NCBI RefSeq assembly: GCF_900113955.1
Contig: NZ_FORH01000002.1
Location: 310,001-374,000, forward strand
Length of the DNA: 64,000 nt
DNA from: Celeribacter neptunius
Lineage (GTDB): Bacteria > Pseudomonadota > Alphaproteobacteria > Rhodobacterales > Rhodobacteraceae
Direction: 5' to 3'
In this document: in pieces, positions 1 to 64,000 of the stretch
Layout: every line of letters starts with the position of its first letter
Numbering within the stretch: position 1 is the first letter of the stretch
Program-made: the position numbers and the translations under genes
Notes under the pieces: generated by a model
What the model was told of the DNA's origin: nothing
What the model saw: only the letters and a program-made list of their open reading frames with translations
The model's database searches: none

Positions 1-89
1 GGCTGAGCGAGGCCGAGGTGGCGGCCATGCTGAGCGGGTTCGAAAAGATCTCCGAAACCGTCGAAACCCGTCTGGAGGACCGCGCATGA
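1..89 (+). CDS. C-terminal end of a probable MarR-family regulator (partial)
   Basis: Only the last 28 codons are present; the 5' end lies outside the window. The visible tail contains LSEAEVAAMLSGFEKI and ends in an acidic/basic helix, which resembles the C-terminal dimerisation helix of MarR-type winged-helix regulators, but no DNA-binding domain is visible. Its TGA overlaps the ATG of the following FUSC gene (ATGA), so the two are translationally coupled. MarR-type repressors commonly sit directly upstream of the efflux gene they control, which fits this arrangement. The family assignment is an inference from this short tail and the neighbour. Confidence 0.5.
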   Translation, partial: LSEAEVAAMLSGFEKISETVETRLEDRA

Positions 90-1978
90 GCGCTCAACTG
101 CTCCGCACCCTCCCGTTCTGGCTCTCTGCGCATGGGTTCGATCCGGCGCGCATGGGCTTTGCCGGTCGCACCGCCGTTGCCGCCTGTATCGCTTTCGTCC
201 TGTCTTGGATGATCGGCCTCGAGCATCCGCAATGGGCGGCGATGACGGTCTGGGCCGCCTCGCAGCCCACACGCGGCCAGCTCTGGGAAAAATCCGCCTT
301 CCGCGTGCTCGGCTCGATCTCCGGCACGGCCATCGGCATCGGGCTCGTCCTGGCGATGCAGATCCACCCGGCGCTGCTGGTGATCGGGCTCGCCATCTGG
401 GTCAGTGCCTGTACCTATATCGGCAATCTGCAACGCGGTTTCACCGCCTATGGCACGGTGCTCGCGGGGTATACGGCGGCGATGGTGTCGCTGCTGGATG
501 CTGCCCATCCCGAACATGTGATGGCGCTCGGCGCCGACCGTCTCGCCACGGTCCTGAGCGGCGTCGTCGTCGCCACGCTTATTGGCTCACTGTTCTCGCC
601 CAAGGCCGTCCCCGGCCAGCTGCGCCAGAAGGTGATCGATCTTTTGATCGAGATGTTCGATCTCGCCGCCACGGCAGAGCCGCAAGCCGGCAAGCAGCGC
701 GCCCTGCTCTCCGATCTCGCGGCCATCGAGGAAGGTCTCGACCCACATGGCGCCGGGTCGCTCCGAAGCCGGCAGTCGATCCGCATCACCCGAGCGCTGT
801 TGATCGCCGCCACGCCGCTGATCCTGTGGAAACATGGCGACCGCCAGCCCGCGGCCTTCCGCGCCGAGCTGACACAGGTGGCCAAGGCACTGAAATCTGG
901 CGATTTCGCGGCCGCCCGCGCGGCCCTCATCCGCGCCACCCGCATCAAAGGCGTCTCGCCGCGGTTTTCGGAAACCCTGCACGGGCTGGACCAGGCGCTC
1001 TTGCGCTGGCAGGATCAGCCCTCCGAGCCACGCCGGGTCACCGCCGCGCCGCTGCGCCTGCACCGCGACTGGGTCGGCGCGCGCGAGGCCGGGCTCCGGG
1101 CCCTGGGCGCGCTTCTGCTGTTTGGCGGCATCTGGCTCGCCACCGGCTGGGCAGTCGGCGCCTTCATGCTGCTGGGGCTTTCGGTGATGATCTCGCTGTT
1201 CTCGACCTTCGAGAACCCGGCGCAAATGATGCGCTCGGTGTTTTTCGGTCAGCTCCTCGGCGTCACCGGCGCGATCCTTCTGCGCTGGCTGGTCTGGCCC
1301 CTGGCCGAGAGCGAATTGCAGATGATCCTCCTCACCCTGCCCTTCATCCTGATCGGCCCGCTGTTCGTCGGCCATAACAAGACGGTGGCGATGAGTTTCG
1401 ACTATAACATGGTGCTGATGCTGATGTCGCAGCCGCATTGGCCCCTGACCGGCAGCTTCGGTGGCTCCGTCGCGGCCGGGCTGGCGGTGATCTCCGCGCC
1501 TCTGGCGGCGCTGATCGCCTATCTCACCGTCTATCCGGTATCGCTGAAACGTCGCGTCGACACGGTATTGCAGGCGATGCTGCATGATCTGCGTGATCTC
1601 GCCTCCGACCCGAAAGCGCTCGAGGCGCGTCCGCATTGGCGGGCCCGGCTTTACCATCGCACGCTGCGGCTGGTGCGGCTCTCCGAGCGCGCCGGACGCG
1701 CCCAGGAGGAGGCTTTGGAAGCCGGGCTCGCGGTGCTGAACCTTGGTCAGGTGGCGATGTGGTGTCACCGGATCGCCCAGGACACAGAGCAAAGCGCGTC
1801 GGATCGTCGGGCCGCACGGACAGCACTCCTGCGCATCTCGCAGATCGAGATGAAACCCGCCCGCGCCCGCAGTTCACTTGCTGGTTTGAGCCGGCGCCGA
1901 ACAGGCCCGGAAGCCGCGCTGTTTCTCGATGCCGTCGCCGGGATCGACGCGCTCGCCCCGAGCCTGAAGAAGGGCTGA
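86..1978 (+). CDS. FUSC-family inner membrane efflux protein
   Basis: This 630-residue protein has the layout of the fusaric acid resistance / aromatic acid efflux (FUSC, AaeB-like) family: an N-terminal membrane half (about residues 25-165), a soluble central region (about 175-335) and a second membrane half (about 340-490), followed by a cytoplasmic tail. The N-terminal half has the typical segment with HPQWAAMTVWAASQPTRG after the first helix. Proteins of this family export aromatic or hydrophobic weak acids across the inner membrane, often with a periplasmic adaptor; no adaptor gene is seen here. The start overlaps the stop of the presumed MarR gene, suggesting an operon. Substrate cannot be predicted. 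Confidence 0.85.
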   Translation: MSAQLLRTLPFWLSAHGFDPARMGFAGRTAVAACIAFVLSWMIGLEHPQWAAMTVWAASQPTRGQLWEKSAFRVLGSISGTAIGIGLVLAMQIHPALLVIGLAIWVSACTYIGNLQRGFTAYGTVLAGYTAAMVSLLDAAHPEHVMALGADRLATVLSGVVVATLIGSLFSPKAVPGQLRQKVIDLLIEMFDLAATAEPQAGKQRALLSDLAAIEEGLDPHGAGSLRSRQSIRITRALLIAATPLILWKHGDRQPAAFRAELTQVAKALKSGDFAAARAALIRATRIKGVSPRFSETLHGLDQALLRWQDQPSEPRRVTAAPLRLHRDWVGAREAGLRALGALLLFGGIWLATGWAVGAFMLLGLSVMISLFSTFENPAQMMRSVFFGQLLGVTGAILLRWLVWPLAESELQMILLTLPFILIGPLFVGHNKTVAMSFDYNMVLMLMSQPHWPLTGSFGGSVAAGLAVISAPLAALIAYLTVYPVSLKRRVDTVLQAMLHDLRDLASDPKALEARPHWRARLYHRTLRLVRLSERAGRAQEEALEAGLAVLNLGQVAMWCHRIAQDTEQSASDRRAARTALLRISQIEMKPARARSSLAGLSRRRTGPEAALFLDAVAGIDALAPSLKKG

Positions 1979-2026
1979 ACCGGAAGATCAGGCCATAAGA
2001 TCGGGCCGGAAAATCAGGCCGGAAAA

Positions 2027-2416
2027 TCAGACGGGCCTGTCCACCGGCCGTGGATTGCCGTCCTCGTCGACCGCAACCATGGTGAACAGCGCTTCGGTGA
2101 CCTGGTCGCGCTGTGCGGTATAGGCGCGGCGGGCCCAGACTTCGATGCGGATGACGATGGAGCTGCGCCCGACCTTGTCGACCGCGGTATAAACGCAGAG
2201 CGTGTCGCCGACCTTCACCGGTTTGCGAAACACGATCTCATTGGCGGCGATGGTGACGGTTCGGCCATTGCAGCGCTCATTGGCGCGGATCGCGGCGGCC
2301 AAATCCATCTGGCTCATCACCCAGCCGCCGAAAATGTCGCCCGCCGCATTGGTATCGGCCGGCATCGCGAGCGTGCGCAGGGTAAGGTCCATTCCTTCGG
2401 GGGTGTGCTTGGGCAT
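2027..2416 (-). CDS. Acyl-CoA thioesterase, YciA-like hotdog protein
   Basis: A single hotdog domain of 129 residues. The segment PADTNAAGDIFGGWVMSQMD carries the N/D-x-x-GDIFGGW-x-x-S-x-x-D signature of the YciA/BACH acyl-CoA thioesterases, where the Asn/Asp and Ser residues position the thioester and water. Such enzymes hydrolyse short to long acyl-CoAs in the cytoplasm. The length is usual for YciA. The gene is monocistronic and converges with the FUSC gene; the 48 bp between them hold two copies of a GGCCGGAAAATCA motif. Substrate range cannot be read from sequence. Confidence 0.85.
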   Translation of the reverse strand: MPKHTPEGMDLTLRTLAMPADTNAAGDIFGGWVMSQMDLAAAIRANERCNGRTVTIAANEIVFRKPVKVGDTLCVYTAVDKVGRSSIVIRIEVWARRAYTAQRDQVTEALFTMVAVDEDGNPRPVDRPV

Positions 2417-2550
2417 CGGGAGCTCCGTCTTTGTTGCGCCTCAGTCCCCTCAATAGAGGCCACCAGCGCAGGTGGTTCAATCCCAAGCCTCTGATTTATA
2501 ACGCAAAGCCGCTCCGCGCCCAGCGCAACCCTCAGATGTTCCGAACAAAG

Positions 2551-2582
2551 AAAAACCCCCGCCAAATGGCAGGGGCTTTTTC
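2551..2582 (-). terminator. Rho-independent terminator of tRNA-Leu
   Basis: Read on the minus strand this is a GC-rich hairpin (arms AGCCCCTGCC and GGCGGGGGTT around a TTT-containing loop) followed by a T run. It lies about 24 bp beyond the tRNA-Leu CCA end and is placed to end that transcript. Confidence 0.75.
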
Positions 2583-2605
2583 TTGCTCTCCCTTTCGAGG
2601 GAGAA

Positions 2606-2692
2606 TGGTGCGGTCGAGAAGACTCGAACTTCCACGGGAGTTACCCCACAGCGACCTCAACGCTGCGCGTCTACCAATTCCGCCACGACCGC
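2606..2692 (-). tRNA. tRNA-Leu (anticodon GAG)
   Basis: The minus strand folds as an 87-nt class II tRNA. The acceptor stem is GCGGTCG/CGACCGC with a following A and an encoded CCA. The D arm contains AATTGGTAGACGC, the anticodon stem is CAGCG/CGCTG around TTGAGGT with GAG at the anticodon, the variable arm is long as expected for leucine, and the T loop is TTCGAGT. It reads CUC and CUU codons. A terminator follows. Confidence 0.96.
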
Positions 2693-2806
2693 ACTGTCTT
2701 GGCTTGGTGAGGGGCTATCTAACGAAGCGCGTCGGGGAAGGAAAGAGGAAATTATCGCAAATGGCGTTTTTTTTCGCCTCCCCGTTTCGAGGCCTGACAG
2801 GGCGGT

Positions 2807-2838
2807 AAAAAAGCCCCCGCCAGACAGCGGGAGCTTTC
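2807..2838 (-). terminator. Rho-independent terminator of the SnoaL-like gene
   Basis: On the minus strand the hairpin AAGCTCCCGC/GCGGGGGCTT is followed by TTTT, about 40 bp past the stop of the 2875-3444 gene. It resembles the hairpin at 2551-2582 in sequence but is a separate copy. Confidence 0.75.
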
Positions 2839-2874
2839 GGGTCGCAACAGAGGAATTGACAGCCGCGGCAGGGC

Positions 2875-3444
2875 TTATTCCATCAGCCCGAGCTGTTTCA
2901 TGAAGGAGAGATTGTCCCAGAACAGGTATTCCTCATCCATCACACCTTCGCCGGTCCAATGGCCGACGGTGGCCATGGTCAGCTTGTAGGCTTTGCCGGT
3001 GGGCTGGATGAACTGACCGTCACCGATCGGCATCGGTTCGGTAAAGGTGCCCTCGATCACGCCGACCACGCCGGTCCATTCGCCCTGACCGATGCGGATC
3101 GGGTGCTGTTCGATACGGGTGTCCGGCGCGTAGACGAACATCCCGGCGAGATCGGCGATATGCACGTCGAGCCCGGTGGTGGTGTGCCCGTCCGGCCAAT
3201 GCACGAGAATGTCCTCGGCATGGCTTTCGTGCAGGCGGTCCCATTTCTGGCCGGTGAAGACCTCGAAATCGAGCGTGTCGAATTTGGCAAGATTGTCGGC
3301 GATCCGGGCATCTTCGGCCTGGTGTTGTGCCAGTTCTGCCAATGCGGCGGCGGACATGGTTTCGTCTGCACGCGCCGAGAGCGGCGCCAGCGCCAGAGCG
3401 CTCAGGGAAGCGGCAAGGAAGAAGGTTTTGTCGAGATATTTCAT
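2875..3444 (-). CDS. Secreted SnoaL-like (NTF2-fold) protein
   Basis: A 189-residue protein with a clear signal peptide (MKYLDK followed by a hydrophobic stretch and a cleavage site near ALA/ARA-DE). The mature part has the pattern of SnoaL-like polyketide cyclase/ester cyclase proteins: an N-terminal helix, a WDRLHESHAEDILVHWPDG segment, and a C-terminal strand with VGHWTGEGVMDEEYLFWDN, including the E-x-x-F-W-D ending seen in this fold. Many members of the family bind small molecules and have no proven catalytic role. It is transcribed divergently from a LysR-type regulator across 158 bp, so the regulator at 3603 probably controls it. Confidence 0.75.
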   Translation of the reverse strand: MKYLDKTFFLAASLSALALAPLSARADETMSAAALAELAQHQAEDARIADNLAKFDTLDFEVFTGQKWDRLHESHAEDILVHWPDGHTTTGLDVHIADLAGMFVYAPDTRIEQHPIRIGQGEWTGVVGVIEGTFTEPMPIGDGQFIQPTGKAYKLTMATVGHWTGEGVMDEEYLFWDNLSFMKQLGLME

Positions 3445-3602
3445 AGCGGTACTCCAGTTCGATAGAAGTGTTGGTCTGTGGCGTCCTGCGCCGATGACCT
3501 CAAAATATACGCAAGAATGATTTGAAAAATGGCGCTTAATCGAAGATATTATTGCATGTAGAACACGAATAAATCACCCACCCGAACAACGAGAGGCTGC
3601 AT

Positions 3603-4484
3603 ATGGATATGTTCCGGGCCATGGCCCTGTTTCGTGCGGTGGCCGAGGCCGGTAGTTTCGTCAGTGCCGCCGAGCGCGAGGGGCTGTCCTCTCCCGCCCT
3701 GTCACGTCAGATCGCCGGGCTCGAGGATCGGCTCGGGGCGCGGCTGTTCAACCGCACCACGCGGCGCCTGTCGCTGACCGAGGCGGGACAGCGGTTTCTG
3801 GCCCGGACAGAGAGCATTCTCTCGGAGCTCGATGAGGCCGAGAGCGAAGCGGGCGAAGGCCGGCTGTCACCGCGCGGGATCTTGAAGATCAGCGCCCCGA
3901 TCACCTATTCGCTGGCCCGGCTCGGCCCGGTGCTGGCCTCGTTTCGCGCGGCCTATCCCGATCTGGACCTGTCGATCGATCTGAGCGACCGTGCCGTCGA
4001 TCTGGTGCATGAGGCGGTGGATGTGGCGCTGCGGGTCTCAGCCACGCCGGCGCCCAATCTGATCGCCCGCAAACTGGCCGATGAGAAGCTGATCGCCTGC
4101 GCCGCCCCCGCCTATCTCGCTCGGCATGGCACGCCGGAATGCCCCGAGGATCTGCAAACGCATGAGTTCCTGCTCTACAGCTACTTGGCTGCGGGGCGGG
4201 ATTACCGGTTTTCCAAAGACGGTGCCGAGCGGGTGGTGCGGCTTTCCGGCCATGTCGAGGCGACAAATGGCGATATCCTGCGTGACATGGCGATCGCCGG
4301 GCACGGCATGGTGATCCAGCCGGGCTTCGTCGTCGAGCGCGCCCTCGAAGCCGGCCAACTGGTGCGTGTCCTGCCCGACTGGCAATCCGAGAGTTTCGGG
4401 GTCTATGCGGTCTATTCCAGCCGCCGGCACCTGCCGCTCAAGACCCGGGTGTTCATCGATCATCTGGTCGGTTCGCTCGGCTGA
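3603..4484 (+). CDS. LysR-family transcriptional regulator
   Basis: The 293-residue product starts with the LysR winged helix-turn-helix (residues about 1-60: FRAVAEAGSFVSAAEREGLS, then LEDRLGARLFNRTTRRL), followed by a linker helix and a periplasmic-binding-protein-like effector domain. It belongs to the branch with the MDMFRAMALFRAVAEAG start, which includes many AaeR/DmlR-like regulators. Divergent orientation to the SnoaL-like gene across an AT-rich 158-bp gap suggests that it regulates that gene and itself. The effector is unknown. A short ATG-proximal leader GAGAGGCTGCAT provides the ribosome binding site. Confidence 0.9.
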   Translation: MDMFRAMALFRAVAEAGSFVSAAEREGLSSPALSRQIAGLEDRLGARLFNRTTRRLSLTEAGQRFLARTESILSELDEAESEAGEGRLSPRGILKISAPITYSLARLGPVLASFRAAYPDLDLSIDLSDRAVDLVHEAVDVALRVSATPAPNLIARKLADEKLIACAAPAYLARHGTPECPEDLQTHEFLLYSYLAAGRDYRFSKDGAERVVRLSGHVEATNGDILRDMAIAGHGMVIQPGFVVERALEAGQLVRVLPDWQSESFGVYAVYSSRRHLPLKTRVFIDHLVGSLG

Positions 4485-4661
4485 TCCGGGGAACGCCGCC
4501 AAGCCGGCACCGCGAGATGTCGATCGAATTTTCGATGCTCCTTCGCCATGCTCACCAGACCTTCGTGAGACCTTCGCGCATTTTCACCCCCGCCCCTTTC
4601 CGTCCTCCGGTTGCCGCGTTAGATGGAACACAGAGACGCGCATAGAGGACGGAGCGACCAG

Positions 4662-5324
4662 ATGGTGGAATGGCGGATCACGGAAGGGCTGACCGATTAC
4701 GATGAGGCCGTGACCTTTATGGAGGCGCGAGCCGAGGCCATCGCCAAGGGCGAAGCCGAGGAATTGATCTGGCTCGTGGAACACCCGCCGCTCTACACCG
4801 CGGGAACCTCGGCAAAGCGCGAAGACCTCGTCGATCCGGATCGTTTCCCGGTCTATGAAAGCAAGCGCGGCGGGCAATATACCTATCACGGCCCGGGGCA
4901 GCGGGTGGCCTATGCCATGCTCGATCTCGGCAAGCGCGACAAGGATGTGCGCAAATTCGTGCAGGACATGGAGGCCTGGGTGATCGCAGCGCTCGAGGAG
5001 TTTGGCGTCAAGGGCGAGATCCGCGAGGGACGTGTCGGCGTCTGGGTGGTGCGCGATGACAAGCCGCTCAACGCTCTGGGCCAGAGCCCGGAGGACAAGG
5101 TCGCCGCGATCGGGCTCAGGATTCGCAAATGGGTGTCGTTCCACGGGTTGTCGATCAATGTCGATCCGGATCTGACGCATTTCGAAGGCATCGTGCCCTG
5201 TGGCATCACCGAACACGGGGTCACCTCGCTCGTGGATCTCGGCCTGCCGGTGACGATGGAAGACGTGGACATCGCCCTGAAACAGGCATTTGATCGGGTC
5301 TTCGGCGAGATTGCGCGCAATTGA
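4662..5324 (+). CDS. lipB: Octanoyltransferase LipB
   Basis: LipB transfers the octanoyl group from octanoyl-ACP to lipoyl domains of 2-oxoacid dehydrogenases and the glycine cleavage system. From this ATG the protein is 220 residues, the normal length; an in-frame ATG 39 bp upstream would add an atypical tail. The site GGAGCGACCAG precedes the chosen start. Hallmarks are [13 protein letters not shown] near the N-terminus, the substrate-binding [17 protein letters not shown] segment, GRVGVWV, and the catalytic Cys/Lys region with [14 protein letters not shown] and [13 protein letters not shown]. The gene appears monocistronic. No lipA is seen in the window. Confidence 0.95.
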
Positions 5325-5444
5325 TCCGGCCTTTGGCCGCCGGGCGCGGGTCTCCCCGCCCCTGCGACAATAGTAGACTGGCATGATGTCGCAGAGTCGT
5401 TATGGTGAGCGACGGACACATGAATCACCGGGAGAGAGACCTCT

Positions 5445-5924
5445 ATGACCAAGTTTTTTGCCATCACAGCCGCCGCCCTGCTGGCAACATCGACCGCTGC
5501 GCTCGCCGACGGGCATGGTGCTGGCGATGCCGAGAAAGGTGCGAAAGAATTCAACAAGTGCAAAGCTTGCCACATGATCGCATCGGCTGACGAAACCATC
5601 GTCAAAGGCGGCAAAACCGGCCCGAACCTCTACGGCGTCGTCGGTCGTCCGGTCGCTTCCGTCGAAGATTTCAAATATGGTGACGGCATCATCGCCGTTG
5701 GCGAAACCGGTATGGTTTGGACTCCGGAGCTGATCACCGAATATGCCATGGACCCGACCAAGTTCATCGACACCCATGGCGGTTCCGGCCGTTCGAAAAT
5801 GACCTTCAAGATCAAGGACGCTTCGAACATCGTCGCCTATCTCGCTTCGGTCGGCCCGGCGATGGAAGAAACCATGGACGAGGGTGACGAAGCCGGCGAA
5901 GGCGAAGCGGCCGCTTCCGAATAA
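5445..5924 (+). CDS. cycA: Periplasmic cytochrome c (c2/c550 type)
   Basis: A 159-residue class I cytochrome c with a Sec signal peptide (cleavage after ALA, residue about 21). The heme site is CKACH at about residues 45-49, the axial Met is in the SKMTFKI segment, and a conserved GPNLYGVVGR follows the heme site. After the last helix there is an acidic Glu/Ala-rich tail of about 20 residues, as in Paracoccus cytochrome c550. Such proteins shuttle electrons from the bc1 complex to aa3 or cbb3 oxidases or to denitrification enzymes. ctaD lies 2.2 kb downstream. A ribosome binding site GGGAGAGA and a 3' terminator frame the gene. The symbol is assigned by similarity. Confidence 0.88.
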   Translation: MTKFFAITAAALLATSTAALADGHGAGDAEKGAKEFNKCKACHMIASADETIVKGGKTGPNLYGVVGRPVASVEDFKYGDGIIAVGETGMVWTPELITEYAMDPTKFIDTHGGSGRSKMTFKIKDASNIVAYLASVGPAMEETMDEGDEAGEGEAAASE

Positions 5925-5949
5925 GCCCACCCCATCGCGACAAGATCAC

Positions 5950-5979
5950 AACGCCGCTCCGACCGGGGCGGCGTTTTTA
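5950..5979 (+). terminator. Rho-independent terminator after the cytochrome c gene
   Basis: AACGCCGC and GCGGCGTT arms around a short loop are followed by a T run, 26 bp after the cytochrome stop. The T run overlaps the end of the convergent TetR gene. Confidence 0.85.
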
Positions 5980-6600
5980 CATCCGCCCGTCCGGCGACAG
6001 CAACATGTCGAGTGCCGAGCGAAGCCGCCGGCGCAACGCCTCCGGGCTTTCCCCGGTGATCATGTAGCCGCAGCTCAACGTATAGGAATAGACCGAGATC
6101 GCGCGCATCCGCGCCGCCTCGGCCGAGAAGCCGCAGGCCTCGAACTGGCGCGTGAAAAAGCCCAGCCGTTCCTCATCGACCTTGGTCAGACCTGCCCGCA
6201 CCATGTCGTCGCTCTGCCCCCATTGCCGCATCGCCACTTCGGAGGCGACATCGTAAGTGCCCAGGGTCACGAACTCGACCACATGCCAGATGCGGTCTTC
6301 CGGGACCTCGTAATGCCCCTCCACATAGGCGATGAGCCCGCTGGTCTCGCGCGCGCGCCAGAAGTCGAACAGGCTGTCGAGAAACTCCCGACGGTCCTGA
6401 AAGTGCCAGTAGAAACTGCCCTTGGTGACCTTCATCGCCTTGCAGACCTGATCGACGCGAATGCCCCCCGGCCCGGATTGTCCCAACAGCCGCAGCCCGG
6501 CGTCGAACCAATCTTCCCTGGCCAGCCGATCCTCTTTCTTGCGACCGACCCCGGTCACGGCGGAACCTGTCTGTTTCTTCTGCGTCATGTCCTGCGCCAT
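5977..6600 (-). CDS. TetR/AcrR-family transcriptional regulator
   Basis: The 207-residue product has an N-terminal TetR helix-turn-helix (about residues 28-75; GGIRVDQVCKAMKVTKGSFY and WHFQDRREFLDSLFDFW) and an all-helical ligand-binding C-terminal domain. Dimers of such proteins repress nearby genes until a small ligand binds. It is divergent from the TauD-type dioxygenase at 6890, and a palindrome at 6825-6837 could be its operator, although the site lies next to the dioxygenase gene rather than the regulator. The ligand is unknown. Confidence 0.85.
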   Translation of the reverse strand: MAQDMTQKKQTGSAVTGVGRKKEDRLAREDWFDAGLRLLGQSGPGGIRVDQVCKAMKVTKGSFYWHFQDRREFLDSLFDFWRARETSGLIAYVEGHYEVPEDRIWHVVEFVTLGTYDVASEVAMRQWGQSDDMVRAGLTKVDEERLGFFTRQFEACGFSAEAARMRAISVYSYTLSCGYMITGESPEALRRRLRSALDMLLSPDGRM

Positions 6601-6824
6601 TCCATCCCTGCCCCCTGTCGGCTGATGCCCGACAGTATCTGATGATGCCTGAGCTGGCGCTCACGACAAGCCCTTGTTGCCAGAGCCGCCACATCCGGAG
6701 CTTTTGCCCGTTTTCTACTCATTTGCCCGCTGGGACACCAGTCATTCGGGCCGAACGCCGCCGACATCCGCCTCAATTCATCTCAATCCGCTTGACGGCC
6801 TCTCCCCGCACACCAAAGTCTATA

Positions 6825-6837
6825 CCATATAGTATGG
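6825..6837. promoter_or_regulatory. Candidate operator palindrome upstream of the dioxygenase gene
   Basis: CCATA-TAG-TATGG is a perfect 5-bp-arm inverted repeat in an AT-rich patch, 53 bp before the dioxygenase start. It lies in the 289-bp divergent region shared with the TetR gene. Nothing else in that region (6601-6889) was recognised. Assignment to the TetR regulator is inference. Confidence 0.4.
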
Positions 6838-6889
6838 AGATTCGCCGAACCGCGATCTCAGAAACAAAACACCGCACACAGGAGACAAG

Positions 6890-7873
6890 ATGAGTATTGT
6901 TTTGACCGAGCCCCTGACCTCGCCCGCCGCCTGGGTCGCCTCCGATTTCGACGGCGACGACAGCTGGATTCACCCTCTGACGCCGGAAAACATCGCGGCC
7001 ATCGATGCGGCTCTGGCCGGGCTGGAGAGCAAGGGGCTGAAATTTCCGCATTTCACGGCCAGAGATTTCCCGCTCGGCGCGCTCGAAACCGAACTGGCGG
7101 CCTGTTCCGAGGAATTGGAAAACGGTCGTGGATTTTGCCTGCTGCGCGGCTTGCCCGTCGAAAATTACAGCGACGCCGAGATCGACACGATCTATTACGG
7201 CATCGGGCTGCATCTCGGGCAACCGGTGGGCCAGAACCCGCGCGGCGACCTGATCGGCAAGGTGATGGCGGTGGGCGATGCCGCGAAAAAGGAAACCCGG
7301 GTCTACGAGACCAACAGCTACCTGCCCTATCACTCCGACCCGTCCGATGTCGTCGGGCTTCTGTCGGTGCGCAAGGCGAAACGGGGCGGGTTGAGCAGCC
7401 TGATCAGCGTCGCGGCGATCTACAATGAGATTCTCGCGCACCATCCGGCCTTTCTCGGCCTTTATTTCCGGCCATGGTATTTCTCGCACCTGTGCGAGGA
7501 CAGGCCCAGCCTGTCGCCGATCTTCAGCGTCCATGAGGGCAAGCTAAGCTGCCGCTACCTGCGGCAATATCTCGAACTGGGTCATGAGATCATGCAGGCG
7601 CCGCTCTCGACGGTGGAAATCGAGGCGCTCGACCTGTTTGACACCCTCATCGCCCGGGATGATTTGCGGCTCGACATGATGTTGGAGCCGGGCGATCTGC
7701 AATTTGCCAACAATTACGCGGTCCTGCATTCGCGCAACGCCTTCGAGGATCACGAGGACAAGAGCAAGATGCGCAAATTGCTGCGTCTCTGGCTGAAAAT
7801 GCCGAATGCGCGGGTGCTGGCACCGGAATTCCCCGGGCGCAACGGCTTCCCGATTCCGGAAGGCGCCTATTGA
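6890..7873 (+). CDS. TauD/TfdA-family Fe(II)/2-oxoglutarate dioxygenase
   Basis: A 327-residue protein of the TauD/TfdA fold. The facial-triad residues are visible: the H-x-D of YHSDPSDVVGLL (about residue 147) and the distal His of NNYAVLHSRNAFED (about residue 285), followed by the 2-oxoglutarate-binding Arg in the RKLLRLWLKM segment. Such enzymes hydroxylate or cleave small substrates using Fe(II), oxygen and 2-oxoglutarate. This branch lacks features specific to taurine or 2,4-D dioxygenases, so the substrate is unknown. The ribosome binding site CAGGAGACAAG precedes the start. Divergence from a TetR regulator suggests substrate induction. Confidence 0.8.
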   Translation: MSIVLTEPLTSPAAWVASDFDGDDSWIHPLTPENIAAIDAALAGLESKGLKFPHFTARDFPLGALETELAACSEELENGRGFCLLRGLPVENYSDAEIDTIYYGIGLHLGQPVGQNPRGDLIGKVMAVGDAAKKETRVYETNSYLPYHSDPSDVVGLLSVRKAKRGGLSSLISVAAIYNEILAHHPAFLGLYFRPWYFSHLCEDRPSLSPIFSVHEGKLSCRYLRQYLELGHEIMQAPLSTVEIEALDLFDTLIARDDLRLDMMLEPGDLQFANNYAVLHSRNAFEDHEDKSKMRKLLRLWLKMPNARVLAPEFPGRNGFPIPEGAY

Positions 7874-7880
7874 GCGAGAT

Positions 7881-7917
7881 CCCCGCTCCGACCGGCGCAA
7901 CGGCCGGCCGGAGCGGG
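7881..7917 (+). terminator. Hairpin after the dioxygenase gene (possible terminator)
   Basis: CCCGCTCCG and CGGAGCGGG arms enclose a GC-rich loop just after the dioxygenase stop. There is no strong T run, so intrinsic termination is uncertain. The remaining sequence to the ctaD start (7918-8143) shows no gene and no site that I could identify. Confidence 0.45.
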
Positions 7918-8143
7918 AAACCGACCCCGGCCATGGCCGCGTTCTGATCGAAATCCGAAAATTCAAGCCCTCCCGCTGCATTTTTCTTGCGACAAAATGC
8001 GCAAAAAAATTGCTCTCGGGTTCGTGAAGATTTAGAACGGATGGTAATTCCGCAATATGACTCCCGGTCAAGGGGGCGGGCGGAGCGACGCATACAAACA
8101 CTCAACGTAGGTTTTCTGACCACGCACAAATCGGGAGGACCGC

Positions 8144-9835
8144 ATGGCAGACGCAGCCATTCACGGCCACGAACATGAGGACAATCGCGGGTTCTTCACC
8201 CGTTGGTTCCTTTCCACCAACCATAAAGACATCGGGATTCTGTACCTGTTCACGGCCGCCGTGGTCGGGTTCATCTCGGTCTGTTTCACCGTCTACATGC
8301 GCCTCGAGCTCATGGAACCGGGGGTTCAGTTCATGTGCCTCAACGAGGCCGGCGAATCTGCTGCCCGTCTGATCTCGGGCTTCGGCGCCGAGAATTGTGA
8401 CCCGAACGGTCACCTGTGGAACGTGATGATCACCTATCACGGCGTGCTGATGATGTTCTTCGTCGTCATCCCGGCGCTGTTCGGCGGTTTCGGCAACTAT
8501 TTCATGCCGTTGCAGATCGGCGCCCCGGACATGGCCTTTCCGCGCCTGAACAACCTGTCCTACTGGCTCTATGTCTGCGGTGTGTGCCTCGGCATCGCCT
8601 CGCTCCTGGCCCCCGGCGGCAACAACCAGGCCGGCTCCGGCGTCGGCTGGGTGCTCTACCCGCCGCTGTCGACCTCCGAGGCCGGCTATTCCATGGATCT
8701 GGCGATCTTCGCGGTGCACGTCTCCGGCGCCTCCTCGATTCTCGGCGCGATCAACATGATCACCACCATGCTGAACATGCGCGCCCCGGGCATGACGCTG
8801 TTCAAAGTGCCGCTGTTTGCCTGGTCGATCTTCGTCACCTCCTGGCTGATCCTCTTGTCCTTGCCGGTTCTGGCGGGCGCGATCACCATGCTCCTGACCG
8901 ACCGCAATTTCGGCACCTCGTTCTTCCAGCCGGGCGGCGGCGGTGACCCGATCCTGTATCAGCACATCCTGTGGTTCTTCGGCCACCCGGAAGTGTATAT
9001 CGTGATCCTGCCGGGCTTCGGTCTGGTGTCCCACATCATCGCCACCTTCTCCAAGAAACCGGTCTTCGGCTACCTGCCGATGGTCTGGGCGCTGATCGCC
9101 ATCGGGGTTCTGGGCTTCGTCGTCTGGGCGCACCACATGTACACCGTGGGCCTGTCGCTCACCCAGCAGAGCTACTTCATGATCGCCACCATGGTGATCG
9201 CGGTGCCGACCGGGGTGAAGATCTTCTCCTGGATCGCCACCATGTGGGGCGGCTCCATCGAGTTCAAGACGCCGATGCTCTTTGCCTTCGGCTTCCTGAT
9301 CCTCTTCACCATCGGCGGTGTGACCGGCATCGTGCTGTCGCAGGCCGGCATCGACCGTGCCTATCACGACACCTACTATGTCGTGGCGCATTTCCACTAC
9401 ACCATGTCCATGGGGGCAGCCTTTACCATCTTTGCCGGGATCTATTTCTACATCGGCAAGATGTCAGGCCGTCAGTACCCGGAATGGGCCGGCAAGCTGC
9501 ATTTCTGGATGTTCTTCATCGGCGTCAACCTGACCTTCTTCCCGCAGCACTTCCTGGGTCGTCAGGGCATGCCGCGCCGGTACATCGACTATCCGGAGGC
9601 CTTCGCCTATTGGAACAAGATCTCGTCCTATGGCGCGCTCCTGTCCTTTGCCTCTTTCGTGTTCTTCATCGGCATCGTGTTCTACACCCTGTTCGCAGGC
9701 CGCCGCGTGACCGAAAACAACTACTGGAACGAATATGCCGATACGCTGGAATGGACCCTGCCGTCCCCGCCGCCGGAACATACGTTCGAGACCCTGCCGA
9801 AGCGGGAAGACTGGGATCACCAGCATTCGCACTAA
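8144..9835 (+). CDS. ctaD: Cytochrome c oxidase subunit I (aa3 type)
   Basis: The catalytic subunit of the aa3 terminal oxidase carries heme a, heme a3 and CuB and pumps protons. At 563 residues with 12 predicted helices it has the usual length. Visible landmarks are the heme a ligand in [10 protein letters not shown], the CuB/Tyr cross-link region [13 protein letters not shown], the CuB histidines in [11 protein letters not shown], and the heme ligands in [10 protein letters not shown]. The start [13 protein letters not shown] follows GGGAGGACCGC. The gene is alone here, as ctaD often is in Rhodobacteraceae, with the ctaC/B/G/E genes elsewhere. A terminator follows at once. Confidence 0.97.
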
Positions 9836-9860
9836 GCGCTTCGCAAAGATGACATGAGCA

Positions 9861-9890
9861 AGGCCCCGCCGTTCTGGCGGGGCCTTTTCT
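9861..9890 (+). terminator. Rho-independent terminator of ctaD
   Basis: AGGCCCCGCC and GGCGGGGCCT form a perfect 10-bp stem with a 5-nt loop, followed by TTTTCTTT. Confidence 0.9.
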
Positions 9891-10035
9891 TTGGCGTCAG
9901 ACCCGGGGGGGGGCATCAAGATTTCGTTTACCATTAAGACATTGGGCAGCCATCGCCCTGCCCCTGTCATTCTTTGCCCCCAATCCCAAGCTAGCCTGTT
10001 GGCATGCACGAAAGCTTCAGGGACATGCACCGGCG

Positions 10036-10485
10036 ATGATGGCCTTCTTTTTCAATTTGCGGGACAATGGCGAAATGCCTGTCGCGTCGGCGGTTACCGA
10101 CCGTTGGCACGTGCCGCAATTCTCGAAGATCTACGATGAACGTGTGCGCCAGACCCGTGTGGCGATGCTGATTTCCAGCCCGGAACCGCTTTACGACAAG
10201 GACGGACCAAGCGTCGAACGCTTGGCGGTGCTGGCAAAGGAAATCGACCGATTCGCAAAATCGAAATGGGCCAGCACCGAAGCCAAAGGCGCCGTCGACT
10301 TCTTCGGCATGGAGGCAATCGAGAGCTTTGTGGCGATTCTCGAATTCGCCTCTTCGGGCGCCTATGCGACCCCGACGCAACGGCTGAAAGCCTATTACGA
10401 ATTCGACGGTGAAAAGATCGGCGCGCTGGTGCCGCGTGGCGGTCAGATCGACGACAATCCGCGGGACTATTGCGTGACGGTCTGA
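10036..10485 (+). CDS. Hypothetical protein, 149 residues
   Basis: I do not recognise this protein. It starts MMAFFFNLRDNGEMPVAS, has no signal peptide or membrane helix, and contains a mixed alpha/beta pattern with KAYYEFDGEKIGALVPRGG near the end. Codon use matches neighbouring real genes, and no alternative frame is better. It is isolated between the ctaD terminator and repeat element A. The ribosome binding site is weak. It may be a lineage-restricted gene; no function is proposed. Confidence 0.55.
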   Translation: MMAFFFNLRDNGEMPVASAVTDRWHVPQFSKIYDERVRQTRVAMLISSPEPLYDKDGPSVERLAVLAKEIDRFAKSKWASTEAKGAVDFFGMEAIESFVAILEFASSGAYATPTQRLKAYYEFDGEKIGALVPRGGQIDDNPRDYCVTV

Positions 10486-10525
10486 GACGCGGAATTTGCC
10501 GCTTTGAGCCGTTAGGCGACATTGG

Positions 10526-10738
10526 GAACGCCGCGCAACCGCCCGGAACAGCAACGCAGTTGCCCGGGCGTGCGGTCATGCTGAAAGCATGCCTCCGGCA
10601 TGACCCGTCCCGGCGGTCAGGCGCATTTGTCATCCCCGTGCAACGGACTGATCTTTATCGGATTTGGCTGACATAAAGCGCGGACCACCGAGAGCAGATG
10701 CGCCAGCCCACAGTCCGGCGCACGCCCTCATGTCGGTC
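10526..10738 (+). repeat. Interspersed inverted-repeat element, copy A (long subfamily)
   Basis: One of four related intergenic copies (others at 17477, 25838 and 30716). The inner part is bounded by GGGCGTGC (10566-10573) and GCACGCCC (10720-10727), 162 bp end to end. It contains a 32-bp hairpin module (10574-10605, arms GGTCATG/CATGACC) and the core GGATTTGGC..ATAAAG shared by A, B, C and D. Copy A matches the reverse complement of B over most of its length, including the GCAACCGCCCGGAA left flank. It fills the 351-bp gap between the 149-residue protein and the VOC gene; no other feature is seen there. Confidence 0.85.
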
Positions 10739-10836
10739 AAATCGTCGATGGCTGCTCCGTCCCGCGAAACCGTCATTCAAAATTCACACGCCCCCGCCAA
10801 GCTGTCGAAACCACTCTCCCAGACACAGAGCGCCCG

Positions 10837-11283
10837 ATGGAACCGCCCCTGATCCCCGAGCTCGCGGTCCGCGACACCGAGATCTCTCTCGCCTTTTATT
10901 GCAACATGCTCGGGTTCCGGCTCGATTACGCCCGCCCCGAGGAAGGTTTCGCCATGCTGGCGCTCGGGGAGGCGCGGCTGATGCTCGACCAGATCGGTCA
11001 GGGACGCGATTTCGACGGGGGACACCTGCCCTCTGCCCCGCCCTTTGGCATGGGGCTCAATCTGCAACTGCGGGTGCCGGCGCTCACACCGATCCTGGAG
11101 CGTCTCGCGCGCGCGCACCACCCGCTCTTGATCCCGGAAGAGACCCGCTGGTATCGCAATGGCGAGACCGAGTTGGGCCAGCGGCAATGCGTGGTGGCCG
11201 ATCCCGATGGCTATCTCATTCGTCCTGTCGAAGAGATCGGCACGCGCCCCGCCCGACCTGCGGTCCCCGGCGAAGCCCCCTGA
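10837..11283 (+). CDS. VOC-superfamily protein (glyoxalase/bleomycin resistance type)
   Basis: A 148-residue protein with paired beta-alpha-beta-beta-beta modules typical of the vicinal oxygen chelate fold. IPELAVRDTEISLAFYCNML is the standard N-terminal module, and the second ends in VVADPDGYLIRPVEEIG, the DPDGY motif of bleomycin-resistance-like members. These proteins either bind metal for glyoxalase-like chemistry or sequester drugs; a full set of metal ligands is not obvious, so binding rather than catalysis is possible. It directly follows repeat copy A. The role is unassigned. Confidence 0.82.
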   Translation: MEPPLIPELAVRDTEISLAFYCNMLGFRLDYARPEEGFAMLALGEARLMLDQIGQGRDFDGGHLPSAPPFGMGLNLQLRVPALTPILERLARAHHPLLIPEETRWYRNGETELGQRQCVVADPDGYLIRPVEEIGTRPARPAVPGEAP

Positions 11284-11352
11284 TCGCATTCACCGCATAG
11301 ACGCAGCGCGCGTGAGCCCCTAGACTGGCCGGAAACGCACAAAGTCACACCT

Positions 11353-11922
11353 ATGCCCTATCTCTGGACCCCGTCTGCCGACAGCTTTCTTGGCCCCGCC
11401 GGCACGCGACATGACAGTTCCCCGCCTCCGACGGAGCCCGAGGACGGGGCACCGTTGCTGCGGCTTGAGCTCTGGCCGCATCGCTCGCTCAAGGGCAAAG
11501 GGTTTTCCGCCGCGATCTGGCTGATGTTCCTGGGCGGGCTGATCCCGATCGTGCCTTTCATTGGCACGATTGCCTTCTGGGTCTTGCTGATCTTCATGAT
11601 GACCGCACTCACAGCCCTCTGGACCGCGCTCCGGCGATCGGATCGAGACCGGCTGCGCGAGGAGCTGCTGATCTGGCACGACCGGGTCACGCTGTCGCAT
11701 TGGCCCGAGAAAGGCGCGCGGCTCGACTGGCAGGCCAACCCCTATTGGCTCCGCCTCTCCCTGCACCCGTCGAATGGCAAGGTCGAACAATATCTCACAT
11801 TGAAGGGCGGCGGGCCCGAACATACGCGTGAGGTAGAACTTGGCGCGTTCCTCAGCCCTGAGGAGCGCGAACGCCTCTATGACGAGCTCAGCCGGGTGGT
11901 CGGACGACTGAAGACCGGCTGA
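11353..11922 (+). CDS. DUF2244 membrane protein
   Basis: The 189-residue protein has a Pro-rich N-terminal stretch, then LRLELWPHRSL, two closely spaced membrane helices (about residues 54-95, AAIWLMFLGGLIPIVPFIGT onward), and a soluble C-terminal half with VTLSHWPEKGARLDWQANPY. This is the DUF2244 layout common in alphaproteobacteria, where family members are often found near cytochrome oxidase genes; here ctaD is 1.5 kb away. The molecular role is unknown. It is convergent with the GatB/YqeY gene. Confidence 0.8.
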   Translation: MPYLWTPSADSFLGPAGTRHDSSPPPTEPEDGAPLLRLELWPHRSLKGKGFSAAIWLMFLGGLIPIVPFIGTIAFWVLLIFMMTALTALWTALRRSDRDRLREELLIWHDRVTLSHWPEKGARLDWQANPYWLRLSLHPSNGKVEQYLTLKGGGPEHTREVELGAFLSPEERERLYDELSRVVGRLKTG

Positions 11923-11987
11923 GCCGGTCGGTTCAAACGAAAAAGGCGACCCGAAGGCCGCCCTTTACCAGTTTCTGCAAAGCCACC

Positions 11988-12449
11988 TCAGCAGCCGAGC
12001 TTTTCCTTCACCATCGGACCGGCGGCGCCGAAATCCATCTGGCCGGTGAATTTGGACTTCAGAGCCCCCATCACCTTGCCCATGTCGCGGATGCTTTCCG
12101 CGCCGGTTTCGGAAATCGCCGTCTCGATGGCTTTCGCCACCTCATCGGCATTGAGCTGACGCGGCAGAAACTCCTCGATCACGGTGATCTCGGAACGTTC
12201 CTTTTCCGCCAGCTCCAACCGTGCGCCCTCTTCAAAGGCTTTCGCGCTTTCCTGACGCTGCTTGACCATCTTGCCGAGAATGCCCAGCACATCGTCATCG
12301 GAAACGACCACGTCCTCGCCTTCGCCACGGTTCGCGATCTCGCGATCCTTGATGGCGGCATTGATCAGGCGCAGGGTGGCCAGCCTCTCGCTGTCCTTTT
12401 CCTTCATCGCCGTTTTCAGTGCGGCATTGAGCCGGCTTCGCATATCCAT
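11988..12449 (-). CDS. GatB/YqeY-domain protein
   Basis: A 153-residue helical protein homologous to the tRNA-binding tail domain of GatB. It begins MDMRSRLNAALKTAMKEKD and contains ATLRLINAAIKDREI and LGILGKMVKQRQESAKAFEE, then IEEFLPRQLNADEV and IRDMGKVMGALKSKF. These are family hallmarks. The free-standing YqeY proteins probably bind tRNA, but the role is not established. The gene is divergent from carA, an arrangement common in Rhodobacteraceae. The full amidotransferase subunit gatB is at 22830. Confidence 0.9.
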   Translation of the reverse strand: MDMRSRLNAALKTAMKEKDSERLATLRLINAAIKDREIANRGEGEDVVVSDDDVLGILGKMVKQRQESAKAFEEGARLELAEKERSEITVIEEFLPRQLNADEVAKAIETAISETGAESIRDMGKVMGALKSKFTGQMDFGAAGPMVKEKLGC

Positions 12450-12585
12450 ATGGGCCTCATCCCCTGGTTATCTTGCAAGTGGCCACCATAGACAAAGCCG
12501 ACGGGCTTCTCAACCTTAGATGGGAGCGATAACAGATCGAAATTGCCGCAGCGCGGAAATGACCGGAAAAACGCTTCCCCCGCGC

Positions 12586-12613
12586 TTGACCTCGCCGGTC
12601 CCTTTCCTTAGGT
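12586..12613 (+). promoter_or_regulatory. Candidate carA promoter
   Basis: TTGACC (12586-12591) and TTAGGT (12608-12613) are separated by 16 nt and fit a sigma-70-type promoter about 35 bp before the carA start. Confidence 0.5.
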
Positions 12614-12648
12614 TCCGGCCAATTTTGCCCTTATAGGAGAGTCGCGCC

Positions 12649-13821
12649 ATGGCATCTGGTCTGCAGTCCGGAAAACCAACCGCTTGTCTGGCTTTGGCCG
12701 ATGGAACCATCTTCTACGGCAAGGGGTTCGGCGCCACCGGCACCACCACCGCCGAGCTGTGTTTCAACACCGCGATGACCGGCTATCAGGAGATCATGAC
12801 GGACCCGTCCTATGCCGGACAGATCGTCACCTTCACCTTCCCGCATATCGGCAATGTCGGTGTGAACACCGAGGATGACGAGACCGCCAATCCGGTAGCC
12901 GCCGGCATGGTGGTGAAATGGGACCCGACCGATCCCTCGAACTGGCGCGCCCAGGACGAGCTCGGCCCCTGGCTCGAGAAACGCGGTCGCATCGGCATGG
13001 GCGGCATCGACACCCGCCGGCTCACCCGCGCCATCCGTCAGCAGGGCGCACCGCATGTCGCGATCCAGCACGATCCCGAAGGCAATTTCGACATCGAGGC
13101 GCTGGTGAAACAAGCCCGCGAATTTTCCGGTCTTGTCGGATTGGATCTGGCCAAGGATGTCACCTGCGCCCAGAGCTACCAATGGGATGAAATGCGGTGG
13201 GCCTGGCCCGACGGTTTCCCGAAACGGACCGGCAAGGGGTTCAAAGTCGTGGCCGTGGACTTTGGCGCCAAACGCAACATCCTGCGCTGTCTCGCCTCCG
13301 CGGGCTGCGATGTGACCGTGTTGCCGGCGACAGCCACAGCGGAAGAGGTGCTGGCGCATCACCCCGATGGCGTGTTCCTGTCCAATGGCCCCGGCGATCC
13401 GGCGGCAACCGGCGAATATGCCGTGCCGATGATCAAGGGCGTGTTGGAGCAAGACTTGCCGGTCTTCGGCATCTGTCTCGGTCACCAGATGCTCGCGCTC
13501 GCGCTTGGCGCCAAGACGATCAAGATGAACCACGGCCATCACGGCGCCAACCACCCGGTCAAGGACCTCGACACCGGCAAGGTGGAAATCACCTCGATGA
13601 ACCACGGCTTCACCGTCGATGCGCAAAGCCTGCCGAAAGGCGTGAAAGAGACCCATGTCTCGCTGTTCGATGGGTCGAACTGCGGCATTGCGGTCGAGGG
13701 CAAGCCGATCTTCTCGGTGCAATACCACCCGGAAGCCTCGCCCGGTCCGATGGACAGCTACTACCTGTTCGAGCGCTTCGCCACCGCCATGGCCGCGCGC
13801 GAGGCCGCTGCGGCCAGCTGA
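12649..13821 (+). CDS. carA: Carbamoyl-phosphate synthase small (glutaminase) subunit
   Basis: CarA hydrolyses glutamine and channels ammonia to CarB to make carbamoyl phosphate for arginine and pyrimidine synthesis. The 390-residue protein has the N-terminal CarA domain (CLALADGTIFYGKGFGATG; CFNTAMTGYQEIMTDPSY) and a class I glutamine amidotransferase domain with the nucleophile in VFGICLGHQMLALALG and the His-Glu pair in VQYHPEASPGP. The length is normal. It has its own promoter and terminator; carB is not in the window. Confidence 0.97.
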   Translation: MASGLQSGKPTACLALADGTIFYGKGFGATGTTTAELCFNTAMTGYQEIMTDPSYAGQIVTFTFPHIGNVGVNTEDDETANPVAAGMVVKWDPTDPSNWRAQDELGPWLEKRGRIGMGGIDTRRLTRAIRQQGAPHVAIQHDPEGNFDIEALVKQAREFSGLVGLDLAKDVTCAQSYQWDEMRWAWPDGFPKRTGKGFKVVAVDFGAKRNILRCLASAGCDVTVLPATATAEEVLAHHPDGVFLSNGPGDPAATGEYAVPMIKGVLEQDLPVFGICLGHQMLALALGAKTIKMNHGHHGANHPVKDLDTGKVEITSMNHGFTVDAQSLPKGVKETHVSLFDGSNCGIAVEGKPIFSVQYHPEASPGPMDSYYLFERFATAMAAREAAAAS

Positions 13822-13847
13822 CGCACGCATCTGCTGACATTCGGGAC

Positions 13848-13875
13848 AAAGGCGGCTTTCGAGCCGCCTTTTTTC
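13848..13875 (+). terminator. Rho-independent terminator of carA
   Basis: AAAGGCGGCT and AGCCGCCTTT form a perfect stem with a TTCG loop, followed by TTT. Confidence 0.92.
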
Positions 13876-13926
13876 ATGCGTCGCGCTCCCCCGTTCACGT
13901 GCAAAGCCTCGCGCAACCATACCGGA

Positions 13927-13942
13927 TTAACGCGTTATTAAC
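13927..13942. promoter_or_regulatory. Full CtrA-type box (TTAA-N7-TTAAC)
   Basis: TTAA-CGCGTTA-TTAAC matches the alphaproteobacterial CtrA consensus at every fixed position. It lies 118 bp before the glycosyltransferase gene at 14060 and after the carA terminator, so the glycosyltransferase gene is the only plausible target. Two GANTC (CcrM-type) sites follow within 40 bp. Binding is not proven. Confidence 0.6.
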
Positions 13943-14059
13943 CAGAATCACTCACCCTTAAGTTGAGAATCGAGGTGCAAACTCGCCCAAAACATCGAGC
14001 AGCCAAACAAGTAATCAAGGCCTGGACACATCCGGGGCCATGACGGGGTATGTGCTGCG

Positions 14060-16702
14060 ATGTCCGGTGATCGACATCTTCATGACGTGATATTGAACCG
14101 GGTCGCGCTCTCACCGCTCGTGCGATCCGTCACGCCGCCGAAACCCGCCAAACGGCTCAATTCGAATCTGCTCCGCCCCCAGCCCGTTCCTTCGGGCAAA
14201 GGCAAACCGATCGGGCAGGTCCTTGTCGACATGGGGGCGCTGACGCCGGACAATCTCTTGCGCGCCAGCGCCATGCGTCAACGCGAAGACACACGGATCG
14301 GCGATATTTTCCTGGCCCATGGCATGGTCACGGAAGATGAGCTTCATCAGGCACTTGGGGCACAATACCATGCCGAGATCGCAAACCTGTCGGACATCCG
14401 GCCTGATGTCCGGCTGATCGACCGGATCGGTGCGGATGAATGCCTCCGGCGCGGCATCCTACCCTGGCGACAGGCCGGCGGCACGGTGATCATCGCCTCT
14501 TGCCGCCCCGAAGAGTTCGAGGCGGCGCTACCGGAGCTTTCCGCCCGGTTCGGACCGGTTCGCATGGCGCTGACCTCGGAAACCGCGCTCCATGAGGCGC
14601 TGCTCCATACCCGGCAACGCCGCCTCGCCGCCGCCGCCGAAACCCGGGTCGCCGCCCATGAGAGCTGTCGCGAAATGGATTTGCACAGGCTGACCCAGAT
14701 GTTTTCTGCGCTCGGGGTGGCCGGGATCGTTCTGGCGCTGCTGTCACCCCTGGCCGCCGCCGTGCTGCTCATCGCATGGGCGGTTCTGACGCTTGCGGTC
14801 GCGACCGGGCTCAAGCTCGCCGCCGGCTTTGCCCAGGCCCGCACGGCCCATGACCGCAAGACCATATTCGAGGTCAAGCGCGGGATCACCCGCCTGCCGA
14901 CCGTCTCGGTCATGGTGCCGCTGTTCAAGGAACGCGAGATCGCCACACGGCTGATCAAACGCCTGTCCCGGCTGAATTATCCGCGCGAGCTGTTGGACAT
15001 CTGCCTCGTCGTCGAAGAAGACGATCAGGTCACCCAGGACGCCATTGCCCACACGGATATGCCGCGCTGGATGCGCCAGATCATCGTGCCGCGCGGCAGG
15101 GTAAAGACCAAGCCACGGGCGCTGAATTTCGCGCTGGATTTCTGTCGCGGATCGATCGTCGGCATTTATGACGCCGAGGATGCCCCGGAACCGGAGCAGA
15201 TCCACAAGGTGGTCGCGCATTTCGCCCAGACCGGTCCCGAAGTGGCCTGTGTGCAAGGCGTTCTGGATTTCTACAACGCCCGCACCAATTGGCTGTCGCG
15301 CTGTTTCACCGTCGAATATGCGAGCTGGTTTCGAGTGATCCTGCCCGGCTATGAGCGGATGGGGCTGACCGTGCCTCTGGGCGGCACAACCCTGTTTTTT
15401 CGCCGCGACGCGATCGAGGAGCTGGGCGGTTGGGACGCGCATAATGTCACCGAAGATGCCGATCTCGGCATTCGTCTGGCGCGTCATGGCTATCGCACCG
15501 AGCTTTTGAGCACGGTGACCGAGGAAGAGGCCAATTGCCGGCTCTGGCCCTGGGTCAAACAGCGGTCGCGCTGGCTCAAAGGCTATGCCATGACCTATGC
15601 CGTGCATATGCGCCAGCCGCAAAAGCTTTGGCGCGATCTCGGACCCTGGCGCTTCTTTGGCGTTCAGGCGCTGTTTCTCGGCACGCTGAGCCAATTCATC
15701 CTCGCGCCCTTCCTCTGGTCCTTCTGGATGTTCCCCCTGGGCCTGCCGCATCCGATGCGGGCGGTGTTGCCGCATGATCTTCTGGTGGTGCTGGGCGGGA
15801 TCTTCCTGTTTTCCGAAGCTGTCACCGTGGCCACCGGCATGGTCGCCACCTCGACGCGGAACCACAGATGGCTCTGGCCCTGGGTGCCGACGCTACATCT
15901 CTATTACCCGCTGGCAACGCTGGCGGCGCTGAAAGCGCTCTGGGAAATGGTGTCAAAGCCCTACTATTGGGACAAGACCACACATGGGGTGGACGATTTT
16001 GGGGTGGACGATTTCGAGTTTGCTGATGAGATACAGATCGAGGCGGCGGGGACCTTTTCCGACGGCGAGAACAGCCTCAGCCCCCTACTCACGCCCAGCT
16101 CCATCCCCGGCCCCGCCAGCCCCGGCCCGGTTCATCCCGGTCGCGATGGCGCCCCGGCACCCAGCGCGACGGAAACGACGCAGGACGGGCAGCCCCCCAC
16201 GGCTCTGCCAGCCCTGTCGTTATGGTCCGAAGGGTCGGCCAGCGATGTGTTTCAGCACTTGGAAAAACGCGCCGGAGACAGGTTGCCGGAGGCGCCACGG
16301 CGTCTCACCTTCGGTCTCGACCTGGGCGGCGCACACCCCCACCCGGGGGCGCCATCTCGGCTGAGAGCGCAGCGTGATCCGGCCCCAGCCGCACAGGGCA
16401 TGGAGATGACCTCCGGTGATCCATTGCCGGAACCGGAGCTCGCCCCCGCCCGGTCGCACCCCGCACCGCACGCCGCCGCAGCCATGGCGCAGAACCACCT
16501 GTCTTCTCTCGGAAAATTTTCCGGCACCCCTCTCAGCCCATATCTGCGCAAAGGCGCAAGACAGGGCACGGGACCGGACCAGCCCCAGGTCACCGCTTTT
16601 GCCGATGCGCCCGCACTGTGCCGGATCAGAGAGAGACCCGAGGAAGACCCCGCCGCTCTGCCGTTTTTGCTCGGCGCAGCGCAGCGGATCAAGCCACGTT
16701 GA
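14060..16702 (+). CDS. Membrane GT2 glycosyltransferase with N-terminal MshEN-like domain
   Basis: An 880-residue protein. Residues about 50-102 contain two tandem MshEN-like motifs (IGQVLVDMGALTPDNLL and RIGDIFLAHGMVTEDEL) separated by five residues, the layout of c-di-GMP-binding MshEN domains. Two membrane helices follow (about 210-255), then a processive GT2 domain with VSVMVPLFKE, the variant DxD region YDAEDAPEP, TEDADLGIRLARHGY and the acceptor motif KQRSRWLKG, then further helices to about residue 650. It probably makes or exports a polysaccharide in response to c-di-GMP. The last 220 residues are Pro/Ala-rich and look disordered, with a GVDDF duplication at the junction. The substrate is unknown. 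Preceded by a CtrA box. Confidence 0.85.
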   Translation: MSGDRHLHDVILNRVALSPLVRSVTPPKPAKRLNSNLLRPQPVPSGKGKPIGQVLVDMGALTPDNLLRASAMRQREDTRIGDIFLAHGMVTEDELHQALGAQYHAEIANLSDIRPDVRLIDRIGADECLRRGILPWRQAGGTVIIASCRPEEFEAALPELSARFGPVRMALTSETALHEALLHTRQRRLAAAAETRVAAHESCREMDLHRLTQMFSALGVAGIVLALLSPLAAAVLLIAWAVLTLAVATGLKLAAGFAQARTAHDRKTIFEVKRGITRLPTVSVMVPLFKEREIATRLIKRLSRLNYPRELLDICLVVEEDDQVTQDAIAHTDMPRWMRQIIVPRGRVKTKPRALNFALDFCRGSIVGIYDAEDAPEPEQIHKVVAHFAQTGPEVACVQGVLDFYNARTNWLSRCFTVEYASWFRVILPGYERMGLTVPLGGTTLFFRRDAIEELGGWDAHNVTEDADLGIRLARHGYRTELLSTVTEEEANCRLWPWVKQRSRWLKGYAMTYAVHMRQPQKLWRDLGPWRFFGVQALFLGTLSQFILAPFLWSFWMFPLGLPHPMRAVLPHDLLVVLGGIFLFSEAVTVATGMVATSTRNHRWLWPWVPTLHLYYPLATLAALKALWEMVSKPYYWDKTTHGVDDFGVDDFEFADEIQIEAAGTFSDGENSLSPLLTPSSIPGPASPGPVHPGRDGAPAPSATETTQDGQPPTALPALSLWSEGSASDVFQHLEKRAGDRLPEAPRRLTFGLDLGGAHPHPGAPSRLRAQRDPAPAAQGMEMTSGDPLPEPELAPARSHPAPHAAAAMAQNHLSSLGKFSGTPLSPYLRKGARQGTGPDQPQVTAFADAPALCRIRERPEEDPAALPFLLGAAQRIKPR

Positions 16703-16708
16703 GCGGGC

Positions 16709-17353
16709 TCAGCGGATCTTTTCGGCGTCGATCTTGAGCCGTGTGACGAAGGCCTTGGAAATATGATCCGAGAGGGCCTTATGCGCGGCATCGCCATCGC
16801 GGGCCTCGATCGCGCTGACGATCTGGTCATGTTCCTTGATCGCCTCTTCGCCGCGCCCCTCGGCGGCCAAGGAGGTGGTGGCCAGAAGCGCCATGGAGCG
16901 ATGCACCAGATCGAGCTGTTGCACGAGGTATTTGTTATGCGAGGCAAGATGGATCTGTTTGTGGAAACGGCGGTTGGCGCGCGACATTTCCTCAGGATGG
17001 CCGATGAGCGCGCGGTCCTCCTCGACCATATCGCGCAGCACCCGGACCTCTTCGGGGGTGGCATGGCGCGCCGCCAAACGCGCGGCCAGCCCCTCAAGCT
17101 CGGTGCGGACCACGTAGAGATCGGCCATCTGGTTGTGATCCAGCGAGGCAACGATCAGGGACCGCCCGTCGCGGGTCAGCATGGACTGGGTCTCGAGCCG
17201 CTGCAACGCCTCGCGGATCGGCGTGCGCGAGACGCCGAACCGATCCGCCAGCTCGCTTTCGACCAGCCGGTCGCCCGGACGATAGGTCCCGGTATCGATC
17301 GCCTCGAGGATCAACTCATAGGCGTCTTTCTGGCTGACACGCGGGTCTTTCAT
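16709..17353 (-). CDS. GntR-family regulator, FCD subfamily
   Basis: From the ATG at 17353 the protein is 214 residues and begins MKDPRVSQKDAYELILEAID; the frame stays open upstream but that part is not GntR-like. An N-terminal winged helix (YRPGDRLVESELADRFGVS, RTPIREALQRLETQ) is followed by an all-helical FCD domain with the metal/ligand residues spread through D-x-x-x-H-type helices (RRFHKQIHLASHNKYLV). FCD regulators usually control sugar-acid or organic-acid catabolism. It converges with the glycosyltransferase gene (6-bp gap) and has no obvious partner operon. Effector unknown. Confidence 0.88.
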   Translation of the reverse strand: MKDPRVSQKDAYELILEAIDTGTYRPGDRLVESELADRFGVSRTPIREALQRLETQSMLTRDGRSLIVASLDHNQMADLYVVRTELEGLAARLAARHATPEEVRVLRDMVEEDRALIGHPEEMSRANRRFHKQIHLASHNKYLVQQLDLVHRSMALLATTSLAAEGRGEEAIKEHDQIVSAIEARDGDAAHKALSDHISKAFVTRLKIDAEKIR

Positions 17354-17476
17354 CTCAAGGCTCTCTTTCGCTTCATCGCTTCCCGGACAGGGCAGAACCA
17401 TAGACAGGCCAATGCCTTGCAATCAAGCGCTAACATCGTCGCAGACCGGGGGAAAGAGAGAGCGCAGCGAGGTTTG

Positions 17477-17706
17477 AGTCCATGTCGGACATTGGTCACG
17501 AGGGCGTGCGCCGGACCGTGGGCTGGCGCATCTGACATTTGAACGAAACGCTTTATCTCAGCCAACTCCGGAAAAGATCAGATCGTTGAGCAAGAATGGC
17601 AATGCGCCAGACCGGTCGTGCTGAAAGCACGCCCCCGGCGTGACACGGTCCGGCGCACGCCCGGGCAACTGCGTTGCTATTCCGGGCGGTTGCGCGAAGT
17701 TCGAAC
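17477..17706 (-). repeat. Interspersed inverted-repeat element, copy B (long subfamily)
   Basis: This copy has perfect 19-bp terminal inverted repeats, GGGCGTGCGCCGGACCGTG (17502-17520) and its reverse complement (17644-17662), 161 bp end to end. It is in inverse orientation to copy A, but its internal hairpin module (17614-17644, GGTCGTGCTGAAAGCACG...) runs in the same direction as in copy A, so the module is flipped relative to its flanks. It occupies most of the 423-bp gap between the GntR gene and the HAD phosphatase gene; nothing else is seen there. Confidence 0.88.
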
Positions 17707-17776
17707 ATCCCCTCCGCCTCGCAACGCCCCGCGTTCTCCCCTTGCTCCTCCCCACGCACTCACGTACCAAGCCCGC

Positions 17777-18430
17777 ATGGTAGCCGATCAATTCTCTCAC
17801 GTGAAAACCTGGGTCTTCGACCTCGACAATACACTGTACCCGCCCGAGGCGGCTTTGTTCGCACAGATCGAAGTCAAGATGACCGATTGGGTGTCGCGCG
17901 AGCTCAATGTCACGGCCTCCGAGGCCAACAGGCTGCGCGATGACTATTGGCGTCAATATGGCACCACCCTGTCGGGGATGATGGCCGAACATGGCACCGA
18001 TCCCCTACCCTATCTCACCTATGTGCATGATATCGACTTTTCCGGCCTGACCCGCGATGCGGAGCTTCACGCCGCGCTCACGGCGCTGCCGGGGCGCAAG
18101 ATCGTCTACACCAACGGCTCCGCCCCCTATGCCGAACGCGTTCTCGAAGCGCGCGGGCTGACCGGGATTTTCAACGCGGTCTATGGCATCGAACACGCGG
18201 ATTTTCACCCCAAGCCAGAGGCGGAAGCCTTTGACACCGTCTTGGGCAAGGATGGCGTCGCGCCGCGGGCTGCCGCGATGTTCGAGGATGATCCGCGCAA
18301 TCTCGAAGTGCCGCACAAGCTCGGCATGAAGACCGTGCATGTCGCGCCGTCGCCGCTGGACCCGCCGGCGCCGCATATTCAGCATCACACCAATGATCTG
18401 GCCGCTTTCCTGCGCGCGCTGATGGCGTAA
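17777..18430 (+). CDS. HAD-family pyrimidine 5'-nucleotidase
   Basis: A 217-residue HAD hydrolase of the SDT1/pyrimidine-nucleotidase group. The nucleophile motif is WVFDLDNTLYPPEAALF, motif II is KIVYTNGSAPYAERVLE, and the motif III/IV region is GIEHADFHPKPEAEAF and AAMFEDDPRNLEVPHKLGM. These enzymes dephosphorylate UMP and related monophosphates, and in bacteria some act in house-cleaning of damaged nucleotides. The ATG was chosen because the conserved family start is at this Met; upstream in-frame sequence falls in repeat element B. Confidence 0.88.
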   Translation: MVADQFSHVKTWVFDLDNTLYPPEAALFAQIEVKMTDWVSRELNVTASEANRLRDDYWRQYGTTLSGMMAEHGTDPLPYLTYVHDIDFSGLTRDAELHAALTALPGRKIVYTNGSAPYAERVLEARGLTGIFNAVYGIEHADFHPKPEAEAFDTVLGKDGVAPRAAAMFEDDPRNLEVPHKLGMKTVHVAPSPLDPPAPHIQHHTNDLAAFLRALMA

Positions 18431-18575
18431 GCCCCACGGGGCGCGGGTGCGCGGCGTTTTGCCCTGCGTCAAACTGTCTAGGTGACCACCTGAGCCGCGG
18501 TTTCGTATCAAGGCCGGAACCAAAACCCGCGCCGCAAAAACGCGCGAAAACCGCATAACGCCACGGAGCACGCAC

Positions 18576-18806
18576 ATGACTGACGCCACCTTTGCATCGA
18601 CCGCAGCCGTAGAGTCCCACGACCACCACGAAGACGGCATTGCCACCCCGCGCGGCGTGGCCCTGTTCCTGCTCTTCGTTGTCGCCGCACTTTCCGCCGT
18701 GGCCTACGGCGTGTTCACCATCGGGCCGTGGGTGCTCGGCCTGACCGCCCTGGCTTTCGTGCCGGTGATCTACCTCACGCTGATCCTGCTGACCACCGGT
18801 CGCTGA
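18576..18806 (+). CDS. Small two-helix membrane protein
   Basis: The 76-residue protein has a His/Asp-rich N-terminal tail (ESHDHHEDGIATPRG) and two hydrophobic helices (about residues 29-50 and 53-74) ending LILLTTGR. I do not recognise the family. Its TGA lies within the first unit of a 39-bp tandem repeat. Start choice is supported by GGAGCACGCAC just upstream. The function is unknown; a His-rich tail could bind metal, but that is speculation. Confidence 0.6.
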   Translation: MTDATFASTAAVESHDHHEDGIATPRGVALFLLFVVAALSAVAYGVFTIGPWVLGLTALAFVPVIYLTLILLTTGR

Positions 18807-18931
18807 GACAGCCTAAGGGGAAAGAGCTGATCTCAGCTGCGCTGAGACAGCCTAAGGGCGAATAGCTGATCTCAGCTGCGCTGAGACAGCCTAAGGGCGA
18901 ATAGCTGATCTCAGCTGCGCTGAGACAGCCT
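18803..18931. repeat. 39-bp tandem repeat, 3.3 copies, with internal palindromes
   Basis: Three full 39-bp units (starting 18803, 18842 and 18881) and a 12-bp partial unit. Units two and three are identical; unit one differs at three positions (AAGGGGAAAGAG in place of AAGGGCGAATAG). Each unit junction contains CTCAGC-TGC-GCTGAG, a 6-bp-arm hairpin. The array overlaps the stop of the 76-residue gene and ends about 70 bp before the UbiH-type gene. Confidence 0.93.
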
Positions 18932-19002
18932 GTCCCTTTTACAAACCTCTCTTTTGCGCCTATCTCTTGCGAAGCACCGCAGCTGGCGCAAAGGAGATGC
19001 AC

Positions 19003-20256
19003 ATGGCCGACCGCAATTCCCCGACGAGCCCCATCAAGGGGACAGATGTCGAGATGCAGAATGTCGATGTGCTCGTCTCCGGTGGCGGCATTGCAGGATT
19101 GATTGCGGCGGCGGCCTTTGGCGCATCCGGCTTCAAGACCCTGATGGTCGACCCAAGCCAGCCGATCATCACCGGTGACGAGGCCGGGTCGGATCTTCGC
19201 TCCACTGCCTTTCTGCGCCCGGCGCGCGATCTGTTCAAACGCATCGGCATCTGGGAGGCTCTGGAGCCTCATGCCACACCTCTGGACTCCTTGAAGATTG
19301 TCGACACGGTGACCGGCGATGCCGGCCAGCCGGAGATCCGCACCGAGCGGCAATTCGACGGCCGTGAGACCGGCGACGAGCCTTTCGGCTGGAATTTCCT
19401 CAATTGGGTGATCCGTCGCGAACTGGCCCGCGCCGTGCCGGAGATCAAAAATGTCACGCTGCGCTACGGGGTCGGCTTCAAGAACCTCCTGACCCGCACC
19501 GATGAGGCGCTGGTGACGCTCTCGGATGGCAGCCGCATCCGTGCCAAATTGGTGATTGCCGCCGACGGCCGCAACAGCCCGGTGCGCGAGGCCGCCGGCA
19601 TCGGCGTCAAGACCACCCGCTACGGCCAGAAATCCCTGGCGTTTACCGCCACGCATGAGTTGCCGCATCACAATATCTCGACCGAGATCTACCGCGAGGG
19701 CGGGCCGTTCACCATGGTGCCGCTGCCGGATGTCGACGGCAAACCGGCCTCGGCCATCGTCTGGATGAACCCGGGCGCCTATGCGACCGAGCTTCTGCAC
19801 ATGGACGAAGAGGCGTTCAACGCCACCATGACCGCGCGCTCCGCCGGGCTGTTCGGCAAGCTGGAGCTGGCCTCGGGGCGCGGCATCTTCCCGATCATCA
19901 CGCGTTTGGCGGAAAGCCTGTCGTCCGAACGCGTGGCGGTGATCGCCGAAGCCGCGCATGTGCTGCCGCCGATCGGGGCGCAGGGGCTCAACACCTCCTT
20001 GAACGATCTGGCGGAACTTCTGGAACTCTCGGAGGCGCATCGCGGTGAGCTCGGGTGCCGGACCATGCTCGACAGTTACGCCCGCACCCGCCATCGCGAC
20101 ATCGCCACCCGCGCGCGCGTTGTCGACGTGTTCAACCGTGTGGTGCGCTCTGAAGACGAGGTGCTCCGCGCCGTGCGGCTTCTGGGGCTCAAGGCGGTGC
20201 ACGACCTGAAACCGGTGCGTCGCAAGGTGATGGAAGCGGGTCTCGGGCCGATCTGA
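19003..20256 (+). CDS. UbiH/UbiF/COQ6-family FAD-dependent hydroxylase
   Basis: A 417-residue flavoprotein monooxygenase. The N-terminal FAD site is VDVLVSGGGIAGLIAAAAFG, the middle motif is AKLVIAADGRNSPVREAAG, and the C-terminal FAD motif is EAAHVLPPIGAQGLNTSLND, the form usual for UbiH-type proteins in this group. It probably hydroxylates the ubiquinone ring precursor. The start at 19003 is preceded by AAAGGAG at the right spacing; an ATG six bases earlier abuts that site. It has its own terminator. Which ring position it hydroxylates cannot be decided. Confidence 0.88.
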   Translation: MADRNSPTSPIKGTDVEMQNVDVLVSGGGIAGLIAAAAFGASGFKTLMVDPSQPIITGDEAGSDLRSTAFLRPARDLFKRIGIWEALEPHATPLDSLKIVDTVTGDAGQPEIRTERQFDGRETGDEPFGWNFLNWVIRRELARAVPEIKNVTLRYGVGFKNLLTRTDEALVTLSDGSRIRAKLVIAADGRNSPVREAAGIGVKTTRYGQKSLAFTATHELPHHNISTEIYREGGPFTMVPLPDVDGKPASAIVWMNPGAYATELLHMDEEAFNATMTARSAGLFGKLELASGRGIFPIITRLAESLSSERVAVIAEAAHVLPPIGAQGLNTSLNDLAELLELSEAHRGELGCRTMLDSYARTRHRDIATRARVVDVFNRVVRSEDEVLRAVRLLGLKAVHDLKPVRRKVMEAGLGPI

Positions 20257-20280
20257 CCCGAAGCCCCCCGCGAAAACAGA

Positions 20281-20317
20281 AAACGGCGCGAAACATGCTC
20301 GCGCCGTTTCTTTTTTT
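20281..20317 (+). terminator. Rho-independent terminator of the UbiH-type gene
   Basis: AAACGGCGCG and CGCGCCGTTT form a perfect 10-bp stem followed by CTTTTTTT. It may also serve the convergent aminotransferase gene, which ends 13 bp further on. Confidence 0.92.
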
Positions 20318-20329
20318 GAGCGGGGCGGT

Positions 20330-21463
20330 TTAGCTCGCCAACACCTCGTCCAGTGCCGCTTCGAGCCGCGCCACGGTGGCATCCACGTCATAGAGCTTGT
20401 CCAACCCGAACAGCCCAAGACGGAAGGTCGAGAAGCCTTCGCCCTCGTCGCATTGCAACGGCACGCCGGCGGCGATCTGTACGCCATGGGCGGCAAAGGC
20501 GGCGCCGGTCTTGATCGCGGGATCATCTGTGTAGCTCACCACCACGCCCGGCGCTTCGACGCCTTCGGCGGCGACGGATTTGAAGCCCCGCTCGGCCAGG
20601 AGATGCCGGACCCGGCGGCCCAGCTCCCATTGCGCCTCGGAGAGCTTGTGGAAACCAAACTCTTTCGCCTCCAGCATGGCGTCGCGCATGGCGCGCAGCG
20701 CGTCCGTCGGCATGGTGGCGTGATAGGCGTGACCGCCGCCGGTATAGGCCTCCATGATCGTCAGCCATTTGCCGAGATCCACCGCGAAAGACGAGCTTTG
20801 CCGCGATTTGACCAGGTCGAGCCCCTTCTCGGAGAGCATCACCAGACCGGCAGAGGGCTGGGCCGACCAGCCCTTTTGCGGTGCGGAAATCAAGATATCG
20901 ACACCGGTAGCTTTCATATCCACCCAGGCACAGCCGGAGGCGATACAATCGAGGACCATCACGCCACCTTCGGCGTGAACCGCTTCCGCGAGCGCATGGA
21001 TATAGGCATCGGGCAGGATCATGCCCGAGGCGGTCTCGACATGCGGCGCAAAGACGGCGGCGGGTTTCAGCTCGTGGATCTTTGCCACGGCTTCCTCAAG
21101 GGGCGCCGGCAGGAAACCGGCATTGGGTTCATTGCCGGTCCGGCGGGCCTTCATCACGGTCTGCGAGGCCGGAATGTTCCCCGCCTCGAAAATCTGCGAC
21201 CAGCGGAAGGAGAAGAAGCCGTTGCGGATCACCATCACGTCTTCGCCACCGGCGATCTGACGCGCCACGGCCTCCATCGCGTAGGTGCCGCCGCCGGGAA
21301 CCACCACCGCGCTGTCGGCGTGATAGACCTCACAAAGCGTGTCGTGAATGTCGTTCATCACGCCCTGGAAGGCTTTCGACATGTGATTGAGCGAACGGTC
21401 GGTGAACACGACGGAAAATTCGAGCAGACCATCGGGGTCGATATCGGTGCGAAGTGCGGGCAT
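20330..21463 (-). CDS. Class V aminotransferase (alanine-glyoxylate/serine-pyruvate type)
   Basis: From the ATG at 21463 (preceded by a GGAGGAGG-type site) the protein is 377 residues, the usual length. Features of fold type I class V enzymes are visible: VVVPGGGTYAMEAVARQIAG at the cofactor phosphate site, LDCIASGCAWVDMKATGVDI with the PLP-contacting Asp, and the Schiff-base Lys in LISAPQKGWSAQPSAGLVML. The C-terminal domain ends in FRLGLFGLDKLYDVD. Relatives transaminate alanine or serine with glyoxylate or pyruvate. The amino donor cannot be fixed from sequence, and no pathway neighbours are present. Confidence 0.85.
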   Translation of the reverse strand: MPALRTDIDPDGLLEFSVVFTDRSLNHMSKAFQGVMNDIHDTLCEVYHADSAVVVPGGGTYAMEAVARQIAGGEDVMVIRNGFFSFRWSQIFEAGNIPASQTVMKARRTGNEPNAGFLPAPLEEAVAKIHELKPAAVFAPHVETASGMILPDAYIHALAEAVHAEGGVMVLDCIASGCAWVDMKATGVDILISAPQKGWSAQPSAGLVMLSEKGLDLVKSRQSSSFAVDLGKWLTIMEAYTGGGHAYHATMPTDALRAMRDAMLEAKEFGFHKLSEAQWELGRRVRHLLAERGFKSVAAEGVEAPGVVVSYTDDPAIKTGAAFAAHGVQIAAGVPLQCDEGEGFSTFRLGLFGLDKLYDVDATVARLEAALDEVLAS

Positions 21464-21790
21464 GAGGTCCTCCTCCTCTCTGGGAACATCTCTGACAAAC
21501 GCTGCGGGAACAGCCATATTCACACGCACGAAGACGTACAAGTCTCAGAAAAATATGAACAAGGCGCAATTGCAACGGGACACTCGGCCGCAAGCATCAG
21601 CCGTGTACCGCGCCAGAAGACCATCGGAGCAGGCAAAACACAAGCGGCCAAACTCAGTGCAAAGGACTTGTGCGGAGGGAGGGTCTTAAACAGGCGCGAC
21701 CGACACTGTCAGGCCGGGACAGCCAAAGCGACGAAACCGCTGCCCCCACAGGACCCCAGACAGAGGATTGAGACCGGACCCGAAAGGCGA
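21464..21790. other. 327-bp intergenic region with no recognised gene
   Basis: The region separates the lytic transglycosylase stop from the aminotransferase start, both on the minus strand. It contains a ribosome binding site for the aminotransferase and an AT-richer stretch near 21540, but no strong terminator hairpin, repeat copy or conserved operator was seen. Confidence 0.6.
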
Positions 21791-22672
21791 TCAGAAAGGC
21801 CGGCTAAGCGGTATTTCGGGCGCCTCGAGCCGCGGATCGGCAAAGGCTTCGATCACCGGAAGCACCGGGATTTCTGGCATTGGTGGTGCCATGCTGCCCG
21901 GGCGCGCCACCGGAATGGGCGAAGACGTCAACATCGGACGACAGAACGGCTGCGCCGCCAGCCAGCGCCGCATATCTTCGCGTTTGCGTTCGGAATGGAA
22001 CGGCCCCCAATCGGCGGCGACGCCGCGCATGCCCCGGCTGACCACCTGATCGCGCGCCACCGTGCGATTCATGATCCGCACGGCGCAGGACAGGTTCATT
22101 TCGCCATTCTTGAGCGCCTCACCCGTGCCCGCCTGGCATTTGTAGAGCCGTGCCGTGGGCGGCGCGATCTGCACCAGCCCGTACCAAAGCCCGCCGCCGC
22201 CGACGGCCGTTTCGCGCCAGGTGCTTTCGTGGTAGGACAGCGTCGAGAGAAGCCCGGACCAGAACGCCGCCCGGCCATTGGCATCCTGGCTCCGGTAGCC
22301 CGGGCACCAGCTGTCGATATCCTGCGGCACGGTTCTCACCAGTGCCTGACCATGGCTCGCCACCGCCTTCATGGCGCTGCGGGTCCAGGCCGGGCCTTTG
22401 CTCTGGCTCTTCCAGCGCAGCTTCGGCATCTTGATTTCATAGGGACGCGGCAATGGCCGCGGGCTCGCGAGCACCGGATGGGTAAAGGCCGGCGCGGTCA
22501 TGGTCGACAGCACGGAGGGGGCGGGCTTTGATACGGTCTCGGATGTCGTCTGAACCGGGGTCGTCTCATCCGCGGCCAGAGCCGGGAGCGCCACGAGGCT
22601 CACCCCGCTTGCGGCCAGTGTCGCACAAAGCGCAATGGCAAGCTTGTCCGCTCGTTTGAAAGAAACCCGCAT
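21791..22672 (-). CDS. Secreted lytic transglycosylase-like protein
   Basis: From ATG 22672 the protein is 293 residues with a signal peptide (MRVSFKRADK then a hydrophobic stretch, cleavage near ALPALA-AD). An ATG at 22684 is an alternative start. The C-terminal half has an SLT-type lysozyme fold: the likely catalytic Glu is in LSTLSYHESTWRE, followed by GGGLWYGLVQIAPPTARLYK and a paired Cys (SWCPGY and YKCQAG / LSCAVR). A Pro/Thr-rich spacer precedes the domain. Such enzymes cleave peptidoglycan glycan strands in the periplasm. No secretion apparatus genes are adjacent. Confidence 0.82.
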   Translation of the reverse strand: MRVSFKRADKLAIALCATLAASGVSLVALPALAADETTPVQTTSETVSKPAPSVLSTMTAPAFTHPVLASPRPLPRPYEIKMPKLRWKSQSKGPAWTRSAMKAVASHGQALVRTVPQDIDSWCPGYRSQDANGRAAFWSGLLSTLSYHESTWRETAVGGGGLWYGLVQIAPPTARLYKCQAGTGEALKNGEMNLSCAVRIMNRTVARDQVVSRGMRGVAADWGPFHSERKREDMRRWLAAQPFCRPMLTSSPIPVARPGSMAPPMPEIPVLPVIEAFADPRLEAPEIPLSRPF

Positions 22673-22829
22673 CACACCGCCCATCACCACAGCACCCCAG
22701 ATGGGCCACCCCGGCCCAATCTCCAAATCCCGCCTATAATGCCCGCTGGGCGCCGCTTTGCAAAGTCGCCCTCTTGCCCCTCGGCAAGAGAGCGCCTAGA
22801 ACGCCAGAAAGCCAGACCAGATCAGGACA

Positions 22830-24353
22830 ATGCGCATGCTCGACCATCTCGAATATTCCGCACCGAAAGTGAAAGTGATTTCCGGGGCGAAAGAAGACTG
22901 GGAACTCGTCATCGGGATGGAGATCCACGCGCAGGTTTCCTCCGAAGCCAAGCTGTTCTCCGGCGCCTCGACCCAATTCGGCAATGAGCCGAACTCGAAC
23001 GTCTCCTTCGTCGATGCCGCCATGCCGGGCATGCTGCCGGTGATCAACGAATATTGCGTCGAACAGGCGGTGCGCACGGGGCTCGGGCTCAAGGCCGATA
23101 TCAACCTGTTCTCGGCCTTTGACCGCAAGAACTATTTCTACCCCGACCTGCCGCAGGGCTATCAGATTTCGCAGCTCTACCACCCGATCGTCGGCGAGGG
23201 CGAGGTGGTCGTCGACATGGAGCCGGGCGTGGCCCGCAAGGTCCGCATCGAGCGCATCCACCTGGAGCAGGACGCCGGCAAATCGATCCATGACATGGAC
23301 CCGACCATGTCCTTTGTCGATTTGAACCGCACCGGTGTGGCGCTGATGGAAATCGTCTCGCGCCCGGACATTCGTGGCCCGGAAGAGGCCGCCGCCTATG
23401 TGCTGAAACTGCGTCAGATCCTGCGCTATCTGGGCACCTGCGATGGCAATATGCAGAACGGCAACCTGCGCGCCGACGTGAACGTCTCGGTCTGCCGTCC
23501 GGGCCAATACGAGAAATACCAGGAAACCCAGGATTTCTCGCATCTGGGCACCCGCTGCGAGATCAAGAACATGAACTCGACCCGTTTCATCCAGCAGGCG
23601 ATCGATTACGAGGCGCGTCGCCAGATCGCCATTCTCGAGGATGGCGGCTCGATCGATCAGGAAACCCGTCTCTATGACGCGGTGAAGGGCGAGACACGGT
23701 CGATGCGCTCGAAAGAAGAAGCGCATGACTATCGCTATTTCCCCTGCCCCGATCTCCTGCCGCTGGAGATCGAACAGACCTGGGTGGACGATATCGCCAA
23801 GACCCTGCCGGAGCTGCCGGACGAGAAGAAAGCCCGTTTCGTCAAGGGCTTCGGCCTTTCGGAATATGACGCGGGCGTGCTGACCGCCGAGACCGAAAAC
23901 GCCGATTTCTTCGAGAAAGTCGTGGTGACCGGCGAGGATGGCAAGCTCTCCGCCAATTGGGTGATCAACGAGCTGTTCGGCCGCCTGAAGAAGGAAGGCC
24001 ATGAGATCACCGAGAGCCCGGTCAGCCCGGCGCAGCTCGGTCAGATCGTCAAACTGATCAAATCCGACACGATCTCCGGCAAGATCGCCAAGGACGTGTT
24101 CGAGATCTGTTACACCACCGGCCGCGATCCGGAAGAGATCGTCGAAACCGAGGGCATGAAACAGGTCACCGATACCGGCGCCATCGAGGCCGCCGTCGAT
24201 GCGGTGATCGCCGCCAACCCGGATCAGGTCGAGAAGGCGAAACAGAACCCGAAACTGGCGGGCTGGTTCGTCGGTCAGGTGATGAAAGCCTCAAAAGGCA
24301 AGGCCAACCCGAAAGCGGTGGACGAGCTGGTCAAGGCCAAGCTCGGGCTCTGA
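22830..24353 (+). CDS. gatB: Asp-tRNA(Asn)/Glu-tRNA(Gln) amidotransferase subunit B
   Basis: GatB is the kinase/tRNA-binding subunit of GatCAB, which amidates misacylated Glu-tRNA(Gln) or Asp-tRNA(Asn). The 507-residue protein begins with [19 protein letters not shown], contains [19 protein letters not shown], the [20 protein letters not shown] motif and EDAGK-type [12 protein letters not shown], and ends with a YqeY-type helical tail ([20 protein letters not shown]). An ATG six bases into the frame is an alternative start. gatA and gatC are not in the window. A terminator follows. Confidence 0.97.
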
Positions 24354-24358
24354 GACCC

Positions 24359-24388
24359 AAAGCCGACCCCAGCGGGTCGGCTTTTTTC
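24359..24388 (+). terminator. Rho-independent terminator of gatB
   Basis: AAAGCCGACCC and GGGTCGGCTTT arms with a CAGC loop are followed by TTT, beginning 5 bp after the gatB stop. Confidence 0.92.
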
Positions 24389-24406
24389 ATTTCCGGAGGC
24401 TTTAAC

Positions 24407-24892
24407 ATGCCCCTCCCCGCCCCGCATATCTCCTCGGTGATTGAGGTCCGTCCCGAATGGGTGGACTATAACGGCCATATCAACATGGCCTATTACGCGG
24501 TGATCATGGATCAGGGCGGCGACCAGATGTACCCGCTTCTGGGGCTGGGCGAGACCTATGCCAAGGCCAAGCGCCACACCACCTACACCGCCGAGGTGCA
24601 TATCTGTTACAAGCGCGAGCTGAAACTGGGCGATGAGGTGCGGGTGCGCACGCAGATGCTGGATTTCGACGCCAAGCGCATGGTGCTGTTTCACGAGATC
24701 CGACACGAGGACGGCTGGATCGCCGCCACCGCCGAGGAGCTCTTGCTGCATATCGACATGTCCGGACCGCGCGTCGTGCCCTTTCCGGAAGAGATCCGGG
24801 AAAAGCTCGCCGCGATGAAACAGGCGCATGAGGTCCTGCCACGCCCGTCCCAGGCCGGGCGGTCGATCTCGCTCAAGAATTCGGCGGCCTGA
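24407..24892 (+). CDS. Hotdog thioesterase (4HBT / betainyl-CoA thioesterase-like)
   Basis: A 161-residue single hotdog domain. VRPEWVDYNGHINMAYYAVI carries the D-x-N-G-H-x-N-x-x-Y signature of 4-hydroxybenzoyl-CoA-type thioesterases, with Asp as the catalytic residue. The variant DYNGHINMAYY is also common in betainyl-CoA (carnitine-degradation) thioesterases of Rhodobacteraceae, but no carnitine genes are adjacent. The ribosome binding site CCGGAGG is immediately upstream. The substrate is not assigned. Confidence 0.82.
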   Translation: MPLPAPHISSVIEVRPEWVDYNGHINMAYYAVIMDQGGDQMYPLLGLGETYAKAKRHTTYTAEVHICYKRELKLGDEVRVRTQMLDFDAKRMVLFHEIRHEDGWIAATAEELLLHIDMSGPRVVPFPEEIREKLAAMKQAHEVLPRPSQAGRSISLKNSAA

Positions 24893-24995
24893 GACGGTCA
24901 ACCCTCTGTCGAGGCGCAGTTTTCCACTCTGCAAAAGCGTCAATCCTCCATTAACGCGCCCGCCGATATGATGGTCCCAGTCAAAGGAGGCCCTC

Positions 24996-25277
24996 ATGTC
25001 CCATTACGAGTATAAAGCCATCCCGGCCCCGCATGATGGCGAGGCCACCTATTCCGCCCAGACGCCCGAGGCGCGGCTGGCCGAAGCCCTGACCGTGCGG
25101 CTCAACGCCATGGCGGCGGATGGCTGGACCTACCTGCGCAGCGACGCCTTTCATCTGCATGGCGCCAAGGGCAAACAGGATGTGCTGATCTTCCGTCGGG
25201 AAACCGATTACGGGATATTCCATGGCGACAGGCCGGATTATGGCAAGTTCGACCCCGAGGAAGCCACCGGCACCTGA
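24996..25277 (+). CDS. DUF4177-type small protein, copy 1
   Basis: A 93-residue protein beginning MSHYEYKAIPAPHDGEA. It shares with its downstream neighbour the pattern Y-E-Y-x-x-x-P-A-P...R-x-A-E-A-x-x...G-W-x-Y-L-R-x-D...V-L-I/V-F-R-R-E, typical of DUF4177 proteins. The ribosome binding site AAAGGAGGCC is strong. It is soluble with no catalytic motif visible. The function is unknown. Confidence 0.75.
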   Translation: MSHYEYKAIPAPHDGEATYSAQTPEARLAEALTVRLNAMAADGWTYLRSDAFHLHGAKGKQDVLIFRRETDYGIFHGDRPDYGKFDPEEATGT

Positions 25278-25432
25278 GGAAAAAGACCCAGGGCGTCAGC
25301 TGAGCAGGAAACCGCGTCCCGGGAGATCGCGCCCCCCGCACCGGCCGCCATGGCTTGACCCGCCGGTCTCATCCGCTAAACCTCTGCCAAAGATCACAAG
25401 GCCGCGCGTCGCGGCTGGCAAAGGAGTGGCCG

Positions 25433-25813
25433 ATGCCCCGCTACGAATATCTCACCGTCCCCGCACCGCGCAAAGGCGAGAAGGCCAAAGGCGTGAAAAG
25501 CGCCGAAGCCCGGATCGCCCAGGCGATGCAAAGCGTGCTGAATGAAAAGGGCGCAGAGGGCTGGGACTATCTGCGGGCCGACCTTCTGCCGATGGAGGAA
25601 CGCGCCGGGATCACCTCGAAAACGGTGAATTACCACACGGTTCTGGTGTTCCGCCGCGAGCTGGCCGTCGAGACCGAGGGGCGTGTTTTCGGCGCCTATC
25701 CGGATCTTGAAGAACCGCAGGAAGAGGGGACAGAGACCGAAGAGGCCGGGGAAGAGGCGACAGCCCCTGCCCGACCGGTGCTGCGCGCCGAGAAGACCCT
25801 GCCGGAGGAGTAA
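25433..25813 (+). CDS. DUF4177-type small protein, copy 2
   Basis: From ATG 25433, preceded by AAAGGAG, the protein is 126 residues. The first 80 match the preceding gene in pattern (MPRYEYLTVPAPRKGEKAK; EGWDYLRADLLPMEE; TVLVFRRELA), followed by a Glu/Thr/Ala-rich, probably disordered acidic tail of about 40 residues not found in copy 1. The pair looks like a tandem duplication. Repeat copy C begins 25 bp after the stop. The function is unknown. Confidence 0.75.
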   Translation: MPRYEYLTVPAPRKGEKAKGVKSAEARIAQAMQSVLNEKGAEGWDYLRADLLPMEERAGITSKTVNYHTVLVFRRELAVETEGRVFGAYPDLEEPQEEGTETEEAGEEATAPARPVLRAEKTLPEE

Positions 25814-25837
25814 GACCGAAGGGCGGGAAAGAGGCCA

Positions 25838-26038
25838 AGGCGGACGTTCGAGCGATGAGCGCCTGCGCAGGCCCGTGGGTGAGCGCCGAGCCTTCAGAGG
25901 ACATCACTTTATACTTGCCAAATCCGTGAAACTTCAATGCGTTGTGCGCGGCTGGCAATGCGCTTGCCCGCCGGGACGGGCCAGCGCAGGCGCGGTGGCT
26001 TCGCCTTGTTCCGCGCCAGATGTATTCCGTTCGAACGT
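25838..26038 (-). repeat. Interspersed inverted-repeat element, copy C (short subfamily)
   Basis: Terminal repeats GCGCCTGCGCAGGCCC (25859-25874) and GGGCCAGCGCAGGCGC (25978-25993) match with one mismatch, 135 bp end to end. The reverse complement aligns with copy D through the whole inner part and both flanks. Compared with copies A and B it lacks the 32-bp hairpin module. It fills the gap between the second DUF4177 gene and bolA. Confidence 0.87.
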
Positions 26039-26068
26039 CCGCTCCGCCCGCAAAGCGGACTTCAACAC

Positions 26069-26353
26069 TCACCCATCCAGATCGAGCGCCAGCGCGTGGA
26101 TGCGAGGCACCAGATCGCCCAGCGCCTTGTGCACCATGCGGTGACGCGCCACGCGGCTTTGACCGGCAAAGGCATCCGCGCGGATCAGCACGTTGAAATG
26201 GGTCTCGCCAGAGGCCCCCGCCTTGCCCATTTCCCGGACCCCCGCATGGCCGGCGTGCCGCCCACTGTCATCCTCGATGATCAGCTCGCGCGGCGCGAAA
26301 GCCTCGCGCAAACGTATCTCCATTTGATCGGCGATTTTCATCTCATTGCACAT
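26069..26353 (-). CDS. bolA: BolA-family protein
   Basis: From ATG 26353 the protein is 94 residues. The BolA fold is shown by IRLREAFAPRELIIEDDSGRHA-type sequence with the conserved RHAGHAG segment, then THFNVLIRADAF, GQSRVARHRMVHKALGDLVP and a C-terminal IHALAL. BolA proteins pair with monothiol glutaredoxins to carry Fe-S clusters and influence cell shape. The divergent neighbour is a J-domain gene, an order that recurs in Rhodobacteraceae ahead of cobS. ATG codons at 26341 and 26392 are alternatives. Confidence 0.88.
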   Translation of the reverse strand: MCNEMKIADQMEIRLREAFAPRELIIEDDSGRHAGHAGVREMGKAGASGETHFNVLIRADAFAGQSRVARHRMVHKALGDLVPRIHALALDLDG

Positions 26354-26430
26354 TTCCGGCCCCCCGGCCCTTTTCCATTTTCCCGATATCATCTAAAGTC
26401 TTGCGTCCGAGTCGAAAAGGTTGAGGCAGC

Positions 26431-27066
26431 ATGGATAAGAAAGATCCTTTCGGTTTTGATATGTCGGTGTCTTCCGCGAAGAAAAACAAACGCGGCGGTC
26501 GCAGAGGCATGTCTGGAGCGTTCGAAACCTCCAAGCGAAAATGCGAATGGGACGGCTGTAGCGAGGCCGGACAATATCGCGCACCGCGCTCTCCGGATCA
26601 TCTGGACGAGTACAAATGGTTCTGCAAAGACCATGTGCGTGAATATAATCTGAAGTGGAATTTCTTCACCAACGCCAGTGAAGAGGAAATGGACGCGGCC
26701 TATAAATCGTCGCAGACCGGAGATCGTCCGACCAAACCCTTTGGCCGCAAATCGGTGGAGCAACGCGCCTGGGAGCGCCTCGGCATCGACGATGCCCATG
26801 AGGTTCTGGGCGAGAATGCCACGCGCAATCCGGGCAAGTCGGACCCCTCCGCACCGACCCGCAAATTGCCGCCGGTGGAGCGTCAGGCGATCGAGATCCT
26901 CGAAGCCAAGGATCATTGGACCAAGGCCGAGATCAAGAAACAGTATCGCGCGCTGATCAAGGTGCTGCACCCGGATGTGAACGGCGGCGACCGCTCGCAG
27001 GAAGAACAGCTGCAGCAGGTGGTCTGGGCCTGGGATCAGCTCAAGGAGAGCCGCTGGTTCAAATGA
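26431..27066 (+). CDS. J-domain protein (DnaJ-like co-chaperone)
   Basis: The 211-residue protein has an unusual N-terminal region with a Cys-containing module (KRKCEWDGCSEAG, KWFCKDHVREYNLKWNF) that could form a small zinc site, and a C-terminal J domain (about residues 145-205). The HPD motif is in ALIKVLHPDVNGGDRS, preceded by AEIKKQYR. Only the J domain is DnaJ-like; there is no G/F or substrate-binding domain, so it would direct Hsp70 to a special client. It is divergent from bolA (77-bp spacing). Confidence 0.88.
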   Translation: MDKKDPFGFDMSVSSAKKNKRGGRRGMSGAFETSKRKCEWDGCSEAGQYRAPRSPDHLDEYKWFCKDHVREYNLKWNFFTNASEEEMDAAYKSSQTGDRPTKPFGRKSVEQRAWERLGIDDAHEVLGENATRNPGKSDPSAPTRKLPPVERQAIEILEAKDHWTKAEIKKQYRALIKVLHPDVNGGDRSQEEQLQQVVWAWDQLKESRWFK

Positions 27067-27077
27067 GCCGGCGCCTC

Positions 27078-27095
27078 GGGCACAACTCAGTGCCC
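27078..27095 (+). terminator. Hairpin after the J-domain gene (weak terminator candidate)
   Basis: GGGCAC-AACTCA-GTGCCC directly follows the J-domain stop. No T run follows. It is followed by two 15-bp near-identical direct repeats GCATCGCG(T/A)CACATC at 27101 and 27119. Confidence 0.4.
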
Positions 27096-27247
27096 GTATC
27101 GCATCGCGTCACATCCCAGCATCGCGACACATCAAAGCGACCCCGGCATCTCGCGGTGCAGGGGTCAATTTTTTGGTAAGGTTCCCGCGCTATCAATCCT
27201 GTCCGGGGCAGCGCAGGTGACAGCCCCGCAAAGGGTAGTGGGGTCAC

Positions 27248-27838
27248 ATGTTCACAGCACAGGCACAAGCCAGATTATGGGAAACCATGATGCGTCTGTC
27301 GGTCAGCGCCAATGCGCTGATCTGTGGCTATGTCACCTCCTATGACGGGCTGTCCAAGGAACTCGGCCCCGGCCAGGCGATCATCCTGTTGTTGTTGGCG
27401 GCCACAACGGGGGCGCTCATCGCGCCGATGTTCAAACGCAGCTGGGCCGCCAATCTCTGGCATCTGCTCTGGGCCTCGATCATCACCACGATCCTCGCCG
27501 CAGCGATGACACTCGGGCTGCATCTTCTGTTCACCTCCTTGTTTTTCGGCCAGGAAATCGTGGCGCTGAAGACACTTCCGGCGACCATGCTCTCGGGCGC
27601 GATCCTCGCCCCTCTGGCCATCATCGGACATCTGCAAGGGTTGATGATCTGGTTCGGCTTCACCGCGCTTGGTGGCTGGCTGGCGCGCAAATCGGAGACC
27701 AAGGCCACGGAGGCTGCGACCGAGGGGGCGGAAAGGCGCCTGTCCGATCAGGACTATCGCGATCTTCCGGTCTCGCTGCGCGAGGCCCCGCCACGCCGCT
27801 CCCGCAAACGCGCGAAATCAACATTCGAACGCGGCTGA
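27248..27838 (+). CDS. Membrane protein with four predicted helices, paralogue 1
   Basis: A 196-residue protein with hydrophobic helices near residues 40-60, 70-95, 110-130 and 135-150, and a basic Arg-rich C-terminal tail (RDLPVSLREAPPRRSRKRAK). I do not recognise the family. Its centre (FKRSWAANLWHLLWASIITT, then GLMIWFGFTALGGWLARK) aligns with the gene at 28072 (KFRHFWASGPVHVIWAGLIT, then TILIWLGGSFVTSYCARR), indicating a duplicated pair. The function is unknown. Confidence 0.65.
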   Translation: MFTAQAQARLWETMMRLSVSANALICGYVTSYDGLSKELGPGQAIILLLLAATTGALIAPMFKRSWAANLWHLLWASIITTILAAAMTLGLHLLFTSLFFGQEIVALKTLPATMLSGAILAPLAIIGHLQGLMIWFGFTALGGWLARKSETKATEAATEGAERRLSDQDYRDLPVSLREAPPRRSRKRAKSTFERG

Positions 27839-28071
27839 GCGGAGCGCATCTCGGCGATTATACGCGCTCCGCTCTCCCGATCTCCCCCAATGGCAGCCCT
27901 TCGGCTCCGCCCCGGGCAACATTCTGGTAAGAAAACCTGCTTAATCTAGGTCGACGCTGCGGCACTCAGAAAACGCGCGTCGGGGAGCGGTCGCTTCGAT
28001 CACCGGATGATCTCGGAGGCGAGGTTGTCGGAGGATCATGAAAAGCCGTCTCCTGTTGGTTTGGGAAAGTC

Positions 28072-28626
28072 TTGGTCATGGAAAGTCACATGTGGCGCGT
28101 GTTCGGAAGACACGAGATGCCGCAAAACAGTCGAAAGGCAGAGACGCCCTCCCCCGGATGGCTGTGGCAAATCGCTTATATTTTTTCCTTCATCGCCACC
28201 AGCAGCCTGTGCCTGCTCACGGCCGTTTATGGCACGTTTGCCCGCACCATCGGTCACGACGCGGCGACATTGCTGACCGTGACGGCGGTCATCGCAACCA
28301 CCTTGATCGGCCCGAAATTTCGGCATTTCTGGGCCTCCGGCCCCGTCCATGTGATCTGGGCCGGGTTGATCACCTCGTTTCTCGCCTCGGGCACCGCACT
28401 TTGCGTCACGCAACTGGCCCAGGTGTTCTTTGAAGGCGACCCGGCACTGGGGCTCGTGTCCCTGCCGGTGACCTTCGCCTCGGCGGCGTTTCTGGTGCCG
28501 ATCTCGCTCTATTCGAACCCGCCGACCATTCTGATCTGGCTGGGGGGCAGCTTCGTCACCTCTTATTGCGCCCGCCGGATCACCCGGCTCGAACGGCTCA
28601 GAGAGGAGCATGGCAACAAGGGTTGA
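28072..28626 (+). CDS. Membrane protein with four predicted helices, paralogue 2
   Basis: Up to 184 residues; internal starts at 28090 and 28117 (MPQNSRKAE) are equally plausible. Four hydrophobic helices begin at WLWQIAYIFSFIATSS. It matches the 27248 gene in helix spacing, the F-x-x-x-W-A-x-x-x-x-H-x-x-W-A motif and the IWxG...AR ending, at low identity. A short basic tail follows. The 233-bp gap to paralogue 1 shows no other feature. The function is unknown. Confidence 0.6.
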   Translation: MVMESHMWRVFGRHEMPQNSRKAETPSPGWLWQIAYIFSFIATSSLCLLTAVYGTFARTIGHDAATLLTVTAVIATTLIGPKFRHFWASGPVHVIWAGLITSFLASGTALCVTQLAQVFFEGDPALGLVSLPVTFASAAFLVPISLYSNPPTILIWLGGSFVTSYCARRITRLERLREEHGNKG

Positions 28627-28650
28627 GCCCCGCGCCGCAGCCGCGCCACC

Positions 28651-29643
28651 TCAATGCGCGGTGTCCGCCTTGGCCTTGCCACTGAGCACCCGGATCAGCG
28701 GATTGATCAGCCGGGCCACGATCGGGATCAGGATCAGCCCGTAGATCAGCCCGAACACCCCGTCGAAAAACGCGGTCACCGCCCAGGCGACAGCGCCCGC
28801 AGCGCCTTCGAACGCCGTCTCGACACTGTGCGCGGCGGCCTCGGCGATGTCATGGATTCCCTCATAGGGTTGCGCCATGCCAAGCGTGTGCAGCCCGTGG
28901 ATCACGATGGAGCCACCGACCCAGATCATCGCCGCCGTGCCGACGATCATCAAAAGCTTCATCAGGACCGGCATGAACCGCACCAGACCACGGCCCAGCG
29001 CCCGGGTGGCCGCAAGCCGCCCGACACGCGCCAGCCAGAGCCCGAAATCGTCGGCTTTGACGATCAGGGCGACAGAGCCGTAGACCACCACGGTGATGAT
29101 GATGCCGGCGAGCGCCAGGGCACCGGCCTGAAACCAGATCGGCTGATCGGCATCGAGCGCCGCAAGGATGATGGTCATGATCTCGGCCGAGAGGATGAAA
29201 TCGGTCTTCACCGCCCCCGCCACCTTTTGCTCTTCGAGATGGCCGGGATCGCCCTCGTCCTCCCTGTGCCCGTCGGCATGGGGCGCATGGGGCTTGAACA
29301 GGTGATAGACCTTCTCCGCCCCTTCGAAACAGAGATACGATCCGCCAAGCATCAGCAAGGGCGTGATCAGCCACGGCGCAAAGCTCGCGAGAATGAGCGC
29401 CAGTGGCAGCAGGATCAAAAGCTTGTTGCGGATCGAGCCCAGCGCGATCTTGCCAACGATGGGCAATTCGCGCGCCGGCGAGAACCCGTGCAGGTATTTC
29501 GGTGTGACGGCGGCATCGTCGATCACCGCCCCCGCCGCCTTGGTCGAGGCCTTGACCGCCTGCCCCGCCACATCATCCACCGAGGCGGCCGCGATCTTTG
29601 CGATCCCCGCCACATCATCCAAGAGTGCCAAAAGGCCGCTCAT
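28651..29643 (-). CDS. DUF808 (YedI-like) inner membrane protein
   Basis: From ATG 29643 the protein is 330 residues. It starts MSGLLALLDDVAGIAKIAAA, followed by VDDVAGQAVKASTKAAGAVI and DDAAVTPKYLHGFSPARELP, the conserved N-terminus of the DUF808/YedI family, and has about six to seven membrane helices. The middle holds a soluble His/Asp-rich loop (HKPHAPHADGHREDEGDPGH-like, near residue 125-145). The role of the family is unknown. It is convergent with paralogue 2 (24-bp gap). Confidence 0.85.
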   Translation of the reverse strand: MSGLLALLDDVAGIAKIAAASVDDVAGQAVKASTKAAGAVIDDAAVTPKYLHGFSPARELPIVGKIALGSIRNKLLILLPLALILASFAPWLITPLLMLGGSYLCFEGAEKVYHLFKPHAPHADGHREDEGDPGHLEEQKVAGAVKTDFILSAEIMTIILAALDADQPIWFQAGALALAGIIITVVVYGSVALIVKADDFGLWLARVGRLAATRALGRGLVRFMPVLMKLLMIVGTAAMIWVGGSIVIHGLHTLGMAQPYEGIHDIAEAAAHSVETAFEGAAGAVAWAVTAFFDGVFGLIYGLILIPIVARLINPLIRVLSGKAKADTAH

Positions 29644-29839
29644 CGCCGATCCCTTTCTGTCCGTTTCCCCGCACAGTACGGGGCTTCGCCGGTCAGGCAA
29701 AGGGGCGAAAACGGGGAATATTGCCGCGCGCCGATCAGATCACCTCTCCCGGAGCGATCGGCCCGCAAAAAAGGGGGCGCAACCGCCCCCTTTCGCTCCG
29801 GCATGACACAGGCCTGTCGGAGATCTGCCGTCGCTGGCT

Positions 29840-30391
29840 TTACATCGCCGGCAAAAGCACCTTGTCGATGACATGGATGACGCCGTTGGACTGTTCCACA
29901 TCCGCGATGGTCACATGGGCGACATTGCCATTCTCGTCTTCGATCATGATCTTGTCGCCGTCATAGGTGGCCTGAAGCATACAGCCGCCGACCGTCGGCA
30001 CGGGATGTTTGCCGCCATCATCGTCAATCATGCCCTTGATCGCGTTCGACATCGCATCGGCGGCCACCACGTGACAGGTGAGGATCTTGGTGAGCTGATC
30101 CTTGCTTTCCGGCTTCAGCAGGGTGTCGACCGTGCCGGCGGGCAGCGCATCAAAGGCGGCATTGGTCGGCGCGAAGACGGTAAACGGCCCCTCGCCCGAC
30201 AGGGTTTCGACCAGACCCGCGGCTTTCACCGCCGCAACCAGCGTCGTGTGATCGGCGGAGTTCACGGCATTTTCGACAATGGTCTTGTCGGCATACATCG
30301 GCGCGCCCCCGACCGTCGGGTTGGCGGCAAAAGCGGTGCCCGCGAAGAAGGCAGCGGCGGTCAGAGTCGTGGCGAAATGTGCGATTTTCAT
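29840..30391 (-). CDS. Secreted fasciclin-domain protein
   Basis: From ATG 30391, preceded by GGAGAG, the protein is 183 residues with a signal peptide (MKIAHFATTLTAAAFFAGTA, cleavage after AFA). The mature protein is a single fasciclin (FAS1) domain: TLVAAVKAAGLVETLSGEGP, FTVFAPTNAAFDALP and the closing NGVIHVIDKVLLP. Such proteins act in surface adhesion or envelope stress. An ECF sigma/RskA-type anti-sigma pair lies upstream on the same strand, and fasciclin genes are known targets of SigK-type sigma factors, so this is a likely regulon member. A TGAAAC-N17-CGTGAC pair about 75 bp upstream is a possible ECF promoter. Confidence 0.9.
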   Translation of the reverse strand: MKIAHFATTLTAAAFFAGTAFAANPTVGGAPMYADKTIVENAVNSADHTTLVAAVKAAGLVETLSGEGPFTVFAPTNAAFDALPAGTVDTLLKPESKDQLTKILTCHVVAADAMSNAIKGMIDDDGGKHPVPTVGGCMLQATYDGDKIMIEDENGNVAHVTIADVEQSNGVIHVIDKVLLPAM

Positions 30392-31087
30392 TTTGGTCTC
30401 TCCATTGGTTTCACTGCACCGGGGCGTTTGCCCTGGTTGCAGGGAGTCACGGAGAGGCGACGGCAGGAGTTTCAAAAAATCTGCACACATTGCCATCACA
30501 GGCGCGTGAAGATTTTCAACACCATGTTTCCAAATGGAAAATATACGATCCCTGCGGTCGAACATCGTGCATCTTTGAGACTACGCTGCGGATTTTTGAG
30601 CCTTGTCAGGCGGCCGCGTCAGGCAATCTGGCCCCACCCCTCAAGCATTTGCGACCCAAACCGGATCTTCGACGGGGGAGGCACGCGAGGGTCCGTAGCG
30701 CAGGACTTTTCTGCTGTTCGAACGAAGTTCTATCAGGCGCGGAACAAGGCGAAGCCGCCGCGCCTGCGCTGGCCCGTCCCGGCGGGCGAGCGCATTTTCA
30801 TCCGCGTACAACGGATTGAAGTTTCTCGGATTTGGCAGGCATAAAGTGCAGACCACTCAGCTTATGGCACTCCCCCACGGGCCAGCGCACGCCCTCGTGC
30901 CCAACGTCCGCCTTGGACTCACAGCCGACCTTCGCCGCACGAAGCACAAACGGCAGCTTCCCCTTACCATATGCGACCATATACGCTCTGGGTCAGGGTC
31001 CTGACCGGTAAGCCAGCTTCGTCAGACAGACAACATCCACAGCAGAAAGACGATCATGAAGCCCGAGGTGCCGGCTGAGCTCTGCTA
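30392..31087. other. 696-bp intergenic region containing repeat copy D
   Basis: The gap lies between the anti-sigma stop and the fasciclin start. It holds the fasciclin promoter region (30400-30500), repeat copy D (30716-30917) and AT-richer sequence near 30960-31010. No ORF with a convincing start, codon use or homology was recognised; the frame through copy D is discussed under findings. Confidence 0.6.
30716..30917 (+). repeat. Interspersed inverted-repeat element, copy D (short subfamily)
   Basis: Terminal repeats GCGCCTGCGCTGGCCC (30760-30775) and GGGCCAGCGCACGCCC (30879-30894) match at 14 of 16 positions, 135 bp end to end. The core GGATTTGGC..GCATAAAG and both flanks (GTTCGAAC left; AACGTCCGCCTTGG right) match copy C. 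It lies in the same orientation as copy A. Confidence 0.87.
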
Positions 31088-31795
31088 TCAGATCGCCTCA
31101 AGCGGCCCGGCGGCACGCAGATCGCCCGTCGGCACGCCACCTGGCGCGCCCCCCGGCGGCTCGTCGGTGATGGCAAACAGCGCCCCCGCCATCCGTTCGG
31201 CATAGGCGGTGGACACCACCATAGGTCCGCTCTCCGGCATCACACCGAGAGAAATCGGCGCTTCGCCATCGAAAATCAGCCAAAGCTCGAGCACCCGACC
31301 GCTCGGGGTCGCCCCGGCTTCGCGATCGAGCGAGACGGTGCCATCTTGATGATAGGTGGCACGGATGCGCAGGTCGAACCCTTCGGTCGCCGCCATCTCG
31401 ACAGTATAGAGCGCCGGGTTCTCCACCTGCCGGGGCGCCCCGACGCCAAGCCAAACCGCCAAGACCAAGGCCGCCGCAACCAGACCGCCGCCCAGAGCAA
31501 GCCCCGGAGCGATCCGAGAACGCAGCCGGGCCCAGAGACCTAGGCGCGCCTGATCCGAGGCCTCGAACAGCGCCGCCTCGATCGCAAGCTTGAGCCGCGC
31601 GGGGGGATCTTCGGGCGTGATGTCTTCTGCAAGGCTGGCGAAATGCGCTTCCCAGACGCGCAGACGCGCAACCAAAGCGGGCTCCGAGGCAAGGCGGGCT
31701 TCGAAAGCGGATTTCTCCGCACCCTCGAGCAGCCCGAGCGCGTATTCCGCAGCCAGGCTCTCGTCAGGGGGCATTTCGTCATGCACATCGCTCAT
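31088..31795 (-). CDS. Anti-sigma factor, RskA/anti-sigma-K type
   Basis: The 235-residue protein has an N-terminal cytoplasmic sigma-binding region (about residues 1-85, ESLAAEYALGLLEGAEKSAF), one membrane helix (about 97-117) and a periplasmic RskA domain with LELWLIFDGEAPISLGVMPE and the Pro/Gly-rich ending. It would hold the ECF sigma at the membrane until a periplasmic signal releases it. Its start overlaps the sigma stop by 4 bp, as expected for a co-translated pair. Confidence 0.9.
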   Translation of the reverse strand: MSDVHDEMPPDESLAAEYALGLLEGAEKSAFEARLASEPALVARLRVWEAHFASLAEDITPEDPPARLKLAIEAALFEASDQARLGLWARLRSRIAPGLALGGGLVAAALVLAVWLGVGAPRQVENPALYTVEMAATEGFDLRIRATYHQDGTVSLDREAGATPSGRVLELWLIFDGEAPISLGVMPESGPMVVSTAYAERMAGALFAITDEPPGGAPGGVPTGDLRAAGPLEAI

Positions 31796-32358
31796 TGGCT
31801 CAGGCAGTCCTTCAGTTTCATCAGGCTGCGACGCAGCCAGGTTCGCATCGTATTCATCGGCACATCAAACCGCTCGGCAAGCTCGGCATAGGTCTGACCG
31901 TCGAGATAGGCCCCGCGCACGGCGGCGGCCCGGTCGGCCTCCAGCTCGTCGAGGCAAAGCGCGATGGCCCGTGCCTCGCCTTTTGCCGCCACCTGTGCCT
32001 CAGGGCCGGGGTCGGGAGAGGCCATGCGTTCGAGCACGCCGTCCTCGCCCGCCCCTCCCTCGGCCCCTCTGCGCACCCCGCTCTGGCGGGCACGCAGCCG
32101 GTCGATGGCGCGATTGCGGGCAATGGTGATCAGCCAGGTCATCGGGCTCAACCCGTTGGACCGGTAGCGCCCGGCGCCGCGCCAGATCCGGATATAGACC
32201 TCTTGCAGAACGTCTTCTGCTTCGGCCCGGTCTTTCAAGACACGCAGGCAGGTGCCGAAAAGTTTCGCAGAGGTCGCATCGTAGAGTGCAGAAAAGGCCG
32301 CGCGATCACCGAGCGCAATCCGCGATATCCAGTTTTCGATGTCGATTCGGTCCGGCAT
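31792..32358 (-). CDS. ECF RNA polymerase sigma factor (SigK-like)
   Basis: From ATG 32358, preceded by GGCGGGGGA, the protein is 188 residues. Region 2 is LGDRAAFSALYDATSAKLFG with VLKDRAEAEDVLQEVYIRIW; region 4 has LDGQTYAELAERFDVPMNTM and RTWLRRSLMKLKDCL. The linker between them is long and Gly/Glu-rich. With the adjoining RskA-type anti-sigma this is a SigK-type module, and the fasciclin gene downstream fits as a target. The start lies 163 bp from the divergent cobS. No convincing autoregulatory copy of the fasciclin promoter motif was found. Confidence 0.9.
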   Translation of the reverse strand: MPDRIDIENWISRIALGDRAAFSALYDATSAKLFGTCLRVLKDRAEAEDVLQEVYIRIWRGAGRYRSNGLSPMTWLITIARNRAIDRLRARQSGVRRGAEGGAGEDGVLERMASPDPGPEAQVAAKGEARAIALCLDELEADRAAAVRGAYLDGQTYAELAERFDVPMNTMRTWLRRSLMKLKDCLSQ

Positions 32359-32521
32359 CAGTCCCCCGCCATTTGCCAGAGGGTGACACGCCTGCCCCGG
32401 ACTTGACCACCCCTGAGCAAACATGAACAGGCCTGCGACAGGCCGGGGCCTTGCACCCGCGACAGATATGGGGCACGAAGTCAGGTGAGAAACGAAACCC
32501 TTTGAGTGAACGGGCAAGATC

Positions 32522-33490
32522 ATGGACGCGAACGCAAAACCCACCGAAGTCATTTCAGTCCGCGATGTCTTTGGCATCGACACCGACATGACGGTGAAAG
32601 GCTTTGCCGAGCCCTCCGACCGCGTGCCCGAACTGGACCCGACCTACAAGTTCGACCCGGACACCACGATGGCGATCCTCGCGGGCTTCAGCCACAATCG
32701 CCGGGTGATGATCCAGGGCTATCACGGCACCGGCAAATCGACCCATATCGAACAGGTGGCTTCGCGCCTCAACTGGCCCTCGGTGCGCGTCAACCTCGAC
32801 AGCCACATCTCGCGGATCGACCTGATCGGCAAGGATGCGATCAAACTCAAGGATGGCAAACAGGTCACCGAGTTCCAGGAAGGCATCCTGCCCTGGGCGC
32901 TCCGCAACCCCTGCGCCATCGTGTTCGACGAATATGACGCCGGCCGCGCCGACGTGATGTTCGTGATCCAGCGGGTGCTGGAACATGACGGCAAGCTCAC
33001 CTTGATGGACCAGAACGAGGTGATCACGCCGAACCCGTATTTCCGGCTGTTTGCCACCGCCAACACCGTGGGTCTCGGCGACACCACCGGGCTTTACCAC
33101 GGCACGCAACAGATCAACCAGGCGCAGATGGACCGCTGGAGCCTTGTGGCGACGCTGAACTACCTGAGCCATGACGCGGAATCGAACATCGTCCTGTCGA
33201 AAGCGCCGCATTACAACACCGAGAAGGGCCGCAAGCAGATCAGTCAGATGGTCACCGTCGCCGATCTCACCCGCACCGCTTTCATGAACGGCGATCTGTC
33301 GACCGTGATGTCGCCGCGGACCGTGATCACCTGGGCGCAGAATGCCGAGATCTTCCGCGATATCGGCTATGCCTTCCGCCTCACCTTCCTCAATAAATGC
33401 GATGAGCTGGAGCGTCAGACCGTGGCCGAGTTCTACCAGCGCTGTTTCGACGAGGAACTGCCCGAGTCGGCGGCCTCTGTCGCGGGCTGA
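32522..33490 (+). CDS. cobS: Aerobic cobaltochelatase subunit CobS
   Basis: CobS is the AAA+ ATPase of the CobNST complex, which inserts cobalt into hydrogenobyrinic acid a,c-diamide in aerobic cobalamin synthesis. The 322-residue protein has Walker [21 protein letters not shown] and Walker [21 protein letters not shown], with a sensor region [18 protein letters not shown]. Length and sequence are typical of alphaproteobacteria. cobT follows 2.4 kb downstream, and cobN is not in the window. Confidence 0.97.
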
Positions 33491-33494
33491 GCCC

Positions 33495-33887
33495 GTGCGC
33501 CGCTTCCGCGTGACCCGGTTCGGTGTGATCTTGGGTCTCGCCCTCTGCGGCAGCGCAGCAGGGGCGGAGTTCACCGCACAGAACCCGGAATTCATGCGCA
33601 ATGGCGCTGCGGTCTGCATCGGGGCCTACACCGTGGCGCAATACGCCCCGGGCAGCGGCAGCCAGATTAGCTATTGGCAGGGCATCCTGCATCAGTATCG
33701 TGAGGCGCTGAGCGAAGCCGAGATTCAGGCATTGGTCGACGAGCGCGTTGCGAAATTCGAGAACATCGCCCGCAGAGCCTCTTTTGCCGAAGGCGCCGCG
33801 CCGGCGCAGAAAGCCGCCGCTGATTTCATCCGGAACGCGACAGGAAACTGCGCCGGGAACCGCGCGCTTTTGGAAAAGCTGCAATAA
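33495..33887 (+). CDS. Small secreted protein, unknown function
   Basis: A GTG start 4 bp after the cobS stop gives a 130-residue protein with signal peptide RRFRVTRFGVILGLALCGSA, cleavage after AGA. The mature part is mostly helical (YREALSEAEIQALVDERVAK) with two Cys (VCIGAY and GNCAGN). Downstream of the signal nothing is recognised. Tight spacing suggests co-transcription with cobS, but a role in cobalamin synthesis is unsupported. Confidence 0.6.
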   Translation: MRRFRVTRFGVILGLALCGSAAGAEFTAQNPEFMRNGAAVCIGAYTVAQYAPGSGSQISYWQGILHQYREALSEAEIQALVDERVAKFENIARRASFAEGAAPAQKAAADFIRNATGNCAGNRALLEKLQ

Positions 33888-34001
33888 GCCGGAGATGGTG
33901 CGCGCGCCCGGTCGCGCTATCCGGAGTACCCCGCCCCCCTCGCCAAGATCACCGTGCGCAAGGTTAAACGGCCGGAAACCATTTCCTGACAGACTCGTCG
34001 C

Positions 34002-34397
34002 ATGCGCTGGCCTCGGATCATCATGGCCGCCACGCTGATTGCAAGTGATGCGGCATGTCCCGCTCAGGCCCTCCCGGCCCGGAGCATCGATCCGCTTGTC
34101 CGCGAATTCGCCTATTGCGCCGGACGGCTGTCTGCCGAGATGGAACATCAATGGCTGCTCTCCGACCCGGCTTCGGACCGCACCGCCGTCCAGCGTCGCG
34201 CCATGCTATCGCTTCTGGAGGCGGCGAGCCCGCCCGATCAGGGGCGCGATTTGCTGCATCTGAGGATCTCCGCAAAATTTGCCCATGCCGATCTGTTGCG
34301 CCGCGCGAGCTTTGATCCCGACCCCGAAAGCGCCAACCGCGCCCGGCTGCGTGCCGAGGTGGAATTGGCGCATTGTCTGGCCCTGATCCTGAGCTGA
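34002..34397 (+). CDS. Small secreted protein, paralogue 1 (CAGRLSAE motif)
   Basis: A 131-residue protein with a signal peptide (MRWPRIIMAATLIASDA, cleavage near AQA-LP). The mature N-terminus LVREFAYCAGRLSAEMEHQW matches the next gene (LARNFAYCAGRLSAEAQDHQ). The rest is helical, with a conserved Cys near the C-terminus (VELAHCLALIL). Two conserved Cys could form a disulfide. Family and function are unknown. Confidence 0.6.
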   Translation: MRWPRIIMAATLIASDAACPAQALPARSIDPLVREFAYCAGRLSAEMEHQWLLSDPASDRTAVQRRAMLSLLEAASPPDQGRDLLHLRISAKFAHADLLRRASFDPDPESANRARLRAEVELAHCLALILS

Positions 34398-34550
34398 GCC
34401 TGGCGCGCGCCCGAGGGGCGCCCCGCGGCGCTTGCGGGCGGAGAGTTCGAGCATTCGCGAAAAGGTATATCATGCGTATATACAAAATTCTTGCCAGATC
34501 GCGGAAAGGCGCCTAGGCTCCATGTAACAAATCCACGACAAGATGAGGCC

Positions 34551-35000
34551 ATGGGACGACAACATCGCACAAAGACCCTCTTTTTGACGCCACGGCAGCC
34601 GATCGCCGCGCGCCTTGGACTTGTGCTTTTCCTCACCCTGCTCCTCACCTCCTTCTCCTTCTCCTTCTCCCTCATCCCGGCCCATGCCGCCTCGCTGCGC
34701 GCCGACAATCCGCTGGCCCGGAATTTCGCCTATTGCGCCGGTCGGCTGTCGGCCGAGGCGCAGGATCATCAGGACCGCGAGTTGTTGGCGCTCAAATCCG
34801 CGATGCAGGAGCTTCTGAGTGCAGTGATCGCGCCCGAAGCCGCACCGGCTTATGAGGAGCTGCGCATTGCCGGCCATGTGGCGCAGAGCCAGCTGCTCGC
34901 CGCCGCGCGGTTTTCCTTTGACGAAGACGAGGCGGCGCGCGCCAGAGAACTGGCGGCAGACCATCTGCGCCAATGCCGGGCCATGCTCTTGGGGCAATGA
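34551..35000 (+). CDS. Small secreted protein, paralogue 2 (CAGRLSAE motif)
   Basis: From ATG 34551 the protein is 149 residues with a basic N-terminus, a hydrophobic signal segment and cleavage near AHA-AS. The mature protein aligns with paralogue 1 from FAYCAGRLSAE to the C-terminal Cys (HLRQCRAMLLG). Starts further upstream in frame add a Pro/Arg-rich extension and are less likely. A terminator follows. The function is unknown. Confidence 0.62.
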   Translation: MGRQHRTKTLFLTPRQPIAARLGLVLFLTLLLTSFSFSFSLIPAHAASLRADNPLARNFAYCAGRLSAEAQDHQDRELLALKSAMQELLSAVIAPEAAPAYEELRIAGHVAQSQLLAAARFSFDEDEAARARELAADHLRQCRAMLLGQ

Positions 35001-35023
35001 CCCCCTCTCGTTTTCGCAAAAAG

Positions 35024-35052
35024 AAAGGCCCGCCATGACAGCGGGCCTTTTG
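35024..35052. terminator. Bidirectional hairpin terminator
   Basis: AAAGGCCCGC and GCGGGCCTTT form a perfect 10-bp stem flanked by an A run and a T run, between the convergent secreted-protein and FMN-reductase genes. It can serve both. Confidence 0.9.
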
Positions 35053-35095
35053 CCTGATTGTGCGTGTTTTCAAATAGCGATTGCCGCGAGGGCGC

Positions 35096-35704
35096 TCAGG
35101 CCGCCTTGTCTTCGCTCACCACGTCACGGGCGGCTTTCGTGGCATTGGCCCACCAGGCCAGATCGGCCAGCATCGCTTGAACCGACGGCAGGATCCCGGC
35201 TTCGATCTCGGACATTTCGCCATTGGCGCCGAGCGGCGAGACCTTGAAGAAATCGGAACCGGAAATATTCACGGCGGAGCGCACCGGCACCATTTGCAGG
35301 TTGATCGTCACCGCACGCAGATGTTCGACCGCGCGGGCCGCGCCCACGGCACCATAACCAAAGACGGCGGCGGGTTTGCGCACCCATTCCTTGCCGGCCT
35401 GATCGAGCGCGTTTTTCAGAGACGCCGGGATCGAGGAGTTATATTCCGGGGTGACAAAGATATAGCCGTCGTACTCGGCCATTTTTTCCTGCCATTTTAT
35501 GGCGTTGGCATCGCTCGAGGGCATCCAGAGGTTGGAGGCCATCTCGTTGAACAGCGGCAGGTTGTAGTCCTTGAGATCGACGAGATCGAAGTCGAGATCG
35601 GTGCTCAGCTCTTTCGCTTTTTCAAACAGCCAGCCTGCCGGTTTGTCGGCGAAACGCGCGTCACGGGTGGAGCCAATGATGATGGCAATTTTCGGGTTGG
35701 ACAT
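35096..35704 (-). CDS. NAD(P)H-dependent FMN reductase family protein
   Basis: From ATG 35704 the protein is 202 residues with a flavodoxin-like fold. The FMN phosphate loop is IGSTRDARFADKPAGWLF, and the YIFVTPEYNSSIPASLKNAL segment carries the conserved TPEYN of the NADPH-dependent FMN reductase family. Such cytosolic enzymes reduce quinones, azo dyes or chromate. It lies between cobS and cobT on the opposite strand. CobR, the flavin-dependent cob(II)yrinate reductase, is a different fold, so a cobalamin role is not implied. Confidence 0.85.
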   Translation of the reverse strand: MSNPKIAIIIGSTRDARFADKPAGWLFEKAKELSTDLDFDLVDLKDYNLPLFNEMASNLWMPSSDANAIKWQEKMAEYDGYIFVTPEYNSSIPASLKNALDQAGKEWVRKPAAVFGYGAVGAARAVEHLRAVTINLQMVPVRSAVNISGSDFFKVSPLGANGEMSEIEAGILPSVQAMLADLAWWANATKAARDVVSEDKAA

Positions 35705-35938
35705 CGGGGTATTCCTTTGCTTGCACACATCCGGAAAACGGGGAGGAGGAGGAGCGGATGTGCTTTCGCCTTCAAATAATGCCGCGTCGCAGCGCAGCTC
35801 AAGCCTGATTTCTGTTTATCCTGGCGCAGCCGCTGTGCAGCACCGCGCGCGGCCCTCTGCAGCCCCGCTCAAGAGAAGGGACGATTTGCCCCGCGCTTTC
35901 GCTTGCCCGCTCCCGCGACGCATGGTTTAAGTTGAGCC

Positions 35939-37813
35939 ATGAGCAAACCCAGCGACAACCCGGCAGATCCGTTCAAGAAAGCCCTCGCGGAAGCGACGAA
36001 AGTCCTTGCCGATGACGGCGAGCTGAGCGTCACCTATTCGATGGATCCTTCGGGGATTTCCGGCGACACGGTGCGCCTGCCGCAAGTGTCGCGGCGGATG
36101 ACCAAGGACGAGGTCCTGATCGCCCGCGGCACCGCCGATGCGCTGGCTCTGCGCCACAAATTCCACGACCAGCCGATGTTCCAGCGCTATGCCCCCCCGG
36201 GGCAGATGGCCTTCGAGATTTACGACGCGCTGGAGACCGCACGTTGCGAGGCCGCGGGCGCCCGGTTCATGCCCGGCACGGCCGGCAATATCGACGCCAA
36301 AATCGGCAATGACGCGATGCGCCGCGGCTATGACGGCATCACCAAGCGCGAAGATGCGCCGCTGGCCCAGGCCATGGGCTATTACCTGCGCGAAAAGGCC
36401 ACCGGGCGCGAGATGCCCAAGGGCGCGAAAGAGGTGTTGGATCTGTGGCGCGATTTCATCGACGGCCAGACCACGGACACGTTCGAGGATCTCGACAGCT
36501 TGCTCGAGGATCAAAAGGGCTTTGCCCGTCTCGCCCGCCGGGTGATCGAGGAGCTCGGCTATGGCGATCAGCTCGGCGATGACCCGGATGCGACCGATCC
36601 GGAAGAGGAGCAATCCGCCGAAACCGACGAGCAGGAAGAAGAGCCGCAGGATCAGGGCGAAGAGCAGGAACAGGAAGACGACAGCGAGGCCGAGTCGGAA
36701 AGTTCCCAGGAAGAACAGCAGGACATGCAGGAGGCGACCCTGTCCTCCGAGGACATGGCCGACGAGGAATTCACCGAAGAGGTGGAACTGCCCAACGACG
36801 AGCAGGAAGTCGAGCCGCCGCAGCCCGCCCCGGTGTCGGATGCCGATCCGAATTATCAGGTCTTCACCTCAGAGCATGACGAAGAGATCATGGCCGAAGA
36901 GCTGGCCGAACCGGCCGAGCTCGAGCGCCTGCGCGCCTATCTCGACCAACAGCTCGAACCGCTGAAAGGCGCGGTGTCGCGGCTCGCTAACAAGCTGCAA
37001 CGCCGGCTTCAGGCGCAACAGAACCGCTCCTGGGAGTTCGACCGCGAAGAGGGCATCCTGGACGCCGGTCGTCTGGCCCGCGTGGTGGCGAACCCGACGA
37101 CGCCCCTGAGTTTCAAGGTCGAGAAAGACACGGAATTCCGCGACACGGTGGTGACGCTTCTGTTGGACAACTCCGGCTCGATGCGGGGTCGTCCGATCTC
37201 GATCGCCGCGATCTGTGCCGATGTGCTGGCGCGCACGCTCGAGCGCTGCAACGTCAAGGTCGAGGTGCTGGGCTTCACCACCCGCGCCTGGAAAGGCGGG
37301 CTGTCGCGCGAAGAATGGCTCAATGCCGGTCGCCCGCAACAGCCGGGCCGTCTCAACGATCTGCGCCATATCATCTACAAATCCGCCGACGCGCCGATGC
37401 GGCGGACCCGGGCCAATCTCGGGTTGATGATGAAAGAAGGCTTGTTGAAAGAGAATATCGACGGCGAGGCGCTCGAATGGGCGCATCGGCGGATGATCGG
37501 TCGCTCGGAAGCCCGCAAGATCCTGATGGTGATCTCCGATGGCGCGCCGGTGGATGATTCCACCCTTTCGGTGAACCCGGCGAACTATCTCGAGAAACAC
37601 CTGCGCGACGTGATCGCCATGATCGAGAAGCGCAAACAGGTGGAGCTTCTGGCCATCGGCATCGGCCATGACGTGACGCGCTATTACGACCGCGCCGTGA
37701 CCATTACGGATGCCGAACAGCTTGCCGGCGCGATGACCGAACAGCTGGCGTCGCTGTTCGACAGCGATCCGCGGGCACGTGCCCGGGTGATGGGCATTCG
37801 CCGCGCCTCCTGA
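35939..37813 (+). CDS. cobT: Aerobic cobaltochelatase subunit CobT
   Basis: CobT is the VWA-domain subunit that forms a two-tier ring with CobS in the CobNST cobaltochelatase. The 624-residue protein has an N-terminal domain, a long Glu/Asp/Gln-rich acidic linker (about residues 215-305), and a C-terminal VWA domain with the MIDAS motif [17 protein letters not shown] (near residue 410) and [12 protein letters not shown]. Length and acidic linker are typical. It is separated from cobS by three small secreted-protein genes and an antisense FMN reductase gene. Confidence 0.96.
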
Positions 37814-37898
37814 TCCGGCCCGCCCCGGCCGGTTTCAACCGACTTGATCGATGACTTGACCATCGACGCATAGACCTATGAGAAGGACCATTTCCGAA

Positions 37899-39680
37899 AT
37901 GTTCCAAAGCTTTGATGTGAGTTCTCGTCCGGAACAGGCCGCGCCGCGGGTGACCGCTCTGCGCAATGAGATGCGCGAGGCCGGGCTGGATGCCTTTCTC
38001 GTGCCGCGCTCTGACGCCCATCAGGGCGAATATGTTGCGCCTTGCGACGAGCGTCTGGCCTGGCTCACCGGTTTTACCGGCTCGGCGGGTTTTGCCGCCA
38101 TTCTCGCCGGCCGTGCCGCGCTGTTTACCGACGGGCGCTATACCGTTCAGGTGCGGAACCAATGCGACGGCAAGATTTTCGACTATGTCGACTGGCCGGC
38201 GACCATGCTGGGCGACTGGCTCAAGCGCACCGATGCCACGAAAATCGGCTTTGATCCCTGGCTGCACACGATCCGCGAGGTGGCCGGGCTGCGCGCCACG
38301 CTCAAAGGCACCGGCAAGGAACTCATTCCCACAGGCAATCTGGTGGACCGGATCTGGGCCGAGCGCCCAGCCCGGCCGTCGGAACCCGTCTCCGTGCAAC
38401 CCTATGAGCTCGCGGGCAAAACCTCCGAAGAGAAATTCGCCGAGATCGGCGAGGCCGTGGCCGCCAAGGGCGCCGAAGCGGTGGTGCTCACCCTGCCCGA
38501 CTCGCTGTCCTGGCTGTTGAACATTCGCGGCTCCGACATTGCCCATAACCCGGTGGTACAGACCTTTGGCATTCTCACCACCACCGGGCGGCTGACGCTG
38601 TTCGACGATGCCGCGAAATACGCCCATCTCGGACCCGATCCGCGGATCTCGATCGAGCCGCGCGAGGCCTTCTCGAATGCGCTGAGCGAAATGACCGGCC
38701 CGGTTCTGGTCGATCCCGGCACCGCGCCGCATGCGGTCAAAACGCTGTTGAAACAGGCGCAGATCATCGAGGGCGAAGACCCGTGCATCCTGCCCAAGGC
38801 CTGCAAGACACCGGAGGAAATCGCCGGCACCCGCGAGGCGCATTTGCGCGACGGCGCGGCGATGGTCGAGTTCCTGAGCTGGCTTTCAGAGCAGGCGCCC
38901 GAGGATCTGACCGAGATCGAAGTGGTGAAAAAGCTCGAATCCTGCCGGGCCGCCACCAATCAGCTCAAGGAGATCTCCTTCGACACGATCTGTGGTGCGG
39001 GCGCCAATGGCGCCATCGTGCATTACCGCGTCACCGAGGACAGCAACCGCGCGCTCAAGGAAGGCGAATTGCTTCTGGTCGACAGCGGCGGGCAATATCA
39101 GGACGGCACGACCGATATCACCCGCACCGTGGCGCTTGGCGATGTCGGCTTTGAAGAGCGCGCCGCCTTTACCGCCGTGTTGCAGGGCATGATTGCGATC
39201 TCCACCGCGCGGTTCCCGCGTGGCGTTGCCGGATCGCATCTCGATGCGCTGGCGCGCGCGCCGCTGTGGCGCATGGGACGCGATTATGATCACGGCACGG
39301 GGCATGGCGTCGGCGCATACCTGTCGGTCCATGAGGGGCCGCAGCGGATCTCGCGCCTCTCCACCCTGCCCCTGACGGAAGGGATGATCCTGTCCAATGA
39401 ACCGGGCTATTACCGTGAGGGCGCCTTTGGCATCCGCATCGAGAACCTGATCGTGGTGCAAGAGGCCGGCGCGCTCGAGGGCGCCGATCCGCGCGATATG
39501 CTCGATTTCGAAACCCTCACATGGGTGCCGATTGACCGCTCGCTCATTCTCGCCGATGAGCTGGCGCCCTGGGAACGTGACTGGATCAATGCCTATCACG
39601 AGACGGTCTATGAAAACATCGCGCCACGGGTGTCGGAACCCGCCCGGACCTGGCTGCGGCAAGCGGTTGCACCTGTCTGA
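37899..39680 (+). CDS. Xaa-Pro aminopeptidase (M24B, aminopeptidase P)
   Basis: From ATG 37899 the protein is 593 residues. It has two creatinase-like N-terminal domains and a C-terminal pita-bread metallopeptidase domain. Metal ligands are visible in LLVDSGGQYQDGTTDITRTV (two Asp), GTGHGVGAYLSVHEGP (His), NEPGYYREGAFGIRIENL (two Glu). The ATG at 37878 is an alternative start. It removes N-terminal residues preceding proline, in the cytoplasm. The long form is common in alphaproteobacteria. It follows cobT by 85 bp on the same strand. Confidence 0.93.
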   Translation: MFQSFDVSSRPEQAAPRVTALRNEMREAGLDAFLVPRSDAHQGEYVAPCDERLAWLTGFTGSAGFAAILAGRAALFTDGRYTVQVRNQCDGKIFDYVDWPATMLGDWLKRTDATKIGFDPWLHTIREVAGLRATLKGTGKELIPTGNLVDRIWAERPARPSEPVSVQPYELAGKTSEEKFAEIGEAVAAKGAEAVVLTLPDSLSWLLNIRGSDIAHNPVVQTFGILTTTGRLTLFDDAAKYAHLGPDPRISIEPREAFSNALSEMTGPVLVDPGTAPHAVKTLLKQAQIIEGEDPCILPKACKTPEEIAGTREAHLRDGAAMVEFLSWLSEQAPEDLTEIEVVKKLESCRAATNQLKEISFDTICGAGANGAIVHYRVTEDSNRALKEGELLLVDSGGQYQDGTTDITRTVALGDVGFEERAAFTAVLQGMIAISTARFPRGVAGSHLDALARAPLWRMGRDYDHGTGHGVGAYLSVHEGPQRISRLSTLPLTEGMILSNEPGYYREGAFGIRIENLIVVQEAGALEGADPRDMLDFETLTWVPIDRSLILADELAPWERDWINAYHETVYENIAPRVSEPARTWLRQAVAPV

Positions 39681-39838
39681 CATATACCTGTGACGCAAAG
39701 CCTGTTAAAAGCTTTGCGACAGGCCGTCTCTCCCCGGGGAGCGAGACCGGCCGACCTGAATACGAGTGCGCAAGTTTATTGCGCGACACTTTCGAAACCT
39801 GTGTTCAGACGCAGCGCGAGCGGCTATGCTGCGTGCGC

Positions 39839-39850
39839 AAACATATGTTT
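39839..39850. promoter_or_regulatory. Perfect 12-bp palindrome upstream of the DUF427 gene
   Basis: AAACATATGTTT is flanked by TGCGC and GAGCGCA, extending the symmetry with a 2-bp offset. It sits 80 bp before the DUF427 start in a 249-bp gap that is AT-richer than its surroundings. It may be an operator; no regulator can be named. Confidence 0.35.
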
Positions 39851-39929
39851 GAGCGCATATTTGAATGCGTCATCGACCGACATGACAAACATACGCAGCT
39901 GAACTGCGTGAGAAACGAAGGGATGGACC

Positions 39930-40271
39930 ATGGGAGATCATATCAGGATACGGCCGGCGGCCGGCAAATGGGTCGTCCGTGCGGGCGGGGCCGTGCTTGG
40001 CGAGACCGATCGCGCGCTGGAACTGACCGAGGGCGATTACCCGCCGGTGATCTATTTCCCGCGTGAAGATCTTGCCATGGCCTTTCTGGAAGAGACCGAC
40101 ACGGTCGCCGCCTGCCCGTTCAAGGGCACGGCGAAACATTACGACATTCACACCAAATCGGTGGTGATCAACAATGCCGCCTGGACCTATGAGGACCCGA
40201 AGGAGCCGGCGCTCGAGATCAAGGATTACATTGCCTTCTACAGCCAGAAGGCTGCCGTCGAGCAGCTTTGA
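39930..40271 (+). CDS. DUF427 protein
   Basis: A 113-residue protein of the DUF427 beta-sandwich-like family. Conserved elements are VRAGGAVLGETDRALELTEG, PVIYFPREDLAMAFLE, CPFKGTAKHYDI, NAAWTYEDP and a closing IKDYIAFY. The family is widespread in bacteria with no proven role. The ribosome binding site is a GGGATGG-type sequence. Monocistronic with a terminator. Confidence 0.88.
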   Translation: MGDHIRIRPAAGKWVVRAGGAVLGETDRALELTEGDYPPVIYFPREDLAMAFLEETDTVAACPFKGTAKHYDIHTKSVVINNAAWTYEDPKEPALEIKDYIAFYSQKAAVEQL

Positions 40272-40302
40272 GGCTCGACCACAAAGCGTGTACAGAATAA
40301 CT

Positions 40303-40329
40303 AACGGCTCCCTTCCGGGGGCCGTTTTT
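40303..40329. terminator. Terminator between DUF427 and ClC genes
   Basis: AACGGCTCCC and GGGGGCCGTT arms followed by TTTT, placed 30 bp after the DUF427 stop and just beyond the end of the convergent ClC gene. Confidence 0.85.
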
Positions 40330-40331
40330 CG

Positions 40332-42017
40332 TTAGGAATGCTCTTCCGCCGCGGTTTCCGCCAGTTTGCGGGAGAACACCCGCAGCGCATCGACCTGAAA
40401 CAGCGCACCATGCAGCTCCGGACCGGTCTCCTCGCGCAGGGTCACCACCGGGATGAAGATCAGATTGTTCTTCTCGAACAAGGGCATGGCTTTCTCCAAC
40501 GTGGCATTGGGCGAAATATAGATGCCCTGCGAAATCAGCTCGCGACAGGCCTCTTCCGAGGCCGGGCGCGGCGCATCGGGTTTGCGGTAGCATTGATGCA
40601 CCCGCACCGTGGCCAAAAGGTAGCTCTGCGGCCCGGCGGCGAGATGCACATCGCGCCGCTCCAGCAACGTCAGGAAGAACGAACGGTCGACGAGGCGCGA
40701 GGCCAGCGCGGTCGAGAGCGACACGGTCACCATCACCGCCAGCCCGGTCTGCCAGTCGCCGGTGAGCTCAAACACGATCAGCGTGGTAGAAATCGGCGCG
40801 CCCAGAACCGCCGCCGCCACCGCCCCCATGCCCGCCAGGGCATAGAGCGTCGCCGTGCCGGACACCGTGGGGAAGACCGCCGTGGCGATGAGACCAAAGG
40901 ACAGCCCGGTCAGAGAGCCGACCATCAGCGCCGGAGAGAACACGCCCCCGCCCATGCGCCCGGCCATGGTGATCGCCACGGCAATGACCTTGAGCACCGC
41001 GTAGACGATGGCCTGCCAGAGGATCAGCTCGCCGGTGAGCGCCGAGGACGTGGTCTCGTAGCCGACCCCGATGATGTGCGGGAAAAAGATCGCGATCGCC
41101 CCGAGGAAGACCCCGGCAAAGGCCGGGCGCAACACCGGCGGGAGATGCAACCTCTCCTGCACCCAGGAGCCGAAATCGTCGGCCATGAAAATCGTTCGCA
41201 TCATCAGCACCGCGACCAGCCCGCACAGAAGCCCGAGGATCAGGAAGGCCGGCAATTCGACATAGAAGCTCAGCGCGCCTTCGGCCGCCAGCGTGAACTC
41301 GGTGACGCCGCCGAATTCTAGCCGGTTGATCACCGTGCCCGCGACCGAGGCGATGGCAATCGGCGCAAAGGCATGCACCGCAAAATGCCGCAGCACCACT
41401 TCGAGCGCGAAAAGCGCCCCGGCGATCGGCGCGTTGAACGAGGCGGAGACGGCGGCGGCCACGGCACAGCCCAGAAGATCGCGCCCGGTGATGCCGTCGG
41501 CATGAAGCCGGTTCGACACCCAGGTGGAGATCACCCCCGCCATATGCACCACCGGCCCTTCGCGGCCCGAGGAGCCACCGGTCGACAGCGTCACAAGAGA
41601 GGCCAGCGCCGAGGCAATCCCCGCCCGTTTCTCGACCCGGCCGTCGTTGAGCGCGGCGCCTTCGATCACATCGGCGACCGAGCGCACCCGCCCGTCCGGG
41701 GTGAACCAGTTGAGGATGACACCGACGAGCATGCCGCCGAAGATCGGCAGGGTCAGCACCCAGTACCAGGGCAATTCGCTGGCGAACGTGTGCAGATGCC
41801 TGAGATCGTGTGTGCCGTAGAACAGTCCCTGAAGCGCATCGATCGCTTTGCGGAACGACAGCGCGGCAAAGCCGGAGGCGACGCCAATCAACAGGGCAAT
41901 GAACCAGAACTGGATCTGGCTCGGGCCGCGCCGGCGGATCAGATCCAGCGTTTCTTTCAACCCGTCGCGGACTTCACGTGCCGCTTTGATCGGGTATGCC
42001 GGATTGTCTTCGGCCAT
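40332..42017 (-). CDS. ClC-family chloride channel/antiporter with CBS region
   Basis: From ATG 42017 the protein is 561 residues: a ClC membrane core (about residues 30-430) and a C-terminal region resembling a degenerate CBS domain. The gating motif is present as GGSSGREGPVVHMAG with the external Glu. At the position where the selectivity filter GSGIP is expected the sequence reads PDGRVRSVADVIEGA, which does not match. It may conduct or exchange anions with altered selectivity. The start is preceded by AGGCAGGG. Its role is unassigned; fluoride-type ClC motifs are also not seen. Confidence 0.82.
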   Translation of the reverse strand: MAEDNPAYPIKAAREVRDGLKETLDLIRRRGPSQIQFWFIALLIGVASGFAALSFRKAIDALQGLFYGTHDLRHLHTFASELPWYWVLTLPIFGGMLVGVILNWFTPDGRVRSVADVIEGAALNDGRVEKRAGIASALASLVTLSTGGSSGREGPVVHMAGVISTWVSNRLHADGITGRDLLGCAVAAAVSASFNAPIAGALFALEVVLRHFAVHAFAPIAIASVAGTVINRLEFGGVTEFTLAAEGALSFYVELPAFLILGLLCGLVAVLMMRTIFMADDFGSWVQERLHLPPVLRPAFAGVFLGAIAIFFPHIIGVGYETTSSALTGELILWQAIVYAVLKVIAVAITMAGRMGGGVFSPALMVGSLTGLSFGLIATAVFPTVSGTATLYALAGMGAVAAAVLGAPISTTLIVFELTGDWQTGLAVMVTVSLSTALASRLVDRSFFLTLLERRDVHLAAGPQSYLLATVRVHQCYRKPDAPRPASEEACRELISQGIYISPNATLEKAMPLFEKNNLIFIPVVTLREETGPELHGALFQVDALRVFSRKLAETAAEEHS

Positions 42018-42158
42018 GTCCCTGCCCTGCCTCCAGTTGCCGCGGCGCACGGGGACGAAAACAGCCGTCCCGGGGGCATTCCCCGCCGCGCCACCGCTTT
42101 CCCTGTCCGTCCGCTTCCACTATGGTCGCCGGGCCGTAACAGCCACAGCGAGACCACC

Positions 42159-43526
42159 ATGATTTCCGATATCGTTTATGCCGAACTGTCCTCCGTTCTA
42201 GAGGGTCGGCTCACGCGTTCCAAGTCCGAACTCGACCAGCACGGGCTCTCTGAAACCTGGTTCCCGCTGACCCCGCCCGAGGCCGTCGCCTATCCCGAGA
42301 GCACCGAAGAGGTCGTGGCGCTGATGAAGCTTTGTCATGCCCATGAGATCCCGGTGACGGGTTTTGGCGCCGGCACCTCGCTCGAGGGGCAGACGCTGGC
42401 CGTCCAAGGCGGCATCGTGGTGGATTTTTCCCGCATGAACCGGGTGCTCAGGATCAATGACGCCGATATGGACGCCGTGGTGCAGCCCGGCATCACCCGC
42501 GAGGCGCTGAACGTCGAGCTGCGCGCCACCGGGTTGATGTTCCCGGTCGATCCCGGCGCCAATGCCTCATTGGGCGGCATGGCGATGACCCGGGCGTCGG
42601 GCACCACCGCGGTGAAATACGGCACGATGAAAGAGAATGTCATCGGCCTCGAGGTGGTGCTGGCCGACGGCACGGTCATTCACACCGGCAGCCGCGCCCG
42701 CAAATCCGCCGCCGGCTACGATCTGACCTCGCTTTTCGTCGGCTCCGAGGGCACCTTGGGGTTGATCACCGAAATGACGGTGCAACTGCATGGTCAGCCG
42801 GAGGCGATCTCTGCCGCGGTCTGTTCCTTTGACGAGATCGGCCCGGCGGTCGAGGCGGTGATCGCGACCATTCAGGTCGGTCTGCCGATGGCGCGGATCG
42901 AGTTTCTCGACGCCGCCTCGGTCGATGCCGTGAACAGATATTCCGGCGCCAACTTCCCGCTCAAGCCTCATCTTTTCGTTGAATTCCACGGCTCCGAGGG
43001 CGCGGTGGCCGAGCAGGTCGAGATGTTCGGCGAGATCATCCATGATTTCGGCGGTTCGGATTTCGAATGGGCCTCAAAGGCGGAGGACCGCAACGCGCTC
43101 TGGACCATGCGGCATCACGCTTACTGGGCCTGCCTGGCGCTGAAGACAGGCTCCAAGGCGGTGGTCACCGATATCTGTGTGCCGATCTCGAAACTCGCGG
43201 ACGCGGTGGAACAGACCCGCGCCGATATCGCCGCCTCGCCCCTGGACGGGCCCATTCTCGGCCATGTCGGCGACGGCAATTTCCACGCCATCCTGCTGGT
43301 CGATCCCGACAATGAGACAGAGATCAAGGAAGCCAAACGCCTCGCCCATCTGATGGCAGAGCGCGCATTGGCGCTCGGCGGGACCATTACGGGCGAGCAC
43401 GGGATCGGCATGGGCAAGAAAGGTCTGATGGCTGAGGAACATGGCGACGGCTGGGCCGTGATGGGTCAGATCAAGGCCGCGATGGACCCGAAGAATATCC
43501 TCAACCCCGGCAAGCTGGTGCCCTGA
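42159..43526 (+). CDS. FAD-linked 2-hydroxyacid oxidase/dehydrogenase (GlcD/D-LDH type)
   Basis: A 455-residue protein of the FAD_binding_4 family. The N-terminal PP-loop FAD site is TGFGAGTSLEGQTLAVQGGI and DPGANASLGGMAMTRASG; the C-terminal cap domain ends with GHVGDGNFHAILLVDPDN and GTITGEHGIGMGKKG. These features fit glycolate oxidase GlcD, D-lactate dehydrogenase (cytochrome) or D-2-hydroxyglutarate dehydrogenase. No glcE or glcF is adjacent, which favours the single-subunit cytochrome D-lactate dehydrogenase type. A long upstream in-frame extension overlaps the ClC gene and is rejected. Confidence 0.88.
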   Translation: MISDIVYAELSSVLEGRLTRSKSELDQHGLSETWFPLTPPEAVAYPESTEEVVALMKLCHAHEIPVTGFGAGTSLEGQTLAVQGGIVVDFSRMNRVLRINDADMDAVVQPGITREALNVELRATGLMFPVDPGANASLGGMAMTRASGTTAVKYGTMKENVIGLEVVLADGTVIHTGSRARKSAAGYDLTSLFVGSEGTLGLITEMTVQLHGQPEAISAAVCSFDEIGPAVEAVIATIQVGLPMARIEFLDAASVDAVNRYSGANFPLKPHLFVEFHGSEGAVAEQVEMFGEIIHDFGGSDFEWASKAEDRNALWTMRHHAYWACLALKTGSKAVVTDICVPISKLADAVEQTRADIAASPLDGPILGHVGDGNFHAILLVDPDNETEIKEAKRLAHLMAERALALGGTITGEHGIGMGKKGLMAEEHGDGWAVMGQIKAAMDPKNILNPGKLVP

Positions 43527-43585
43527 CCCGGCGCGCCTGCACGCACCAACGGCAGCGGCATAAGCGGCGGTGCCATCACATGGTC

Positions 43586-43622
43586 AAGACCGGGCAACGC
43601 AAAGGTGCTGCCCGGTCTTTCT
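43586..43622 (+). terminator. Rho-independent terminator of the FAD-linked oxidase gene
   Basis: AAGACCGGGCA and TGCCCGGTCTT form a perfect 11-bp stem with a 12-nt loop, ending in TTT. Confidence 0.88.
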
Positions 43623-43816
43623 ATGATCTGGTCAGAGAAGTGCGATCCTGAGAGCCTTGTGAAAGAGTGAGACGCGGAAAGGTCTACTTCCCCCCCCTCC
43701 GCGCCCATTTCCACAAAACCAAGGACACTCGAAACTGTCTCTGACCTTAGGTCAACAGGTTGAAGAGTCGGTTAACGCGCGAACAAAATCTGCCTGTCGA
43801 CCGCGAGAAACGCGGT

Positions 43817-45469
43817 TCACCCCGCCAGAAGCGCGCGGGCCGCCTCACGCGCGGCTTCGGTGATCGTATCGCCCGAGAGCATGCGCGCCAGCTCGTCGAT
43901 CCGGCTCGGATCATCGAGCGGCAGAACCTCGGACAGGGTCACCCCCGCCTCGACACGTTTCGACACCCGCCAATGATGCCCGCCCAGAGCCGCCACCTGC
44001 GGGCTGTGGGTCACCACGAGCACTTGGCCCTCATCGGCCAGCGCCTTGAGACGTCGCCCGACAGCATCGGCGGTGGCGCCGCCGACGCCCCGGTCGATCT
44101 CGTCGAAAATCATCGTCACCCCGGTCTGATCGCGGGTCAGGCAGACTTTCAAAGCCAGCAGGAAACGCGACAATTCCCCGCCCGAGGCGATCTTGCCCAA
44201 GGGCCCCGCCGGCGCGCCCGGGTTGGTGGCGACGGTAAAGGCCACGGCATCCACGCCCTCCGGCCCCGCCTCGCCCTCGGCGATCTCGGTGGCGAATACC
44301 GCGCGCTCCATTTTCAACGGCGCCAGCTCCTTGGCCATCATCGCGTCGAGGTCTTTCGCGGCTTTCAACCGCGCGGCGGTGAGGCTTTCGGTCGAAGCGG
44401 AGTAGGCCACCTCCGCCTCTTTGACGAAGGCTTTGAGTTTGGAAATATCCCCGGCGCCACTGTCGAGCGCGTCGAGTTTGGCCCGCAGCCCGTCGGCGAA
44501 ATCCGACAGGGCATCGGGCAGAACCCCATGTTTGCGGGCCAGCCCGCGAATGGCAAAGAGGCGCTCCTCGACCGTCTCCAGCTCATGCGGGTTGAAGCGC
44601 AGGGATTCGATACAGCTCTCGACATCGGCCTGGGCCTCTGCCAGCTCGTTCAAAGCCCGCCCGAGGCTTTCGATGGCGCTGTCGAGACGGCCCTCGGCCT
44701 TCTCTGACGCCCCTTCGAGCCATTTCAGCGCATCCGAGAGCATGCCCTCGCCACCATCGTAGGAAATCGCCTGATGCGCCTTGGCGACATCGGCCGCGAT
44801 CTTTTCCGCCGATTGCATCAGCCGGCGCTCGGCATCGAGCTTTGCCTCTTCGCCCGGCTCAGGGCCAAGCTTGTCGAATTCTCCCACGGCATGGCGCAGG
44901 AACTCTTCCTCGGCTTTCAGGCTCTCTTGACGGGCTTCCGCCTCGGCCAGCGCCTTGCGCGCCGTCGAGAGGCTTTTCCAGGCCACCCGGGTGCGGGTCA
45001 GAAGCGCGTCCAGCCCGCCGAACGCATCGAGCAATTGCCGATGCCCGCGCGGGTTCAACAACCCGCGGTCGTCATGCTGGCCATGCAGCTCGACCAGAAC
45101 CTCGGAGAGCCGCCGCAGCACATCGCCCGAGACCCGACGATCGTTGACCCAAGCGGTCTTGCGCCCTTCGAGCGTATTGACCCGGCGCAGGATCAGCTCG
45201 CCATCCTCGGTCTCGATGTCCAATTCCTTGAGCACGGCTGAGGCGTCGTGATCTTTCGGCAGATCGAATACGGCGATCACCTCGCCCTGCTCGGCGCCCG
45301 CGCGCACCAGATCGGCCCGACCGCGCCAGCCCAGCACGAAACCGAGACTGTCGAGAAGGATGGATTTGCCGGCGCCGGTCTCACCGGTCAAAACATTGAG
45401 ACCCGGCTGGAACTCGAGCTCCAGCCGGTCGATGATCAACATGTCCCGGATGTCGAGACTTCTCAGCAT
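43817..45469 (-). CDS. recN: DNA repair protein RecN
   Basis: RecN is an SMC-like ATPase that acts in double-strand break repair. The 550-residue protein has Walker A NVLTGETGAGKSILLDSLGF at the N-terminus, a central coiled coil (about residues 170-370), and a C-terminal head with a signature/Walker B region GVTMIFDEIDRGVGGATADA. The length is normal. It is the last gene of the minus-strand cluster, 13 bp after bamD, so no separate SOS box is expected in that gap and none was seen. Confidence 0.95.
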   Translation of the reverse strand: MLRSLDIRDMLIIDRLELEFQPGLNVLTGETGAGKSILLDSLGFVLGWRGRADLVRAGAEQGEVIAVFDLPKDHDASAVLKELDIETEDGELILRRVNTLEGRKTAWVNDRRVSGDVLRRLSEVLVELHGQHDDRGLLNPRGHRQLLDAFGGLDALLTRTRVAWKSLSTARKALAEAEARQESLKAEEEFLRHAVGEFDKLGPEPGEEAKLDAERRLMQSAEKIAADVAKAHQAISYDGGEGMLSDALKWLEGASEKAEGRLDSAIESLGRALNELAEAQADVESCIESLRFNPHELETVEERLFAIRGLARKHGVLPDALSDFADGLRAKLDALDSGAGDISKLKAFVKEAEVAYSASTESLTAARLKAAKDLDAMMAKELAPLKMERAVFATEIAEGEAGPEGVDAVAFTVATNPGAPAGPLGKIASGGELSRFLLALKVCLTRDQTGVTMIFDEIDRGVGGATADAVGRRLKALADEGQVLVVTHSPQVAALGGHHWRVSKRVEAGVTLSEVLPLDDPSRIDELARMLSGDTITEAAREAARALLAG

Positions 45470-45482
45470 GATGATGCGTGCC

Positions 45483-46319
45483 TCAGAGCCACTCGCCGCG
45501 GATCATCTGACGATAGACCGCACCGAGCCAGTTCCCCTCGAAGACTTTCGGCTCAAGCCCCTTGCCGGTCAACAGTTTGTAACTGTCGGCATACCACTCC
45601 GTGGATTTGTAATTATGCCCCAGAACGGCGCCGGCGGTCTGCGCCTCTTCCGTCAGACCGAGCGACAGATAGGCCTCGACCAGACGGTGCAGCGCCTCGG
45701 CGGTGTGCTGCGTGGTCTGGAATTTCTCCACCACCACACGGAAGCGGTTCACCGCCGCGGTGTAATGTTTGTGCTTGAGATAGTAGCGACCGATCTCCAT
45801 CTCCTTCGCCGCCAGGTGGTCGAAGGCCAAGTCGAATTTCAGGATCGCGGACCGGGCATATTCGCTGTCGGGGTAGCGTTCGATCACCACGCGGAGCGCC
45901 TGCAGCGCCTGATAGGTCAGGCCCTGGTCACGACCGACATCATCGATCTGGTCATAATAGGACAGCGCCAGAAGATATTGCGCATAGGCGGCATCCTCAT
46001 CGGCCGGATAGAAATCGAGGAAGCGCTGCGCCGAAACCCGCGCATTCTCATAGTCGCGGTCGCGGTGATAGGAGAAAGCCTGCATGATCAGGGCGCGTTT
46101 GGCCCAGTCGGAATAGGGATAAAGCCGCTCGACCTCACCGAAATAGAAAGCGGCGTCACCGAAATCCTTTTGCGTGATCTCGTATTCGGCGCGCTCGTAG
46201 ATGTCCTTGGCCGGGTATCCCTCGAGATCGCGCGTCGGCGCGTTATTGCCACAAGAAACAAGAAAAGCCATGGAAACAGCGAGTGTTATCGCCAAACCGC
46301 CTGTCTTACGTGCCGTCAT
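45483..46319 (-). CDS. bamD: Outer membrane assembly lipoprotein BamD
   Basis: From ATG 46319 the 278-residue protein has a lipoprotein signal (ITLAVSMAFLVSCGNN, lipobox ending at Cys) followed by five TPR-like repeats (YERAEYEITQKDFGDAAFYF; RVSAQRFLDFYP; YQALQALRVVIERYPDSEYA and others). BamD recruits BamA substrates in the BAM complex. An in-frame ATG seven codons upstream is less favoured. Located between lpxC and recN, a common arrangement in Rhodobacteraceae. Confidence 0.93.
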   Translation of the reverse strand: MTARKTGGLAITLAVSMAFLVSCGNNAPTRDLEGYPAKDIYERAEYEITQKDFGDAAFYFGEVERLYPYSDWAKRALIMQAFSYHRDRDYENARVSAQRFLDFYPADEDAAYAQYLLALSYYDQIDDVGRDQGLTYQALQALRVVIERYPDSEYARSAILKFDLAFDHLAAKEMEIGRYYLKHKHYTAAVNRFRVVVEKFQTTQHTAEALHRLVEAYLSLGLTEEAQTAGAVLGHNYKSTEWYADSYKLLTGKGLEPKVFEGNWLGAVYRQMIRGEWL

Positions 46320-46477
46320 GAAAGGCCTCGTCCTCACCATTCTTCAGCCCCTTCGACGAGGGGCGTGGGCACAGTCCTAGCACAGAAAAATCCGGTGCAA
46401 AACGTCTTTGCGGAGGAAATCTCGTCACGGGCGCGAGAGCGTCTCTCCCCGGCCCGCGCGACATCCGCATCCGGCTC

Positions 46478-47416
46478 TCAGGCCGCCAGATCGGACGCGC
46501 TCACCCCGGCGCCCGGAAGCTTGGCCGCGGTGCGGGCATCGACGGTGACGAAGGCCCAGGCGCCCGGTGTCGCGAAAAGCTTGCGCAACAGCGCGTTGGT
46601 CATCGCATGGCCGGATTTATTGCCCACGTAACGCCCCAGAATCGGTGCACCCGCGAGGTAGAGATCACCCAGAGCGTCGAGCATCTTGTGGCGCACCGGC
46701 TCATCGGCGTGACGCAGCCCGTTCTCACCGCCATTGACCTTGTCGCCATCGAAAACAACCGCGTTCTCGCCGGCAACGCCGCCGAGGATCAGCCCGTTTT
46801 CAAGCATGACATCGACATCCGCCTGACGGCAGAAAGTGCGGCAATTCGACAATTCGCGCACGAAGGCACCGTTGGCCATCACCAGGTGCTTGTTCTGCAC
46901 GCCGATGGCCTCGTCGGCGAAATCGATGTGGAAATCGATCTCGGTGGTCTCGGCGGGTTCCAGACGGGCGGTTGCACTGCCAAAGTCGACCTCGACCGGC
47001 GCCAGAATCTTGAGACAGCGCGTCGGACCGTCCTGGCGGGTCAGACCGGCAGCGAGAATGGCATCGACGAAGGGCGCGGCAGAGCCATCGACGATCGGCA
47101 CTTCCGGCCCGTCGACAGAGATCATCACATTGCTCACGCCACAGCCGGCAAGCGCCGCCATGATATGTTCGATGGTGGACAGTTCAACGCCATCCTCATT
47201 GCGGATCAGCGTGCAAAGCTGCGAGGGCACGACATTGTCCCAATGCGCCGCGATGCGGGGCTGACGGGTGTCGGCGGCATCGCACGCGATGTCGGACCGC
47301 AGGAAGGTGATGCCGGAGCCCGCAGGCGCGGGGGTCAACAGCATTTGCACCGGCGCGCCGGAATGAAGCCCGACTCCGTCGAAGCGAATTTCTTTTGCGA
47401 CTGTGGTCTGCACCAT
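46478..47416 (-). CDS. lpxC: UDP-3-O-acyl-N-acetylglucosamine deacetylase LpxC
   Basis: LpxC catalyses the committed, zinc-dependent step of lipid A synthesis. The protein has the conserved start VAKEIRFDGVGLHSGAPVQM, the zinc His in ELSTIEHIMAALAGCG, and the second metal/catalytic region RHKMLDALGDLYLAGAPILG with NKSGHAMTN. Starting at 47416 (GTGAGG just upstream) it is 312 residues; ATG 47431 is an alternative. It lies downstream of ftsZ across a 443-bp gap. Confidence 0.96.
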   Translation of the reverse strand: MVQTTVAKEIRFDGVGLHSGAPVQMLLTPAPAGSGITFLRSDIACDAADTRQPRIAAHWDNVVPSQLCTLIRNEDGVELSTIEHIMAALAGCGVSNVMISVDGPEVPIVDGSAAPFVDAILAAGLTRQDGPTRCLKILAPVEVDFGSATARLEPAETTEIDFHIDFADEAIGVQNKHLVMANGAFVRELSNCRTFCRQADVDVMLENGLILGGVAGENAVVFDGDKVNGGENGLRHADEPVRHKMLDALGDLYLAGAPILGRYVGNKSGHAMTNALLRKLFATPGAWAFVTVDARTAAKLPGAGVSASDLAA

Positions 47417-47859
47417 AGGCCTCACATTCATTCTGCGGTCTCATCTGCGTCTTTGCGCAGCTCGCCATGGATCTCAGCCATGGCTGTCATGAGCCGGTTC
47501 TCATCTTGGTCGACTGACCTTTGCTCGGGTGCCCCTTGGTCTACTGCCTCGCGTTTCGCGTCATGTCAGCCCCGCATTTCACGGAAACGGGCCGAACGGC
47601 AGCGCCCAATTCACACCCACCAGCGTGATTTACGGGCAAGTAACCAAACCTGCCCCCCGGGCTCAACTCAATCTTTGTAACCGTTTGAAACATCCGCGCC
47701 GGCGCAATGGCAAATATCCGCGCACATTTCCGCTGCAACGCGGCAAATCCTTTGAATACAAAGAGAAAAGGCCGCCCTGAGGCGACCTTTTCAATGCAAT
47801 ACAGACCGTGATCGTGACCGTAAACCGGGGCAGAGATCGCCCCGGATCACGGGTTTATG
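47417..47859. other. 443-bp gap between lpxC and ftsZ
   Basis: The only structure seen is a hairpin at 47766-47792 (AAAAGG..CGCC and GGCG..CCTTTT arms), which on the minus strand would terminate ftsZ transcription. The rest is presumably the lpxC promoter and leader. No ORF with a convincing start and codon use is present. Confidence 0.65.
47766..47792 (-). terminator. Terminator of ftsZ
   Basis: A hairpin with near-complementary arms and a T run on the minus strand, about 70 bp past the ftsZ stop. Confidence 0.75.
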
Positions 47860-49512
47860 TCAGTTGGCCTGACGGCGCAGGAAGGCCGGGATTTCGATCT
47901 TCTCAGCCTCGGGATTCGTGTCCTGATCCTCGTCATAAGCCTGATGCACCTGCGGACGGACCTGCGGCTGGGCGCCGAAACGGGCCTGCGGCTGCGGCGC
48001 CGGGGCGGCGGGGCGCGACGGCTCATCCGCATGGCCGGTCATACGACCGATCAGGGAGTTGATGCCAAAACGGCCCTTGGCTGCGGCACCGGTGTCTTGC
48101 GGCTGCGGCGCCGGGGCGGCCGGACGGGCGTCGGCCCGCGGTTGTTTGCTCACGGCCGCCTGCAGACGGGCCAGGGCTTCCGGCGAGGGCGTGCCGGGCG
48201 CGGGCGCGCGCGGCGCCACGAAAGCGTCGGCCTCAGGATCGTGCATCATGGATTGTTGGGCCGGTTGCGGCGCCGGTTGCGGGCGCGGCTGATAGGCCGG
48301 CGGCGGCAGATCGTCATCGAGCGCGCGGAAGGTTTCATCCGGCGCCTCTTCACGATGGCTGACCTGCGGATCGAAGACATCGAGAGTCGGCTGGGCCGGT
48401 TCCGGGGCCGGCTGTGCCACCGGGGCGGCGGCAACCGGCGCAGCAGCCACAGGGGCCACGTGCTCGAGCTTTTCTTCCACAACTTCCGGGGCCTGCAGCG
48501 GCTCGGCGAGACGGCGACGCGGCATCGGCGTATCGGCGACGGAGGCCGTAGCATCGATGCCCGTGGCCACGACGGAGACGCGCATCGCACCATCCATGCC
48601 ATTGTCCATGGTGGAGCCAACGATGATATTGGCGTCCGGATCGACCTCTTCGCGAATGCGGTTGGCGGCTTCGTCCAGTTCGAACAGGGTGAGATCGCCA
48701 CCACCGGTGATGTTGATCAAGACACCTTTCGCGCCCTTGAGCGAGATCTCGTCCAGAAGCGGGTTGGCGATCGCCTTCTCGGCGGCCTGCACCGCGCGAT
48801 CTTCGCCGGTGGATTCGCCGGTGCCCATCATCGCCTTGCCCATCTCGTCCATCACGGAGCGCACATCGGCAAAGTCGAGGTTGATCAGGCCCGGACGGAC
48901 CATCAGGTCGGAAATGCCTTTGACGCCCTGGTAGAGCACGTCATCGGCCATGGAGAAGGCCTCGGTGAAGGTGGTCTTCTCGTTGGCGAGGCGGAACAGG
49001 TTCTGGTTCGGAATGACGATCAGCGTGTCGACCATCTTCTGCAGCTGCTCGACGCCCTCATCGGCCTGACGCATCCGCTTGGCGCCTTCGAACTGGAAGG
49101 GCTTGGTCACGACGCCGACGGTCAGAACACCGAGCTCACGGGCGGCCTGGGCGATGATCGGGGCAGCCCCCGTCCCGGTGCCGCCGCCCATACCGGCGGT
49201 GATGAAGCACATATGCGCGCCGGCGAGATGGTCGACGATGGCCTCAATGCTTTCCTCGGCGGCCGCAGCACCGACGGAGGGGCGCGCCCCGGCGCCCAGC
49301 CCCTCGGTCACTTTCACACCCATCTGGATGCGGGCCTGCGCCTTGGCGTGTTGCAGCGCCTGAGCATCGGTGTTGGCCACGACGAATTCGACGCCCTCGA
49401 GCGCCTTTTCGATCATGTTGTTGACCGCGTTGCCACCAGCACCGCCCACACCAAACACCGTGATTTTCGGTTTCAACTCGTCCCGCTCGGGCATCGTCAG
49501 ATTCAAAGCCAT
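47860..49512 (-). CDS. ftsZ: Cell division GTPase FtsZ
   Basis: FtsZ forms the cytokinetic ring. From ATG 49512 the protein is 550 residues. The GTPase domain has [20 protein letters not shown], the tubulin signature [15 protein letters not shown] and the T7 loop [21 protein letters not shown] long Pro/Ala/Gln-rich linker (about residues 330-535, with repeated PAAPAPQPQ) leads to the C-terminal peptide [14 protein letters not shown] that binds FtsA. The long linker is usual in this group. It is preceded by a 454-bp gap, so it has its own promoter. Confidence 0.97.
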
Positions 49513-49966
49513 GAGTTCCCGCCTGCTTTCCTGTGTCCGGGCGATGCGCTTTTTTGCGATCACCGCCCCAAGACTGTCCCCAGCCCCGGAATCGGGGCCC
49601 AATTTACCTATTCATCATAAATCCTAGGGGGTTTCGCACGTCGCGTCACCCCGAAAACACGGCTCAGCCACAAAATATGGGTTAATACGCCTGTCATTTC
49701 GGCGGGATCTTGCGCAAAGCGCCAGATTTAGCGGGTAGGACTGCGGGTACGACTATAGAGGCGGCTTACCAGCCACTCACATCCGGGGAATCGGATGTTT
49801 CGACCCGCGCATATGCGCATTTCCTCATTCTGTTCGGGCACTGCTCGGTGCCGGTCGGGCGGCGATTCTTCTCGCCTGCCCTGTTTCAAACCCGTTGCTC
49901 GGGTATTCTGCCTTGCCGCATTCTACCACAGAGGCGAAGCCGCGCGCAATCGCTTCTCGCCCGCTG
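49513..49966. other. 454-bp gap between ftsZ and ftsA
   Basis: Presumably contains the ftsZ promoter. A TTAATAC half-site near 49682 resembles half of a CtrA box, but no second half follows. No gene or repeat copy was recognised. Confidence 0.55.
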
Positions 49967-51298
49967 TCACCAATTGTCCTTGAACCAGCGCACCGCGCGT
50001 TTGAGCGAGCGGGCCGGGTAGCTTTCCATCGGGATCTCGAAATCCCACCATTCGTCCTGCGGGTTGGCGGCAAAGAGGCACAGACCGACGGCCGCGGCAA
50101 AAGCGGCACCGGTGGCGGCCTGCGGCAAGCCCTGAACCCGGAGCGGTCGGCCGATGCGGACATTCTGGCCGAGGATTTTCGGCGCGAGCGTGTCGAGCCC
50201 GGGGATTTGCGAAGCACCGCCGGTCAAAACGATCTGCTGACTCGGCATATGTTCAAAGCCTGCGGCATCGAGACATTCGCGCACGCCTTCGAGGATCTCC
50301 TCGACCCGCGGCCGGATGATGCCGATCAACTCGGCCCGCGACACGGTGCGCCGGTCGCGCTCCCAGTCGCCACTGTTGCCGCCCACCTCGATCATTTCGC
50401 GATCATCCATGCCGGTGGCATGGATACCACCGTAAAAGGTCTTGATCCGCTCGGCGGTGGCGGCGGGCACTTGCAAGCCCATGGCGATGTCCGAGGTGAC
50501 GTGATCGCCGCCCATGCGGACGCTATCGGCGTAGATCATGTGTTTCTTCATGAAGATCGAGACATCGGTCGCCCCGCCCCCCATGTCGACACAGGCCGCA
50601 CCGAGCTCCTGCTCATCCTCGACGAGGGCCGAGATGCCAGCGACATAGGCGCCCGAGGCGAGCCCCGCCACTTCGAGATCGCAACGTTTGATGCAATAGA
50701 GCAGGTTCTGGATCGCGGCGCTGTCCACCGTCAGCATATGCATATCGGCAGCGAGGCTGCGGCCGATCTGACCGCGCGGGTCCTTGAGACCCGAACGGTG
50801 GTCGAGCTGGAAATTCACCGGCTGGGCGTGCAGCACCTCACGATGCTGACCGTAATCCGGCACTTCGGAAGCGGCCAGAACGCGCGCGACATCCTGTTCG
50901 GAAACCGTATCGGCCTCGACCTCGACCTGCCCCGCCAACCCGTAGGAGCGCGGCGTGCCGCCGGAGAAACAGGCGATGACGTGATCGACCCGGGTCTGGG
51001 CCATTTTCTGGGCCGCCTGCACGGCGGTGCGAATGGCGCGTTCGGTCTCGGCCATGGCGTCGATCTCGCCGAAGCGCACCCCGCGAGACCGCGTGGTCGC
51101 CGCCCCGATCACCCGGAAGGACGATTGCCCGGCCAGCGCGCCGACACCATCGCCGCCCATGAAGCCCTCGCCATCGAAGCGCAGCACCAGACAGGCGATC
51201 TTGGAGGAGCCGACATCGAGAATGGCCACCACGCCGCGTTGCAGGGCGGCGTTGCGCATGTTCCGCATCGCCCGCTGGGCTTCGTAGAGATCGGTCAT
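49967..51298 (-). CDS. ftsA: Cell division protein FtsA
   Basis: FtsA is the actin-like ATPase that tethers FtsZ to the membrane. The 443-residue protein has the N-terminal phosphate-1 region GVVAILDVGSSKIACLVLRF, a phosphate-2 segment GAACVDMGGGATDVSIFMKK, and the adenosine region SQQIVLTGGASQIPGLDTLA. A C-terminal basic amphipathic end (ARSLKRAVRWFKDNW) is the membrane anchor. Its start overlaps the ftsQ stop (one base), consistent with operon coupling. Confidence 0.96.
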   Translation of the reverse strand: MTDLYEAQRAMRNMRNAALQRGVVAILDVGSSKIACLVLRFDGEGFMGGDGVGALAGQSSFRVIGAATTRSRGVRFGEIDAMAETERAIRTAVQAAQKMAQTRVDHVIACFSGGTPRSYGLAGQVEVEADTVSEQDVARVLAASEVPDYGQHREVLHAQPVNFQLDHRSGLKDPRGQIGRSLAADMHMLTVDSAAIQNLLYCIKRCDLEVAGLASGAYVAGISALVEDEQELGAACVDMGGGATDVSIFMKKHMIYADSVRMGGDHVTSDIAMGLQVPAATAERIKTFYGGIHATGMDDREMIEVGGNSGDWERDRRTVSRAELIGIIRPRVEEILEGVRECLDAAGFEHMPSQQIVLTGGASQIPGLDTLAPKILGQNVRIGRPLRVQGLPQAATGAAFAAAVGLCLFAANPQDEWWDFEIPMESYPARSLKRAVRWFKDNW

Positions 51299-52269
51299 CA
51301 GTTGGTCACTCCAAGTTTCACGCTCCGCAAACGGCGCATTTCTTCGCGGGCCGCATCGGTCAGTTGCAAGGTCGGCCGGTTGGGCCGGCGCATATCCACG
51401 GTGATCACATCCCGGTTCAACAGGTCGCGGGACTGATCGAGCGCCACCACCTGGGCCAGCGCGCCGAGCGGGTCGGTCTCGGGCAGGAGCACCTGTTGAT
51501 CGCGGTCGAGAACAAGGTTCCAGCGCCGTTCCCCGACCCGCACCAATCCGCGCAGACGCGGCAGCAGCGGTCCGGAGGCGCGCAAAATGGCCAGGGCCTC
51601 GGCAACATCGCGCTCCGCCCCCACCCCGGCGATCAGCGGCAGATCCGGCCGGTCGAGACGGCTTTCGAGCGCGCTGACACGGCGACCTTCGGCATCGAGC
51701 ATTTCGAGCCCCTGCGCAGAGCGCCAGATCACCGCCGGGCTACGTTCGGTGACATCGACCTGCAGAATGCCGCCGGCCCGGATGTGCAGGCGTGCGGATT
51801 GCACCGCATCGAGGCTTTCGATCTCGGCGAGTTTCTCCGGCAGATCGAGCTCAAAGGAGGAAACCGGAAAATCCTGCGCCACGATGGTGCGGATTTCCTC
51901 GGCCAGCGGACCGGTGGCGCCATCGATCGCCATCAGTTTCACCATGAACTCGGGACGGTTCTGGATCTCGCTCTTGATCGTGGCAACACGTTCCATGAAA
52001 CCGGTGCGATTGGCCTCGGAGGCAAACCAGAGCCCGACACAGGCCGTCACGGCCAGAACCGGCGCGATACGACGCAGGAAGAACCGGAAAGACGGGGTCA
52101 GCCAGAGCCGGTTCATCCGGTAGGCCGTGCGCGAGGGCGCCGGATCATGCGGGCGCGCAGCGCCATGGTTGCGGCGCGCACGAAGGGCGCGGGCCACGGC
52201 CTCGGACACGCGGGCGGAACCGCCCACGGTGGGGCCTTTGGCAAATTCGATCGGGTCTATCGGTCGCAT
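51298..52269 (-). CDS. ftsQ: Cell division protein FtsQ
   Basis: A 323-residue bitopic protein. A basic cytoplasmic tail (RALRARRNHGAARPHD) is followed by one membrane helix (RIAPVLAVTACVGLWFASEA), a POTRA domain and a beta domain ending in DVITVDMRRPNRPTLQLTDA. FtsQ links early and late divisome proteins through FtsB and FtsL. The ATG 52269 is chosen because its product begins MRPIDPIEFAKGP as in relatives; it overlaps the ddl stop by 13 bp. Confidence 0.94.
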   Translation of the reverse strand: MRPIDPIEFAKGPTVGGSARVSEAVARALRARRNHGAARPHDPAPSRTAYRMNRLWLTPSFRFFLRRIAPVLAVTACVGLWFASEANRTGFMERVATIKSEIQNRPEFMVKLMAIDGATGPLAEEIRTIVAQDFPVSSFELDLPEKLAEIESLDAVQSARLHIRAGGILQVDVTERSPAVIWRSAQGLEMLDAEGRRVSALESRLDRPDLPLIAGVGAERDVAEALAILRASGPLLPRLRGLVRVGERRWNLVLDRDQQVLLPETDPLGALAQVVALDQSRDLLNRDVITVDMRRPNRPTLQLTDAAREEMRRLRSVKLGVTN

Positions 52270-53168
52270 GAGGCGTCCTCCACCATCCATTTGCAGAAGG
52301 CGCCAAAGGAGAGCCCGCTTTTCTGTGCCTGCTCGGGCGAGAGCGAGGTCGGCGTCATCCCCGGCTGGGTGTTGGTCTCCAGAAGAATGAGCCCGTCGCG
52401 CCCCCGCGCCTCGTCCCAGCGAAAATCCGTCCGGGAGATGCCACGACAGCCCAGTGCCCGATGGGCGCGCAGCGCATAGTCCTGACAGGCTTCGGTGATC
52501 TCATCGGGGAGCTCCGCCGGGCAGACATGGCGCGACCCGCCGGTCGCATATTTCGCCTCGTAATCGTACCAGCCATCGGTGAGGATATCGGTGACGCAAA
52601 GCGGCGTGTCGCCCATCACCGTACAGGTCAGCTCGCGGCCCGGGACGAATTTCTCGACCATCACGACGGGCGGCATTTCCTGGGCCAGACGCGGCGCGTT
52701 GGCGCCCTCATGCACGAGATAGACGCCCACCGACGAGCCTTCGTTATAGGGCTTCACCACATAGGGCGGCTCCATCACATGACCGGCTTCGACCTCGAGA
52801 CGCGACGCCAGCCGCGACGGCGCGATGGGAAGCCCGGCGTTGCGATAGACTTCCTTGGTCTTTTCCTTGTCCATCGCCAGAGCCGAGGACAGGACACCAG
52901 AGTGGGTATAAGGGAGGCGCAGCCATTCGAGAATGCCCTGAACACAGCCGTCTTCGCCGAAACGACCGTGCAGCGCGTTGAACACGACATCGGGGTCACA
53001 AGCCGCCAGCTGCGCGCACAGGTCTTCGCCCGCGTCGATCTCAACAACTTCGAATCCTTCACCCCGAAGCGCCGCAGCGCATTCACGACCTGAAACCAAA
53101 GACACCTCGCGCTCTGCCGAGGGACCGCCTTTGAGGACCGCAACTTTCGGGGACTGCCTGCTCGACAT
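52257..53168 (-). CDS. ddl: D-alanine--D-alanine ligase
   Basis: Ddl joins two D-Ala molecules for the peptidoglycan stem. From ATG 53168 the protein is 303 residues, an ATP-grasp enzyme. Landmarks are VAVLKGGPSAEREVSLVSGR, the Mg/ATP region KFVPGRELTCTVMGDTPLC, and RTDFRWDEARGRDGLILLE followed by NTQPGMTPTSLSP. It lies between murB and ftsQ, as usual in the division cluster. Confidence 0.96.
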   Translation of the reverse strand: MSSRQSPKVAVLKGGPSAEREVSLVSGRECAAALRGEGFEVVEIDAGEDLCAQLAACDPDVVFNALHGRFGEDGCVQGILEWLRLPYTHSGVLSSALAMDKEKTKEVYRNAGLPIAPSRLASRLEVEAGHVMEPPYVVKPYNEGSSVGVYLVHEGANAPRLAQEMPPVVMVEKFVPGRELTCTVMGDTPLCVTDILTDGWYDYEAKYATGGSRHVCPAELPDEITEACQDYALRAHRALGCRGISRTDFRWDEARGRDGLILLETNTQPGMTPTSLSPEQAQKSGLSFGAFCKWMVEDASCDR

Positions 53169-53300
53169 GTCCACTCGCCTCAATATGATCGGAACCGTCT
53201 TTTTGCGGCCCCTTTAAAATCGCCCCGTTTCGGGGTCTGTTTTCACGCCCTGCTCGGGGCGCTGTCGTCTGATCCGGTCTGTTATGCCGGGATTGGCTGC

Positions 53301-54287
53301 TTATGCACCCGTTTTTTGCACATCGGTTGATTTCAGATCGGCGAGCCCATCCGGGATCGGATCGCCTTCGAATTCACCAACGCGTTTGATTTCCCATTGT
53401 AACGCGATGCCCGCGTTTTGGAATACCCTTTTTCGCACCGATTCGCCCAAGCTCTCGAGATCGTGCGCCGTGGCCACACCCGTGTTGATCATGAAGTTGG
53501 AATGCATCTCGCTCATCTGCGCCCCCCCGATGGAATAGCCCCTGAGCCCGGCATCATCGATCACCTTCCAGGCCTTGAGATCATGGGTATCGTCGGCCTT
53601 GCCGGTGGAGCTGAACCCGGCCGGATTGCGGAAGGTCGACCCGGCCGAGCGTTCCTTGGTCGGCTGGCTGGCGTCGCGCTTGGCAAGCTGATCGGTCATG
53701 CGCGCCTCGAGCGCCTCGGGATCGGCTTTTTCCGCTTTGAGCGTGGCCTCGGTGATCACCCAGCCCTCGGGCAGATCGCTCTGGCGATATTGAAACTTCA
53801 GATCGTCGGCGGTGAGCGTGACCAGCGCGCCGGCCCGCGTCACCGCCTTGGCCGAAACGAAATGATCGGCCACGTAAGAGCCGTAACAACCGGCGTTCAT
53901 CCGCACCGCGCCGCCGATAGCACCGGGAATGGTGCGCAGGAAGGTCAGATCGAGCCCCTGTGCGGCGGCCTTGCGCGCGACATGGGCGTCAAGCGCCGCG
54001 ACACCGGCAGTCACGCGACCGGCCTCGGCGTCGATCCCGATCTGGTTGAAGCCCCGCCCCATGCGGATCACCACGGCCCGGATACCGCCATCCCTGACAA
54101 TGAGGTTGGAACCGACGCCCATCGGAAACACAGCGACAGCGGGATCGAGCGCCGCGAGAAACCCCTGCAGATCTTCGAGATCGGCGGGTTGAAACAACGC
54201 ATCCGCAGGCCCGCCCACGCGCAGCCAGGTGAGATCCGACAACATGCGGCTCTCGGTCAGCTTGCCACGCACCTCTGGGTAGATCAT
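53301..54287 (-). CDS. murB: UDP-N-acetylenolpyruvoylglucosamine reductase
   Basis: MurB reduces UDP-GlcNAc-enolpyruvate to UDP-MurNAc using FAD and NADPH. From ATG 54287 it is 328 residues. Motifs are [60 protein letters not shown], the catalytic Ser in [15 protein letters not shown] and a closing [18 protein letters not shown]. It overlaps the preceding DUF2484 gene by 4 bp (ATGA). Confidence 0.96.
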
Positions 54288-54544
54288 TCCGCCGAACCCT
54301 TTGTCACCACGCGTTTCGCCCACCGGCCGAGATACACCACCGGCCAGCGCAGGATCGACACGCCCGCCGCAAAGACGACAAGCCCGACCCATGGGCCGTT
54401 CTCATAGGTGACATAGCCCAAAAGGGGAACCCCCAGCGCGATCAGCGCATAGGCAGCAGGCCAGTGGTTGCTCTTCGACGGGAACATGGCGATTACATTC
54501 GCCAGCACCGCCCAGCAACAGGCCAGTGCAAGTGAGATAGTCAT
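54284..54544 (-). CDS. DUF2484 small membrane protein, copy 2 (next to murB)
   Basis: An 86-residue protein with two to three hydrophobic helices and a basic C-terminus ([13 protein letters not shown]). It resembles the neighbour at 54557 in length and pattern, and both fit the DUF2484 family that occurs beside murB in Rhodobacteraceae. Translational coupling to murB suggests a shared role in envelope synthesis, but no function is known. Confidence 0.78.
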
Positions 54545-54556
54545 GTGGCTCTCCTG

Positions 54557-54814
54557 TCAGCCTTTTCTGATCCCCCGCGTGAGACGACGCCAAAGCGCAC
54601 CCAGCGGTTTGCGAAACAAAGACACAGCAGCGACACAACCAACCAATACCGGCCAGGGCCCATAGCTCCGACCGACCCAGATCAGGATCACGGGCAGCGC
54701 AAGCAGAAGCGCCAGCCCGGGAAGAATCTGGTACCTTATAGGTAACGGCGCAAGCGCCATGGTGGCAAGGGCCCAGATCGCCAAAGCCACGAGAGGAGAG
54801 AGAAGCGCGCTCAT
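54557..54814 (-). CDS. DUF2484 small membrane protein, copy 1
   Basis: An 85-residue protein with an N-terminal helix, the short IRYQILPGLALLLALPVILI helix and a third helix before a basic tail (RRLTRGIRKG). It has the DUF2484 pattern and is likely a diverged paralogue of the downstream copy. Its start overlaps the APC permease stop by 4 bp. The function is unknown. Confidence 0.75.
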   Translation of the reverse strand: MSALLSPLVALAIWALATMALAPLPIRYQILPGLALLLALPVILIWVGRSYGPWPVLVGCVAAVSLFRKPLGALWRRLTRGIRKG

Positions 54815-55998
54815 GACGCCCCTCCGAGCGCGAAGGCCACAAGCGCCAGGAGCGCAAAGATCAACCCGACCACCGGCACCCAGGCCGCGACGCGGAACGG
54901 CGCCTCCGGCTGGCGGCGTTTCAGGAAGATCAGGCTGGCATTCACCAGGGTGAACACCACCAGAAGAATGGTCGAGGTGACGCCAGCCAGATCCGCCACC
55001 GGCAGCATGAGCGCCGCAGCAATCACCAGCGCGCCGATCAGCACCGTGGCCAGAACCGGCGTGCCGAACCGTGCATGGGCATGGTGAAACAGGCCAAGCG
55101 TCCGGTTGCGCTTGCCCAGACCGAACAGCACGCGCGCCGCCATGACGACCTGCGCCAGAACGCCATTGAGCGCCGCGACCACGGCAATTGCAGAGAGCAC
55201 CGCGACATGCCCGCCGCCCGCCTCATAGACCAGCGCCAGCGGGCGTTCGGACCCACCCAGCTCTTCGAGCGAGACCACGCGCACGGCGGTGAGCGTGACC
55301 ACGACATAGAGCAAGGTGGTGATCCCGAGCGAGGCAATGATGGCAATCGGCAGGGTCCGTTCCGGGCGCTTCACCTCTTCGGCCATGTTGACGATATCCT
55401 CGAACCCGATGAAGGCGAAGAAGGCCAGCGTCGCCGCCACGCCGATCCCCGGCAGGTAAGGCTCTGCCGCAAGGTTCCAATCCGGGGAGGCAGGCCCCTG
55501 CCAGCCCGCCCAGATGACGAGCACCAGACCGGCCACTTCGATCACCGTGAAGAGCGCCGCCATGGCGAGGCTCTCCAACACGCCGATGATGGCGACGAGC
55601 ACGAGGATCAGGCCAAGAGAGATCACCGCAAGGCTGAACGGAATATCAAGAAAGCCGATGAGATAGCCGGCCCCGCCTCGCAAAACGGCGGCCGCCGATA
55701 CCGTGCCGCCCGCAACGATCGCGAGCCCGACGATCACCCCCAGAAGCTTCGAGCCCAAGCCCGCCTCGACATAGGCGGCCTCGCCGGCGGCCTCCGGGAT
55801 GCGGGTCGACAGTTCGGCATAGGACAGCGCCGAGGGGGCGGCGATCAGACCGGCGAGCAAGAAGGCCAGAGGCGCGTAGAGCCCAGCCTCGGCTGCGACC
55901 GCACCGACCAGCACATAGATGCCGGCCCCGACCATGACGCCCACGCCGTAAGCCGTGAGCAATCCCGGTCCGATACGTCGTTTGAGCCCGTCAGACAT
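54811..55998 (-). CDS. APC-superfamily amino acid/polyamine permease
   Basis: A 395-residue membrane protein with about 12 helices. The conserved TM1 motif of the family is visible as GLLTAYGVGVMVGAGIYVLV and TM6 as ATLAFFAFIGFEDIVNMAEE followed by VKRPERTLPIAIIASLGIT. It probably transports an amino acid or amine. It is unusual to find a permease inside the division/murein operon; it is flanked by short overlaps on both sides (8 bp and 4 bp), so it is co-transcribed. Substrate unknown. Confidence 0.88.
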   Translation of the reverse strand: MSDGLKRRIGPGLLTAYGVGVMVGAGIYVLVGAVAAEAGLYAPLAFLLAGLIAAPSALSYAELSTRIPEAAGEAAYVEAGLGSKLLGVIVGLAIVAGGTVSAAAVLRGGAGYLIGFLDIPFSLAVISLGLILVLVAIIGVLESLAMAALFTVIEVAGLVLVIWAGWQGPASPDWNLAAEPYLPGIGVAATLAFFAFIGFEDIVNMAEEVKRPERTLPIAIIASLGITTLLYVVVTLTAVRVVSLEELGGSERPLALVYEAGGGHVAVLSAIAVVAALNGVLAQVVMAARVLFGLGKRNRTLGLFHHAHARFGTPVLATVLIGALVIAAALMLPVADLAGVTSTILLVVFTLVNASLIFLKRRQPEAPFRVAAWVPVVGLIFALLALVAFALGGAS

Positions 55999-56296
55999 CG
56001 CCCCGCCTCCGCCGCCAGAGAAGCGTGGCGCCCGTCACGGCGAGCGACAAGGCAAAGGCGGTCAGCGCGCCTGTCAGGGCGGATGCGATGGCGGCGGACG
56101 GGCCGCCCGTGAGCTTGCCATGCGCGGCGAGGAATTCAGTACCGTAGAACAGCACCCAGGCCCCAAGGCAAAGGTGCAGGGCCAGAATGACGGCGAAGGA
56201 CCACCGGTCCTTGAGAGCGAACCAACCGCAGAGCGGCACCGCGGCCCATGGCAGCACGAGAAGAGCAAAGCTCAGTGCTTTCAACACCATAGACAC
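55991..56296 (-). CDS. Small membrane protein between murC and the permease gene
   Basis: A 101-residue protein with three hydrophobic helices (near residues 5-27, 33-53 and 72-94) and a basic end (LLWRRRRGDV). I do not recognise the family. It follows murC by 12 bp and overlaps the permease start by 8 bp, so it belongs to the operon. The function is unknown. Confidence 0.68.
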   Translation of the reverse strand: MSMVLKALSFALLVLPWAAVPLCGWFALKDRWSFAVILALHLCLGAWVLFYGTEFLAAHGKLTGGPSAAIASALTGALTAFALSLAVTGATLLWRRRRGDV

Positions 56297-56308
56297 AGTT
56301 TCTCTCCC

Positions 56309-57712
56309 TTACCCTTTCGCCAGACGTTCCGGCAGCCCATGCGCCCAGGTCGAGATCGTCCCGGCGCCGAGACAGACCACCATGTCGCCCTCGCGCGCCT
56401 GTTCGCGCACCAGACGTTCGAGATCCTCCTCGGAGGTCACGGCGCGGGCATGGCGATGGCCATGACGAATGAGCCCGGCCACGAGATCGTCGCGCGAGGC
56501 GCCGGGGATCGGCTCTTCGCCGGCGGCATAGACCTCGGCGATGCCCACCACATCGGCCTCGTTGAAACAGGTGCAGAAATCGTCGAACAGGTCATGCAGC
56601 CGCGAGTAACGATGCGGCTGGTGCACGGCGATCACCCGGCCTTCACAGGCCTGACGCGCGGCTTTCAGCACGGCGGCGATCTCCACCGGGTGGTGACCGT
56701 AATCGTCGATGATAGTGACGCCATTCACCTCGCCGACGCGGGTGAAGCGACGGTTCACACCACCGAAAGCGGCCAGCGCCTGTTTGATCTCTTCGGCCTT
56801 CATGCCCAGATGGCGCGACACCGCAACAGCGGCCAGCGCGTTGGAGACATTGTGATCGCCCGGCATCGGCAGGGTGCAGCCCTCGATCACCATATCCTCC
56901 GAGGCCAGCACGATATCGAAATGCGCCACGCCTTTCTTGTAGGTCAGGTTGACCGCCCGGACATCGGCCTGGGCGTTGAACCCATAGGTGACGATGCGGC
57001 GATCGGTGACCTTGCCGACAAGGCTTTGCACCTCCGGATGATCGGTGCAGCAAATCGCCAGCCCGTAGAAAGGAATGTTCGAAACGAAATCGTAAAAGCC
57101 TTTGCGAAGGTTCTCGATCGTGCCCCAATGTTCCATATGTTCAGGATCGATATTGGTGACAATGGCGATGGTGGCGGGTAGACGGTTGAAAGTCCCGTCG
57201 CTTTCATCGGCCTCGACCACCATCCAGTCGCCCTGCCCCATGCGCGCATTCGAGCCATAGGCATGGATGATACCGCCATTGATCACGGTCGGATCGATAC
57301 CGCCCGAGACCAGCAATTCCGCCACCAGCGTGGTGGTGGTGGTCTTGCCATGGGTGCCGGCGACGGCGACATTGGATTTGAGCCGCATCAGCTCCGCGAG
57401 CATCTCGGCCCGGCGCACCACCGGCAGGCCCGCGGCGCGCGCCGCATCCAATTCCGGATTGCCCGGTTTGATCGCACTTGAGATCACCACCACCTCGGCA
57501 TTGTCGAGATTTTCGGCCCGCTGGCCCTCGTAAATCACCGCACCGAGCTCTTTCAGCCGGTCGGTGATTTTCGACGCCTTGAGATCGGAGCCCTGTACCT
57601 TGTAGCCGTGATTGAGCAGCACCTCGGCAATGCCGGACATGCCGATGCCGCCAATGCCGACAAAATGGATGGCGCCCATTTCGGTGGGCAATTTGGTGAC
57701 TGAAGCATTCAT
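56309..57712 (-). CDS. murC: UDP-N-acetylmuramate--L-alanine ligase
   Basis: MurC adds L-Ala to UDP-MurNAc. The 467-residue protein has an N-terminal UDP-binding domain ([20 protein letters not shown]), the ATP P-loop [20 protein letters not shown], the central domain [20 protein letters not shown] and a C-terminal ligase domain with [20 protein letters not shown]. Length and motifs are canonical. It lies 45 bp after murG. Confidence 0.97.
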
Positions 57713-57757
57713 CTCTCGGGTCTCACTCGTCTCATGCCACCTTCAGGCGGTCGGATT

Positions 57758-58855
57758 TTAATTTGCGAAGGCCAGGTCTTCGACCAGCGCCGCCAGTTCC
57801 TCGGCCGCCCCGGGTTTCGAAACCGACAATGCGGCATGCGCCATCATCGTGGCCCCCTGGGGATGGGACAGCACGTTTTCGATCTGCTCGGCCAGGCTTT
57901 CTTGCGTGAGCTGGCTCTCCGGGATCATGATCGCCGCATCGGCTTCGACAAGGCCGCGGGCATTGGCGGTCTGGTGATCCGCCGTCGCCGCCGCGAAGGG
58001 AATGAAGATCGCCGGCCGCCCGATCACCGAGACATCGGCCACGGTCGAGGCGCCGGAGCGCGCAATCACCAGCTGGCTCTCGCTCATCCGTTTCGGCACA
58101 TCGTGGAAGAACGTCTGCACATCGGCCTGAATGCCCCGGGACTGGTAGAAATCCACCACCCGGTCGAGATCCTCGGCCCGGGCCTGTTGGCTGATCCGGA
58201 GATTGGCGAGCATCGGCGCCGGCAGGGCGGCGATCGCCGCAGGCACAACGTCGGAAAGAATGCGCGCACCTTGAGAGCCGCCCATGATCAGAAGCTCCAT
58301 CGGATAATCGCCCGGCGGAATATAGGGCGCGCCCTGTTTGTCCAGGACGGCGGCACGCACCGGATTGCCGGTATAGATACCCTCGACGCCCTCGGGCAGC
58401 GCGGTCGGCCAGGTGCCGCAGGCGACTTTGTCGACACGTTTGGCGAAGACCTGGTTGACCCGGCCCAGGACGCCGTTTTGTTCGTGGATCATCCGCGGCA
58501 GTTTCAACAGCGTCGCCGCCGCCACCGCCGGGATCGCCGGGTAGCCGCCGAAGCCCACCACAACGGCGGGCTTGTCGCGCAGGAACCGGCTCATCGCCTT
58601 CACGACTCCGCCGACGATCCGTGGCAGCACCAGCGCCTTGGCGGCAACGCCGCCGCGGGCAAAGGTGGCCGAGGGCATGACCTCGATTTCCACCGCCTCT
58701 GGGAAGGCCCCGGTGTAGCGGGCGCCCCGGGCATCGGTCGAGAGCTTGACCCGCCAGCCGCGCGCGAGCATCGCCTCGGCCAGCGACTGGGCCGGGAACA
58801 TATGCCCGCCGGTGCCGCCGGCGGCGATGACGAGGAGGGGGGCGTGTTGGGTCAT
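57758..58855 (-). CDS. murG: UDP-N-acetylglucosamine--N-acetylmuramyl-(pentapeptide) transferase MurG
   Basis: MurG makes lipid II from lipid I at the inner membrane face. The 365-residue GT28 enzyme begins [20 protein letters not shown] with the G-loop, has [20 protein letters not shown] and [13 protein letters not shown], and the C-terminal UDP-GlcNAc site [20 protein letters not shown]. It follows ftsW by 42 bp. Confidence 0.97.
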
Positions 58856-58897
58856 GTCGATCTCTTCCTGCTCAGCGCCACATGGTCACCGGCCACT

Positions 58898-60067
58898 TCA
58901 CCGCCCACGACGGATCAGGATATCACCGATCTCGCCCTGCGGGCGGGTGCGGGTAAAGGCCAAAAGCGCGCCGAGCGCAATCCCCGATGCGATCACCGAG
59001 GAGCCGCCGTAGGACACGAACGGCAGGGTCATGCCCTTGGCCGGCAAAAGCCGCACCGCGACGCCCATGTTGATAAAGGCCTGAATGCCGAAGGCACAGG
59101 CCAGCCCGGTGCCGGCCAGACGGATGAACGGGTCGCGTTCCTTCAACAGCCGCCAGAGCGAGCGCACCGTAATAGTGGCGTAAAGCGCGATGATCACCAT
59201 CACCAGCACGAGCCCGTATTCCTCGGCCGCAACCGCGATGATAAAATCGGTATGGGCATCGGGCAGCGACCATTTCACCGTGCCCTCGCCGACGCCAACC
59301 CCGAAGAACCCGCCTTCGCGAATGGCATTGGTGGCATAGCCGATCTGGGTGGTGGGATCGATCGCCGGGTTCAGGAATCCGTCGATGCGGCGGGCGAAAT
59401 GTTCGGAATTGTGATAGGCGAATGTGCCCCCTGCAACGACCAGTCCGGCAATGCCCAGGAGCAGGGTCAACGGCGCGCCGGAGACGAAATACATCACGCC
59501 CCAGGCGAAAAGAATGAGCGAGGCCTGACCGAAATCCGGTTGCAACGCCAGCAGGATCACCACGAGAGACGCCATGAGGAAGGAATAGAGCCGCCCCGGG
59601 GGGCCGCCGATTTCAAGCCCCGCGGCCATCAGCCAGGCCGAGGTGACGACAAAGGCCGGTTTCAGGAACTCGGAGGGCTGAACAGAGGCGAAGCCCAGCG
59701 AGAACCAGCGCGTCGCGCCCTTGCCGAAATCGGTGCCGAAAAACGGCAGCAGCATCAGTGCAAGCAGCGCCCCCGCGAACCCGATCACCGCCATACGGCG
59801 CACCCGGGCCGGGTCCATCATGGTGATCGCGATCATCACCACCAGACCGACAGCGCCAAAGGCCGCCTGACGTTTGACATAGTGGAACAGATCGGCAAAG
59901 CCGTTTTTCTCGGCCAGCGGCGGCGAGGCCGCGAGCCCGAGCAACAGCCCGACACCGAAAAGGATGAAGACACAGGACAGGGTCCATTTGTCGATTGTCC
60001 GCCACCAACGGGGAAGCACCGGCTCGCCCACGCGGACGGGTGCCGTGCCGAAAACCATCTCTGTCAT
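58898..60067 (-). CDS. ftsW: Lipid II polymerase/divisome protein FtsW
   Basis: FtsW is the SEDS glycosyltransferase of the septum. From ATG 60067 it is 389 residues with about ten helices; the frame continues upstream but that part lacks family features. Conserved pieces include ATRWFSLGFASVQPSEFLKP, LLALQPDFGQASLILFAWG and KGMTLPFVSYGGSSVIASGI near the C-terminus. It is the first gene of the minus-strand division cluster in this window. Confidence 0.95.
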   Translation of the reverse strand: MTEMVFGTAPVRVGEPVLPRWWRTIDKWTLSCVFILFGVGLLLGLAASPPLAEKNGFADLFHYVKRQAAFGAVGLVVMIAITMMDPARVRRMAVIGFAGALLALMLLPFFGTDFGKGATRWFSLGFASVQPSEFLKPAFVVTSAWLMAAGLEIGGPPGRLYSFLMASLVVILLALQPDFGQASLILFAWGVMYFVSGAPLTLLLGIAGLVVAGGTFAYHNSEHFARRIDGFLNPAIDPTTQIGYATNAIREGGFFGVGVGEGTVKWSLPDAHTDFIIAVAAEEYGLVLVMVIIALYATITVRSLWRLLKERDPFIRLAGTGLACAFGIQAFINMGVAVRLLPAKGMTLPFVSYGGSSVIASGIALGALLAFTRTRPQGEIGDILIRRGR

Positions 60068-60250
60068 GATACCGCCTACTGCCTCGTTATCATTTTCGTG
60101 CCAGCGCCCCGGGGACGTCGATGCACATGCCTGTTCCGCCCGGTTGTCCGGATCTGATACCTCAGAGTAGCGGCTTTTTCGGGCGCACGCCACTATAGAT
60201 TGTGGCACGCACGGGGAGATTGCGGGCAAGAGCGGGGATTTGCCGAAAGC

Positions 60251-61174
60251 TCAGCGATAGAGATCGCCATTCAGATAGCGCAGACCACTGTCGATGGCGA
60301 TGGTGACTACGCTCTTCCCAGGACCGAGCACCCGCGCCCGCTCCAACGCCACATGCAGATTGGCGCCGGAGGTGATGCCCGCGAGGATACCCTCGCGCCG
60401 GGCCAGAAGATGCGCGCCTGCGTAAGCCTCTTCGTCGTGCACCGGCACCACATCGTCGATCAGATCGCGGCGCAGGATCGCGGGCAGAAACGACAGCCCG
60501 ATGCCTTCCAGCTTATGCGTCCCTGTGGTATCTCCGCCCGACAGGTTGCGCACCTGATAGGGTTCGATGCCGATCACCCGGGTGTCCGGATTGGCCTGTT
60601 TCAGCACCTCCGCCGTGCCGGAGACGCAACCACCGCCGCCCACGGCGGTGACGAACTCATCCACCTGCCCCGCTCCGAATTCTTCGATTTGTGCAAGTAT
60701 TTCACGCGCCATCGCGTGATAGCCGCACGGATTGTCGGGATTGTTCACCTGATCCGGCCAGAACGTCCCCGGCTCCTGCGCCAGAACCCGCGCCCGCGCG
60801 ATCATCCGGTCGATGACATCGGCGGTGAGCACACCGTCCTTCGCCTCGATGATTTCCACCGTCGCACCAAAGGCCCGCATCGTCTGCAGCTTCTCTTCCG
60901 AGAAACCGTTGGAGGAGACGAAATGCGCCTGATAGCCCTTGGTGGCACAGACCATGGCCAGCGCGCTGCCGGTGGACCCGCCGGTATATTCGACCACCCG
61001 CCCGCCGGGTTTCAGCTCACCACGCGCCTCGGCGCCTTCGATCATCGACAGCGCCATGCGGTCCTTCATGCTGCCGGTCGGATTGGCGCCCTCCCATTTG
61101 ACATAGACATCAGCCATCTCCGGGTCGGTCAGATGGGCGAGCTTGATCAGCGGCGTATTTCCAATGGCTTGCAT
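60251..61174 (-). CDS. Cysteine synthase-family PLP enzyme
   Basis: From ATG 61174, preceded by CAGGAG, the protein is 307 residues. The PLP Lys is in EGANPTGSMKDRMALSMIEG, the Gly-rich phosphate loop is TAVGGGGCVSGTAEVLKQ, and the Asn-binding loop is VEYTGGSTGSALAMVCATKG. Unlike typical CysK (NPAGSVKDR) the motif reads NPTGSMKDR. It belongs to the cysteine synthase/cystathionine beta-synthase family; the substrate could be O-acetylserine or another activated serine. It is divergent from an HxlR regulator with paired palindromes between them. Confidence 0.85.
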   Translation of the reverse strand: MQAIGNTPLIKLAHLTDPEMADVYVKWEGANPTGSMKDRMALSMIEGAEARGELKPGGRVVEYTGGSTGSALAMVCATKGYQAHFVSSNGFSEEKLQTMRAFGATVEIIEAKDGVLTADVIDRMIARARVLAQEPGTFWPDQVNNPDNPCGYHAMAREILAQIEEFGAGQVDEFVTAVGGGGCVSGTAEVLKQANPDTRVIGIEPYQVRNLSGGDTTGTHKLEGIGLSFLPAILRRDLIDDVVPVHDEEAYAGAHLLARREGILAGITSGANLHVALERARVLGPGKSVVTIAIDSGLRYLNGDLYR

Positions 61175-61201
61175 GGCGGTTTTCTCCTGATTTCGCGACT
61201 C

Positions 61202-61218
61202 ACTTTCATTTTGAAAGT
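61202..61218. promoter_or_regulatory. Operator-like palindrome 1 (ACTTTCA-TTT-TGAAAGT)
   Basis: A perfect 7-bp-arm inverted repeat in the 141-bp divergent region between the cysteine-synthase-type gene and the HxlR gene. A second copy lies at 61247, with centres 43 bp apart (about four helical turns), suggesting cooperative binding by the HxlR dimer. Confidence 0.6.
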
Positions 61219-61246
61219 TACTTAAATCCTCCCACCCGATACAAGA

Positions 61247-61261
61247 TTTCATTTTGAAAGT
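61247..61261. promoter_or_regulatory. Operator-like palindrome 2 (TTTCA-TTT-TGAAA)
   Basis: The core TTTCATTTTGAAAGT repeats palindrome 1 on 15 bp, with the symmetric core shortened on its left arm by a C-to-A/T change. It lies 55 bp from the HxlR start. Confidence 0.6.
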
Positions 61262-61315
61262 GACTGGCGTAGATTTTGACGTAAATGTAGTGCACATTGC
61301 TCAGGAAACCCCGCC

Positions 61316-61699
61316 ATGCGCCCCGACACCCATACCTTCCGTTCCCGCTGCTCGATCGCCCGCACGCTCGAGATCCTCGGCGACAAATGGACTCTTCTGG
61401 TGCTGCGCGACCTGATGTGGCACGGCAAGGACCGGTTCAAGGCGTTGCAGGAGAGCGAGGAACATATCCCCGCCAATCTCCTCTCCGAGAGATTGAAACG
61501 CCTGCAGGACTGGGGATTGATCGAGAAAGAGGCCTATCAGGAACGCCCCACCCGCTATCGCTACCGGTTGACCGAAGAGGGCCGCTCGCTCGAACCCGTT
61601 CTGTTGCAGATCATGCGCTGGGGGCATGCGCATCTCGGCGGCGGGCTGTTCGATCCGGTGAGCGGCCGCTCGCAACAGGCAACACCTGACAAAGCATGA
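61316..61699 (+). CDS. HxlR-family transcriptional regulator
   Basis: A 127-residue winged-helix protein. The HxlR signature is visible: FRSRCSIARTLEILGDKWTL with the conserved N-terminal Cys, LLVLRDLMWHGKDRFKALQE, HIPANLLSERLKRLQDWGLI and a wing TRYRYRLTEEGR. The Cys near residue 12 is the usual redox or ligand-sensing site. It likely represses the divergent cysteine-synthase-type gene through the two palindromes. Effector unknown. Confidence 0.9.
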   Translation: MRPDTHTFRSRCSIARTLEILGDKWTLLVLRDLMWHGKDRFKALQESEEHIPANLLSERLKRLQDWGLIEKEAYQERPTRYRYRLTEEGRSLEPVLLQIMRWGHAHLGGGLFDPVSGRSQQATPDKA

Positions 61700-61700
61700 C

Positions 61701-61714
61701 TTGATCGCGATCAT
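61701..61714. promoter_or_regulatory. Fnr/FnrL-like box upstream of ldh
   Basis: TTGAT-CGCG-ATCAT matches TTGAT-N4-ATCAA at nine of ten fixed positions. It lies 75 bp before the ldh ATG, immediately after the HxlR stop. Position and target (a fermentative-type dehydrogenase) fit oxygen-responsive control. Not experimentally proven. Confidence 0.55.
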
Positions 61715-61788
61715 TGATCGGAGGGCGGAATCCCCGCATGGTGGCGCTAACCTTTCGCCCCTCCCTTTCCCAATCATGGAGATCGCAG

Positions 61789-62721
61789 ATGCAAATCGGA
61801 ATCGTCGGCGCGGGCATGGTCGGCTCCGCCGCAGGCTATGCCATCGCGCTCAAGGGCACCGCCAGCAAGATCACCTTTGTCGATTACAATGCCGATCTGG
61901 CCCGCGCCCAGGCCGAAGACATTGCCCATGCCGTGCCCTTTGCCTCTTCCACCGTGGTCACCGCAGGAGATTACAAGGATCTCAAAGGCGCGGGCGTGGT
62001 GATCCTCGCCGCTGGCGTCGGCCAGAAACCCGGGGAAAGCCGGCTGGAATTGCTCGCCCGTAACGCAGAAGTGTTTCGCCAGATCATCGACAAGGTGCTC
62101 GACGCCGCGCCGGATGCGATCCTGCTGGTCGCCACCAACCCGGTCGACATCATGACCCAGATCGCCACCCGGCTCTCCGGCCTGCCGCCCCAGCGGGTGA
62201 TCGGCTCCGGCACCATTCTCGACACGGCGCGGTTCCGACATCTCATTGGCGAACATCTGGGCGTCTCGGCGCGTTCGATCCATGCCTATGTGCTGGGCGA
62301 ACATGGCGACAGCGAAGTCCTGGGCTGGTCTTCCGCCCGCGCCGGCACGCTGTCGATCAAGGAGTTCGGCGCCCAGATGCGGGTGCCGCTCACCGCAGGG
62401 GTGAAAGCCCGCATCGACGATGGCGTGCGCAATGCCGCCTATACGATCATCAATGGCAAGGGCGCGACCTGGTACGGCATCGGCGCCGGGCTGGAGCGGT
62501 TGTTGCGGGCGATCACCCGCGATGAACAGACCGTGCTCTCGGTCTCCATCGTCACGCCCAAGGTCGAAGGGGTCAACGATGTGGCCCTGTCGATCCCCCG
62601 CATCGTCGGTGCGCAGGGCGTGGTCGCGGATCTGTTCCCGGAACTGGACGATGGCGAACACGAGGCGCTTGGCGCCTCGGCGCGGCTGTTGAAACAGACG
62701 CTGGATGCGCTGGACTATTGA
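61789..62721 (+). CDS. ldh: L-lactate dehydrogenase
   Basis: A 310-residue member of the LDH/MDH family. The NAD site is IGIVGAGMVGSAAGYAIALK; the substrate/loop region is VGQKPGESRLELLARNAEVF, typical of LDH (Gln at the specificity position) rather than MDH; the catalytic His is in AYVLGEHGDSEVLGWSSA. It interconverts pyruvate and L-lactate in the cytoplasm. The start at 61789 follows CATGGAGATCGC. Its Fnr-like box suggests induction under low oxygen. Confidence 0.93.
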   Translation: MQIGIVGAGMVGSAAGYAIALKGTASKITFVDYNADLARAQAEDIAHAVPFASSTVVTAGDYKDLKGAGVVILAAGVGQKPGESRLELLARNAEVFRQIIDKVLDAAPDAILLVATNPVDIMTQIATRLSGLPPQRVIGSGTILDTARFRHLIGEHLGVSARSIHAYVLGEHGDSEVLGWSSARAGTLSIKEFGAQMRVPLTAGVKARIDDGVRNAAYTIINGKGATWYGIGAGLERLLRAITRDEQTVLSVSIVTPKVEGVNDVALSIPRIVGAQGVVADLFPELDDGEHEALGASARLLKQTLDALDY

Positions 62722-62749
62722 GAGCGTCGATCGGCTCGGCCCAAAGAGA

Positions 62750-62776
62750 AACGTCCGGCCAAAGGCCGGACGTCAA
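62750..62776. terminator. Bidirectional hairpin between ldh and the 167-residue gene
   Basis: ACGTCCGGCC-AAA-GGCCGGACGT forms a perfect 10-bp stem, placed between the convergent genes. The T run is weak on both strands. Confidence 0.7.
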
Positions 62777-62802
62777 AATGAGGTGGAGGCTACAGAGCGC
62801 TC

Positions 62803-63306
62803 TCAGACCGTCTGGCTCAACAGGGTGAGCGCGGTGACGGAACCATCGGCCACGGCCCCTGCGGCACCGGCATAGCCATTCACGGCGGTCACGACGCTCG
62901 GATCGCTGGGCGGCGGCGGAGGTGGCGGTGGCGGCGCTTGCTCAAACGAGACCGATTGCTCCGCGGTTTGGGACTGCGAGGCCTGGGTCTGGGTGGTATC
63001 ATCCGAATCGGGCGCGGTCTCGACCGCCTCCTCGGAGGCGGCGGCCGCATCTGTCTCATTGGCGATGGCCGGTGTCGCAATCGCGGCGAAGACAGAACTT
63101 GCCTCGGCCCCGCGCGCGATGGCGGAGGCCACCATCCCCTGGACATTTTTCGGCAGCTCTGCCCCGGAGGCTGTCGCCTCGGTCGCGGCGGAATTCACGG
63201 CAGCCTTGGCCTGTTGGCCGACGGCCTCATCCGCGCTTCCGCGCCGCACAGCCGCAACGGCGGTCACCGAGGGAATAGGGCTCGTGGGAGACGAAACAAG
63301 GTTCAT
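62803..63306 (-). CDS. Low-complexity Ala/Ser/Thr-rich protein with polyproline tract
   Basis: The 167-residue protein starts MNLVSSPTSPIPSVTAV and is rich in Ala, Glu, Ser and Thr. It has TQTQASQSQTAEQS followed by a run of ten Pro residues and a C-terminal hydrophobic-neutral end (NGYAGAAGAVADGSVTAL). No signal peptide or known domain is seen. It resembles lineage-specific, possibly surface or flagellum-associated low-complexity proteins, but this is not supported by any motif. The ribosome binding site is a GGGGAACC-type sequence. Confidence 0.55.
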   Translation of the reverse strand: MNLVSSPTSPIPSVTAVAAVRRGSADEAVGQQAKAAVNSAATEATASGAELPKNVQGMVASAIARGAEASSVFAAIATPAIANETDAAAASEEAVETAPDSDDTTQTQASQSQTAEQSVSFEQAPPPPPPPPPSDPSVVTAVNGYAGAAGAVADGSVTALTLLSQTV

Positions 63307-63690
63307 ATGGTTCCCCTTTCACACAATACATTTCTAGAGACGCTAGGGGAACAATCTTGCCAGCCGATAAAGTGGCCGAATTTTTTATGGAAAGTTTACA
63401 TTAATTGCGGATCTGCGGCTGGGATGCCGAAAATCGGAGCCTCAGAAGCGAAGCAGCGCAGAGCCCGTTGGGGCGGTCCCCTTCTGACACGGAACAAGGC
63501 CAAAGACCGCCGCAACAGGCTTGCATCGCTCAGGGAATCCCCTAAAGCTCACCTCACGGACAGGCGATGGCGTCGCCACCGCAGCAGCGGGGTCCGGTTT
63601 TGATCTTCCTGAACGCCGGGACTTTTCTTTGCCACTTGCGCGGAGGGAGTCCCTGCCCCGCAAAGTGGCACTTCGACAAGGAGCCACGCG
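63307..63690. other. 384-bp leader region before creatinase
   Basis: AT-richer near 63360-63410, then a long GC-rich leader. The last 75 bp contain mutually exclusive base-pairing elements (see regulatory feature 63618-63687). No convincing ORF is present before the creatinase start. Confidence 0.6.
63618..63687 (+). promoter_or_regulatory. Predicted H-type pseudoknot leader of creatinase (riboswitch-like)
   Basis: Stem 1 pairs GGGACT (63618-63623) with AGTCCC (63648-63653). Stem 2 pairs GCCACTTGCGCGG (63631-63643) with CCCCGCAAAGTGGC (63656-63669), with two bulges. The arms interleave, so both can form as an H-type pseudoknot. The end of stem 2 (GTGGC, 63665-63669) can alternatively pair with GCCAC (63683-63687) enclosing the AAGGAG ribosome binding site. 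No known riboswitch class is recognised. Confidence 0.45.
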
Positions 63691-64000
63691 ATGGAGCGTC
63701 CGGAATTCTACCGTTTTCACCAAGGCGAGCGACAGCTGCCCTTCTCCGATACCGAATATGAGGCCCGTATTGCCAAACTCCGAGCCGAGATGGCCGGTCT
63801 CGGCGTTGAGGCGGCAATCCTCACCTCGATGCATGGCATCGCCTACTATAGCGGCTTTCTCTATTGTTCCTTCGGTCGGCCTTACGCGCTTGTCGTGACC
63901 GCCTCCGATGTGATCACCTTCAGCGCCGGGATCGACGCGGCGCAGCCCTGGCGCAGAGGCTATGGCGACAATATCACCTATACCGACTGGCAGCGGGATA
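63691..64000 (+). CDS. Creatinase (creatine amidinohydrolase), N-terminal part
   Basis: Only the first 103 codons are in the window. The sequence HGIAYYSGFLYCSFGRPYAL, followed by GIDAAQPWRRGYGDN and YTDWQRD, matches the N-terminal domain of creatinase (EC 3.5.3.3, M24 family), which hydrolyses creatine to sarcosine and urea. The catalytic domain lies beyond the window end. The start follows AAGGAGCCACGCG. Upstream is the switch-like leader. Related ectoine hydrolases and prolidases do not share the SFGRPYA segment. Confidence 0.88.
   Translation, partial: MERPEFYRFHQGERQLPFSDTEYEARIAKLRAEMAGLGVEAAILTSMHGIAYYSGFLYCSFGRPYALVVTASDVITFSAGIDAAQPWRRGYGDNITYTDWQRD

Follow-up and report, generated by a model that had tools for sequence, protein, structure and literature searches.

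A large family of folded, intergenic DNA elements of about 165 bases in Celeribacter neptunius and other Rhodobacteraceae

The window analysed here is a whole stretch of 64,000 nucleotides. A sequence-only reading had placed four related elements in it, and all four were recovered in place both by repeat finding and by a covariance model, R1, the seed of which contained no window copy. The copies were intergenic (4/4 between genes according to a simple purpose-written gene caller) and the R1 scan of the 64 kb gave no fifth copy, both as had been described. The scores of copies 1–4 were 100.4, 130.4, 124.6 and 134.9 bits, respectively, with E-values from 7e-18 to 9e-25. The inner element, designated E, spanned 162–191 bp in these copies according to the model. 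By repeat finding, copies 3 and 4 shared a 165 nt repeat with 84% identity, and copies 1 and 2 shared repeats of 49 nt (94% identity) and 38 nt (95%), these matches being the pairs I1, I2 and I4; the additional pairs D7, D12 and I3 were observed among the window copies. The motifs that had been reported as common to the copies held only in part. The core GGATTTGGC..ATAAAG was exact in copies 1, 3 and 4 but read GGAGTTGGC..ATAAAG in copy 2, the flank motif GTTCGAAC was present at copies 2, 3 and 4 but was GGGAAC at copy 1, and the flank motif ACGTCCGCC was exact at copies 3 and 4 but not at copies 1 and 2.

Outer ends of two types, X and Y, were observed beside E. Copy 1 began with a type Y end (TTTGAGCC..GGCGACATTGG, 10503–10525, forward strand), detected by a regular expression allowing up to 5 mismatches, which gave 0 matches in a single shuffled version of this sequence. 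The E of copy 1 (10537–10727, forward strand, E-value 7.2e-18) was a long form comprising the P1 hairpin, arms A/B, the core, arms C/D and an extra hairpin. This optional hairpin (GTCATGCTGAAAGCATGCCTCCGGCATGAC, 10575–10604, forward strand), located by reading, substituted part of arm A. A type X end (TTTCGCGGGACGGAGCAGCCATC, 10747–10769, reverse strand) was recognised by the regular expression and by end scoring. Copy 2 (locus L086) showed a type Y end by the same two methods (TTTGAGTCCATGTCGGACATTGG, 17473–17495, forward strand). Its E, situated in a divergent gap (17502–17691, reverse strand, E-value 6.8e-24), had the extra hairpin as an inverted variant, set in the A-B loop, and an additional R1 match at 17490–17662 was its antisense shadow. 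In copy 3 (L089), E was located between convergent genes (25859–26020, reverse strand, E-value 1e-22). On one side, a degenerate end found by reading (AGAGGCCAAGGCGGACGTTCG, 25830–25850, no strand assigned) looked Y-like by eye and was unclassified by score; on the other side, reading and end scoring gave a type X end (AACGTCCGCTCCGCCCGCAAAGC on the forward strand; 26034–26056, reverse strand). Copy 4 (L085) started with a degenerate type X end (30696–30724, forward strand, reading and end scoring), followed by an E whose P1 hairpin had the AACAAGGCGAAGCC form (30733–30894, forward strand, E-value 8.7e-25). A degenerate end located by reading, again Y-like by eye and unclassified by score, came last (CCCAACGTCCGCCTTGGACTCACAGC on the forward strand; 30900–30925, reverse strand).

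The family had been expected to have further copies in the same genome, and the covariance model located 103 distinct E places over nine contigs (150 candidates scored). Copies on different contigs were up to 97% identical. Within the Rhodobacteraceae, E was detected in at least 126 of 296 genomes, and in 0 of the 288 other genomes of the class sample; both counts are lower bounds, obtained with 9–10 candidates per genome and stricter filters. The copy number varied within the family from none found to more than 100, with wide differences between genera, and three of 12 rescored genomes gave 119–147 matches (150 candidates scored, antisense shadows included). Most of the matches listed in other genera were 160–169 nt long. 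Tandem copies were also present, with a run of three on a Pacificitalea plasmid and others in the genome G168. E is a large family of folded DNA elements of approximately 165 bases, with about 100 copies in the window species and in some of its relatives. No description of it was found in searches of an open-access library.

E contains no gene. From the 5' end, it is made of the hairpin P1, in which AAYA(A) is left unpaired, then arms A and B, for which a local hairpin is possible around TCCCGG, a strand-specific core of about 75 nt ending with TTGGCnGGnATAAAgcgC, and arms C and D. Arm D is complementary to arm A, and beyond D the 3' end carries the outer P1 strand once more; A and D can therefore close one long stem as an alternative. 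In an alignment from which 3 identical rows were removed, 93.3% of the stem cells were paired, compared to 78.7% in shuffles, and compensatory (two-sided) changes affected 26 of 30 stem pairs. The pairing reached 96.2% of the cells for A:B and 89.0% for C:D (99 sequences). At columns 51/103/195/217, the four arms changed jointly (GCGC in 68 and TATA in 12 of the 99 sequences), the remaining four-strand column sets barely varying. The core and the unpaired bulge were conserved across 102 sequences. Folding of single sequences gave z-scores of -5.0, -0.6, -0.8, -2.6 and -0.8; as three of the five sequences folded little better than their shuffled versions, it is the comparative counts that carry the case for the fold. 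As a separate observation, the core of the window-species copies contained a promoter-like candidate, TTGATC..CATAAA.

In the main stems (27 of the 30 pairs, leaving aside 23-38, 24-37 and 50-218), 22 G-T and 30 A-C mismatches were counted in 2649 cells. Since G-T was no commoner than A-C, the fold is read as that of DNA rather than RNA, and DNA is probably the folding strand. In the alternative pairings, G-T and A-C numbered 10 vs 4 for A:B, 8 vs 17 for C:D and 25 vs 10 for a':a''; because G-T exceeded A-C in two of them, it is the main helices that support the DNA reading. The balance of mismatches and the joint change of the four arms are also compatible with a mutational origin of the covariation, in which template switching and repair of imperfect palindromes would match the arms to each other, the fold itself not being under selection. 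Palindrome correction during replication could create covariation without an enzyme recognising the fold, and L015, L020, L253 and L254, in which E has lost sequence between direct repeats, show that the palindromes replicate unstably. However, the correction of arms leaves the conserved unpaired bulge and core unexplained, and the 160–169 nt length of most matches listed in other genera also stands against this explanation, which we consider doubtful while giving it some weight.

Among 31 copies of the window genome, 9 had an unclassified outer end and the other 22 were arranged XY (14) or YX (8), never XX or YY. The X and Y ends shared an inner part only. The genome G148 showed long inverted outer ends in an alignment that left out L216, L224 and L225, and the inverted ends of the two genomes have GGAGCGGACRTT in common. 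Inverted ends would be expected of a classical MITE; the outer ends would then be terminal repeats derived from a lost insertion sequence, a DDE transposase would act on them and the inner fold would be a passenger. In a review (PMC10969869), prokaryotic MITEs are described as short, non-coding and intergenic, with inverted outer ends and a high copy number. E is likewise short, intergenic, devoid of transposase and present in many copies, and in the window species and G148 it has inverted outer ends; it differs in that the conservation lies inside and not at the ends, and in that neither a clear target duplication nor, among the 10 best outer-end loci of G148, a parent insertion sequence was found. 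The outer ends varied between genera, 94 copies taken from other genomes had no conserved outer sequence in common, and E also occurred without X/Y ends, as in an old copy, L084, in which none were recognisable.

No clear target duplication was visible in the flanks of 102 copies or in the flank scores of six genome groups. The flank k-mer excesses outside E, in the best rows of the 102 copies, were small and scattered, at most 10 for 3-mers (2.0 expected) and at most 5 for 4-mers (0.6 expected). The own direct flank scores equalled the cross scores in four of the six groups; they were higher in G052 (47.8 vs 32.7), where another repeat sits in the flanks, and in G043 (20.5 vs 16.8). The strong direct repeat corresponded to the ends of E itself (CGCCCGG...CGCCCGG), which also pair with P1, and copy-specific outer palindromes were absent from all six groups (6/6). 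A short or degenerate target duplication may exist. At the 10 G148 loci with the best outer-end matches, E was full in seven, cut by the contig end in L255, shortened in L253 and absent from L254. No larger version of the element was present in the 260 bases before the end (85 in L255) at the seven G148 loci read, L255 among them, and no autonomous relative was seen at the 10 loci, as judged from the nucleotide sequence. Altogether, a classical MITE appears unlikely. Insertion of E into a pre-existing X-Y target was also rejected, as no empty X-Y unit matched the exact pattern; the 12 end matches in 464 kb included an X end on its own (L046:19919) and a truncated copy (L050).

E prefers the gaps between convergent genes and avoids the divergent ones. 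Convergent gaps accounted for 16/30, 11/16 and 29/49 copies in three sets, the first two overlapping, compared to 51/241 of all gaps, and divergent gaps for 1/30, 1/16 and 1/49 copies compared to 55/241. For these counts the simple gene caller was used, the background included the gaps holding E, and 4 loci without neighbours were dropped. A gene call overlapped E in 0/30 and 0/16 copies of the window genome and in 2/53 copies elsewhere, and E was situated tens of bases past stop codons. A structured RNA (a terminator, an mRNA 3' stabiliser or a small RNA) kept by selection at the 3' ends of genes, and spread because of this role, would account for the placement, and the conserved strand-specific core and bulge, the compensatory changes, the position of some copies kept in congeners and the G-T excess in A:B and a':a'' point in the same direction. 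Against it, the main stems lacked a G-T excess, no T-run was seen by reading after the stems, the copy number within the family went from none found to more than 100, and the orientation of E relative to same-direction neighbours showed no clear strand preference (8 vs 5; 8 vs 11). Moreover, an Rfam scan of positions 10000–31500 of the window returned three weak matches, all of them away from the copies and below the gathering threshold, and membership in an Rfam family was rejected. We therefore regard a selected RNA as improbable.

At the syntenic loci of relatives, the covariance model gave 0 matches in 12. A short gap without E was present at the site of copy 2 in the nine relatives' loci read, and at that of copy 3 in the five orthologous loci read. 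The opposite case envisaged by the sequence-only reading, a conserved non-mobile feature of orthologous loci, is thus at odds with copies 2 and 3 but agrees with L084, situated elsewhere in the window genome beside the ribosomal protein L23 gene, an old copy common to five congeners. Some copies of E are old, with a position kept across species. At the L23 locus, different species have different cargo directly adjoining E, which lies beside the L23 gene and a confirmed integrase core domain; in the window genome, one cargo gene stands between E and a further copy of the 3' end of E. At this one locus, cargo genes and an integrase-type gene have arrived at the position of E. The attC sites of integrons are recombination sites located just after a gene, and their single-stranded DNA fold is more conserved than their sequence. 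E resembles them as a fold-conserved site just after a gene, with variable cargo beside it at the L23 locus, but its ends lack the GTTRRRY core of attC sites and no ordered cassette arrays were noticed. That E might be the folded single-stranded recombination site of a Rhodobacteraceae enzyme, which spreads and also marks places of foreign-gene uptake, is a speculative idea to which we give little credit. The local expansion initially suggested by four copies within 20.4 kb is rejected, given the 103 places genome-wide, the 66% of random placements in which such a cluster arises somewhere, and the nearest relatives of the window copies being on contigs C5 and C17 and not among their neighbours (43 copies compared, the remaining 60 of the 103 places being outside this set).

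Among known repeats, REPINs share with E two palindromic arms inverted around a spacer, an intergenic location, many copies, deletion derivatives and some tandem copies. The arms of E fit the REPIN criterion of two inverted REPs in layout, not in sequence homology, and E has in addition a bulged hairpin and a conserved core. REPs are handled as 16-mers in the REPIN work (PMC3116915). E has no GTAG tag at its end, GTAG occurring within the first 25 nt in 9/102 copies and within the last 25 nt in 0/102. As for the RAYT transposase, the window genome gave 0 matches to PF01797 (Y1_Tnp), a search that succeeded in 5/14 control genomes, and among 296 genomes E was carried by 17/31 with Y1_Tnp and 109/265 without. 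RAYT/REPIN mobilisation was rejected for want of Y1_Tnp in the window genome and of a clear family-wide association. RIME and ABC elements of rhizobia are palindromic repeats, about 100 bp long, in intergenic regions of Alphaproteobacteria. In a table of PMC2267715, the row of the Bru-RS of Brucella reads 118, 222(69). E is comparable to these three as such a repeat, but it was found only in another family of Alphaproteobacteria and has a different, multi-strand fold, the distinction being one of description, not sequence. GTAG and CGTC repeats bear a tetranucleotide tag at one end, with frequent GT pairing in GTAG stems, and the CGTC repeats 'apparently lack a dedicated transposase', according to one report (PMC3733652). 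Like these repeats, including the Rickettsia RPEs, E is a dispersed palindrome with alternative complementary stem residues; unlike them, it has no such end tag and G-T seldom occurs in its main stems. The proposed likeness to MITEs or alphaproteobacterial palindromic elements stands insofar as E is dispersed, palindromic and transposase-free, but its conserved inner fold makes it no plain MITE. The sequence-only reading had not brought out this inner fold, the distribution of E over the family, or the existence of E without X/Y ends.

We propose, with a probability of roughly 60%, that E is a small non-autonomous mobile element of REPIN/MITE-like type, which an enzyme encoded elsewhere moves in trans by way of the folded DNA. 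E would become single-stranded during replication or as a cruciform, and the enzyme would recognise its hairpins and core, then copy or move it, leaving no lasting target duplication. By analogy, this movement might resemble that of IS200/IS605-type elements or REPINs, with a different enzyme. The unit amplified to about 100 copies in the window species is a composite, X-E-Y or Y-E-X, and copies would persist mainly between convergent genes because no promoter is damaged there. Against the mobile element, some old copies are conserved in position, which neutral mobility does not require, and the inverted outer ends in the window species and G148 are as in a classical MITE. No partner transposase was found.

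The enzyme that would mobilise E offers a concrete target. The strong covariation without RNA-strand bias in the main stems calls for caution in covariation-based RNA discovery. E itself keeps its fold, length and core across a large bacterial family, with more than 100 copies in some genomes and none found in others.

The four copies that the sequence-only reading had placed at 10526 (+), 17477 (-), 25838 (-) and 30716 (+) were confirmed; in repeat finding their mutual pairing stood well over the repeat background of the window, and they were aligned with MAFFT. The covariance model R1 of the inner element E (about 165 bp) was seeded with 16 copies, 13 from the C. neptunius genome and three from relatives, the window copies being excluded. 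It recovered exactly these four, at 100–135 bits each, and its sole additional match in the window was the antisense shadow of copy 2. All four were intergenic as described: the flanking genes share a strand at copies 1 and 4, diverge at copy 2 and converge at copy 3. A tandem of three near-identical repeats (CGCTGAGACAGCCTAAGGG..., 39-base spacing) at 18801–18931 showed no evident relation to E.

The window corresponds to positions 310001–374000 of contig C9 in a genome of 4.40 Mb. A DNA search of this genome with copy 1 gave 43 matches, and R1 gave 119 (E-value ≤ 0.01), which merged into 103 distinct places on nine contigs. With random placement (2000 runs), four copies within 20.4 kb turned up somewhere in 66% of cases; the probability of at least four in a fixed 64 kb was 0.066. 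Among 43 copies compared, the closest relatives of copies 1, 3 and 4 were on contig C5 (96.8%, 96.9% and 91.4%, respectively) and that of copy 2 on contig C17 (85.5%). Given the 103 places, the frequency of such clusters by chance and the location of the nearest relatives, the amplification of the family is genome-wide, and the local expansion initially suggested was not borne out.

Within the genus, 12 of 20 genomes had at least one R1 match (E-value ≤ 0.01), with 1–10 in each of the 11 besides that of the window. In the family 126/296 genomes matched at E-value ≤ 1e-4, and in the class sample only the window's own genome did (1/289). Twelve rescored genomes contained 11–147 matches each, among them separate large expansions in G052 (147), G168 (137) and G148 (119), all counts including antisense shadows. 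Tandem or closely spaced copies, unlike those of the window, were seen in G168 (L195, L196, L198, L199, L200). Two plasmids carried R1-confirmed copies between annotated convergent genes: three in tandem, about 205 bp apart, in Pacificitalea manganoxidans (L256:2077–2648), and one in Salipiger. Twelve syntenic loci (263 kb) from Celeribacter, Aquimixticola and Sedimentitalea contained no R1 match, and no element was present at the orthologous gap of copy 2 (nine loci read) or copy 3 (five loci read). Because these loci hold no element, the insertions of copies 2 and 3 are, to the extent of the loci read, confined to the window species or its lineage. By eye, the region common to the relatives before the downstream gene could not be made out in copy 2's divergent gap.

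Thirty oriented copies, together with copies of relatives, revealed a common plan. The 5' part is a hairpin, P1, whose 5' strand has an unpaired AAYA(A), followed by arm A, a TCCCGG loop, arm B, the core, and arms C and D; at the terminus of E, the outer strand of P1 recurs. An extra hairpin, GTCATGCTGAAAGCATGCCTCCGGCATGAC, is found in some copies; in copy 1 it takes the place of part of arm A, and in copy 2 it is present as an inverted variant within the A–B loop. Relatives of this hairpin without the rest of E were seen in G021 (L040, L044), so it may be an independent module. In the window species, E is mostly flanked by two types of outer end, X and Y. Of 31 own copies (L066–L095 and copy 1), 14 had X on the left and Y on the right, eight had the reverse order, and nine had at least one unclassified end. 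Wherever both ends were classified (22 copies) they differed, with no XX or YY, and E lay between them in either orientation. The outer ends of G148 were longer and of one kind only, sharing GGAGCGGACRTT with X. A 75-base query from them detected ten loci: E was complete in seven, truncated by the end of a contig in one, internally deleted in another and absent from the last. Flanks were common to a few copies within single genomes (L171, L172 and L175 of G262; G168). The G052 copies read (L226–L234) had another repeat within their 75-base flanks, namely GGTGGGTTGGAAACCCACCCTACG in complete, partial or variant form. No outer sequence was conserved across 94 copies from other genomes, and X and Y were not recognisable at L084, an old copy beside the ribosomal protein L23 gene. 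We infer that E is the ancestral unit and the outer ends lineage-specific.

In alignment A4 (102 sequences, 99 distinct), whose sequences are related and whose fitting to the model biases counts towards it, 93.3% of the cells were paired, versus 78.7% in column shuffles and 31–44% with the partners slid by 1–3 columns, and 26 of the 30 pairs had two-sided changes. RNAalifold gave 28 pairs in largely identical helices, 23 with two-sided changes. By single-sequence folding, most copies were not separable from shuffles. Concerted correction of the palindrome could create identical covariation without selection on the fold, but as the whole story it is opposed by the conservation of the unpaired positions and the core. 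Two observations point to a fold acting as DNA rather than RNA. First, G-T was no commoner than A-C among mismatches in the main stems (22 vs 30; 2649 cells, 27 of 30 pairs); RNA read from the same strand would be expected to tolerate G-U. Second, the four arms covary at columns 51/103/195/217 (GCGC 68, TATA 12 of 99), a joint change that maintains the local hairpins and the long stem simultaneously. The remaining four-column sets show little variation, or lose the match in D (52/102/196/216: CGCG 76, CGCT 13). Against the DNA reading, G-T exceeds A-C in two of three alternative pairings (A:B, 10 vs 4; a':a'', 25 vs 10; C:D, 8 vs 17).

Placement was counted for 30 own top copies, for all 16 copies on 464 kb of C9, which overlap the first set, and for 49 copies of other genomes, one per locus, some loci being mutually orthologous (4/53 had no neighbour and were left out). 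Convergent gaps held 16/30, 11/16 and 29/49 copies, compared with 51/241 gaps (binomial P 1e-4, 6e-5 and 8e-9), and divergent gaps one copy in each set, compared with 55/241 gaps (P 0.004, 0.09 and 5e-5). E showed no clear strand preference towards same-direction neighbours. Insertion wherever promoters stay intact would fit this pattern, and so would a preference for 3' ends. A role of E as terminator fits the placement too, but no T-run was read in E and a separate terminator-like hairpin precedes some copies.

Some copies are old, with flanks 71–97% identical between species at five loci, one spanning six genomes and another five. There are also deletion derivatives: in L015, L020 and L253 the missing segment is precisely the one between direct repeats inside E, and L254 retains nothing of E between its terminal repeats. 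Behind the L23 gene (PF00276, E-value 5.8e-33), R1 found E in 6/20 genus genomes, one copy being truncated; by eye, 3' remnants were visible in G001 and G007 and none in G006, G019 and G003. E stands alone between terminator and downstream anchor in G013, and differing cargo lies between terminator and E in G016, G014 and G004. In the window's genome (L265, C13, about 445.5–446.4 kb), E is followed by a 203-residue cargo frame lacking a Pfam match, then by a repeat of its own 3' end. The E behind L23 is a landing point for other DNA, and the gap (L258–L268) a cargo hotspot whose genes vary by species. The palindrome may itself be the insertion target, since in G015 (L267:938–1594) an integrase core domain frame (PF00665, E-value 8.4e-14) runs directly into arm A of the truncated E.

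No Y1_Tnp domain, that of the RAYT transposases which mobilise REPINs, was found in the window's genome. In the family, E occurred in 17/31 genomes with this domain and 109/265 without; among the four genomes richest in copies, the domain is present in G148 alone. As arms, bulge and core are conserved and outer ends are not, E most likely moved in trans through its folded DNA. No clear flanking duplication was detected. The proposed likeness to MITEs or palindromic elements holds in that E works like a REPIN or a MITE; it does not belong to the REPINs, as E lacks their GTAG end tag and its genome a RAYT, and it may or may not belong to the MITEs. We file E with the small palindromic mobile repeats of bacteria, as a variant.
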